Source: a virus. Taken from it: a stretch of DNA of 30,615 nt. The stretch spans positions 1-30,615 of the IMG/VR virus record IMGVR_UViG_3300017934_000140; one strand, 5' to 3'. The translations under genes were made by a program, and so were the position numbers. Positions 1 through 30,615 of the stretch are shown piece after piece. The first letter of the stretch is position 1. Each line of letters opens with the position of its first letter. The notes beneath the pieces were generated by a model. That model saw nothing but the letters and a program-made list of their open reading frames with translations. It did no database searches and was not told the origin of the DNA.

Positions 1-255
1 TCACGTCCGCCGGTGACCGTTCCTCAAATCCACATAGTTCACAATCGGAGTTTCATCCAGCGCAATTCCCTGCTGCTCTGCGATCATGTGCAGCGCCCGG
101 TAAATCGCCGGCAAATGGTGCAACGCAAGGTCGCGAATAAACACGCGTTGGATCTCGTCATCCCTAATCCGCTGGTGCATCCAACGAAAAAACACCACAG
201 ACTGCGCTATCACCGACACCACCGCGATCAACATCGTCATTGGTGCTGAAATCAT
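1..255 (-). CDS. Small membrane protein of the phage block
   Basis: An 84-residue protein. I place the start at the ATG at 255, which has AGGTGA five bases upstream; a GTG at 264 would add three residues. Residues 1-24 form one hydrophobic segment with a long charged C-terminal part, so it is probably a single-pass inner-membrane protein with a cytoplasmic tail. It is the last gene visible in the leftward block, beyond 600 bases of repeats from the glutamine-rich protein. A holin or spanin-related role is possible by position only; no family is recognised. Confidence 0.6.
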   Translation of the reverse strand: MISAPMTMLIAVVSVIAQSVVFFRWMHQRIRDDEIQRVFIRDLALHHLPAIYRALHMIAEQQGIALDETPIVNYVDLRNGHRRT

Positions 256-270
256 TTCGCTCACCTGTCA

Positions 271-605
271 TGTAGCGCTCGGCTTTTGTAGCGGCCGCCT
301 TCTGTGACGCGTCCTTTGCGCCCCGGGTGCTGCTGCGGGGCGGGCGCCTTTTCTTGGGGTTGTAGTGGCCAACCTTCAGGTTGGTTCTTGGGTTTCTCTC
401 GGGTTTGTAGGGACGGCCTTCCGAGGCCGTCCGCCAACTATCTGCGCCCAACTCTCAACCGTGCAAAGGGGGTCGCCTTTCTCTTGCTTTTGTAGCGGCC
501 GCCTTCTTAGGCGGGCGCCTTTCCTTGGGCCTTGTAGCATAGGCTTCAGCCCGTGCTCCTGGGTTTTCTTGAGTGTGTAGTGGCCGATCTTCAGATCGGT
601 CAACT
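271..605. repeat. Cluster of family D hairpin repeats
   Basis: Non-coding stretch with at least five TGTAG-led hairpins, at about 287-359, 361-392, 406-435, 491-529 and 576-603, and a weaker one at 533-563. Each has TGTAG, a GC-rich inverted repeat around CTTCAG or similar, and often a trailing CTTGGG. The copy at 287-359 matches the one at 491-529 but has about 38 extra bases in its loop. Open frames across it are translations of the repeats. Confidence 0.8.
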
Positions 606-618
606 CGCGCTATCTTGC

Positions 619-640
619 CTGTCCTGAGCTTGTCGAAAGG
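619..640. repeat. Family E repeat
   Basis: Carries the core CCTGAGCTTGTCGAAAGG, a dispersed element seen again in altered form at 18209 inside the portal gene and at 16268 inside a family D element. Confidence 0.55.
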
Positions 641-674
641 TCGTCGCCTTCATGGTTGCTGCGAATCCACAAAC

Positions 675-774
675 CCGTCATCTCGAACGAAGTGAGAGAT
701 CGCTCTTCGATTCCCACGTATCGCAACTTGTCATCCTGAGACGATCCGACAAGGATCGCCGAAGGATCTCAACC
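675..774. repeat. Two family A repeats in tandem
   Basis: A short copy (CGTCATCTCGAACGAAGTGAGAGATCG, 675-702) is followed by a full copy at 728-774 with the inverted repeat CGATCC...GGATCG between TGTCATCCTGAG and GAAGGATCTCAACC. The rest of 641-859 shows no gene. Confidence 0.8.
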
Positions 775-859
775 ATCGCGTCTTGTCTCCCAATGCTCCG
801 GGCTTGTCCCAGCGCTTCCTGATCGCCCGTCCCCAAATCCTCGTTCTTCCTATTTGTCC

Positions 860-1420
860 CTACATAAACAGCGACGGCAATCCGCCCAACGACCCGCCCA
901 AACTCGATCCCATCGCACTGAAAAACCCGCTGGGTCGCGACGCATTCGCGCGGACTCCCAACAATTGCGAGGGAATTCCCAGTGTTCTCCCCAGCAAATT
1001 CGTATCGATCCCGTACAGCCCAGACAGGCCTTGCAGCGCCGCCAATTGCCGTTGATACGCCGTATTGCTGAAGTTCAACTGGTTCTGTTGCGCCACACCC
1101 GCTTCTTCCCGGCCTTTTTCGCGCGCCAACTCGTCCGTCAAGTCCGCAAATCCCGCCGAATTTCTTGTTCGCGCCATCCGGTTCATCGCCGACTGCTGCA
1201 GCGAATCAAACGCGCTGGCCAGCGCCCCCTGCGATTGCCCAGTGATCGCCGCCTTGTCCGCGTCGCTATATCCCGGATTGTTCGCAATGCTTTGATATTG
1301 CGCGCCCACCTGGTTTCCGAGCGACTGCTGCTGCCCCAGCAATTGCTGGTTCAACGCATTCATCTGCGCCAATTGCTGGTCCGTCAGCTGTTGCGTCTGC
1401 CCCTGCGCTCCTCGTCCCAT
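860..1420 (-). CDS. Glutamine-rich phage structural protein
   Basis: A 186-residue protein. I start it at the ATG at 1420, where GGAGG lies four bases upstream, rather than at the GTG at 1435. Residues 1-60 are rich in Gln, Leu and Asn; the middle is a charged helical stretch with ELAREKGREEAG; the end is Gly/Ser-rich with GSSLGGSLGGLP. No enzyme motif is visible. Small Gln/Ala-rich helical proteins at the end of a short-tailed phage structural block are often ejected or internal virion proteins, so a DNA-ejection role is the leading inference. It follows the acetyltransferase gene, separated by one family A repeat. Confidence 0.7.
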   Translation of the reverse strand: MGRGAQGQTQQLTDQQLAQMNALNQQLLGQQQSLGNQVGAQYQSIANNPGYSDADKAAITGQSQGALASAFDSLQQSAMNRMARTRNSAGFADLTDELAREKGREEAGVAQQNQLNFSNTAYQRQLAALQGLSGLYGIDTNLLGRTLGIPSQLLGVRANASRPSGFFSAMGSSLGGSLGGLPSLFM

Positions 1421-1458
1421 ATTTCCTCCCGTCACCAGTCAAAACAAATTCATCAATT

Positions 1459-1503
1459 TGTCATCCTGAAGCGATCCGATGAGGATCGCTGAAGGATCTC
1501 AAC
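1459..1503. repeat. Family A repeat
   Basis: TGTCATCCTGAA, then the inverted repeat GCGATCC...GGATCGC, then GAAGGATCTCAACC. It lies between the Gln-rich protein and the acetyltransferase. Confidence 0.8.
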
Positions 1504-1536
1504 CAAAGCGTCTTGGCTCCTAATTCCCAGTCATCT

Positions 1537-1578
1537 CCCAATCGCTTCCCGGTCGCTGGTCACTGATCGCTGGTCGCT
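1537..1578 (-). repeat. Heptamer array at the 3' end of the acetyltransferase
   Basis: Read on the minus strand it is AGCGACC, AGCGATC, AGTGACC, AGCGACC, followed by decayed units. It overlaps the end of the acetyltransferase gene and supplies its last codons and TGA stop. Confidence 0.75.
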
Positions 1579-2003
1579 AGCCTTTTGCAGTACGGTGTCC
1601 ACACGTCATCCCGCACCCACCCCAGTTTCGTCAGTCGCTTTCCAAACTTATCCGCAATTTCCGGTGGCAGCCACGCGTGCACGTCTTCTAATCCTCGCCG
1701 CGCCGCCTCTCGTTCCGTCACGACGTGCAATCCCAGCAGCCATTCCCACCGTTCTCGCGGCGTGCCCGCCTTAGGGTCCAGCAGCAGGTACGCCTCCGCC
1801 GTCAATCGGAGCAGGGCAGCGCCCACAATTCCCTGCCCTGAGTTGCGAAGGGCCTCTTCCCTCTTCGCCTTCTCCCCGACAAGCACCAATTTCGTCAGAA
1901 ATAACGGGTTGCTCAAATCCGGAAACGCGTACGAAAACCCCTGCGCCGCATGAATCCTCCGCAGTTCCTCCAGGTCGCTCTCCTCGTACGTTCGTACCCG
2001 CAT
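1560..2003 (-). CDS. GNAT-family acetyltransferase-like protein, phage-borne
   Basis: A 147-residue protein resembling the Gcn5-related N-acetyltransferase fold. The N-terminal MRVRTYEESDLEELRRIH is a typical GNAT beta1-alpha1 start; a hydrophobic strand at about residues 60-75 (IVGAALLRLTAEAYLLL) fits the core strands, and the C-terminal part has the usual ...LTKLGWVRDD... strand-turn. A clear Q/R-x-x-G-x-G/A acetyl-CoA loop is not obvious, so activity is uncertain. The start follows the stop of the upstream gene by three bases, which suggests translational coupling. Its C-terminus (LATSDQ) is encoded by a heptamer array. GNAT-like genes of unknown substrate are common near tail genes of short-tailed phages. 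Confidence 0.72.
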   Translation of the reverse strand: MRVRTYEESDLEELRRIHAAQGFSYAFPDLSNPLFLTKLVLVGEKAKREEALRNSGQGIVGAALLRLTAEAYLLLDPKAGTPRERWEWLLGLHVVTEREAARRGLEDVHAWLPPEIADKFGKRLTKLGWVRDDVWTPYCKRLATSDQ

Positions 2004-2006
2004 AAC

Positions 2007-2546
2007 CTAAATCGTCAGCTTCACAATCCGCGCGCCCACCGGCACTCCAAATCCATTTCCCCCGCGGATCAAGCCGTTTGCCGGCGTTCCGCTCCCGCTT
2101 GACGCCAACGGCGCCGGCCCCGACGCGCCACCTCCTGCCACTGCGATCGGCGGCGTCCCGAAAGTCACCGGTGTCGACGGTGCCGATCCCACGTATTGCG
2201 AATATGCTCGCCAGTACAGTGTCTGATTCCCCAGTTGCACGTACAAATTCCGCGAAGATCCCAGGAAATACACGCGCGGCGAGCTGAACGCCGGCGTCAC
2301 ATCCGACTCTGCAAAATAAAACAGCCCGGGCCGCGATGACGACGGGTCCGCAATCGCCAGGTCAAACCATCCATTCGCTGCCTGCACCTTCACCGTCGCA
2401 ATCGGCGCCGGCGCCTGCCCTGGAGTCGACGGGTCGACTCCCGCGCCCTGGCTCGCCGCGTTCACAGCTCGCACAATCTTTACCAGCGTCTCGTACAGAT
2501 ACGCGTCCCTGTCTTTCAAGGGTGCCAGTTGCGCCACCGTCAGCAT
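2007..2546 (-). CDS. Beta-rich phage structural protein
   Basis: A 179-residue protein with AAGGAAG upstream of its ATG. A helical N-terminus (residues 1-33, containing LKDRDAYLYETLVKIVRAVN) is followed by a Pro/Ala linker and a beta-rich body, in which VYFLGSSRNLYVQLGNQTLYWRAYSQYVGS reads like alternating strands of a virion protein; the end is Gly/Ser-rich. No named family is recognised. It lies between a small structural protein and the acetyltransferase, so a tail or decoration role is inferred from context. Confidence 0.68.
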   Translation of the reverse strand: MLTVAQLAPLKDRDAYLYETLVKIVRAVNAASQGAGVDPSTPGQAPAPIATVKVQAANGWFDLAIADPSSSRPGLFYFAESDVTPAFSSPRVYFLGSSRNLYVQLGNQTLYWRAYSQYVGSAPSTPVTFGTPPIAVAGGGASGPAPLASSGSGTPANGLIRGGNGFGVPVGARIVKLTI

Positions 2547-2594
2547 CTTCTTCCTTTAATCCGTCCTTGGGATTTCCAGCGCACGGCGTTTTCA

Positions 2595-2652
2595 AATGAA
2601 CTTGAGGGTGTCCCACCCTTTGCGTCATTTGCAAAGGGTGGGCTCCTCCGAT
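2595..2652. repeat. Family C repeat
   Basis: CTTGAGGGTGTCCCACCCTTTGC and its complement GCAAAGGGTGGGCTC form a long stem. It sits just upstream of the gene at 2546, within the 163-base gap to the next gene. Confidence 0.8.
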
Positions 2653-2709
2653 CTAGCGCTCTGGGCGTTCTTTTCCCCGTTCCCGGGTCTTCGTTGACTT
2701 CATCGCTTT

Positions 2710-3090
2710 CTACGCGCTGATCTTCGCCGTCGCCGACACGTTGTTCGGCAGCGTCGCGATGTAAATGCGCGCAAACCGCGCCACAACGTCCGTAAACTCC
2801 GCTCGGCTTACATTCCCCGTATTCACGGTGGTGATGGCCGAGCCTTCCTGGACGTAGGCAGCGTCTGCATCCGTGTCTGCCGTCTGCAGTTGCACGGAAA
2901 TGCTGCCTGGCGCGCCGCTCCAAATAATTTCCACCGCGCATCGCACCTTTCCCGACGAAAAATTCGGCGCCAGCGCCACCTGCGCGCTCTTGAACGGCGC
3001 AGGAAAAATCGCATCCGTCGACGCGATCACAGCTGCGCTCTCCCCAAACCCCACGGACACCGGTGGCAATGCATTCGAGTAACTTGGCAT
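2710..3090 (-). CDS. Small beta-rich phage protein
   Basis: A 126-residue protein with AGAGGA before its ATG. The sequence alternates hydrophobic and polar residues throughout and ends in AKISA. It has no cysteine-rich or catalytic motif; the pattern KVRCAVEIIW...ISVQLQTAD fits a compact beta-sandwich. It follows the large tail-hub-like protein and probably forms part of the virion, but the family is not recognised. Confidence 0.65.
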   Translation of the reverse strand: MPSYSNALPPVSVGFGESAAVIASTDAIFPAPFKSAQVALAPNFSSGKVRCAVEIIWSGAPGSISVQLQTADTDADAAYVQEGSAITTVNTGNVSRAEFTDVVARFARIYIATLPNNVSATAKISA

Positions 3091-3105
3091 GACATTCCTC
3101 TCTTT

Positions 3106-3169
3106 TGTAGTGGCCGGTCTTTAGACCGGCGTCTTTTGGACTGCGGCAGCCATGCTGCCGCTTTTGCGA
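3106..3169. repeat. Two family D hairpins
   Basis: TGTAGTGGCCGGTCTTTAGACCGGCGTCTTTTGG is followed at once by the related hairpin CTGCGGCAGCCATGCTGCCGC. Confidence 0.7.
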
Positions 3170-3210
3170 CTTAAACCCTTCCTGCCAACTGCGCCCTACG
3201 CAAGGCACAC

Positions 3211-3254
3211 TGTCATCCTGAGCCAGCGTTTTTTGCGGACGAAGGATCTCAACC
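3211..3254. repeat. Family A repeat
   Basis: TGTCATCCTGAGC...GACGAAGGATCTCAACC with a degenerate central stem. It lies between the tail hub and the gene at 3090. Confidence 0.75.
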
Positions 3255-3286
3255 TTAACCAGCTCCACGAACTCTTCTCTTTCTTC

Positions 3287-3352
3287 CTGATCGCCGGTCG
3301 TTGATCGCTGGTCACCCTATTGAAAACTGAATACTGACAACTTGAAACTCCT
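3287..3352 (-). repeat. Double heptamer array after the tail-hub gene
   Basis: On the minus strand, directly after the stop codon: AGTTTCA, AGTTGTC, AGTATTC, AGTTTTC, then a second array AGCGATC, AACGACC, GGCGATC. Two different heptamer types lie side by side. Confidence 0.7.
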
Positions 3353-6301
3353 TCAATTCACCCCTCTTACCGGTGCCCACGGGTCCGTCCTCAACGACGG
3401 CGTAAACCTTTGCAGCCGGAACCACGCCCCCGCCTGGCTTGTGCTCACCTGAAACGCCACCCGTTCCCCCAACACATTGATCGCCAGTTCAAGGTCCTTC
3501 AGCCCGGGCGAACTCAGCGGCAGCGCCTGCTGCGCCGTTGCCGCGCCCGAGGAATCCACATAGCTCGTCAGCCCTAAATTCCCTGCGCCTTCCACATACA
3601 TCGTCAAATAGCTGAACAGCTTCCGGTGCGCTCCCACGCCCAGCACGCTTTCGGCCGTTCGCTCTGGAAGATAATGTGTCGTGTAATAGCTCGCGATCGC
3701 CGCTCCATCATCCGAATACTGCGTGTCATTCAATTGATAGATCTTCCCCGTCGCTCCACCGCCGCCCACGCCCGGGTTCCCTCCGCCAAACGCCGCCACC
3801 GCAGTTCCATTTCCCCGCTCAATCAAGGCGCAGCAATTCGCCGCAATCGCCCACGGCGACCATTTCCGCGCGTTGTCCGTCGCCGCTTTTCTTCCCGTGT
3901 ACGTTATGTTCACCGGCGGCCGCGATGTCAGGTCGCTCACCGAATCCAGGTCGTGATAGTCCAGCATCAGCACGCGATTCGGTGTGGTCGCGCTTCCGAA
4001 CGGCACGCCGACGTAAATCCGCCGCTCTTTCGTGTCCACCGTTACCCACAACGTTTGCGCGTACTGCCAGTTGATCTGGTTCCACGTGGGCTGAATTTCC
4101 TGTGAAATCTTCACCGGCTCTCCGCCGGAAAACAGGTACAGTCCCGTTCGGTGCGCAATCACCACCCAGTCTTCGCCGAATCCCACGCCTCTCACCGAGG
4201 GCGTCCCCACCCTCCGCGAAATCTCCGCAATCGACCACAGCGCCGGCTCGTTCGTCCCGTCGTCCTGCGTCACGTGCAGCGAATGTTCCTTCACGAAGTA
4301 CAGTCGCTCTCTCAACTTGAACGCTGCGCGGATCGCTTGCCCGTTGTTCTCCGCCACGCTCAGCATCCCGTCGATCCCGTCGTAGCTCTCCGGATCCTCC
4401 ACGCGGCTGGCCCGCACCAGCGAAGCGTTCACCGGCTGCGCCGTGGGAAATATCTCGACCGCATCGATATAGAATTGCCCGTTCTGGTTCGGCGTGCCGT
4501 CCGCGTACACCCGCAGCACCAGGTCGCTCGGGATCGTTCCCAGCGGCGCGGTCAATTCCGCGCTGTATTCCACGTAGCTCGTCGTCAACTGGCTCGCCGT
4601 CAACTGCAGTCCCGCCGTATTGATCCCGCTGCTTGCACTGTACAAGTGCACGTGCAGCGTCCCTTGCGCTAGCGTCCCATTTCGCGCGCACCGCGCCCTC
4701 ACCGTGTAATCCGTGTTCGCCTGAATCAGCGGCGCGCCCAGCGCATCCTGCACCGCACCCTGCGTCATCAATCCCCGCGTTGCCGTCGAACCGTTCCCCA
4801 CAATCGAATATGCGGCGCCCCACACCACAAACTTCTCTTCATCCGTTCCGCCCGGCGCAAACGTCGCATCCGGGGTCCATCCCAACGGGTAATGCGGCAG
4901 CGACGGCCCGGTGAACCCGCCGTCAAATCCCAGGTTCACCCAGTTGTCCATCTTGTTCCGTTCGCCCCACCAGAACAGCCGTTCCGCATAGTCGATCACT
5001 CCCGCGCAATCGCCCAGCTCCACCAGCCGGAACAGGTCATCCACGTTCGTCCCCGCCAACAAAATCGCATCCGAAAAATCCACCACCAGCGAAGTCGTCG
5101 TGTTGTCGCTGATCACCATGCTTCCGCTGAACAACGTCCCGCCTCCGCCCACATAGAAAAAGCTTGCCCCGCCCGCTCCCGTGAAGCCCAAAATCCGCGC
5201 CACCACGTTGCTCGGCCCCGTCGGGATGTTCGTCACCACCGCGCGCATTCCCCCGCTCGCCGTCCACGTCGTCGCTGGCCCCGGCTTCGTCAAATATCCT
5301 TGCCGCGTCTTGAACATCACGCACACCTGGTGCGCTCCCGCCGCCACATTGCCTGCCGCAGCGGCTGTTCCTCCGCCTGACGCTGCCAGCCCCCCGCTCG
5401 CCGCGTTGTACGTGAAGTGCGTCGAATCCACCACGCTCGCCACCGCAAATGTGCCGTTATATCCCGCGACTCCCACGCCGCTAATCGTCACCAGTTGCCC
5501 GGCCACAAACCCGTGGGTTGCCGTCGCCTGAATCGTCACTGTCGCCGAAGCCGCGGTTCCCCCGCCCGAATTCGCCAGTCCCGCCGCGCCGACGACATAC
5601 GTAAACTGCGTCGCGCTCAGCACCGATAGCACCGCAAACGTCCCGTTGTACCCGCCGACTCCCACGCCCGCGATGGCCACCGTCTGTCCTGCGCTCAACC
5701 CATGCGCCGCGCTCGTCGTGATGGTCACCAGGTACCCGTTCTCCGTCGCTCCTCCTGGACTGGCTGCAATTGTCACCGCCGCTGGTTGTATTGCACCGCT
5801 CGGACTCGCCGCAATTCCTACGATCACGTTTTCGTCCACCACCGTCGGCCCCGCGCCCGGACCTCCCTGGCTCACGCGATCGAAATTCGTGTCGTCGTAC
5901 TGCCGCGGCAAATCGTTCCCGGTCATGCCGTCGCTGATCGCGAGGTGTTCCCTCCCAAAAAGCGTGCAGGAATTTGCATACGCCCCCGCCGCCAGCCCAC
6001 TCGCGATCTGCGTCAGCGTCCCCGGCGTGCTCTCCTTGTACAAATTTCCCGCGCCATCGAGCGCCATCGTTCTCAGCGTCTCGTTCGGCGTTGTGTACGT
6101 CTTCAGGTAATTCACCGTCGGATTTCCCGCCAGCGGCCCAAACAGCACCTGCAATCCCGGCCGTGTCGTCACGCCGCCGTTGCTGAACACCACGTCCTGG
6201 CAATCCGGCGACACCCCATGCGGCAGATCCGCCGGAGTCATGTCCATCACCAGCCCGCCGAATATCTCAATCGGCGCATCCACTGATCCAATCGTCGACA
6301 T
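3353..6301 (-). CDS. Large tail-hub-like structural protein with tandem E1-FCCH-type repeats
   Basis: A 982-residue protein. Residues 10-50 (IEIFGG... to NGGVTTRPGL) match the start common to short-tailed phage tail-hub or DNA-stabilisation proteins such as P22 gp10 and T7 gp12. Residues about 191-248 and 253-313 are two similar blocks, each with a V(A/T)I(A/S)GVGV(G/A)GYNGTFAV core, the repeat usually labelled E1-FCCH-like. Residues about 455-640 look like a carbohydrate-binding beta-sandwich ending in FYIDAVEIFP. The remainder has propeller-like strands (TGLYLFSGGEPVKIS). It follows the zinc-ribbon gene. The hub assignment is inferred from the N-terminus, size and position. The start has only a weak ribosome site. 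Confidence 0.7.
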   Translation of the reverse strand: MSTIGSVDAPIEIFGGLVMDMTPADLPHGVSPDCQDVVFSNGGVTTRPGLQVLFGPLAGNPTVNYLKTYTTPNETLRTMALDGAGNLYKESTPGTLTQIASGLAAGAYANSCTLFGREHLAISDGMTGNDLPRQYDDTNFDRVSQGGPGAGPTVVDENVIVGIAASPSGAIQPAAVTIAASPGGATENGYLVTITTSAAHGLSAGQTVAIAGVGVGGYNGTFAVLSVLSATQFTYVVGAAGLANSGGGTAASATVTIQATATHGFVAGQLVTISGVGVAGYNGTFAVASVVDSTHFTYNAASGGLAASGGGTAAAAGNVAAGAHQVCVMFKTRQGYLTKPGPATTWTASGGMRAVVTNIPTGPSNVVARILGFTGAGGASFFYVGGGGTLFSGSMVISDNTTTSLVVDFSDAILLAGTNVDDLFRLVELGDCAGVIDYAERLFWWGERNKMDNWVNLGFDGGFTGPSLPHYPLGWTPDATFAPGGTDEEKFVVWGAAYSIVGNGSTATRGLMTQGAVQDALGAPLIQANTDYTVRARCARNGTLAQGTLHVHLYSASSGINTAGLQLTASQLTTSYVEYSAELTAPLGTIPSDLVLRVYADGTPNQNGQFYIDAVEIFPTAQPVNASLVRASRVEDPESYDGIDGMLSVAENNGQAIRAAFKLRERLYFVKEHSLHVTQDDGTNEPALWSIAEISRRVGTPSVRGVGFGEDWVVIAHRTGLYLFSGGEPVKISQEIQPTWNQINWQYAQTLWVTVDTKERRIYVGVPFGSATTPNRVLMLDYHDLDSVSDLTSRPPVNITYTGRKAATDNARKWSPWAIAANCCALIERGNGTAVAAFGGGNPGVGGGGATGKIYQLNDTQYSDDGAAIASYYTTHYLPERTAESVLGVGAHRKLFSYLTMYVEGAGNLGLTSYVDSSGAATAQQALPLSSPGLKDLELAINVLGERVAFQVSTSQAGAWFRLQRFTPSLRTDPWAPVRGVN

Positions 6302-6310
6302 ATTTTCGCT

Positions 6311-6494
6311 TGTAGCGCCGGCATCTTGCCGGCTCCTGGATTTCTCTACCCCTTGTAACGCTGGCTTTCATGCCAGCGCTCTTGGGTTCCCCGCGTTACG
6401 CCGTCCCAAAAATGATCTTGAGGGTGCCCAACCCTAGGTTTGTTCGCGCTCTTTGCGTCTCGTTGCTTTTCACCGGGAAGGGTGGGCTCTTACG
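6311..6494. repeat. Two family D hairpins and a family C element
   Basis: D copies lie at 6311-6339 (GCCGGCATCTTGCCGGC) and 6354-6386 (CGCTGGCTTTCATGCCAGCG). A C element at 6416-6494 has its two arms separated by about 50 bases of loop, including an inner inverted repeat. The 390-base gap holds no credible gene. Confidence 0.75.
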
Positions 6495-6657
6495 TTCTAA
6501 CGCCACAGGCTCTAATCTCTTCACTCTTGGATGTGAAGGGGGGCGAGACCGAAGGATCTCAACGTTCACGTAGAGCAAGATCCTGTGCGTGGAAGACTCT
6601 CCGTCCGGAATCTGTTGTACTGCCATTGCTTGGCAGACGTGCCCAAAGCACGTTTTC

Positions 6658-6690
6658 GGGCGGCGATCACTCGCCGCCCATTTTCTTTCT
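6658..6690 (+). terminator. Strong hairpin at the 3' end of the zinc-ribbon gene
   Basis: GGGCGGCGA, loop TCAC, TCGCCGCCC, then ATTTTCTTTCT. The T-rich tail is on the plus strand, so it would best stop rightward transcription, yet it sits about 10 bases after the stop of a leftward gene. It may act in both directions or protect the leftward mRNA end. Confidence 0.45.
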
Positions 6691-7328
6691 CAACCCTTCT
6701 TCGCCTTCTCCAAAATCTTTCCCGGCAACTCAACTACTTGCTCTCTACCGCTCGCCAGTCCGAATTTTGCCGCCCTCTCCTTGTCCAGAATCGCCCCGCA
6801 GGACCGGCACACCGCCACTCCCGGCTTGATTCTCTCTCCGCACGCCGGACAATCCTGCTGCGGCTTCGGGTCGTACAGCCACGGCTTATCCAGGTTCAAT
6901 TCCCGTGCCGCGCGACGTTCCAGGTCCGTGATGAACATCGGATTGTGCGACCGTTCCCACTCCAGATCCGCCTTCTCCACCAATCGCCGGTGAAACGCAT
7001 CCAGTTTCGTTCGCGCGTCCGCCAGCTCTGCTTCCGTCGGCGCCGGCCCCTCTGCAACAAAAACGCCGTGGAAACTTCCCTCCCCCGAATCTCCGTTGAT
7101 CTCTCGCGCCAGGTCCAGTGCGATCTCCCGCGCCGTAATCAGAAATTCCATGGTGTGACGGTCACCCAGGTCGATCACTCCCTTGCAACTCTGGATCGGC
7201 GTAATCGCGTACGCCTGTCCCGGTTCCGGCGTGGCAATGTTCAACGCACCGAGATACGTCCTTTGCCGCGGCGGCCATTTCTGCGTCGAAATATTTACCA
7301 GCACCGCCACTTCACCCTGCGTCTTCAT
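6690..7328 (-). CDS. Zinc-ribbon phage protein
   Basis: A 212-residue protein with GGAGGAG before its ATG. Residues 1-130 form an alpha/beta region of unknown family (ITAREIALDLAREING at about 64-79). Residues about 159-177 carry a C-x2-C ... C-x2-C zinc ribbon, CPACGERIKPGVAVCRSCG. The end is basic and helical. It lies between the tail-fibre and tail-hub genes. Zinc-ribbon proteins in this position may be assembly factors or minor virion proteins; the exact role is unknown. A hairpin follows the stop codon. Confidence 0.7.
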   Translation of the reverse strand: MKTQGEVAVLVNISTQKWPPRQRTYLGALNIATPEPGQAYAITPIQSCKGVIDLGDRHTMEFLITAREIALDLAREINGDSGEGSFHGVFVAEGPAPTEAELADARTKLDAFHRRLVEKADLEWERSHNPMFITDLERRAARELNLDKPWLYDPKPQQDCPACGERIKPGVAVCRSCGAILDKERAAKFGLASGREQVVELPGKILEKAKKG

Positions 7329-7382
7329 CTTCTCCTCCGCCTACTTCGTTCCCTGCTTCTTGACTCCCACACATGCCATCTC

Positions 7383-7439
7383 TGTCATCCCGACCGGAGG
7401 GCCGCGCCTCTTGCGGCCCGCAGTGGAGGGATCGTGGCG
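7383..7439. repeat. Family B repeat
   Basis: TGTCATCCCGACCGGAGGGCCGCG with complementary CGGCCCGCAGTGGAGGGATCGTGGC. It lies between the tail-fibre and zinc-ribbon genes. Confidence 0.8.
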
Positions 7440-7543
7440 CTAACTCAATAACGCTCTTACTCAGCTACGCCCCTACCCCTCTTGTCTTCGCTTTTTCTTG
7501 ATTCTCACTTCTGTGCCGCACCCGAACTTTATGAGGGTGGGAT

Positions 7544-7571
7544 CGTAGCTACCGACTACTGACTGCATACT
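7544..7571 (-). repeat. Heptamer array after the tail-fibre gene
   Basis: On the minus strand: AGTATGC, AGTCAGT, AGTCGGT, AGCTACG, starting within 10 bases after the stop codon. Confidence 0.65.
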
Positions 7572-7577
7572 CCCCGT

Positions 7578-10500
7578 TCACTGCATCCGATACTGCACCG
7601 TCACATTCGCGTCCGCCGGTGCCGTTGCGCACCCCGCAGCCGCCGTCTGCACGCTCACCGTCAGCGTAGATCCGGCCGAGTAATTCTGCGTGATCGCCCC
7701 CGTGTCATTCCCCGCCGCCGCGATCGTCACGTTCACCGGCGTCGTCCCATCCGTCAATCGCACCACCGCGTTTGTCGTACACCCCGTCGGCGCCGTTTTC
7801 GCCTGCACCTGGATTCGCGTGACCGTCACCGCTTTATCCGGAGTCCAAGACGATGCCGTCCACGTCGACGTCAGCGCTCCGGGCAGAAATATACTCTGCT
7901 CGGCGCGTGTCACCGACCCCGTGAACTCTCCGTTCAACAGCAGCTTGGGCGCGGCCACTGCGGTCGCATTGATAGCCGCGGACACCGCTGTCGTCGCTGT
8001 CGGCGGGGTATTTCCACAGGTAAAGCCGGAGTTGTAGGTGTACGTGCCTCCCGCGGTCGTATACTGCGGTTTGATGCAACCATTGGCGTTCGCCAGCGCG
8101 TTGTTAATGTAAACGTTGAGGCCTGTCGCGCCAGTTGGAAATGTCGCCGGCATGACCATCTGCACTACCGACGCCTGTCCCGTCACGTTGAACTGCGTGC
8201 ACGCCCCTGGATTCGTCGTTGTCTCTCCACCCAGCGCGTCCGATGCCGTCAGGCAATACGTATACGTCCCCACCGGCACGTTCCCCGCTCCCAATTGCGT
8301 CACACTCTGAAAATTTGCCGGCAAGTTCATCGGTGTGAAAATCTGCGCGTTCCCCAGGAGTTCACGGTTGTAGTTGCTATCCACCGTCAGGCTGTTAAAC
8401 ATGTTTTCATAGCGGTAGTTCTGAATTCCTAAGTAACCGCAAGACATCGCCCCTGCTGCGCTAATGTTCACGCCTACATAGGTTGTCGCGGTTGTGCTGG
8501 TCTCCAGTAAAGACTGGTAGGATGTTGCGCACGCGTTGTCCTGAAAAGTTACACCGCCCGCAACATTCGAGTTTGTCAGGTCATAAAACGGTGTCGCGAA
8601 ACCTCCGTTGATATCTGCATACGACGCACGTTTGAACGTCACTGCGGAGAGTCCATAGGGACTGGTTGTGAATAGCCATGCGGGCCCGTAGAGACTTTCC
8701 GATAACATTTCGTCGAAGACTGCGTGTACGAAGTTCCCCGGTGACTGGCCGCAACTGTCCACAACCGCCGTTCCGAAGTTGTAGGTTGCATGGGTTTCTA
8801 TGATGCTACTGCTCAGGATCGATGATTCGACCGTATAAGTCGGCGCGCCGCAGTTTTGGGTGAATAGGTAAGTTCTCGAAGTCGCGAAGTTCCCGCCGGA
8901 CGAGGACCACCCGCCATAATTCCAGAATCTTCCGAACCCGCCCTTGTCCACAATGGGCTGTGAACCGGCGCTTCCTGCGGCATGGACATTTTCATATCTC
9001 TGGCTGACTGCGCCGTCGCCGTTCATCTGCTGGTCGTAAAAAAACGCGGATTGATAAGGCTGGCTTGCGCTGACAAGGAAATTCTGGAAGAAATTGTTGC
9101 TGGATTGTTCCGGCTCGAAGTACAACAGGGGATAGGAAGTTCCGTACATGCCGTTCAGCCCTGCTCCCATTGGGTAGAATGCCACGGTGACCGCGGCCCC
9201 GCCGCTGTCCCCAATAATGTTGTCGCTGCCGCCGACAAGGATTGCGCCGCCCAGATAAATCGGGGTGCGAAATTCAAATGTCACGCTGCCCGGGCAGTTT
9301 CTCACCGCAGCTCCCGGGTTTCCGGCCATATCGAAATTCGACATGATCGGGAACATATAGCCGCCGAGGCCCGCTTGCGAAGTTGCGCTGGGGATGACGA
9401 TGTGGCCGCCGTTCTGGTACGTCCCGCCGGTGGGAAGAGCCGCGCATGCCGCCAGCAGGTTGGGCGCGTTGTCGTGGAATACCTTTGCGCCGCTTACCGT
9501 GTTCGTCGCGCTTGCGGCCAGCGTCAGCGTGGTTGTTCCGCCCCCGCTTGAAATTGTCGTGCTCAGGTAGTCGTTCGTCGCCGTCGCTGGAGGAGTTGCC
9601 GAAGCGTCCCCGAGATCGACGGAGGTGGCGCTCGGAGAAGTCCCGTTGTCCACAAAATATCCGTCGTTGCCCTGCGCCACGCCGGCAAGCGAATAGTTCG
9701 CTGCGTTCGCGGGCAGCGTGCAGGACGCCCCGCTACACCTGTAAATCAGGTGGTTTTTGGCCGCCTTGCCGGGAACGTAGGAAAGCGTTCCGCCAAGGTT
9801 TCCCGTGCTTACTCCCGAGCATGTCCCGCCGACAATGGGATAGCTCACTTGGTTGTAATTCGGCGTTCCCCACCCGGAAATCGTGGAGGTGGTGTTGTAA
9901 TGCGTGTCCGATACCCCGGCGATTACGCTCTTGATGAACCACGGCGGCGCCCAGGTCCCGTTCGGAGATCCACTCGGTCCCTGCATGGACCCGCTCACGG
10001 TCAGCGTCGCCGTCGATCCCGCACATGCCGCGTTCGTCACGTTGAGCGTATAGTGCGAATCCCACTTCAGCACCACCCGGGGCAGTACTCGCAGCGTCCC
10101 CCCGGAGCACGCATTCAGCGTAACGTCCGGCACTCCGTAGCGCGTAATCTGCACGGTCGTGCTCGAGGGCACCGCCACCGCGGTCCACGCTCCCTCGCAC
10201 AACCAACTGTTGCTCGAGCCCTGCTGAATCTCGATCTGCGGATACCCGTTGTTGTACTTCGTCGTGGGGATGTTGTGCGGCGCGCTCGTTGTGATCGTCA
10301 CTACGCCGTTCGTCGCCGACCACCCGGAGATGCTATAAGACTGCAAGCCGAACGCGGAGAAGCCGCTCGAAGTCGTTCCCACCGCGCTGCACGGCGTGAT
10401 CCCGCCAAACCAGTCCCTGTCCGCGACGCAGTAACTCAGTGATGTGCTTCCTGTCTGCGCGATAGGAGTCACCGTGGGCGCTTGTGGCGTCGGAATGACC

Positions 10501-11474
10501 GGCGCCGGCCCCGCCCCCAGCACCAATATCCCCTGTCCGTTTGCAAAGTCCAGCGCTGAACCCAGCGTCAGCGTCGAGTTCCCGCTGTTGATACTCCCCG
10601 TGGCCGGTGTGTCGTAGTTTGGCCCAATATACCCGCCGAACCGCATTACATCCCAGGTCGGGTTTGGTCCTTTGGTGTGAAAGTCGGCGTCAATGTTTTG
10701 CGGCGCCGTCCAATTGTTCGCCACGTTCGTTTGCGCGCCGCTTGCGTTCGAGATCGGGCCCACCTCCGTCCCCGTCTCGTCCTTGTAGTACAGCCGTTTG
10801 TCCGCGCTCTTGGTGTACAGATTCACCGTTCCCGCGCTCGCTGCTCCCGGCGCCGTCCCCTGGTTCGTCAGGTTCAGCGTCCCGCTCGCCAGGTTTCCCA
10901 CTACCGTGGTGCTTCCATTCACCGTCAAGTTCCCGCTCAAATTCAGCGTGAACGCGCTGATTCCGCCGGTCGTCGATAGGCTATTGAACGTCGGTGCGGA
11001 CGGATCGCTCGGCAAGATCACGTTCGGGATCTGCTTCGTCGTTATCCCGGGCCCGCTGATTTCTAATTCATACTGCCCCGGCGCAGCGTAAAAAAAGTAA
11101 TTCCCCATCCCATCCGTTGCCGTAGGGTTCGCCATCGCTTGCGTCAATCCGGGATCGGAATAGATCAGCGCCAGCGGCGTGCACGGCTGCCCGCTCGCCG
11201 GCATCGCGCACACTCGCACACCTGCTCCTGCCAGTGGCACTCCGCGCGAATTAAAAACGATGTCGTCTTTGCGCGTGCCCTGCCCCGCAACGCGCCCAAC
11301 ACCCAGGAGGCAAATCAACAAAACAAGGAGGACCGCTCTCAACCCGAATCGCCTTGGCGTCTTTAGCGCGTTCGGGGCCTGCGCGTGTGCCGGCTTCACT
11401 ATCCCCGGCCACACCTGCAACCACGCCGCCAAAATCAACCACAATATCCCGCTCACAGCTCTCGATCGTATCAT
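7578..11474 (-). CDS. Exported tail-fibre/spike-like protein
   Basis: A 1298-residue protein whose ATG has AGGAA six bases upstream. Residues 1-31 form a Sec signal peptide ending in AHA, and residues 45-64 a second one ending near VAG. Residues about 68-155 resemble the carboxypeptidase-regulatory/prealbumin-like beta domain (DDIVFNSRGVPLAGAGVRV). Then come Gly/Thr/Ser-rich fibre-like repeats with LYTKSADKRLYYKDETG, a motif common in tail fibres. Residues about 668-1048 look like a parallel beta-helix or pectate-lyase-like receptor-binding domain. The remainder is Ig- or fn3-like. The part coding the beta-helix is visibly less GC-rich than its flanks. It probably binds or cuts surface polysaccharide; activity is not shown by any clear catalytic motif. 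The signal peptides are unusual for a virion protein. Confidence 0.72.
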   Translation of the reverse strand: MIRSRAVSGILWLILAAWLQVWPGIVKPAHAQAPNALKTPRRFGLRAVLLVLLICLLGVGRVAGQGTRKDDIVFNSRGVPLAGAGVRVCAMPASGQPCTPLALIYSDPGLTQAMANPTATDGMGNYFFYAAPGQYELEISGPGITTKQIPNVILPSDPSAPTFNSLSTTGGISAFTLNLSGNLTVNGSTTVVGNLASGTLNLTNQGTAPGAASAGTVNLYTKSADKRLYYKDETGTEVGPISNASGAQTNVANNWTAPQNIDADFHTKGPNPTWDVMRFGGYIGPNYDTPATGSINSGNSTLTLGSALDFANGQGILVLGAGPAPVIPTPQAPTVTPIAQTGSTSLSYCVADRDWFGGITPCSAVGTTSSGFSAFGLQSYSISGWSATNGVVTITTSAPHNIPTTKYNNGYPQIEIQQGSSNSWLCEGAWTAVAVPSSTTVQITRYGVPDVTLNACSGGTLRVLPRVVLKWDSHYTLNVTNAACAGSTATLTVSGSMQGPSGSPNGTWAPPWFIKSVIAGVSDTHYNTTSTISGWGTPNYNQVSYPIVGGTCSGVSTGNLGGTLSYVPGKAAKNHLIYRCSGASCTLPANAANYSLAGVAQGNDGYFVDNGTSPSATSVDLGDASATPPATATNDYLSTTISSGGGTTTLTLAASATNTVSGAKVFHDNAPNLLAACAALPTGGTYQNGGHIVIPSATSQAGLGGYMFPIMSNFDMAGNPGAAVRNCPGSVTFEFRTPIYLGGAILVGGSDNIIGDSGGAAVTVAFYPMGAGLNGMYGTSYPLLYFEPEQSSNNFFQNFLVSASQPYQSAFFYDQQMNGDGAVSQRYENVHAAGSAGSQPIVDKGGFGRFWNYGGWSSSGGNFATSRTYLFTQNCGAPTYTVESSILSSSIIETHATYNFGTAVVDSCGQSPGNFVHAVFDEMLSESLYGPAWLFTTSPYGLSAVTFKRASYADINGGFATPFYDLTNSNVAGGVTFQDNACATSYQSLLETSTTATTYVGVNISAAGAMSCGYLGIQNYRYENMFNSLTVDSNYNRELLGNAQIFTPMNLPANFQSVTQLGAGNVPVGTYTYCLTASDALGGETTTNPGACTQFNVTGQASVVQMVMPATFPTGATGLNVYINNALANANGCIKPQYTTAGGTYTYNSGFTCGNTPPTATTAVSAAINATAVAAPKLLLNGEFTGSVTRAEQSIFLPGALTSTWTASSWTPDKAVTVTRIQVQAKTAPTGCTTNAVVRLTDGTTPVNVTIAAAGNDTGAITQNYSAGSTLTVSVQTAAAGCATAPADANVTVQYRMQ

Positions 11475-11546
11475 TGCTATTCCTAGCCCCGAAAGTTTGT
11501 CCTGCCCGTCTGCACATTGAATCTTCGCAGTGCTCTTATTTCTTCG

Positions 11547-11843
11547 TTACGGCAGCGCCCCACCTGATCTTGCGGGTGCCCCACCCTTCGCGCGCCTGGC
11601 GAAGGGTGGGCTCTTACTCGTCAACCCCATGCTCTGCTTCTCTTCGGTTTTCTCTTGTGTCAGCTCCTCAGACTTAACCAAATTGATCTGCTGCTCCTTC
11701 AACTCGAGGGCGACTCGTTTGAGCAAACTCGTCAATTCCCTCTCGGTGGACATACGAATAACCTCGAGTGCTAGCTTTCTCTCCAACGCCTCGACCTCGA
11801 CTACGAGATTGGTCAGCCTCTGCATCTGTATTCGTGTTGGCAT
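11547..11843 (-). CDS. Small coiled-coil protein with repeat-derived C-terminus
   Basis: A 98-residue frame with AAGGTGG six bases before its ATG. Residues 1-68 form an amphipathic, heptad-like helix (LTNLVVEVEALERKLALEVI, LKRVALELKEQQINL). The last 25 residues, including SPPFARRAKGGAP, are the translation of a family C palindrome, so the ancestral protein was probably shorter. An overlapping frame (11674-11958) has no comparable character. It could be a tail-fibre chaperone or a small virion protein; no family is recognised. Confidence 0.5.
   Translation of the reverse strand: MPTRIQMQRLTNLVVEVEALERKLALEVIRMSTERELTSLLKRVALELKEQQINLVKSEELTQEKTEEKQSMGLTSKSPPFARRAKGGAPARSGGALP
11569..11617. 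repeat. Family C repeat overlapping a coding region
   Basis: GGGTGCCCCACCCTTCGC and its complement GCGAAGGGTGGGCTCTTAC form a perfect stem. It encodes the last part of the coiled-coil protein. Confidence 0.75.
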
Positions 11844-11895
11844 TGTTCGCCACCTTGTCGATGATTCTGGTGCCTTTTGAAAATACTGGGGTTGC

Positions 11896-11939
11896 TGTCA
11901 TACTGCGCCCAGGCCGCTCGCGGGCGAAGGATCTCAATG
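11896..11939. repeat. Family A repeat
   Basis: TGTCATACTGCGCCC...GGGCGAAGGATCTCAA; the central stem is partly decayed. Confidence 0.7.
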
Positions 11940-11986
11940 CCTGCGTGTCGACGACCAAGGCTACACTCGACTGATCTCACGCTTCC

Positions 11987-12015
11987 CGATCGCTAATCGC
12001 CGGTCGCTGATCGCC
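11987..12015 (-). repeat. Heptamer array
   Basis: On the minus strand: AGCGACC, GGCGATT, AGCGATC and partial units, just after the stop of the gene at 12026. Confidence 0.65.
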
Positions 12016-12025
12016 TTCTCTGCCC

Positions 12026-12376
12026 TTACAGCAATTTCCTCGCCGTGATGCTGAGCTGCACGATGTCCCCCGTCACCGTCCCGGGATACGCTCCCGCGGT
12101 TAACTCCGTCCCGACCCCCGAGAACGTCTTCAGCTTCCAATTGTTCAGCGCCGTTCCTTGCACCGGAACGTAGAAGTACGTACCATCCCCGTTCTGGCTC
12201 TCCGAAAACGCTTGCACCACCGTCGTTGACGGCAACTTATCCGCGACGGCCGTAAAATCCAAGGTGTCCCCGCCCGTCGGGTAGTTCCCCGTAAACGTCA
12301 GCGTCGCGATCGCGTATACAAAATTGCTCGCGCTGGAATCCACATTCAACGGACTCAATGAAATCGTTATCGCCAT
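12026..12376 (-). CDS. Small beta-rich phage protein
   Basis: A 116-residue protein with AAGGAG seven bases before its ATG. It starts MAITISLSPLNVDSS and reads as alternating strands (YAIATLTFTGNYPTGGDTLD) with no catalytic residues. It lies just after the head-tail adaptor and before the tail-fibre region. Size and composition suit a decoration, minor tail or fibre-attachment protein; this is inference. No family is recognised. Confidence 0.7.
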   Translation of the reverse strand: MAITISLSPLNVDSSASNFVYAIATLTFTGNYPTGGDTLDFTAVADKLPSTTVVQAFSESQNGDGTYFYVPVQGTALNNWKLKTFSGVGTELTAGAYPGTVTGDIVQLSITARKLL

Positions 12377-12392
12377 CCCTCTTCTCCTTAAT

Positions 12393-12434
12393 TCGTTACT
12401 TCTTTGCTTCGTTGCCTCTTTGCCTCGTTGCTTC
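12393..12434 (-). repeat. Octamer array after the adaptor gene
   Basis: On the minus strand: GAAGCAAC, GAGGCAAA, GAGGCAAC, GAAGCAAA, GAAGTAAC. It lies about 10 bases beyond the stop of the adaptor gene and runs close to the ribosome site of the next gene. Confidence 0.7.
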
Positions 12435-12442
12435 CTCTTCTC

Positions 12443-13165
12443 TCACCACACCCCGTACCCTTGTCTCGACGAATACGGCCTTCTCCTCCTCGCCGACTGC
12501 TGCTCTCTCCTCACCGTCGCTACCACCAGGTCCTCGATCGCGTCGCTCGCGGCATCGTCCCATTTCTCCGCCAGTGGACTCCCTCTCGACCAACCCGCCA
12601 ACGCCGCCGCCGCGTACGCCAGCGCCTCCTGCGCATTTCTCACCAGCACCGGCGATGTCGCATCCGTAAAGTCCGGATACGCCTTCAAGTACCTTAGCCG
12701 GATCTGCGTGTCCTGCGTCGCCCCCAAAAACCAAATTCCATCCGCGCGCCACTCCCATACGCTCAAGGTTATGTCCTGCACCCGCGACGGCAATCCTCCG
12801 TGCCGCGTCAGGTCCACCATCTCCGCAAAATCATCGCTCGAGCCGTTCGCCCGTTCCCACAGCTTCAGCGGCACCAGCAAGTCCGTTGGCAACTGGTTCG
12901 GCGGCGCCGTCGCGTCCGAAATCGACACCTGCACCGAGCTGTCCTGCTGCGCCACTGCCGGCACCACCAGCAGCACGTCATCCTGAATGAATCCTCCGCC
13001 GCCCGTGTTCCCGATCGCTCGCTGCACCTTCCGGTACGCCGAATTCAGGTAGGGCAACAACAGCGCATCCGTGAACAAATTTCCTTGCGCATCGTTCAGC
13101 AGCGACCGCACCAACGACGTAATCTGTCCCGCCGTGTTATACGCACTCGATCCCACAACTGGCAT
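12443..13165 (-). CDS. Head-tail adaptor (connector) protein
   Basis: A 240-residue protein with AAGGAAG upstream. The start ITSLVRSLLNDAQGNLFTD, then LLPYLNSAYRKVQRAI (about residues 35-55), is characteristic of short-tailed phage adaptors of the T7 gp11/P22 gp4 type: helices that bind the portal. A beta part (LPTDLLVPLKLWER, IWFLGATQDTQIRLRYLKAYPDF) and a helical Ala-rich region (AQEALAYAAAALAGW) follow, with a basic tail (SARRRRPYSSRQGYG) suited to DNA contact. The position downstream of capsid and upstream of fibre genes agrees. Confidence 0.78.
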   Translation of the reverse strand: MPVVGSSAYNTAGQITSLVRSLLNDAQGNLFTDALLLPYLNSAYRKVQRAIGNTGGGGFIQDDVLLVVPAVAQQDSSVQVSISDATAPPNQLPTDLLVPLKLWERANGSSDDFAEMVDLTRHGGLPSRVQDITLSVWEWRADGIWFLGATQDTQIRLRYLKAYPDFTDATSPVLVRNAQEALAYAAAALAGWSRGSPLAEKWDDAASDAIEDLVVATVRREQQSARRRRPYSSRQGYGVW

Positions 13166-13175
13166 ATTTCTTCCT

Positions 13176-13284
13176 TGTAGCGCTGGCTTTTATGCCAGCG
13201 CCTTCTTCCGCTGCTCTCAGGGCCTGGACTTTTGCGTCAAGTTGTCATCCTGAGCCCGCGCTTTCGCGGGCGAAGGATCTCACC
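13176..13284. repeat. Family D hairpin and family A repeat
   Basis: D at 13176-13202 (CGCTGGCTTTTATGCCAGCG) lies immediately upstream of the adaptor ribosome site. A at 13242-13284 has a near-perfect stem GCCCGCG...CGCGGGC. Confidence 0.8.
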
Positions 13285-13390
13285 CGCTGCGTCTTGGCCC
13301 CACACTCTGTCCAGCGTTGGCTCCGGACTCCCGGCTACTGACTGCCGCTCACTCTTCCAGCAACAGGTTTTGTTGCACAACTTTTTAGAT

Positions 13391-13437
13391 GAACTTGAGG
13401 GTGCCCCACCCTAGGTCTGTTAGGTTGGGATCTTACG
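13391..13437. repeat. Family C repeat
   Basis: GAACTTGAGGGTGCCCCACCCTAGGT...AGGTTGGGATCTTACG, with a partly decayed second arm. It lies downstream of the holin-like gene. Confidence 0.75.
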
Positions 13438-13480
13438 GTCTAACACCACATTCTTTGTTTTATTTGCATCTCTCTTGCGC

Positions 13481-13705
13481 TCACTCCTCCGGCAACGGCG
13501 ATTTCTGCAGATACGCCGCTACTCCAATCACCGCGTTGATCAACGCCGCCGCCGCCCCAATCCTCACCGTCGCTCCCATCCCCGCCTGCAAATTGAAATG
13601 AGCCGGATCAATTCCCACGGCTGCCAGACCTGTCATCACCCCGCCCGCAGCTCCGCTGATCCCCGCGGCCACCATCCCTCGCACCCAGATTTGCAATCGA
13701 GACAC
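13481..13705 (-). CDS. Holin-like small membrane protein
   Basis: A 74-residue protein starting at GTG, with AGAGG seven bases upstream. Two hydrophobic segments are visible: residues about 8-30 (GMVAAGISGAAGGVMTGLAAV) and about 43-64 (ATVRIGAAAALINAVIGVAAY), with a basic N-terminus (MSRLQIWVRG) and an acidic end (PLPEE). Size, two-segment topology and location inside a phage structural block fit a class II holin. No endolysin is next to it, so the call is tentative. Confidence 0.6.
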   Translation of the reverse strand: MSRLQIWVRGMVAAGISGAAGGVMTGLAAVGIDPAHFNLQAGMGATVRIGAAAALINAVIGVAAYLQKSPLPEE

Positions 13706-13819
13706 TTTTCGCCTCTTGTCATGAACTTGCTACTTTTCAAGTCACACCGTTAGCTGTTACTCTGCATTTGACAGGGGGCCGTGCCGGACAAAGTATCCGC
13801 ACAGCCTGCACCGAATTTA

Positions 13820-13843
13820 GGGCGGTCAACTGGCCGCCTTTTT
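13820..13843 (+). terminator. Hairpin with T-run, antisense to the gene block
   Basis: GGCGG, an 8-base loop, CCGCC, then TTTTTT on the plus strand. It lies between two leftward genes, so it would stop rightward transcription or serve as a leftward 3' hairpin. Confidence 0.4.
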
Positions 13844-13882
13844 TGTTGCTTCCTTACTTCGTTGCCTCGTTGCTTCTCGTTA
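13844..13882 (-). repeat. Octamer array
   Basis: On the minus strand: GAGAAGCAAC, GAGGCAAC, GAAGTAAG, GAAGCAAC, right at the end of the gene at 13880. Confidence 0.65.
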
Positions 13883-14473
13883 CCCCACCGTCACAAACTC
13901 CTGCCCGTGCAGCGCCGGCACTCCCTCATCCAACACCTCGTACGCCCACCCCTCATACGCCCGCTCTTCTCGCGCCTCTCTCTCATACAACCGTTCACGC
14001 CTCTTCGCTTTCGGCATTCCCCGTGACCATTCGATCGCCCGCGCCACATGCTCCACAATCGTCGGCGTTAATTGCACAAACTCCCCGTCCCGCCCCTCGA
14101 GCGTAAAACAATGCTCGTATTCCCCTCGCTCTGGATACGGCCCCAGCGCCGGCACATTTCGTCCATCCGCTCTCTCCACCGTTTGCGCGTACCATTCCTT
14201 CGGTGATCCGTACGCCTCCGGAGGCACCCAGCGCTCCACATGCCATCGATTCACCGCCGCGTACTTCGGCTCGCGCCGCAATTCCACCACTTCTCGCACC
14301 AATTCCCCATTCTCGTCGCGGTCCTCGAACTTCCCGCCGATCCACGCCAACCGGTTCCATCCCCACACGACGCGGTAGTTCGATTCGCCGTAGCGGTTCA
14401 ACCCGCCGGCCATCTCCAACCATCGCGCCACGCTCTCCGGCGCCTCGTGCCTCTCTCGTATCACCTGAATCAT
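13880..14473 (-). CDS. Conserved-looking phage protein of unknown function
   Basis: A 197-residue protein if started at the ATG at 14473 (weak AAGAG seven bases upstream); a GTG at 14503 would add ten residues. It is highly charged and tryptophan-rich (YRVVWGWNRLAW, NRWHVERWVPPEAYGSP) with no cysteine cluster or known catalytic signature. The C-terminal third is acidic and helical (RERLYEREAREERAYEGWAYEV). It lies between the major capsid and holin-like genes. A minor head or regulatory role is possible; I do not recognise it. Confidence 0.62.
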   Translation of the reverse strand: MIQVIRERHEAPESVARWLEMAGGLNRYGESNYRVVWGWNRLAWIGGKFEDRDENGELVREVVELRREPKYAAVNRWHVERWVPPEAYGSPKEWYAQTVERADGRNVPALGPYPERGEYEHCFTLEGRDGEFVQLTPTIVEHVARAIEWSRGMPKAKRRERLYEREAREERAYEGWAYEVLDEGVPALHGQEFVTVG

Positions 14474-14512
14474 TGCCACGCTCTTGGCTTTTCGGTATGC
14501 CACATTTCATAT

Positions 14513-14663
14513 GAACTTGAGGGTGCCCCACCCTAGGTTTGTTAGGGTGGGCTCTTACGCCCTAACGCCACGCTTACTCTTCTCTTCATTCTTGGGTCGG
14601 TAGTGGCGGGTTTACCCCGCCCTCTTGGGTTTTCTACGTAGGGGTCCAGCACCGCTGGACCCC
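14513..14663. repeat. Family C repeat and two family D hairpins
   Basis: C at 14513-14559; D at 14600-14630 (GGCGGGTTTACCCCGCC); a third hairpin at 14636-14663 (GGGGTCCAGCACCGCTGGACCCC). No gene lies in this gap. Confidence 0.75.
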
Positions 14664-14731
14664 ATGTCCGCACCATCGCCATGCTCAGCCACCAACCGTT
14701 TTCTCTTGCTGTAGGCTATCGGCTCTTGGCT

Positions 14732-14759
14732 CTCCACTCCCGACTGCTAACTACTGACT
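14732..14759 (-). repeat. Heptamer array after the capsid gene
   Basis: On the minus strand: AGTCAGT, AGTTAGC, AGTCGGG, AGTGGAG, starting about six bases beyond the capsid stop codon. Confidence 0.65.
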
Positions 14760-14765
14760 GTCTCC

Positions 14766-16022
14766 TCAGTACCCGCTCGGCCGTGCCAGAGTATCGATGT
14801 ACGCACCGCTTCTCGGCGAGTCGTCCCACACCTGGAACGCCGTGTCGAAGTAGAAAATGAACGCCGCGGCCAATCCGCCGCTCGCTCCGTAAATCGGGAA
14901 CACCGTGTTGCCGTTGACCTCGTAAAAATCGATGTCCTTCAGCACCGCGCGTCCCCAATGCGACAGGTCCAGAAAATCCACTCGTGTCTGATCTGCGTTC
15001 ACGCTGGACTTGATCGGAATCCCGCTCATCGTCTTTCGCCCGGTGAACAGCAAATCCAAATCATTGCCGTTCCCGCCGCCGCCCTCTTTGATGATCTGGC
15101 TCACCGTGATCCCCAGGTTTTCCCACGCGTGTTCCTGTTCCACAGCCATGTATGCGATCAGTTTGCTCAGGTGGTTGATCCCCAGCGCCTTCCTCACCTT
15201 GTTGATCGCCAGCCGCACGTTCGCCGGCGTCAGCGCCGCATTCCCCGCGTTCACGCGCGGCGTCGCCAGTTGCACCGGATACGTCGCCCGGTTCAGGTTC
15301 AGCCACGTTCCCGTGGTCGCGTTGTTCTGGTGGTACTTGATCCCGTACAGCGACACCGGCTGCGACCCGCTCAAACCGTCGTGTACGATGACGTCTCCGT
15401 TCGTCAACCCGCTCGGATTGGCATCCACCGTAATCGTCTGCGTCGGGCTGATTGGATCCGCTGCTGTCACGTTGCACGTGCCGCGATTGGTCGTCAGCGT
15501 CGAGTCGTACACCTGCAGCGTCTGTCCCACGTACACCAGCGCCGCCCCTGGCGGTGTCGACATCGTCCACGTCGTGCTGGCGAACGAGCCGATCGTCCCT
15601 AGAACCCCATTCCCGGCCGTCTGCATCAACTTGTCCAGAAACGACCGGAACTGCCTCATCCCGTTGACTACTTCCCTCTTCGCCGCGTTCTCGACCGCCC
15701 TTTCCTTCCCGTTCGTCGCGTATTCCACCAGTTTCGTGATTTCAATCGCGAACCGGAAGAAGATCGGCGAAACCTGCGCCACGTCGTACTGAGATCCCGC
15801 GCCGCGGCCCAAGTCTCCGCCGTCCGCGTTGTACGATCCGGCCTTCCCTCCCGGGTTCACCTGCAGGGGCAGCCTCATGTTGCGGCTGGAAATCCGCTCG
15901 ATGTCGCCCCTTTGCTGCATCATCGTCAATAGAATGTCGTCGCGCTCGTAGAGCAGGGGCACCTTGTCGCGCACCTTCTCGAGCTGCAACGCGATGACAT
16001 TCGCGTTCGCTTGTGCTGGCAT
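14766..16022 (-). CDS. Major capsid protein
   Basis: A 418-residue protein with AAGGAGAG before its ATG, the best ribosome site in the block, as expected for the most abundant product. N-terminal helix IALQLEKVRDKVPLLYERDD; core segments ISPIFFRFAIEI-like (about 82-96) and a long helix (ERAVENAAKREVVNGMRQFR). A middle insertion (about 150-235) has strands and Thr/Gly repeats. The C-terminal half (LAINKVRKALGINHLSK...YMAVEQEHAWE) fits the axial domain of HK97-fold capsids. Placement straight after the scaffold-like and portal genes supports the call, and the length suits P22-type coats (about 430). Confidence 0.85.
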   Translation of the reverse strand: MPAQANANVIALQLEKVRDKVPLLYERDDILLTMMQQRGDIERISSRNMRLPLQVNPGGKAGSYNADGGDLGRGAGSQYDVAQVSPIFFRFAIEITKLVEYATNGKERAVENAAKREVVNGMRQFRSFLDKLMQTAGNGVLGTIGSFASTTWTMSTPPGAALVYVGQTLQVYDSTLTTNRGTCNVTAADPISPTQTITVDANPSGLTNGDVIVHDGLSGSQPVSLYGIKYHQNNATTGTWLNLNRATYPVQLATPRVNAGNAALTPANVRLAINKVRKALGINHLSKLIAYMAVEQEHAWENLGITVSQIIKEGGGGNGNDLDLLFTGRKTMSGIPIKSSVNADQTRVDFLDLSHWGRAVLKDIDFYEVNGNTVFPIYGASGGLAAAFIFYFDTAFQVWDDSPRSGAYIDTLARPSGY

Positions 16023-16100
16023 TGTTTTCTCTCCTTGAATTTGACTGGCCCCGCTTCATGGAGCCACTCAGGCGTCTTGTGAGAAGGCGCCAAACTCTTT

Positions 16101-16312
16101 TGGAGTGCGGCGGCTTGCCGCCGCTTTTGCGGTCACACCCCAATCACCAAAACCCGCTCGTTCGTTGGCGGCTGTGTGTTGTCATCCTGAGCGCGCGCTC
16201 TTTGCGTGCAAAGGATCTCAACCGATCCGTCTCGCCTCAATGCTTTTTTTTAGCGCCGGCATCCTGCTTGCCCTGAGCTTCGAGGGGAGCCTCGAGGGCC
16301 GGCTCTTGGGGT
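16101..16312. repeat. Repeat cluster with a nested element
   Basis: D-like hairpin at 16101-16133; family A at 16179-16222; at 16251-16312 a family D stem (GCCGGCATCCTGC...GGCCGGCTCTTGGGG) split by an inserted family E copy. No gene lies between 16023 and 16555. Confidence 0.75.
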
Positions 16313-16361
16313 GATCTCGGGAACGCCGATCTCCCTATCGGCCACTTGGGTTTGTTTTTCG

Positions 16362-16480
16362 CGTAGGGGCGGCCTGCCTGCGCAGGCCGGCTTTACGCCG
16401 CCTTCCTTCTCGTTGTTACGTCTCTTCCCAAATGTCCTTGAGGGTGCCCCACCCTTGGTTTGCAAGGGTGGGTTCTTACG
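16362..16480. repeat. Family D and family C repeats
   Basis: D-type hairpins at 16362-16400 (GGCCTGCCTGCGCAGGCC); C at 16434-16480 with stem CACCCTTG...CAAGGGTG. Confidence 0.75.
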
Positions 16481-16512
16481 CTCGAATGCCAAAAACTCTC
16501 TTCTCTTCCCTA

Positions 16513-16553
16513 TTCTCTGTGCCTCTGTGTTCTCTGTGGTGAATTCTTTCTTC
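16513..16553 (-). repeat. CACAGAG array after the scaffold gene
   Basis: On the minus strand it reads CACCACAGAG, AACACAGAG, GCACAGAG, just downstream of the scaffold stop. A related copy lies at 26019-26063. Confidence 0.65.
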
Positions 16554-16555
16554 TC

Positions 16556-17917
16556 TTAAAGACCCAAAATCTCTTCGTCGCTGATCCTTCCGTAATCCAC
16601 CCGCCGCCCCCCGCCCGCTCCTGCTTCTCTTCGCGTAGCGCTCGTTTTTTCATTCCGTCCGGACACCGCGCGGTCATTTTCTTTCCGTGCTCCCGGCGCC
16701 GCTTCTCGCCGCCCCGTTTCTCCCAGCTCCTCGCGCTCCGCCTCTGCCGGATTTCGTCCTTTTCCCCGCGCGCTCAATGTCGCTTGTGTCCACGAACCCA
16801 CCACGCGCCGCACCGCTCCTGGCACCAACTGCTGCGCCCGCGCATCGATCAATCGCACCACCTGAGCCCTCGCCCCTTCATCGAATCGCCTTCCCGCCAA
16901 AATCTTCGCCACCTGCTCGCCCAACTGCCCGTCGCTCTTGAGTGCCGCCTCAACCTCTTCCCGCACCGCCCCCGCCAATCGTTCTTGTAGCGGCGGGTTT
17001 ACCCCGCCGCCGGGGTCAACTCGCGACGAGTTCACCCTCAAATTCGGCAGCGCTTGTTCCATCATCCGCGCAATCGCCCCGCCCACACTCTTCTCCAACT
17101 CCGTATTCGCCGCCTTCTCAAACTCCCGGTATGCCCCGACCACTTCTTCTGTAGCGCTGGCTGTCATGCCAGCGTTTTCGGTGTCCGCACCCGCATTTCT
17201 GTCATCCCGACCAGAGGACCGCGCCTCCTGCGGCCCGGAGTGGAGGGATCGTGGCATGTTCACCGCATCTTGGCTCGCGCTCGCTTCTGCTCCGTTCCCC
17301 AACCTGCCGCCTGCTCCCAGCAGCCGCACTCCCGCCTCCACCATCTCCCGAAACGCTGCCGGGTCCTGCTGCATCATCTGCCGCGCAAGCTGCGCCCGCG
17401 CCGCACTATCCCCGCGATAAAACGCCGCATCAATCGCATCCAACTCCCGCGCACGTTCCGCCGCCGCTCTGGCCTCACTCGCGCCTCCCGGATAAATCTC
17501 TTTCAGCGCACGCGCATCCTCGGCCGTTGCAAACACCTCGCGATACGCCGCAACTTCCTTCTCCGTCCTCTGCTTGTCATCCCACAGCTCCTTCGCCTCA
17601 TCCCCGTGCCAAGGATCCTTCATCCGCTCCGCCAGCCACTGCGGCACTTCCGTCGCGTTCCCTTCGCTGCTACTCGCCCCGTCTGGCCGGTTGTTCACCC
17701 CGTCCCTGTAGCTCACCCCTTCAGGGGTGAGGCTTTTTTCGTCCCCGCCACCCAACAACTTTTCATCTGCGGTCTTTACGTTTGTCATCCTGAGGGATGC
17801 GTCCTTTGCGTCCCGAAGGACCTCAACCTCAGCTCCGCCACCCAACGGTCCGCCGTCCGGTTCCACCCCCACAATCTGCTCATCCGTCAACGCAAACACT
17901 TCGGTTCCCGCATTCAT
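16556..17917 (-). CDS. Scaffold-like capsid assembly protein carrying translated palindromes
   Basis: A 453-residue protein, ATG with AGGAG about eight bases upstream. The position between portal and major capsid is that of the P22-type scaffold, and the charged, helix-rich composition (AYREVFATAEDARALKE, ARAAAERARELDAIDAAF) agrees; the C-terminal 85 residues are basic, like a coat-binding end. At least five repeats are translated in frame: family A at residues about 33-48, D at 61-73 and 245-257, B at 221-240, and D at 296-314. Without them the protein would be about 375 residues. Despite these insertions the frame is open throughout. The scaffold role rests on position and composition; sequence identity is not recognised. 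Confidence 0.65.
   Translation of the reverse strand: MNAGTEVFALTDEQIVGVEPDGGPLGGGAEVEVLRDAKDASLRMTNVKTADEKLLGGGDEKSLTPEGVSYRDGVNNRPDGASSSEGNATEVPQWLAERMKDPWHGDEAKELWDDKQRTEKEVAAYREVFATAEDARALKEIYPGGASEARAAAERARELDAIDAAFYRGDSAARAQLARQMMQQDPAAFREMVEAGVRLLGAGGRLGNGAEASASQDAVNMPRSLHSGPQEARSSGRDDRNAGADTENAGMTASATEEVVGAYREFEKAANTELEKSVGGAIARMMEQALPNLRVNSSRVDPGGGVNPPLQERLAGAVREEVEAALKSDGQLGEQVAKILAGRRFDEGARAQVVRLIDARAQQLVPGAVRRVVGSWTQATLSARGKGRNPAEAEREELGETGRREAAPGARKENDRAVSGRNEKTSATRREAGAGGGRRVDYGRISDEEILGL
16986..17256. repeat. Family D, D and B palindromes inside the scaffold gene
   Basis: D at 16986-17013 (GGCGGGTTTACCCCGCC), D at 17150-17181 (CGCTGGCTGTCATGCCAGCG) and B at 17200-17256 (CATCCCGACCAGAGGACCGCG...GGAGTGGAGGGATCGTGGC). 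All keep the reading frame. Confidence 0.85.
17707..17827. repeat. Family D and A palindromes inside the scaffold gene
   Basis: D at 17707-17737 (CTCACCCCTTCAGGGGTGAG) encodes the peptide LTPEGVSYRDG; A at 17783-17827 encodes RDAKDASLRMT. Confidence 0.85.
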
Positions 17918-17933
17918 CGCTCTACTCCTGCTT

Positions 17934-17960
17934 CCTGGTCGCTAATTGCCGGTCGTTGAT
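17934..17960 (-). repeat. Heptamer array after the portal gene
   Basis: On the minus strand: AACGACC, GGCAATT, AGCGACC. It lies between the portal stop and the scaffold start. Confidence 0.65.
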
Positions 17961-17975
17961 TACCTTCAACTCAGG

Positions 17976-20009
17976 CTATTTACAAGCGCTTGCCGCATTC
18001 CCCCCCGCCTGCACCACCTTCAAATGCGCCTCCGCGTGCGCTCGCACATTCGCAAACCCTGCCGGATTCGTCAGCTTCGCCGCCTGCCCCGCCTCCGAGT
18101 TCGCCCACCTCTTGCACTCCTCAAACTCCACCGCGTGATCATCCAACAACACATCCACCGCCACCGACGGCAGCACCACGCTTCCAGCCGCTGACTCCTG
18201 GTCGCCGGCCCGCCCTGAGCTTGCCGAATGGGCCGCTGATCGCTGGTCGCCTGTTCCAATGGTCGACAAAATAATGGGAGCCCCACCCAACATCGCCTGT
18301 ATCTCCCTCAACTGCTTGTTCCGCGCATCCTCCCCCGGCACCACCAGCTCCGTCAGCCCCAGCACGTTCTTGATGTACCCAAGGTTCGCCGGCTCCGCCA
18401 GTGCTTCCTGGATCAACGGGTCCTTCAGCGCAAACAACTGCTGCAGCACGCCCCTCTGCTGCGATTTCAGCCTCGGAAACGTCTCATCCGCCTCCGGGTG
18501 CACGCAAATATTCCCTTTCAAGTCCGCCACTCGAATCATCCGCGCATCCATCGTTCCGTCCGGCCCCAGCAGCGGGACATCCACGTCACCCGGCCGGTTC
18601 TTCCGGAAGCAGTCCACTCCTAGCAGCATCACATCCGCATAAAACTGTTTCACTCGCCGCCACACCAGCCCCAGCCGCCCCATCGCCTGATCCCGAGCCA
18701 TCGCGTAGCCGCTCGCCGTCTTCACGTCCTCCATGTTTCCGCCAAACAGCGCTGGAAACATCCCGGTCAAGAATTGCGCTACCGGTCCAATCAGGTCCTG
18801 CTGGTGCCGGATCATGTCCGGAGGCACTTGCGCCGGTGCCGGCTGGAAAAATCCTGCCGCTAACGGCTGTCCCGGCCGAGCGCGAGCCGGAAAATGTGCC
18901 GCCGGCTCTGCCGTCTGGTTCCCGATCGCATCGAAATCCAAAACTTGCGGGTCGGCGTAAATCGGCGGAATCCCGTACTCATACGTCTCCGCCTGGATAT
19001 TCGATAGCGCGTTGTACCGCTCCTGCACCTGCACCAGCGAATCCCCCACGCTCGGCCGGTTTTGCCCGTCTCCCGGCAACGCGTGCAGCACCCGCCAGTG
19101 ATCGTCCATGCTTTCATTTCGCGCTTCGCAATACACGTCCCCGGCAAACCCCACGTAGCATCCCTCCGGGAACAGCGTCAACAAATCCTTTCGCACCGCC
19201 TCGTCTTCCACTCCATAAAACGCCCACGGCCGCAGCCAAGTCCGGTCAAATGTAATCAAATTCATCAGCGCGTCGCCGGGATGGATCGAAGGCAATCCCT
19301 GCTCCACGCTCAACCGCGACACGCGCGCATACACGTCCTCTGCGCCTTGCGATGGCGCGCTCTCGATCTTGTCCGCCACCAGCGGATACGCCGCCTTCAA
19401 CTTCGCTCGATGCACTTCCGCCTGCCATTGCAGGTACGGAAATTCGTCCATCTCGTTCGCCCACACCGGCGTATTCAACTCCAATCCCCCCGCGATCGAA
19501 ATCACTTCCTGCCCATTCGCCACTCGCCGCACCCCCGCCACCCGCGGCACCGTCACCCGCTCCGCCCTCCTCAGGTCCTTCTCCCCCATCTCCGCCCCGC
19601 ACTCCGGGCACACACCGGGTTGACTCCTGTAGGGCCCGCCTTCTGAGGCGGGCCGTTCCGCGTTCCCCGCGTCTTGGCTCTCCCCTCTCCTTACACCCAG
19701 CCCTGTCATCCTGAGCGGCGCGTCGTTTGCGCCGCGAAGGATCTCATCTTTAACCCCACCTCCGCCGTTCCCTGCACCACCCAACCCTTCACTGTCATCC
19801 GGAACGAATGCGAGGGATCTGCTGTTCTCTTCGCTCGCCACTCGCCACTCGCCACTTCCGCCCGGCTCTTCTTCCCGCACTCCGGACAAACCCACACATC
19901 CTCTCCCAGCGGAATCTCCACCGCCTCCAGCAATTCCTCCTCGTGAAACCCGAATCGCTGCGCATCCTCCACATACCGCACGTACGCGCCCAGCTTCCCG
20001 TCCGTCCAC
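17976..20009 (-). CDS. Portal protein, C-terminal part (shifted frame)
   Basis: Credible portal sequence begins at about 19858 and runs to 17976. It opens with a second CPECG half-ribbon (about 19600), then VYARVSRLSVEQGLPSIHPG, the wing region, ERYNALSNIQAETYEYGIPP, and a C-terminal helical region with AMGRLGLVWRRVKQFYADVM. Size and order fit a large P22-type portal (about 725 residues) once repeats are removed. It overlaps the N-terminal part by 300 bases in a different frame; no start with a convincing ribosome site lies in this frame. The end carries GDQRSAA and GDQESAA, encoded by heptamer arrays at 18184-18260 split by a family E palindrome. Whether the two parts make one functional protein is open. 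Confidence 0.72.
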   Translation of the reverse strand: MDGREAGRVRAVCGGCAAIRVSRGGIAGGGGDSAGRGCVGLSGVREEEPGGSGEWRVASEENSRSLAFVPDDSEGLGGAGNGGGGVKDEILRGANDAPLRMTGLGVRRGESQDAGNAERPASEGGPYRSQPGVCPECGAEMGEKDLRRAERVTVPRVAGVRRVANGQEVISIAGGLELNTPVWANEMDEFPYLQWQAEVHRAKLKAAYPLVADKIESAPSQGAEDVYARVSRLSVEQGLPSIHPGDALMNLITFDRTWLRPWAFYGVEDEAVRKDLLTLFPEGCYVGFAGDVYCEARNESMDDHWRVLHALPGDGQNRPSVGDSLVQVQERYNALSNIQAETYEYGIPPIYADPQVLDFDAIGNQTAEPAAHFPARARPGQPLAAGFFQPAPAQVPPDMIRHQQDLIGPVAQFLTGMFPALFGGNMEDVKTASGYAMARDQAMGRLGLVWRRVKQFYADVMLLGVDCFRKNRPGDVDVPLLGPDGTMDARMIRVADLKGNICVHPEADETFPRLKSQQRGVLQQLFALKDPLIQEALAEPANLGYIKNVLGLTELVVPGEDARNKQLREIQAMLGGAPIILSTIGTGDQRSAAHSASSGRAGDQESAAGSVVLPSVAVDVLLDDHAVEFEECKRWANSEAGQAAKLTNPAGFANVRAHAEAHLKVVQAGGNAASACK
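18184..18260 (-). repeat. Heptamer array split by a family E palindrome, inside the portal gene
   Basis: Heptamers (GGCGACC, AGGAGTC, AGCGGCT and AGGCGACC, AGCGATC, AGCGGCC) flank the inserted palindrome at 18209-18234 (GGCCCGCCCTGAGCTTGCCG...GGGCC). All is translated in frame. Confidence 0.7.
19628..19854. repeat. Repeat cluster in the portal zinc-ribbon linker
   Basis: From left to right: D at 19628-19655 (GGCCCGCCTTCTGAGGCGGGCC), A at 19704-19746, short A at 19793-19820, and three perfect copies of CTCGCCA at 19834-19854. Together they fill the stretch where the portal frame changes. Confidence 0.85.
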
Positions 20010-20662
20010 AAAAAATATCCGATCGACGTCAGCAAGTGCTCCACATGATTGTTCCGCTCGATCAACTCCGCCACATCGCTCGCCGCGCGTGCCGCCGCTA
20101 TGTCCACCAGCGATTGGAACGATTGCGGGAAGAACCGCACGCTCGGCACATCCTGCGAAAGCACCGCCACGAACGACAGCCCAAATCCCTGGTAGAAATT
20201 TGTCACAAACTGGTACCGCGGCATCTCCTCCAGCGCGCGGTCGTCGCTCGACCGATGTTCGTACGGCAAGTGCCAGTTCATGTCATTCGGGTTCCACCAC
20301 ATGTACTGCAATCCCTGCCAGAACAGCCGCGCCTGCCGTATCCTGCGAATCTCGTGCCTCCGCGCCGCCACTCCTTCCATCCGGTACTGCCGCACCAATT
20401 CCCGCAGCGCGTTCACCAGCTCCGGCCGTTCCTCGTCCAACCTCTCCAGATTCGGCCCCAGCTCTTGTAGGGACGGCCTTCTGAGGCCGTCCGCTCTCGC
20501 TGCCTCATTCGCCCGCAACCCGCCATCTCTGTAGCTCACCCCTTCAGGGGTGAGGCGTTTTCCAACCAGGTCCCCGCCGTACTCCGAACTCGCGCTCGTC
20601 CCGGCATTCCCATCCGCCGGCGCCATCACGCCCCGCTCAAACTCATTCATCTCGTTTCCCAT
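19706..20662 (-). CDS. Portal protein, N-terminal part
   Basis: I start it at the ATG at 20662, which has GAGAG upstream; the open frame beyond is a translated family C repeat. Residues about 80-280 show portal-like features: QARLFWQGLQYMWWNPND, a wing segment with FYQGFGLSFVAVLSQDVP, and a long helix (AAARAASDVAELIERNNHVE). It then reaches a CPECG half zinc-ribbon and runs into repeat DNA, ending at a stop created inside a family A element. Two D palindromes are translated near the start (residues about 35-47, peptide LTPEGVSYRDG, and about 57-67). The second CPECG and the rest of the portal lie in the -1 frame. Confidence 0.75.
   Translation of the reverse strand: MGNEMNEFERGVMAPADGNAGTSASSEYGGDLVGKRLTPEGVSYRDGGLRANEAARADGLRRPSLQELGPNLERLDEERPELVNALRELVRQYRMEGVAARRHEIRRIRQARLFWQGLQYMWWNPNDMNWHLPYEHRSSDDRALEEMPRYQFVTNFYQGFGLSFVAVLSQDVPSVRFFPQSFQSLVDIAAARAASDVAELIERNNHVEHLLTSIGYFLWTDGKLGAYVRYVEDAQRFGFHEEELLEAVEIPLGEDVWVCPECGKKSRAEVASGEWRAKRTADPSHSFRMTVKGWVVQGTAEVGLKMRSFAAQTTRRSG
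20466..20559. repeat. Two family D palindromes inside the portal gene
   Basis: 20466-20493 (GGACGGCCTTCTGAGGCCGTCC) and 20530-20559 (CTCACCCCTTCAGGGGTGAG). The second encodes the same LTPEGVSYRDG peptide as a copy in the scaffold gene. Confidence 0.85.
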
Positions 20663-20692
20663 AAACTCTCTCGATTGCACATCAACCAAAGT

Positions 20693-20748
20693 GCTTGAGG
20701 GTGCCCCACCCTTTCTGCGCATTTTGCAGAAAGGGTGGGCTCTTACGA
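20693..20748. repeat. Family C repeat upstream of portal
   Basis: GAGGGTGCCCCACCCTTTCTGC and GCAGAAAGGGTGGGCTCTTACG form a stem of more than 12 bp. Confidence 0.8.
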
Positions 20749-20798
20749 TCTGACGCCTCACACTCTCTTCTCTTAACTCTTGGGCTTTTCTTCCCCGC

Positions 20799-20834
20799 TC
20801 ATTGCTTCCTTACTTCCTTGCCTCTTCTTCTCTC
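20799..20834 (-). repeat. Octamer array
   Basis: On the minus strand: GAGGCAAG, GAAGTAAG, GAAGCAAT, at the very end of the small coiled-coil gene. Confidence 0.6.
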
Positions 20835-21040
20835 ATCGCCTGTATCTGTCCCCACGACCTCTTCCTCACCCGCGTCAGCGCCGCCGGTTTCCCTGCCTCC
20901 CCTGTCTCAATCGGCCCAAACCCCGCCGTACCCAACAGTGAATTCAGCATCGCCCTGTTTTCCGCCTTCAATCGCGCATTCTCCTCCTCCAGCATCTCCA
21001 CATATCTGGATCGCAGCGCTTTCCTCAACCAGTTCAACAC
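20810..21040 (-). CDS. Small coiled-coil phage protein
   Basis: A 76-residue protein, started at the GTG at 21040 with GGAG eight bases upstream. Residues 3-32 form a basic then acidic amphipathic helix (LRKALRSRYVEMLEEENARL) ending in a leucine-zipper-like stretch, followed by a Gly/Pro linker and a basic tail (RVRKRSWGQIQAMREEEARK) whose last residues come from an octamer array. It lies between the exported protein and the portal. It may be a small assembly or DNA-packaging factor; family unknown. Confidence 0.6.
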   Translation of the reverse strand: MLNWLRKALRSRYVEMLEEENARLKAENRAMLNSLLGTAGFGPIETGEAGKPAALTRVRKRSWGQIQAMREEEARK

Positions 21041-21059
21041 TAAATTGTCTCCACGCCCC

Positions 21060-21241
21060 GGGTGCCCCACACGCCGGTTTTGCGTGTGGGGTCTGGGGTT
21101 TATCCCTAGGAGCCGCCCCTCCCCTGAGCTCGTAGACCCCTGGCTTTAGCCAGGGGCGCGGAGCGCGGGGGAGCACGGCATTTATGCCGTGCGAAACGGC
21201 CGCGTTCTCTAAAATGAGGAATGGGCTTTAGCCCATTCCTC
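21060..21241. repeat. Four hairpins in tandem, three with TTTA loops
   Basis: A C-like hairpin at 21060-21105, then perfect palindromes at 21137-21156 (CCCCTGGCTTTAGCCAGGGG), 21173-21192 (GCACGGCATTTATGCCGTGC) and 21216-21241 (26 bp, core GGGCTTTAGCCC). The region is non-coding. Confidence 0.8.
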
Positions 21242-21246
21242 TTCCG

Positions 21247-21285
21247 AAACTTAGAACATTGAACTTACAACTAAGAACTTCTCAG
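21247..21285 (-). repeat. Heptamer array
   Basis: On the minus strand: AAGTTCT, TAGTTGT, AAGTTCA, ATGTTCT, AAGTTTC, running from the stop of the exported protein. Confidence 0.7.
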
Positions 21286-22145
21286 TTCGCCGGTGCGGCC
21301 AGCTTGTAGCCGACGATGTGCGCATGCACCGCGCCTGCCGTTGCCGCGGCCGTGGTGCAAAACGCAACCGGCACTGCCGCCGCCGCGTTAAACACGTAGT
21401 TCGGTACCAGCGTCGAACTGTCTGTCGTCGTGCCCGCCGTCAGTGTCGTGTTCGCCGCGCCAAATTCTGTACCCGACGTGAACCCCAGTGACCATCCGCC
21501 CGTGCATCCCGTAATTGTTGTCGTCACGCGTGCCGTCGCCGATGCCACCACCGAGCGCGTGGGAATCTTGACGCTTCCCAAGCTCGTGGACTGTCCGCCC
21601 GTACTCAGCGTCACTGTTCCGGGATCGATCTGCCAAAACACTAGTCCGCCGCCATTTAGGCTGGCGTCGTTGATCGCTTCCTGAATTCCCTGGTCGCCGG
21701 AAATGACCTGGCTGGTGCTGAAGCTCGCGGAATGCAAATTCGCGAACGTGGCCGTGATCGCCGCGCACGGCACGTTTCCCGATCCGCTCGGCGCTGCCAC
21801 CAGCGAATAGGACGTCGGCGTCACCGTTTCCACCAACGAACTCGACTGCGCATCAATCGCCGCTGGCGCATACACTCCGTTCGCCGGCGCCAGCGGCTGA
21901 ATCACGCGCCCATCCGGCAACGCAAACTGTGCCGGGCACACCGTGATCGTCTGCGATCCGGTCGCCGTGTTGCCGTTCAGCACATACGCGCCCCACACGC
22001 TGTACTTCGTGGAATCGAACACTCCCGCCACGCGCGAAAATTGTGCCGCAGCGCTCTGCGCCTTCGTCTTGTCCGGCGCCATCAGCCAGCACGCCAACCC
22101 AACCACAAACAAAACCACCGCCACCACTGCAAGACTTTTTTTCAT
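21282..22145 (-). CDS. Exported beta-rich protein between terminase and portal
   Basis: A 287-residue protein with AAGGAGAGG upstream. Residues 1-30 form a clear Sec signal peptide (MKKSLAVVAVVLFVVGLACW, cleavage near KAQ). The mature part is Ala/Thr/Ser-rich, with strands such as SQTITVCPAQFALPDGRVIQ and TARVTTTITGCTGGWSLGFT and four widely spaced cysteines that could form disulfides after export. The whole mature sequence looks like a surface or fibre protein. Its position between packaging genes is not standard for a phage. It could be an exported receptor-binding or adhesion protein; no family is recognised. Confidence 0.7.
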   Translation of the reverse strand: MKKSLAVVAVVLFVVGLACWLMAPDKTKAQSAAAQFSRVAGVFDSTKYSVWGAYVLNGNTATGSQTITVCPAQFALPDGRVIQPLAPANGVYAPAAIDAQSSSLVETVTPTSYSLVAAPSGSGNVPCAAITATFANLHSASFSTSQVISGDQGIQEAINDASLNGGGLVFWQIDPGTVTLSTGGQSTSLGSVKIPTRSVVASATARVTTTITGCTGGWSLGFTSGTEFGAANTTLTAGTTTDSSTLVPNYVFNAAAAVPVAFCTTAAATAGAVHAHIVGYKLAAPAN

Positions 22146-22208
22146 GTCATCCCTCTCCTTGAAATTGTTCCCCTGAAACCCTTTGTCCCTGGCTACTTAA
22201 AAGCGCCT

Positions 22209-22249
22209 GTCATCCTGAGGCGATCCGAATAGGATCGCCGAAGGACCTC
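22209..22249. repeat. Family A repeat
   Basis: TGTCATCCTGAG, inverted repeat GCGATCC...GGATCGC, then GAAGGACCTCG. It lies between the terminase and exported-protein genes. Confidence 0.8.
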
Positions 22250-22332
22250 GACCCCCGCGTCTTGCCCCAATCCTTCTGTTCGCTCCGTCTTGCGTCCTGG
22301 TCGCCGGTCGCCCTAGAGAGATGGCCCCCTTT

Positions 22333-22371
22333 ATTGCTTCCTTACCTCTTTCCTTCTTTGCTTCCTCCTTC
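22333..22371 (-). repeat. Octamer array after the terminase gene
   Basis: On the minus strand: GAAGCAAA, GAAGGAAA, GAGGTAAG, GAAGCAAT, within a few bases of the terminase stop. Confidence 0.65.
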
Positions 22372-24073
22372 ACCAATTCCATCTCCGCTTCCCCAACCGG
22401 TGCGGCCCCAACTGCTTCCTCGCCTCCGCCTCCAGCCTCTGCCGATGAATCGCCCGCGAAGTCGGATCCTCCGCGCTGATCTGCCGCTCGATCTGCACCG
22501 CCACCGGTATTCCCGGCACAAATCGCGCTCCACTCGTTAAACCATTAGGGGGCGGAGCCTGCCCCGCCCCGGGCCCGCCTTCCGTAATCTTGGCGAAGGA
22601 GGGTGCCCCAAGACCGGCGTATCGCACGCCGGAAACCAATCCATATCTCGCCGCGTCCGCCGGATCATCCCCCTCTACCTTCCGGACGTCCTCCACGCGC
22701 CGCTCATCTCTCACCAGCAACGGCAGGCCCTCAATCAACTCCCGGCAATTCTCCGTAATCACCCACTCGTCGTTTTCCAGCATCTGGTACATCAACTGCC
22801 ATCCGCCCACACGGTCGTCATCCGCGGGCACCGGCCGCGGTAATCCGTTCTGCGCCAGCACCTCGCCCAACTGTTCTGCAATCGACGCCTCGCTCGTCCG
22901 GTGCGCGAACGCGTCCGGCGACAGAACCACTTCCTCGATTCGCTCGCCCGCACTCCGTTCCGCGATCGCCTGGGCCAGCATTCGCGGCGAAAGCTCGTTC
23001 TTCACAAACTCGCGGTATGTGACAACCCGACAAGGGTCGTCATCCTGAGCGCATCTGTCGCGCGAAGGATCCCTCTGCTCCCCACGAGTCCCGGACCACG
23101 ACTCACGAATCACGCCATCCGGCACCGCACAATGCCAATACACCGCGCTGTTATGATGGAATCCCCAATCGATCGAAATCCACCTCGGCCACCACGCCTG
23201 CATCCCGATCTCGTCCGCCCGGGCCGTGTGTCGTCCAATTTCAAACACATTAAAATACTGCCCCGCGAAGACGCTCCAATCCCCTTCCAGAAACGCTTTC
23301 CGCAACCGTTCCGGCAAAGCCTCCAGCGTCTTCCGGTAATTCATGTCCTCCGCGTAAATCGGGTTGTCCTCAATCCGCGCCTCAATGAAGTCGTAATCGT
23401 TCGCATCGTACTGTTCCGGTCGGTCATACCCCGGCGGCGGCACCTTATCCACCCACAGCGCCTTCACCCACGCGTGCCCGATATTCCCCGGGTTCGTCGC
23501 CCCCGCCATGCACGGTTTCGACCCCGCAATCGGGCAACGGTTCCGCGAAGTTAGAAACTGCCATTGCTTTAACGTGAAATGTGTCAGCTCATCGATCCCG
23601 ATGAACAAAAACTCCGCGCCCTGGTACTGGTAAACGTCATTCTCATTCCGGCAGTACCCGAACCGGATCGTCGAACCGTTCCTTAGCGTCACCAGGTGCT
23701 TTGCTTCGTTGTAGCTGTGGTATTCCGTGTGCGGCACGTGCCGCCGGAACTGCGCAATCAGCGAACTTTCCAATTCAGGGTAAGTCCTTCTCAAAAGCAG
23801 TGAATCGCTGCCTGCATGCTTCCTGGCTTGGATGAACGCTTCCTCAAGCAGCGCCCTTGTCTTCCCTGGCCCCGCCGCCCCGCCGAATAGTCGGTATGTT
23901 TTTCCCGAGTCGTGGAACTGCTTCTGCCGCGGATACGCTGTGTAGGATTTCCTCGGCTCGCCCTGTCTAGCTCTCTCTTGGCGCTCCGCTTTTATACGGT
24001 TCGCTTCTCCCACCGCCCTGAAGGTATGCTCTCGCGGCCGTCTTATTATTTCGCCTTTGCACGGTTTGCCCAC
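22370..24073 (-). CDS. terL: Terminase large subunit
   Basis: A 567-residue ATPase-nuclease that packages DNA into the procapsid. Walker A is GGAAGPGKT (residues 64-72), Walker B is FLFIGIDE (about 155-162), and the coupling motif is ATNPGN (192-197). The RNase-H-like nuclease starts at ISIDWGF (299-305, Asp302), has a second acidic strand EVVLSPDAF, and ends with GDDPADAARYGL. Residues about 327-347 (GTRGEQRDPSRDRCAQDDD) are a translated family A palindrome inside the nuclease domain, and the Gly/Pro-rich stretch near the C-terminus also holds repeat debris. The GTG at 24073 is the only start in frame before an upstream stop; its ribosome site is poor. No adjacent small subunit is certain. 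Confidence 0.93.
   Translation of the reverse strand: MGKPCKGEIIRRPREHTFRAVGEANRIKAERQERARQGEPRKSYTAYPRQKQFHDSGKTYRLFGGAAGPGKTRALLEEAFIQARKHAGSDSLLLRRTYPELESSLIAQFRRHVPHTEYHSYNEAKHLVTLRNGSTIRFGYCRNENDVYQYQGAEFLFIGIDELTHFTLKQWQFLTSRNRCPIAGSKPCMAGATNPGNIGHAWVKALWVDKVPPPGYDRPEQYDANDYDFIEARIEDNPIYAEDMNYRKTLEALPERLRKAFLEGDWSVFAGQYFNVFEIGRHTARADEIGMQAWWPRWISIDWGFHHNSAVYWHCAVPDGVIRESWSGTRGEQRDPSRDRCAQDDDPCRVVTYREFVKNELSPRMLAQAIAERSAGERIEEVVLSPDAFAHRTSEASIAEQLGEVLAQNGLPRPVPADDDRVGGWQLMYQMLENDEWVITENCRELIEGLPLLVRDERRVEDVRKVEGDDPADAARYGLVSGVRYAGLGAPSFAKITEGGPGAGQAPPPNGLTSGARFVPGIPVAVQIERQISAEDPTSRAIHRQRLEAEARKQLGPHRLGKRRWNW
23039..23071. repeat. Family A palindrome inside terminase
   Basis: CGTCATCCTGAGCGCATCTG...GCGCGAAGGATCC. 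It falls in frame between the first nuclease strand and the next helix, where a surface loop would be expected. Confidence 0.85.
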
Positions 24074-24120
24074 TTTTCCGCATTCGTTTGCTCAGTCTTT
24101 TGCCGCAGCCGCTTGCGCAT

Positions 24121-24320
24121 CTGTAGCGCCGGCATCCTGCCGGCTTTTTCTTCCCGCTTTTCGATTTTCCAATTTCGATTTTCGACTTTGCACTCTCGGG
24201 TGCCCCACCCTTGGTTTACAAGGGTGGGCTCTTCCGATCCAAGGTCACTCACTCTCTTCTCTTCGCCCTTGATTAGTTTCTTCTTCCGGGTGCTGCACCC
24301 TCGATTTTGAGGGTGTGCGT
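24121..24320. repeat. Repeats upstream of terminase
   Basis: D at 24121-24146 (GCCGGCATCCTGCCGGC), a heptamer array at 24157-24194 (minus strand AGTCGAA, AATCGAA, ATTGGAA, AATCGAA), C at 24196-24238 and a C variant at 24288-24320. An open frame across this stretch is repeat translation. Confidence 0.7.
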
Positions 24321-24370
24321 TTAGCAGTCATCTCGTCAGCAACGAGCAGCGCTGGCTTCCTACTGTTTTC

Positions 24371-24402
24371 CGAGTTTCGAGTTTCGTTCTTCGAGTTTCG
24401 AC
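24371..24402 (-). repeat. Heptamer array
   Basis: CGAGTTT repeated (CGAGTTT, CGAGTTT, CGTTCTT, CGAGTTT on the plus strand), about 14 bases after the end of the small membrane gene. Confidence 0.7.
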
Positions 24403-24415
24403 GGCCCGTTCCTGT

Positions 24416-24580
24416 TCACGCTCCCCGCAGTTTCTTCCCCACAAAGAACGCGGCAATCCCGCCAATCAACGCCGCCGCGGCTCCCCAGTGATGAAGGCTC
24501 AACACCACGCCCAGCACTACCGCTCCCACTCCCGCGATCTGCGCCACTTCCCCAATGAAAACCACCTTTGCACTCGCCAT
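24416..24580 (-). CDS. Small two-segment membrane protein
   Basis: A 54-residue protein; the ATG at 24580 has GGAGG five bases upstream, so the 14 extra residues of the longer frame are not used. Two hydrophobic segments (about residues 10-27, VAQIAGVGAVVLGVVLSL, and about 31-47, AAAALIGGIAAFFVG) end in a basic KKLRGA. Size and topology resemble small holins or phage membrane-leader proteins. It lies ten bases from the end of the lysine-rich gene, so the two are likely co-translated. Confidence 0.65.
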   Translation of the reverse strand: MASAKVVFIGEVAQIAGVGAVVLGVVLSLHHWGAAAALIGGIAAFFVGKKLRGA

Positions 24581-24590
24581 TTCTTCCTCC

Positions 24591-25262
24591 TCAGTCCCGT
24601 GTGGCCCGTGGCGCGCTGTCAATCACCGGCCCTGTCTCCGCCATCAACGCGCGCGCATTCTTCCCGTACCGCATCTCCAGCAACCGCTCTAACAAACTCT
24701 TCGACGATCTCTCATCCCTTTCCCGCAGCAAAATTTCCGTCAGCCGGATCAGGTCGATGTTCACGTTCACCGCATCCACAAAACCCACTCCGTCTTCCGG
24801 CAATGGCACACCTCCGTCCAGCTGGGCCCGCTCGTCCCACAAACTCTCTATCGGCGGCTTTCCACCTTTTCCCTTAGCCTCCCCCTTCGCCGCCTTACTC
24901 TCGTTTCTTTGCTTCACAGCTGGTTTTCTACGGTTAGCATGCTTCCGATTCTTCGCCTTCTGCTTCTTCGTTGTCGGTTTTTTCTTAGGAGTGCGCTTGG
25001 CCTTCTTCGCCTTCGGCTCAGCCGAGTCAGCGTCCGTCTTGTGGTCCGCGGCGCGTGCGTCGGAGGCGTGCGCACTCTCGCCAGCGGTTAATCCACGTAC
25101 GGCGTCAGACCCCGCCAGCTCTCTCCGCGAGTTGCAACTCGCCCGGCGCATCTGCCGGCGCACTCCCCGGCGCGTCCGGGAACCCGCTACGACGCGCACC
25201 TCTCCGGAGAACGTATCCATCCCCCGGAAAGCTCTCATCGTGATCGTTTGTGGCACCGCCAT
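24591..25262 (-). CDS. Lysine-rich DNA-binding-like protein, possible small terminase
   Basis: A 223-residue protein, with GGAGGAAGGC before the ATG at 25262. Residues about 75-135 are a Lys/Ala tract (KAKKAKRTPKKKPTTKKQKA), like histone H1- or AlgP-type tails that bind DNA without sequence preference. The C-terminal 80 residues (GKGGKPPIESLWDERAQLDG, LIRLTEILLRERDERSSKSL) form a separate helical domain. It lies two genes upstream of terminase, the usual place of the small subunit. That role is plausible but unproven; a chromatin-like condensing role is the alternative. Confidence 0.6.
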   Translation of the reverse strand: MAVPQTITMRAFRGMDTFSGEVRVVAGSRTRRGVRRQMRRASCNSRRELAGSDAVRGLTAGESAHASDARAADHKTDADSAEPKAKKAKRTPKKKPTTKKQKAKNRKHANRRKPAVKQRNESKAAKGEAKGKGGKPPIESLWDERAQLDGGVPLPEDGVGFVDAVNVNIDLIRLTEILLRERDERSSKSLLERLLEMRYGKNARALMAETGPVIDSAPRATRD

Positions 25263-25307
25263 GCCTTCCTCCGCTGACTGCGTCTTGGCTCCGCCCTGAA
25301 CCGCGCG

Positions 25308-25367
25308 TGTCATCCCGACCGGAGAGACTGCGCTTCTTGCTGTCTCGGAGTGGAGGGATCGTGGCAC
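25308..25367. repeat. Family B repeat
   Basis: CATCCCGACCGGAGAGACTGCG...GGAGTGGAGGGATCGTGGC with a partly decayed stem, just upstream of the lysine-rich gene. Confidence 0.75.
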
Positions 25368-25422
25368 CTATCTTGACCTCCACCACTCACCGATACTCGC
25401 ACTCGTCTGGCAGAGCCCCCTT

Positions 25423-25662
25423 CTACCTGGTTTTTTCCTGGCCGGCGTCGAACCCTGCGTATCGGGCACGGCACTTTCCCCCGCCGCAAAAATGCCCTGC
25501 TTCATTCACCAGCTCCGGACAAACCAGCGCCCCTAGCATCGCCCCCAAAATCGCGTCCGCATGTCTCTTACAGAAAGCTGAACCTTCCCCCGCCTTCCGT
25601 GCACACGGAATCCACGCCATTCGCGTTCTCGCGATCGGATCGTATGCCCTACACTTTTTCAT
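25423..25662 (-). CDS. Small cysteine-rich protein
   Basis: A 79-residue protein. It has six cysteines (4, 20, 31, 48, 59, 64) plus His34 and His57, a pattern suited to one or two bound zinc ions. CARKAGEGSAFCKRHADAIL includes the FC-x-x-H unit seen in small treble-clef or zinc-finger domains. The start has a weak ribosome site. It is probably a regulatory or DNA-binding protein in the early part of the block. No family is recognised. Confidence 0.6.
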   Translation of the reverse strand: MKKCRAYDPIARTRMAWIPCARKAGEGSAFCKRHADAILGAMLGALVCPELVNEAGHFCGGGKCRARYAGFDAGQEKTR

Positions 25663-25718
25663 CTTGAATTGGGAGGGAACCGCCTCTCGCCTTCCATCAA
25701 TCCTGGTTCACTAAGGTT

Positions 25719-26063
25719 GTCATCCTGAGCGCGCCTTTTGCCTGCCTCCCGCAGGCAGGCGCGAAGGATCTCACCCCTTGCGTCTTGTCTCCCACCTGAA
25801 CCCTTGCTTTCATCGGGACCGGAGAGCCGCGCTGTTTGCGGCTCGGAGCGCGGTATGTGCGCCCCGGGTGCTTCACCGGGATAAAGGGATCGTGGCTTGA
25901 CCGCTGCGTCTTGCTCCACGTCCGACCGATCACCGTCATTCCGAACCCGCGTCCCTTGCGAGTGAGGGATCCTCTTCGATCCCAGCCCAGCCCCAGGCTG
26001 TCATCTTCTTCCCCGCGACTCTCCGTGCCCTCTGTGGATCCTCTGTGCTCTCTGTGGTGAAAT
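25719..26063. repeat. Repeat cluster: A, nested B, A variant, CACAGAG array
   Basis: A at 25719-25772 with an inner CCTGCCTCCCGCAGGCAGG hairpin; B at 25810-25900 split by about 35 bases that include CCCCGGGTGCTTCACCGGG; A variant at 25936-25972; CTCTGTG-type array at 26019-26063. Open frames over this 440-base stretch are repeat translations. Confidence 0.75.
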
Positions 26064-26108
26064 CCGATGCCGCCGCGCCGCTTCCCTACGTCGTGCAACC
26101 AACCCCTG

Positions 26109-26519
26109 CTACTGCACTGTCACGCTAAAGCTGACAGGTGAACCCGGAGACACCGTGGCAGTAGCAGTGGATGCGTTTGGGTTTGATTCCGTCCCGTCCG
26201 CCATCTGCGCCGTCGCCGCGAACGTGTGCACGCCCGCCTTCAACGTCACTAATCCGCTCGTTCCCGTTATCCCCGTCATCGCCGTGCTCGCCCCACTGGG
26301 CGCGGGGATCGCAAACAATTTTACCGGCGCGGCGCCGCCCGTGATGTCATAAATATTGAACTGCTTCACGCATCCGCTCGTCACACTGGAGCTGCATGCG
26401 TTGTCCACCGTGAAGTCGTAATTCAACGTCACCGCAACCGTGTGCTGCGACGACCCCGCCCACAACAGGATCGGCGCCAGCCAACCCACGATTCCCCATA
26501 TCACTCTTTTCCGCATCAT
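26109..26519 (-). CDS. Exported Ig-like protein, first gene after the late promoter
   Basis: A 136-residue protein, started at the ATG-ATG pair at 26519 with AGAGGG just upstream; a longer frame runs through leader DNA. Residues 1-24 form a Sec signal peptide (MMRKRVIWGIVGWLAPILLW, then AGSSQ). The mature part is a single Ig- or fn3-like beta domain (VAVTLNYDFTVDNACSSSVT, LVTLKAGVHTFAATAQMADG) with two cysteines that can pair after export. It resembles the exported C-terminal domains of the tail fibre in composition. Its role is unknown; an adhesion or fibre-associated part is possible. Confidence 0.65.
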   Translation of the reverse strand: MMRKRVIWGIVGWLAPILLWAGSSQHTVAVTLNYDFTVDNACSSSVTSGCVKQFNIYDITGGAAPVKLFAIPAPSGASTAMTGITGTSGLVTLKAGVHTFAATAQMADGTESNPNASTATATVSPGSPVSFSVTVQ

Positions 26520-26614
26520 TCCCTCTTCACTCCGTGCTCTCCGTGTCGGAGCTTGCCCGACCGGTCGGGTGGCCAATTCTTCTCCATTGCGCGTCTTGTG
26601 CGCGATGAATCCAT
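26516..26614 (-). CDS. Possible 32-residue leader peptide
   Basis: An ATG at 26614, preceded by GGGAGG (only two bases away, too close for ideal use), opens a 32-codon frame (MDSSRTRRAMEKNWPPDRSG and onward), whose TGA overlaps the ATG-ATG start of the exported protein. Basic and hydrophilic, without a membrane segment. It could couple translation of the next gene; it may also be chance. Confidence 0.3.
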   Translation of the reverse strand: MDSSRTRRAMEKNWPPDRSGKLRHGEHGVKRE

Positions 26615-26619
26615 CTCCT

Positions 26620-26656
26620 CCCAAAAACAAAAAGCCCCGGCTCATCGCCAGGGCTT
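26620..26656 (-). terminator. Intrinsic terminator in the leader of the late block
   Basis: On the minus strand: AAGCCC-T-GGC-GATGA-GCC-G-GGGCTT, then TTTGTTTTT. Six plus three base pairs with one mismatch, loop of five, and a T-rich tail: a canonical terminator only about 17 bases after the predicted start of transcription. Confidence 0.78.
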
Positions 26657-26679
26657 GAATACACTTTTCTACGTCTGCA

Positions 26680-26707
26680 AGTATATCACAACATCAAGTG
26701 TTGTCAA
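26680..26707 (-). promoter_or_regulatory. Near-consensus sigma-70-type promoter for the leftward block
   Basis: On the minus strand: TTGACA (26707-26702), 16-base spacer, TATACT (26685-26680). Transcription should begin near 26673 and run left into the terminator and then the exported protein gene. It is the best promoter seen in the window and is placed at the head of the structural block. Confidence 0.75.
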
Positions 26708-26890
26708 GGGAAATCTTCACATCTCCAAAACTTTTTTCGCACTCGTCCCGCCCTCATCGCCCGCACCTTGCCCATATTCCTTCCTGTCATAGAAAATTAA
26801 CTATTGCCCATTCTTGCCCTCTTGACATACACATTTCACCCGTCCACACTCTTTTCGCTACGTTGGGACCCCTTCCAGAAAGAGCCGGCC

Positions 26891-27244
26891 ATGTCTCGCT
26901 TCTCACTTCAAATCAGTTTTACCAGCTCCGCCTGGCATGCCCTCATGGAAAATCCGTGGGACCCGTTGGCAACCATTCGCGACCCCATTGAATCCCTGGG
27001 CGGCAAGCTCCAGCACGCTTTCTTCACCGAGGAGCCTTATCACCTCCTCGCCATTACCGAACTTCCGGACAATGTTTCCCGCGCCGATCTCGCCATTGCC
27101 TTCTACGCCGGCGGGGCCGTCGCTCAAGTCCACACTTCTCAGTTGCTTACAGCCTCCGAAGCCCACGAGGCTCGGCGCCAAGCTGGTGGTGGCCCTCATC
27201 ATCCGGCGCCGCATTTCCGCGCTTTCTCGACCTCCGCCTCCTGA
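26891..27244 (+). CDS. GYD-domain protein
   Basis: A 117-residue protein of the GYD family (ferredoxin-like small domain of unknown function). FSLQISFTSSAWHALMENP, then ESLGGKLQHAFFTEEPYHLL and ITELPDNVSRADLAIAFYAG, match the family's layout, although the Gly-Tyr-Asp motif itself reads EPYH here. The last 20 residues (GGGPHHPAPHFRAFSTSAS) look unlike family members and may reflect a frame change. Upstream, TTGACA at 26822 with a poor -10 is a weak promoter candidate. It looks like a host chromosomal gene, opposite in direction to the phage block. Confidence 0.72.
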   Translation: MSRFSLQISFTSSAWHALMENPWDPLATIRDPIESLGGKLQHAFFTEEPYHLLAITELPDNVSRADLAIAFYAGGAVAQVHTSQLLTASEAHEARRQAGGGPHHPAPHFRAFSTSAS

Positions 27245-27297
27245 TCTCAGCCTGCAGCTTTTCTCTTGGGGTTTACATAAATCCCCGTCTCACATTT

Positions 27298-27402
27298 GAA
27301 CTTGAGGGTTTACCCTGAGCTCCGAAGGGTGCCCCACCCTTCGCGAGCTTGGCGATCTCTTCTCCATCCCGACGTTTTTCGGGATGAACGGTGGGCTCTT
27401 AC
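27298..27402. repeat. Family C repeat with nested insertion
   Basis: GAACTTGAGGGT...GAAGGGTGCCCCACCCTTCGCGAG...GGTGGGCTCTTACG. The arm regions are separated by an extra hairpin (CATCCCGACGTTTTTCGGGATG) and an E-like CCTGAGCTCCGAAGGG. Confidence 0.7.
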
Positions 27403-27481
27403 GATCGTACGCTACCAATTTTCTTGTTCTGTCTCGGGTTCCCAACGCCAAAACGTCCGCCCAACCTCCCAACCGCTTTCC

Positions 27482-27510
27482 GATATCTGTTATCTGATAT
27501 CTGATTACTG
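27482..27510. repeat. Heptamer array upstream of the MOSC gene
   Basis: On the minus strand: CAGTAAT, CAGATAT, CAGATAA, CAGATAT. It lies about 20 bases left of the MOSC promoter. Confidence 0.65.
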
Positions 27511-27526
27511 CCTTCCCTCCACCATC

Positions 27527-27535
27527 TGCTAAAAT
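27527..27535 (+). promoter_or_regulatory. Extended -10 promoter of the MOSC gene
   Basis: TGCTAAAAT gives an extended -10 element ending six bases before the GTG start; a weak TTACTG lies 19 bases upstream. With no ribosome site between, the mRNA may be leaderless. Confidence 0.5.
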
Positions 27536-27541
27536 CTTTTT

Positions 27542-28378
27542 GTGCCTTCACCGACACCGCTCCCCAAACTTGCCAACATCCGCCTCCACCCCATCAAGTC
27601 TCTCGACCCTGTCTCCGTCACCGAAGCCCGCATCTCTCCCTCCGGTGGACTCGCTCTTGACCGCGCCTGGGCTCTGTATTCCGTAGACGGCCAGTGGGTT
27701 AACGGCAAGCGCACTCCCGCGGTCCATCTCATCCGCGCCAACTATTCGCCCGACCTCCGTTCCGTCACCCTTTCCGTCCCCGCCGATCGCCGCAAAATCC
27801 CGCCGCGCACGTTCGCTTTCCCCGCCGAACACGAAGAAGCCTCCGAGTGGTTCAGCGTGTTCTTCGAGCAACAGATAATCGTTCGCTATTCTCCCGGGGG
27901 CTTCCCCGACGACACCATTGCCAACGGCCCCACCATCGTTTCCGCAGCCTCGCTCCAGGCCGTCGCCGAATGGTTTACGGGTCTCACCGTCGACGACGTT
28001 CGCCTTCGCTTTCGCACCACTCTCGAAATCAACGTCGACCCGGAAAGGGTCGCGCTTGGAGAGAAGTTGCCGCCCTTCTGGGAAGACCAGCTCTTCGGCG
28101 AAAACGAACGCAGCGTCGTTCGCTTTACCATCGGCGAAGTCGCCTTCGAGGGCAGCAATCCCTGCGCCCGCTGCCCCGTTCCTCCCCGCGATCCTTTCAC
28201 CGGTCTGAATCTCGACGGCTTCCAAAAGCATTTCACTCGCCGGCGCGAAACCACTCTCCCCGCATGGTCCCCCCGCCCTCGCTTCGACCACTTCTACCGC
28301 TTCGCCACCAACACCCGCGTCCCCTCCTCCCAAGCCGGCCGCCTCCTCCGCCTCGCCGACCCCCTCACCCTTTCCTAA
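27542..28378 (+). CDS. MOSC-domain protein
   Basis: A 278-residue protein, GTG start. Residues about 8-110 form the MOSC N-terminal beta-barrel (ANIRLHPIKSLDPVSVTEA, GLALDRAWALYSVDGQWVN). The MOSC domain follows, with NPCARCPVPPRDPFTG (about 212-227) containing the cysteine expected to bind or transfer sulfur in molybdenum cofactor-related proteins. This family includes molybdenum cofactor sulfurase C-terminal domains and the mARC and YiiM/YcbX types; the length and two-domain form suit YcbX-like proteins. The enzyme role is inferred from the family. It is a host gene transcribed away from the phage block, likely from a leaderless mRNA. Confidence 0.88.
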   Translation: MPSPTPLPKLANIRLHPIKSLDPVSVTEARISPSGGLALDRAWALYSVDGQWVNGKRTPAVHLIRANYSPDLRSVTLSVPADRRKIPPRTFAFPAEHEEASEWFSVFFEQQIIVRYSPGGFPDDTIANGPTIVSAASLQAVAEWFTGLTVDDVRLRFRTTLEINVDPERVALGEKLPPFWEDQLFGENERSVVRFTIGEVAFEGSNPCARCPVPPRDPFTGLNLDGFQKHFTRRRETTLPAWSPRPRFDHFYRFATNTRVPSSQAGRLLRLADPLTLS

Positions 28379-28381
28379 CCC

Positions 28382-28437
28382 TGTCATCCCGACCGGAGGC
28401 GCGCGCCGCTTCCGCGCCGCAGTGGAGGGATCGTGGC
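28382..28437. repeat. Family B repeat after the MOSC gene
   Basis: TGTCATCCCGACCGGAGGCGCGCG...CGCGCCGCAGTGGAGGGATCGTGGC, beginning a few bases beyond the stop codon. Confidence 0.8.
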
Positions 28438-28504
28438 TACACTCTATGTAAGCCTTACTCGATGGAACCGCCGCCATCTTGGCTTTGCTTGGTTTCTCCG
28501 GTTG

Positions 28505-28699
28505 TGTAGCGCCGGCATCCCGCCGGCTCTTGGGGTTTCTTTATGTGTTCTCCTGATTTTGTAGTGGCCGACCTTCAGGTCGGTTCTTGGGTTCCTTTTC
28601 TAAGGCCACGTCCCGATTGATCTTGAGGGTGCCCCACCCTAGGTTTATTCGCGTTTTCTGCGTCCCGGTGTTCTTTACCGGGAAGGGTGGGTTCTTACG
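28505..28699. repeat. Two family D hairpins and a family C element
   Basis: D at 28505-28534 (GCCGGCATCCCGCCGGC) and 28560-28592 (GGCCGACCTTCAGGTCGG); C at 28620-28699 with a 45-base loop that closely resembles the element at 6416-6494. No gene lies between 28379 and 28879. Confidence 0.75.
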
Positions 28700-28840
28700 A
28701 TCAAACGCCACCGACATTCTTCTCTGCCCTCTTGAGTTGCCGGGTGCCCCGGGTTCGCTGTTCAGAACCTGGGTCTTGGGTTTCTCTTTCACTCTTTCAC
28801 TTCCTCCCTCTGACTGCTCACCGCTCAACCCTTTCTGCCT

Positions 28841-28870
28841 CCTGATATCTGATCGCTGATATCTGATATC
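28841..28870 (-). repeat. Heptamer array
   Basis: On the minus strand: CAGATAT, CAGCGAT, CAGATAT, CAGG, about ten bases after the stop of the gene at 28880. Confidence 0.65.
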
Positions 28871-28879
28871 CCTATTGCC

Positions 28880-29278
28880 TCACTCCTCCCCATTAAAATA
28901 CTTTCTCGGCGGAAACAATCCTCGCCTCAACAACTCCTCCCCGCATCTCTTCCGAATCTCCTCCGACCAGTTCACCCAGCTCCGCTCGCTCAATCCCAAA
29001 AAATGCCGCGCCATCTCGTACGGCGCCAACCCCAAATAGTACAAACGGAACATCACCATCCGCGATGCCCGTTCCGGCCCTTGCAATCCCGCCTGGCCCG
29101 CCAACGCAAAATCCGCCACCCAATCTCTCAATTTCGGCCGCAGCTCCGGACGCCACATGTACTTCGCGTCCTGCTGCCAATCCAGCGCCCCCACGCCGCG
29201 CTTCGTCTCCAATATCTCCCGCGCCCCGCGGTACACTTCCCAGCACACATCAAACGCCATTTCCGCCTTCACGCTCAT
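28880..29278 (-). CDS. Helix-turn-helix-type phage regulator, putative
   Basis: A 132-residue protein; the ATG at 29278 has GGAGGGG upstream, and the longer frame is a translated family B repeat. It is helical throughout. Residues about 75-125 (LYYLGLAPYEMARHFLGLSE, then RSWVNWSEEIRKRCG) look like a sigma-region-4-like or small-terminase-like helix-turn-helix. It ends RGLFPPRKYFNGEE. It pairs with the next wing-helix gene on the same strand. DNA binding is inferred; no named family is recognised. Confidence 0.62.
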   Translation of the reverse strand: MSVKAEMAFDVCWEVYRGAREILETKRGVGALDWQQDAKYMWRPELRPKLRDWVADFALAGQAGLQGPERASRMVMFRLYYLGLAPYEMARHFLGLSERSWVNWSEEIRKRCGEELLRRGLFPPRKYFNGEE

Positions 29279-29312
29279 CGTCCCCTCCGCCACTTCTCCG
29301 CCCACCAAAAAA

Positions 29313-29372
29313 CTGTCATCCCGACCGGAGAGCCGCGTCTTTTGCGGCTCGCAGCGGAGGGATCGTGGCTTG
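29313..29372. repeat. Family B repeat
   Basis: TGTCATCCCGACCGGAGAGCCGCG...GCGGCTCGCAGCGGAGGGATCGTGGC, between the two helix-turn-helix genes. Confidence 0.8.
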
Positions 29373-29419
29373 ACCACTGCGTCTCGAACTCATTCTTTTC
29401 TCATTCGCTAGCCACTTCC

Positions 29420-29713
29420 TCATCCCCTCACCTGGTACTCCCACACTCTTTCCCTCGTATTGGTCCGCAGCGCCTCATCGCTCGCCCGTCTGCGCTTCTC
29501 CACCTCAAACGCTCCATGCTCTGCTTTCCGCAGATGCCGCAACTGCGCCGAAATGCTTGTCTCCGCAAACTTCGTCTTCCGCGCCAATTCTTCCAGCGTC
29601 ATCCACGAGTCGTACTGCGCCGCCATCAACATCACTTGCCGCACAATCTCCAGTTGCGTCGGCATGTGTTCTCGCCTGCCCTCCCTCCGTTTTTCCCTCC
29701 GTCCCCCGCTCAT
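29420..29713 (-). CDS. Winged-helix DNA-binding protein
   Basis: A 97-residue protein with GGAGGAAAG directly before its ATG at 29713; an internal ATG at 29665 with GGAGGG further up is an alternative that would drop a very basic leader (SGGRREKRREGRREH). Residues about 17-95 form a winged helix: MLMAAQYDSWMTLEELARKT, recognition helix ETSISAQLRHLRKAEHG, and a wing ending VWEYQVRG. It probably binds DNA as a regulator or replication accessory factor. Confidence 0.7.
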   Translation of the reverse strand: MSGGRREKRREGRREHMPTQLEIVRQVMLMAAQYDSWMTLEELARKTKFAETSISAQLRHLRKAEHGAFEVEKRRRASDEALRTNTRERVWEYQVRG

Positions 29714-29730
29714 CTTTCCTCCAACCGTTT

Positions 29731-29759
29731 TGGAGTGCGGCAGCCCGGCTGCCGCTTTT
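29731..29759. repeat. Family D-type hairpin
   Basis: TTGGAGTGCGGCAGCCCGGCTGCCGCTTTTG. The same type occurs at 3138 and 16101. Confidence 0.65.
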
Positions 29760-29817
29760 GACTAACTCATTCGCGTCACCCAACCTGCCCGCCGGCTAAA
29801 AGCCTCCCCATCTCCGT

Positions 29818-29851
29818 TTCATCGCTTCGTTACTTCTTTACTTCGTTACTT
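29818..29851 (-). repeat. Octamer array
   Basis: On the minus strand: GAAGTAAC, GAAGTAAA, GAAGTAAC, GAAGCGAT. It provides the stop codon of the acidic frame ending at 29830. Confidence 0.7.
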
Positions 29852-30000
29852 CCTTCCTCTGTTCCTTCCTTCACATCCTTCAAATCCTCTGCTTCCTCTA
29901 CCTCCTCCACTTCCTCCTCTTCCCACGCGCTTCGATCCGGATCCTCGTAATCCCCCGCGCAGCCGCTGCACAGCCCCGCCACGTTTTCTTTCTTTTCCAC
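29830..30000 (-). CDS. Small acidic protein with CxxC, doubtful
   Basis: A 56-residue frame from a GTG at 30000. It has a CSGC motif near the start, then an acidic stretch (EEEEVEEVEEAEDLKDVKEG) and an end made from an octamer array. The codon use is not random, but the start has no good ribosome site, and the longer frame upstream is the antisense of a plus-strand gene. It may be a real small phage protein. Confidence 0.33.
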   Translation of the reverse strand: MEKKENVAGLCSGCAGDYEDPDRSAWEEEEVEEVEEAEDLKDVKEGTEEGSNEVKK

Positions 30001-30102
30001 ACTTTTCCACAGCCTAGTAATCCTGAAGGTACTGGCTTCACTGATTACTGCGATGTTAATGTCCCTTCGGTATTTCCGCAATCCCGCCTTCAGGAGGGCC
30101 AC

Positions 30103-30420
30103 GTGCCTCAATTCCGTCCCCAGGCTCCTTGGGAATTTCTTCTCTCCGCTTCCCGCACTACCTTGCAGTCCTATGAGCTTTCCCGCCTTGCTCACGCTTC
30201 CAATCTCCGCAAGGAGATTGCGGATTTGCTCGACCAGTGGCTCGAGGAAAACTCTTCCGCCATGTTGGCTCGCTGGTTGATCGAGCAGCGCCAGCGTTCG
30301 GTTCTCGCCGCGGAAAATCCTTCCACGGCCGAAACCGCTGGCTCGGACGGACATTCTGTGTCCGATAATCTTTTCGCGGATCGTCTCGTTCCGCCACGCG
30401 CACCGCGGACTCGTTCCTGA
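30103..30420 (+). CDS. Conserved-looking helical protein of unknown function
   Basis: A 105-residue protein starting at GTG, with a perfect AGGAGG five bases upstream. Residues about 15-65 (SASRTTLQSYELSRLAHASN, LRKEIADLLDQWLEENSSAM, LARWLIEQRQ) form two amphipathic helices; the rest is Ser/Ala/Pro-rich and probably disordered. It is opposite in direction to the phage genes and overlapped by long antisense frames, which I judge to be shadows. A short structural or regulatory role is possible; the family is not recognised. Confidence 0.62.
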   Translation: MPQFRPQAPWEFLLSASRTTLQSYELSRLAHASNLRKEIADLLDQWLEENSSAMLARWLIEQRQRSVLAAENPSTAETAGSDGHSVSDNLFADRLVPPRAPRTRS

Positions 30421-30615
30421 ACTTTCGACTGCGCTTCGTGCCGTGTTTTTGCTTTGTAGTTGCTCTTTCGCTCGAACGTTGTTCACCGCCAGCGTTCCCG
30501 GAGGTGCGCCTTGCGCTCCGCCGCTCCACCGCGGCATCATCCTCGACCGTTGCGTTCCTCCCGCAACCCCTCCAAAGTGTCTTTGCCCTGCTCTTGCTTG
30601 CAAGTCCTCGTTCAT

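Follow-up and report, generated by a model that had tools for sequence, protein, structure and literature searches.

Why do the genes of a phage end, one after another, in short tandem repeats whose unit changes from gene to gene? Bacterial heptamer arrays were first seen decades ago, but we know of no accepted role for them. The question arises here from the record of a phage of soil Acidobacteriota, with a terminase that finds its matches among prophages of Acidobacteriota MAGs. The whole stretch analysed (IMG/VR record IMGVR_UViG_3300017934_000140, 30,615 nucleotides) is referred to below as the window. The original prediction, made from its letters alone, had placed degenerate arrays of 7- or 8-bp units at about fifteen gene ends.

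The repeat arrays at the gene ends of the window are real. Each site was compared with 400 dinucleotide shuffles of the region from -15 to +60 nt of the stop codon, for periods 7 to 9. All 15 predicted places hold a degenerate array of 7- or 8-mers in the sense orientation, directly after or across the stop, and in 12 of them the p-value is about 0.05 or less. The three weakest copies (at 11987, 16513 and 17934) are not significant alone, though they are built of the same units. A further array with p = 0.002 had been overlooked (27482-27505). When all genes of the window are considered, an array of period 7, 8 or 9 is found (p < 0.05) at 14 of 29 gene ends, 4 of 29 gene starts and 8 of 123 gene-body windows. 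Over the 50 nt that follow a stop, bases match at a rate of 0.396 at lag 7 (0.26 elsewhere) and 0.321 at lag 8 (0.27 elsewhere). Some of the predicted generalities have to be relaxed: "most genes" becomes about half of the gene ends, and the distance to the stop, given as 0-20 bases, is 0-43 nt, with the stop codon inside several arrays.

All the arrays of the window are on the minus strand. Units of the AGCGACC type include the AGCGACC/AGCGATC 7-mers that run across the stop of gene 1560-2003 (1551-1578; TRF score 42, p = 0.007), a run of AGTATTC/AGTTTTC and then AGCGATC 7-mers downstream of gene 3353-6301 and its stop (3287-3350; p = 0.010), an array after gene 12026-12376 that TRF also reports (11986-12015; p = 0.10) and a weak one after gene 17976-20009 (17934-17961; p = 0.16). 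AGTCAGT 7-mers come after gene 7578-11474 (7549-7565; p = 0.015) and after the major head protein gene 14766-16022 (14737-14760; p = 0.010), which was named by phrog_14242 and whose orthologues carry other arrays. The remaining heptamers are AAGTTCT after gene 21282-22145, with a GC-rich hairpin downstream (21247-21280; p = 0.017), CGAAACT after the small gene 24416-24622 (24371-24401; TRF, p = 0.007), CAGATAT after gene 27548-28477 (27482-27505, the overlooked array; TRF score 41) and ATCAGAT/ATCAGCG after gene 28880-29377 (28842-28870; TRF score 44, p = 0.002). Among the octamers, GAAGCAAC is found after gene 12443-13165 (12392-12434; TRF score 65, p = 0.002) and after gene 13880-14503, where a GC-rich hairpin follows (13845-13876; TRF, p = 0.002). 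GAAGYAAC-type units run across the stop of gene 20810-21070 (20798-20822; p = 0.047), GAAGCAAA follows the terminase gene 22370-24073 (22334-22364; TRF, p = 0.050) and GAAGTAAC spans the stop of gene 29830-30615 (29825-29852; TRF score 49, p = 0.007). Finally, a CACAGAG-type array of mixed period 8/9 comes after gene 16556-17917 (16513-16538; TRF, p = 0.105) and a CACAGAG/CACGGAGA array after gene 26109-26645 (26019-26056; TRF).

Arrays of short period and varying unit also follow stops in the chromosomes of Acidobacteriota and in more than 30 related phages. In the chromosomes, which were sampled in stretches (those of G003 and the second of the G002 sets were picked for containing one unit, which biases counts but not position), the arrays per kb amount to 1.36 between convergent genes, 1.23 between tandem genes, 0.32 between divergent genes and 0.034 in gene bodies. 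Per kb, gene bodies thus have about 36 times fewer of them than tandem spacers, and few lie where two 5' ends face each other, as the original prediction requires. Few were found in chromosome G004 despite the related prophage there. Array starts less than 15 nt after a stop exceed the number expected from uniform placement in the phages (31 vs 8.2), the window (4 vs 1.0) and three of the chromosomes (G055, 45 vs 12.4; G013, 25 vs 9.4; G029, 16 vs 6.3). In phages and hosts, stop-proximal arrays are G-rich and C-poor on the mRNA strand, a skew that is absent at array-free host gene ends; YAG:CTR counts are 48:6 in G055 and 20:4 in the phages, whereas distal arrays are reversed (15:50 in G055). 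The genes concerned lie on both strands (38/38), so that array orientation goes with the gene, not with replication.

Between orthologous phage genes, the unit at the gene end differs. The orthologues of gene 12443-13165, for instance, have AGTTTTC 7-mers or GGAAGTAAA 9-mers at the same gene end; after the terminase gene, octamers like GAAGCAAA are found in phages L004, L024 and L022/L027. Of the predicted constants, the place just after the stop and the shortness of the period hold, and the unit varies as predicted; the period itself is not constant, nor is it limited to 7-8. What stays constant is place, mRNA-sense orientation and a G-rich, C-poor strand, with a period of 7, 8 or 9. The data did not support the idea that arrays turn over faster than other spacers, as spacers without arrays change equally fast: at 90-97% upstream identity, unrelated and alignable spacers number 42:6 without arrays and 21:24 with them. 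The idea of one unit family per phage was unsupported as well (k-mers shared in 1 of 25 comparisons within a phage and 118 of 921 between phages). In near-identical phages, copy number differs by whole units (28 nt between L082 and L008, 7 nt between L021 and L043).

Phage units match the host lineage. Of the unit of prophage L086 there are 82 copies in G003, its own host, and 0-5 in each of six further genomes; the ATCAGAT/ATCAGCG unit of the window is found 28 times in G001, 35 in G002, 5 in G029 and never in four others. A k-mer tally of phage and host units agrees with host lineage, but the match is weak for prophage L087 and G004.

Could the arrays act through RNA structure? In the chromosomes G013, G029 and G055, about half of the stop-proximal arrays are followed by a reverse-complement array, which gives long hairpins without a U-tract. 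A complementary arm accompanies 20/34 proximal arrays vs 2/32 mismatched controls in G013, 14/23 vs 0/22 in G029 and 34/74 vs 6/72 in G055, and gene 3' ends fold much more strongly than their shuffles, which 5' ends do not. These hairpins differ from intrinsic terminators by their missing U-tract (at least five T in the first 8 nt in only 6/62) and their long loops (median 55). A GC-rich hairpin with a U-tract, which defines Rho-independent terminators, is formed neither by them nor by the window arrays. In the window none of the 3 testable arrays has an inverted partner and the arrays do not fold. Since arrays are mostly single and unfolded in the window and in chromosomes G001-G003, a hairpin role cannot hold for these as they stand. 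Several other candidates were discarded. Paired arrays do not behave as operon-end marks distinct from single ones, no clear difference being seen by spacer type or length. Canonical terminators on the window coding strand show no association with the arrays, the terminator-like matches beside spacers being mostly on the opposite strand. A search of Rfam gave no match, which rejects a known RNA family. Rho rut sites have the opposite composition to these C-poor, G-rich stop-proximal arrays and are rejected on that account.

Similar repeats have been described in other bacteria. Cyanobacterial STRRs (Calothrix and others) are tandem degenerate heptamers present in many copies in intergenic DNA. 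In these general features the phage and host arrays resemble them, although the window also has octamers, and we know of no stop-codon bias in STRRs. The REP/BIME elements of enterobacteria and others are extragenic, lie at 3' ends and between convergent genes and form RNA hairpins, as paired host arrays do, but they are not tandem 7-8 bp arrays, and the window arrays, without a complementary arm, are not extragenic palindromes of 20-40 bp. STRRs had been proposed as the nearest comparison; closer ones are the G-rich heptamers of Xanthomonas and Nostoc near stops (PMC4692102) and the paired octamer/heptamer sites of Geobacter (PMC2700814). The former (GGGAATC in Xanthomonas, GGGGA[CT]T in Nostoc; Rehm 2015) lie 0-50 bp from the stop on the coding strand, a placement shared with the window arrays; some run across the stop, they are rare between divergent genes, inverted pairs are known and unit count varies between relatives. 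They consist, however, of one G-tract unit per genome, for which G-quadruplexes were proposed, whereas the window has many units, and AGCGACC, AGTCAGT, GAAGCAAC, CAGATAT and AAGTTCT lack a G-tract of at least 3. In Geobacter metallireducens, paired "predicted global regulator binding sites" of classes 1-3 (Aklujkar 2009) consist of units of 7-8 bp in tandem; most have an inverted partner, at a distance that varies, and they were interpreted as possible IHF/HU sites. Their class 1 (GTTGCTYN) and class 2 (TCTCCGTS) consensuses occur in the window as reverse complements of GAAGCAAC and CACGGAGA, and class 3 (MTYCTGA) only resembles its TCAG heptamers. The Geobacter sites are paired, unlike the window arrays but like those of G013, G029 and G055; the accessible portion of that paper states no 3'-end or hairpin role. 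A further case is the direct repeat TAACTGA, described in Beggiatoaceae and cyanobacteria (MacGregor 2015, PMC4679880). It too is a heptamer, and some phage and host units look like its reverse complement, TCAGTTA, but it is a single unit located mostly just upstream of start codons. Heptamers near stops and, in Geobacter, paired arrays with overlapping units are already published.

Several scenarios may explain these observations. The one that we favor, at a probability of about one half, is that the window arrays belong to the host lineage, the Acidobacteriota, as repeat elements of the 3' UTR in sense orientation, and that the phage carries them at its gene ends. The full element, as in several Acidobacteriota chromosomes, would be an inverted pair: a G-rich, C-poor array of 7- or 8-mers at the stop or within about 15 nt of it, then its reverse complement, together forming the U-less hairpin. 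The paired form would have an RNA-level function in forming or protecting transcript 3' ends, either as a U-less terminator or as an exonuclease barrier comparable to REP elements, and between convergent genes it would work in both directions. Paired arrays probably have such a role; for the single arms of phages it is unproven. The window phage carries single arms of the 5' type, which do not fold. They may have entered by recombination with host intergenic DNA or been inherited from prophage ancestors, and their spread may be due to a tolerance or preference for arrays at the position directly behind the stop.

It is possible, if somewhat doubtful, that the arrays are mutational and not functional: 7-9 bp repeats would arise by slippage or template switching in the ribosome-free transcribed DNA after stops, for instance in R-loops favored by a G-rich sense strand, and be kept in a tolerant place, fold-back copying producing the inverted arms. 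The peak exactly at the stop, the G-rich sense strand, the whole-unit differences between near-identical phages and the single, unfolded phage arrays all agree with this, and polymerase slippage has been proposed for heptamers (PMC4692102). Yet by itself it accounts neither for the recurrence of a small number of unit families at different gene ends and in different genomes, nor for the restriction of units to particular host lineages, nor for the frequency of paired arms. Binding sites for a protein reading repeated 7-8 nt units of RNA or DNA are an unlikely alternative. Candidates would be IHF/HU, as proposed in Geobacter, where the class 1 and 2 reverse complements coincide with window units, or S1-, Csp- or CsrA-like RNA binders, as MacGregor proposed for the TAACTGA heptamers; the accessible parts of PMC2700814 and PMC4679880 contain no binding test, and since the unit at a given gene end is an entirely different one from phage to phage, the arrays do not suit any one sequence-specific protein. 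It is very improbable that the arrays are fail-safe stops, in which a unit not divisible by 3 and containing TAG, TGA or TAA puts stops in all three frames after the true one. All frames are hit in 26/45 G055 and 11/25 G013 arrays, the mean number of frames exceeds that of shuffles (1.98 vs 1.48 and 1.64 vs 1.25, respectively) and several stops fall within an array. Nevertheless, the same gene ends also hold period-9 arrays, many units (AGCGATC, AGTTTTC, AGTGGCC) have no stop triplet and all frames are hit in only 5/31 phage and 1/4 window arrays. An artefact of low-complexity spacers or gene calls is hardly credible: some single weak window arrays do fail on their own, but in phages and in several independent genomes lag 7 is the one lag that stands out after stops, and reversed-pattern controls are near zero.

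The host-lineage 3'-UTR reading could tentatively be extended. Acidobacteriota and their phages might share a unit-independent 3'-end element: any G-rich, C-poor sense array of 7-9 nt units at the stop would serve, and it would help to end or protect transcripts either alone or as half of a U-less hairpin. Phages would adopt the version of their host lineage, and gene-end arrays would therefore become a host label. Arrays of several unit families keep their place (the stop), strand (mRNA sense, G-rich) and, in some lineages, form (hairpin arms). The question is thereby reduced to one about transcript 3' ends, which 3'-end mapping can address directly. Provided that phages do carry the version of their host lineage, as two specific patterns support so far, gene-end arrays could help to assign hosts to uncultured soil phages.

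Every clear gene of this 30,615-base virus record is read leftward. Among them are the genes of the terminase large subunit (22370-24073; Pfam Terminase_3, phrog_979), of the major head protein (phrog_14242) at 14766-16022 and, at 3353-6301, of a protein of virion structural or fibre-like type. An ORF of 68 aa (24416-24622), of which there are many orthologues, adjoins the terminase gene and overlaps the end of 24591-25367; start sites in this region are uncertain. The non-coding share, about 28%, is in our view high for a phage. TRF detected arrays of 7-mers and 8-mers at most of the places listed in the original prediction and, read on the coding strand, they lie directly after the stop codons or across them. 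In the 50 nt after stops the lag-7 match rate is 0.396 (lag 14, 0.349; lag 8, 0.321), compared with 0.26-0.28 elsewhere in the spacers. Against dinucleotide shuffles, p<0.05 is reached at 14 of the 29 gene ends; among gene starts this threshold is passed by 4 of 29, and among windows inside gene bodies by 8 of 123. The arrays are thus real and in excess at gene 3' ends, but the claim that most genes end in one was too strong: 14/29 do at this threshold, and three listed arrays (11987, 16513 and 17934) are too degenerate to pass singly.

Other elements recur in the spacers of the window. A GAGATCCTTC...CAGGATGACA element follows the AGCGACC-type arrays in constant orientation (1400-1560, 3270-3330, 11900-11990 and 22200-22330); GAGATCC occurs seven times with the gene and never against it, and GGATGACA 8 to 0. 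A palindromic CCCACCCTT...AAGGGTGGGGCACCCTCAAG is also repeated (e.g. 6421-6435, 14520-14534, 16400-16513, 20700-20790 and 28626-28640), again in a single orientation (GGGTGGGGCACCC 6 to 0); for GCCGGCGCTACA the count is 3 to 0. GC-rich hairpins (13819-13840, 6658-6679, 29737-29755 and 24128-24144) are preceded by an A-run on the coding strand, which makes the terminator-like sites antisense to the genes; counted over both strands, the second half of the window has 28 terminator-like sites where 13.7 would be expected.

A non-redundant set of 35 related viral contigs, the window being left out, shows higher match rates at lag 7 (0.323, 0.306 and 0.293), and also at lags 14 and 21, over the 60 nt that follow stops, with no such rise before starts or within genes; at lag 8 there is no overall rise after stops. 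Related-phage arrays beginning within 15 nt of a stop number 31, whereas arrays placed uniformly in their spacers would give 8.2. An array directly follows the stop in 11 of 14 orthologues of gene 12443-13165 (the detector counts 12, the one in L087, a virus that goes with genome G004, being a plain palindrome); the independent array lineages behind this strong excess number about five. At this end, seven phages or prophages have 7-mers of AGTTTTC and contig L019 has 7-mers of AGTAATC; 9-mers resembling GGAAGTAAA occur in L043 and L047, and the window has GAAGCAAC 8-mers. Units also vary after the head protein gene, which is followed by AGTCAGT, AGTGGCC, GGTGACT or AGTAATC 7-mers, or by GGAAGTAAA 9-mers, despite head proteins that are 85-94% identical. 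A GTGTCATCCCGAGCGAGCGAAGCGAGTCGAGGGATC element follows this gene in five viruses (L003, L007, L010, L011 and L013) where other phages have arrays. Between near-identical phages, array length differs by whole units (28 nt for L082 vs L008; 7 nt for L021 vs L043). Since array-free phage spacers change as fast as array-bearing ones, turnover is a general property of these spacers. The prediction that units differ while place and period are constant holds for the place, but 9-mers occupy the same ends as 7- and 8-mers.

The same gene caller and array detector were applied to stretches of seven Acidobacteriota genomes. Five of these (G002, G003, G013, G029 and G055) show a clear lag-7 enrichment after stops; in G001 it is weak, and G004 has almost none. 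In the pooled data, spacers have 1.36 arrays per kb between convergent genes, 1.23 between tandem genes and 0.32 between divergent genes; gene bodies have 0.034, which refutes equal frequency there. A reverse-complement arm lies downstream of about half of the stop-proximal arrays in G013 (20/34), G029 (14/23) and G055 (34/74), versus 2/32, 0/22 and 6/72 in mismatched controls. Examples form stems of 20-30 bp. The paired hairpins lack a U-tract and their loops are long (median 55), and the 3' ends, not the 5' ends, of these three hosts are far more folded than shuffles. The arrays of the window are unpaired, as are most of those in G001, G002 and G003. Paired inverted heptamer arrays directly follow stops in three viral contigs (L211, L213 and L214) that have no homologues of the window proteins, so viruses can carry this form. 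The G055 genome (8.4 Mb) has 1420 matches to AGTCAGTAGTCAGTAGTCAG with at most 2 mismatches, versus 0-41 in 59 other Acidobacteriota genomes, and some of its contig ends fall within long heptamer arrays.

On the mRNA strand, stop-proximal arrays are G-rich and C-poor (G 0.37 and C 0.14 in G055; G 0.29 and C 0.12 in related phages), distal arrays being opposite in G055 (C 0.32, G 0.17). The rule holds for genes of both chromosome strands and in G003, whose unit differs (GTGACTC); array-free host gene ends show no such skew. This bias ties the arrays to the direction of transcription. Simple insertion tolerance is argued against, as it would predict neither the orientation nor the peak at the stop. 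Alternatively, the arrays could have arisen by a mutational process acting on transcribed DNA that is free of ribosomes, which we consider possible but less likely than a role at transcript 3' ends. The 3'-end role has a probability of roughly 0.5 in our estimation. The paired form resembles an RNA 3'-end element: where it lies, how it is oriented, that it is absent from promoter regions and that it folds strongly are all consistent with a U-less terminator or an exonuclease barrier. The single arms of the window are unable to terminate or protect by folding; they may have been inherited from host DNA as half-elements, may act by a different route or may have the mutational origin just named. 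In published Xanthomonas RNA-seq, starts or stops of transcripts are more frequent at heptamer repeats able to form G4 than they are at control repeats (PMC4692102).

In Xanthomonas and Nostoc, heptamers of one G-rich unit type were described as over-represented and as lying on the coding strand 0-50 bp past the stop; they were also described as under-represented in divergent spacers, and as forming inverted pairs (PMC4692102). A Geobacter metallireducens study reports paired tandem octamers and heptamers, read as supposed IHF/HU sites, with octamers that include the reverse complement of GAAGCAAC (PMC2700814); a Beggiatoaceae study reports TAACTGA repeats near starts (PMC4679880). The literature that could be searched mentions no such arrays in Acidobacteriota or phages, no unit-independent rule and no phage-host unit sharing.

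G003, the host of prophage L086, has 82 copies of the unit of this prophage, GTGACTSGTGACTSGTGA, whereas six other genomes have 0-5. The window unit ATATCAG/CGATCAG is found 28 times in G001, 35 in G002, 5 in G029 and 0 in G003, G004, G013 and G055, its backwards-read controls giving 0 matches. A k-mer tally excluding prophages agrees with the host-lineage match for the window and the viruses L083 and L086, and shows no agreement for L087. The window terminase shares 61-77% identity with proteins of Acidobacteriota MAGs (Ca. Acidiferrum, fen_331, gp2 and others) and of dozens of soil viral contigs. From the unit counts and the k-mer tally, the host of this virus is probably close to Ca. Acidiferrum / fen_331, which is consistent with the terminase relatives.

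Follow-up and report, generated by a model that had tools for sequence, protein, structure and literature searches.

Our analysis suggests that a family of phages infecting soil Acidobacteria has a portal protein with a tolerated loop, which repeats of the host have refilled in frame, and that a separate small shift at a 7-nt tandem array has broken the reading frame in the one record studied here. We give this reading a probability of roughly 0.85. The window, by which we mean the whole stretch of DNA analyzed, is a metagenome-assembled virus record from IMG/VR with a length of 30,615 nt. Its broken frame is ordinary, and the main interest lies in the family-wide loop. The portal fold, the family-wide in-frame loop, the occurrence of the same repeats in host genomes, and the location of the shift are computed results. 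Read together, they would describe a podovirus-type portal with a zinc ribbon, in which a disordered loop forms the ribbon tip between two CPxCG knuckles. Small dispersed repeats of the Acidobacteria hosts, GTAG-type REPs among them, would have entered the portal loops repeatedly, with selection retaining only those insertions and deletions that preserve the frame, and the repeats would thereby become translated residues of the loop. In the window, a further small change beside the 7-nt array would then have moved the frame inside the loop, and the portal as assembled would consist of two incomplete frames, as may be expected of a recently disabled prophage or of a single assembly error.

All long credible frames of the window are found on the minus strand, and two of them, which together make up the portal gene, sit between the terminase and head protein genes of the same strand:

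22370-24073, minus strand: terminase large subunit, upstream of the portal, recognized by profile
19706-20761, minus strand: N-terminal portal reading frame, conserved between about 20660 and the first CPECG, with the remainder past the shift out of frame
17976-20009, minus strand: C-terminal portal reading frame, credibly following the family's frame from roughly 19819 toward lower positions
19874-19888, minus strand: first CPECG knuckle of the zinc ribbon
19611-19873, minus strand: hypervariable ribbon loop of 263 nt (2 modulo 3), with dispersed host-type repeats inside
19596-19610, minus strand: second CPECG knuckle of the zinc ribbon
14766-16022, minus strand: major head protein, downstream of the portal, recognized by profile

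A preliminary description of this DNA had reported two portal frames offset by -1 between two CPECG motifs, with four repeats and about 265 bases between the motifs. This is accurate, as we count four elements in 263 nt, and the two frames overlap by 304 nt (19706-20009). The same description had called the gene a portal, and the predicted structure of a relative (locus L065, mean pLDDT 75) supports this: its top structural matches are all portals (Foldseek E 4e-13), with a VIA Z score of 24.6, the highest, against the Pan3 portal and of about 20-22 against those of GP4, P22, PaP3, and SU10. By the fold of this relative, the product of the window gene is a predicted phage portal protein. The resemblance to podovirus-type portals extends over 335-430 residues (Z 20-25) and to the gene order terminase - portal - head protein. 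The family differs from them as follows: sequence identity is only about 10%, there is a zinc ribbon whose tip is hypervariable, and two more loops are hypervariable too. Pfam and PHROG profile searches of both window halves matched no family, and a PHROG portal family was matched by one of 21 relatives, at 5e-5. A PDB sequence search with the family profile returned only zinc-finger chains, at the ribbon, and among INPHARED phages no relative was found for the C-terminal half.

Together, the two CPxCG motifs supply the knuckles of one ribbon and not of two, and paired knuckles are found in nearly all close relatives. The ribbon would be expected to bind zinc. In the L065 model, the knuckles are flanked by short strands (241-243 and 253-254), and the ribbon tip between them is a low-confidence loop bounded by these two strands. 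The spacing between the knuckles is 9-15 residues in distant relatives (L061 and L063-L065) and 20-114 aa in closer relatives of the window, so that the loop ranges from 27 to 342 nt across relatives. The earlier suggestion of an ancestral ribbon pried apart by repeats thus stands insofar as a single ribbon has had its loop lengthened by repeat DNA. Outside the variable sites, the protein is close to constant in length: the conserved bodies have medians of 196 and 431 aa (SD 3.5 and 1.7), against 20-114 aa for the ribbon loop and 43-99 aa for a C-terminal loop. The N-terminal tail and the C-terminal loop hold the same sort of repeat filling as the ribbon loop. A model of a relative with a 66-aa ribbon loop (L017) is disordered exactly at residues 1-50, 257-310, and 766-793; pLDDT is below 50 at residues 257-310, with the ribbon strands kept on each side. 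The simplest reading is that the ribbon loop, the N-terminal tail, and the C-terminal loop are three sites that tolerate foreign sequence, and that tolerance combined with selection on frame would suffice without any function of the repeats.

The repeats inside the portal gene of the window are as follows:

19624-19658, plus strand: GTAG-type REP palindrome, with its TGTAGGGCCCGCCTTCTGAGGCGGGC core at 19628-19653
19701-19749, plus strand: dispersed repeat TGTCATCCTGAG...GAAGGATCT
19788-19829, plus strand: dispersed repeat TGTCATCCGGA...GAGGGATC
19834-19856, plus strand: 7-nt tandem array, CTCGCCA x3.3, 23 nt, in which a change of one unit alters the frame
20462-20554, plus strand: further dispersed repeats in the N-terminal portal tail, translated, with a GTAG palindrome at 20466-20491 and CTCACCCCT..AGGGGTGAG at 20535-20554

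The GTAG repeat has the structure TGTAG GGCCCGCC TTCTGA GGCGGGCC, in which the tag precedes a palindrome whose loop is short. The elements at 19701-19749 and 19788-19829 start with TGTCATCC, finish with GGATC, and have no GTAG tag, and are dispersed repeats of a different kind from the GTAG REP. For the comparison with host DNA, we relied on the hosts of related prophages. Searching with a 253-nt piece of the loop gives 41 and 40 significant matches in two Acidobacteria genomes, and these fall on the four elements: the GTAG palindrome, the two TGTCATCC elements, and the 7-nt array. A neighboring coding piece of equal length gives a single match per genome, which is the prophage portal copy. 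Because related copies are also present elsewhere in the window, and given the 41 and 40 host matches against one and one for the control, the loop repeats are not chance matches. Across the family, 40 of 56 loops match host DNA, covering 42% of the total loop length, whereas flanking coding pieces of equal length match in 1/56 and 0/56; the 426 kb of host DNA searched had been selected near repeat sites, and this raises the figure for the loops but not the contrast with the flanks. The other 16 of the 56 loops have no match to the sampled host repeats.

For relatives, two IMG/VR scans yielded more than 100 loci, and a scan of genome contigs yielded 16 loci in Acidobacteria metagenome-assembled genomes (MAGs), Candidatus Acidiferrum typicum included. 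Some of these MAG loci lie on contigs of 180-624 kb, and for this reason we take the MAG portal loci to be integrated prophages. Comparison with relatives having an uninterrupted portal had been proposed in the preliminary description, and many such relatives exist: a single open frame runs across both halves in 65 of 69 distinct loci, with the window counted among the 69. The four that are not open (the window, L008, L013, and L029) have single interruptions at different places. The 51 distinct close loops have 39 different lengths, and yet 49 of them keep the frame. Among these 51, the length from anchor to anchor is not a multiple of three only in the window, L136, and L008, and L008 changes frame upstream of its first knuckle, the loop itself remaining in frame. 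To allow for shared ancestry, we paired each locus with its nearest neighbor in disjoint sister pairs. In 23 pairs the two loops are of unequal length; the difference is a multiple of three in 21 of these, where chance would give about eight (a probability of about 1 in 10^8), and the two exceptional pairs involve the window and L136. Stop codons tell the same story, with only three in frame in 43 loops (two in the window and one in L013), as against 71 in shuffled loops (range 53-96); the two remaining sense frames contain 56 and 135. On these sequence comparisons, the ribbon loop of the relatives is predicted to be translated in frame. The family, but not the window copy as assembled, keeps its repeats in frame within a conserved gene, in the manner of protein-coding palindromes in general. 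That the repeat insertions broke the gene, as the earlier description implied, is not supported, given that repeat-filled loops of up to 342 nt are in frame in relatives. Intron-like removal of the stretch was considered as well and is not needed, the loop of the relatives being open in frame.

Could the two frames of the window instead be two genes, producing polypeptides that assemble together, the second of which starts within the loop? The only hint of a second start is a GTG at 19613, before the second CPECG, with an AGGAG about 10 nt upstream of it. Set against this are the 65 of 69 distinct loci with one open frame and the scattered single interruptions in the other four; none of the 69 has two genes with separate starts, which is the arrangement that would have favored a real split. 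We consider such a split very improbable, and it is unsupported by our data. The two frames could in principle also be joined by programmed -1 ribosomal frameshifting, as their -1 offset and 304-nt overlap would allow. However, from the first CPECG to the stop of the N-terminal frame, there is no in-frame XXXYYYZ heptamer and no run of 4-5 identical bases, and the relatives need no such mechanism. Lacking a slippery site in this part of the overlap, programmed frameshifting is unsupported, and we regard it as extremely improbable.

The preferred reading, in which a small change separate from the repeats moved the frame, can be narrowed down using the phase in which the repeats are read in relatives. 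The family's frame on either side sets the limits:

19820-19873, minus strand: interval that must hold the frame shift

Relatives read the TGTCATCC-type elements mostly in one phase, with 10 of 11 agreeing for GATCCCTC and 20 of 25 for GGATGACA. The GATCCCTC element of the window shows the family phase only in the C-terminal frame; read from the C-terminal side, the TGTCATCCGGA element is in the family's usual phase (10 of 11 relatives). The two repeats beyond the TGTCATCCGGA element, in the C-terminal-frame reading, have frames that are also found in relatives. The phase of the GATCCCTC element places the shift upstream of this element, within 19820-19873. The 7-nt array sits inside this interval, and since 7 is 1 modulo 3, adding or removing a single unit would put the reading out of frame. 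Slippage of the array may be the cause of the shift in the window. The change may be either a real mutation or an assembly error; in the latter case, the portal of the real phage would be intact like those of its relatives and the family-wide loop would be unaffected. We rate an assembly or sequencing error as a serious candidate, at somewhat below even odds. The window is a single metagenome-assembled virus record with a short tandem array at the shift; dN/dS is about 0.1 for both halves of the portal gene (compared with 13 relatives), showing no sign of decay; and the frames of the terminase, the head protein, and two further proteins of 982 and 1298 aa are intact. On the other hand, the 23-nt array is far shorter than a read, so that its collapse is not forced, and broken portals do occur. 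The same shift upstream of the ribbon occurs in two virus records and an Acidobacteria MAG locus (L008, L009, and L140), and the same loop stop recurs in two records (L013 and L054), which shows that broken portals exist in nature in this family. Exact searches of IMG/VR found no second copy of the window's loop. As its sequence stands, the window portal would have lost its function. Separately, we note that the shift shared by L008, L009, and L140 may represent a disabled portal persisting in nature.

The repeats themselves are abundant in the hosts. Copies of the GTAG pattern number 33, 52, and 26 in three Acidobacteria MAGs, with none for the reversed control pattern, and three repeat patterns have 16, 33, and 14 copies in one host genome, again with zero for the reversed controls. 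Host genomes carry 5-15 Y1 transposase genes each. One of these (G002:C3:343067-343384) lies between GTAG copies at 342918(+) and 343519(-), and other copies adjoin the Y1 genes G005:C35:46849 and 63704. With its tag, palindrome, dispersed copies, and Y1 neighbors, the repeat at 19624-19658 fits the published description of GTAG REPs (PMC3733652), and judging by these neighbors such repeats are probably moved by host RAYT transposases (Y1, HUH-type). Recombination or slippage could also have spread repeats into the loop. The dispersal of the copies over host chromosomes suggests, and is our sole ground for proposing, transfer from host to phage. The converse, that the repeats were born in phages and spread from prophages into hosts, or else moved by recombination between repeats and not by transposition, would account for the density of the strict TGTCATCCTGAG pattern (four copies in the 30.6-kb window against 16 in 5.5 Mb of host) and for the nearly uniform orientation of the phage copies, unlike that of the host copies. 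We consider it unlikely, as the repeats occupy tens of dispersed chromosomal sites, including the host dnaE gene, GTAG copies flank host RAYT genes, and distant viral relatives are without any of the repeats. In the case of dnaE, the gene for the DNA polymerase III alpha subunit of Candidatus Acidiferrum typicum (L173:1-2589, minus strand), a GTAG repeat and a TGTCATCC element lie in frame in the PHP domain. This agrees with a report that intragenic REPs are frequent in replication and repair genes (PMC3733652).

Among the closest known parallels are the Rickettsia palindromic elements (RPEs; Ogata et al. 2000, reviewed in PMC2229807) and other protein-coding palindromes. As with RPEs, the portal repeats are small palindromic sequences lying in frame in functional genes, translated, and tolerated in loops. 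The sequences are unrelated, however: RPEs have a CGTC tag (PMC3733652), and the portal-loop repeats have GTAG or TGTCATCC. The target also differs, being a phage virion protein. One loop holds several repeat families, and about 50 lineages have had the same loops refilled. By analogy, the portal-loop repeats seem to work like RPEs without being RPEs. There is a second likeness to the intragenic GTAG REPs and their RAYTs (PMC3733652, PMC6006769): of the four repeats, one bears both the GTAG tag and the palindrome, and it adjoins Y1 transposase genes in the host group; the host dnaE provides an example of REPs in replication genes. The intragenic REPs of both these studies are in bacterial genes, and PMC3733652 does not contain the words "phage" or "prophage". 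Within the open-access papers that we searched, we found no description of such filling of a phage virion protein, recurring at the same loops. Thus, the kind of element is known, and its setting, a phage virion protein with recurrence at the same loops, appears to be new. It would follow that host repeats can enter a core virion protein repeatedly and in frame, as was known before for bacterial genes. The roughly 50 natural loop variants form a ready series for studying the tolerance of a portal and for asking if the translated repeats bring a benefit or are neutral. For annotation, they carry a warning that such portals will appear split or truncated after the slip of one short tandem array.

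The orientation of the repeats differs between phages and hosts. A pattern search of the window for four repeat families gave 25 asymmetric copies (361-29364), and every one of them lies on the plus strand, in antisense to all of the phage genes. Outside the loop, relatives share this skew (11:1, 19:2, 6:1, and 4:0). Host sites between tandem genes show no such skew, with 33 in the same orientation and 17 in the opposite one, and orientation relative to genes as a general host rule was tested on these sites and failed. Transposases of the HUH type in the IS200/IS605 family favor the lagging-strand template (PMC6006769), and by analogy such a preference could explain the one-way orientation if the phage replicates in one direction. 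An extended version, in which an HUH transposase places host REPs in one orientation via the lagging-strand template of a phage whose replication runs one way, and in-frame arrivals are kept as a useful, fast-changing loop that, for example, alters the surface seen by host defenses or capsid partners, is a speculation we hold to be quite doubtful. The one-way orientation in phages and its absence in hosts make the question of REP insertion testable. Whole copies of the dispersed repeats also occur in other predicted phage frames of the window (16556-17917, 24591-25367, 27548-28477, and 28880-29377, minus strand). Finally, an 8-nt tandem motif of the TTCGTTAC/TTCTTTGC type is found between genes at 12392-12434, 13845-13876, 22334-22364, and 29825-29852.
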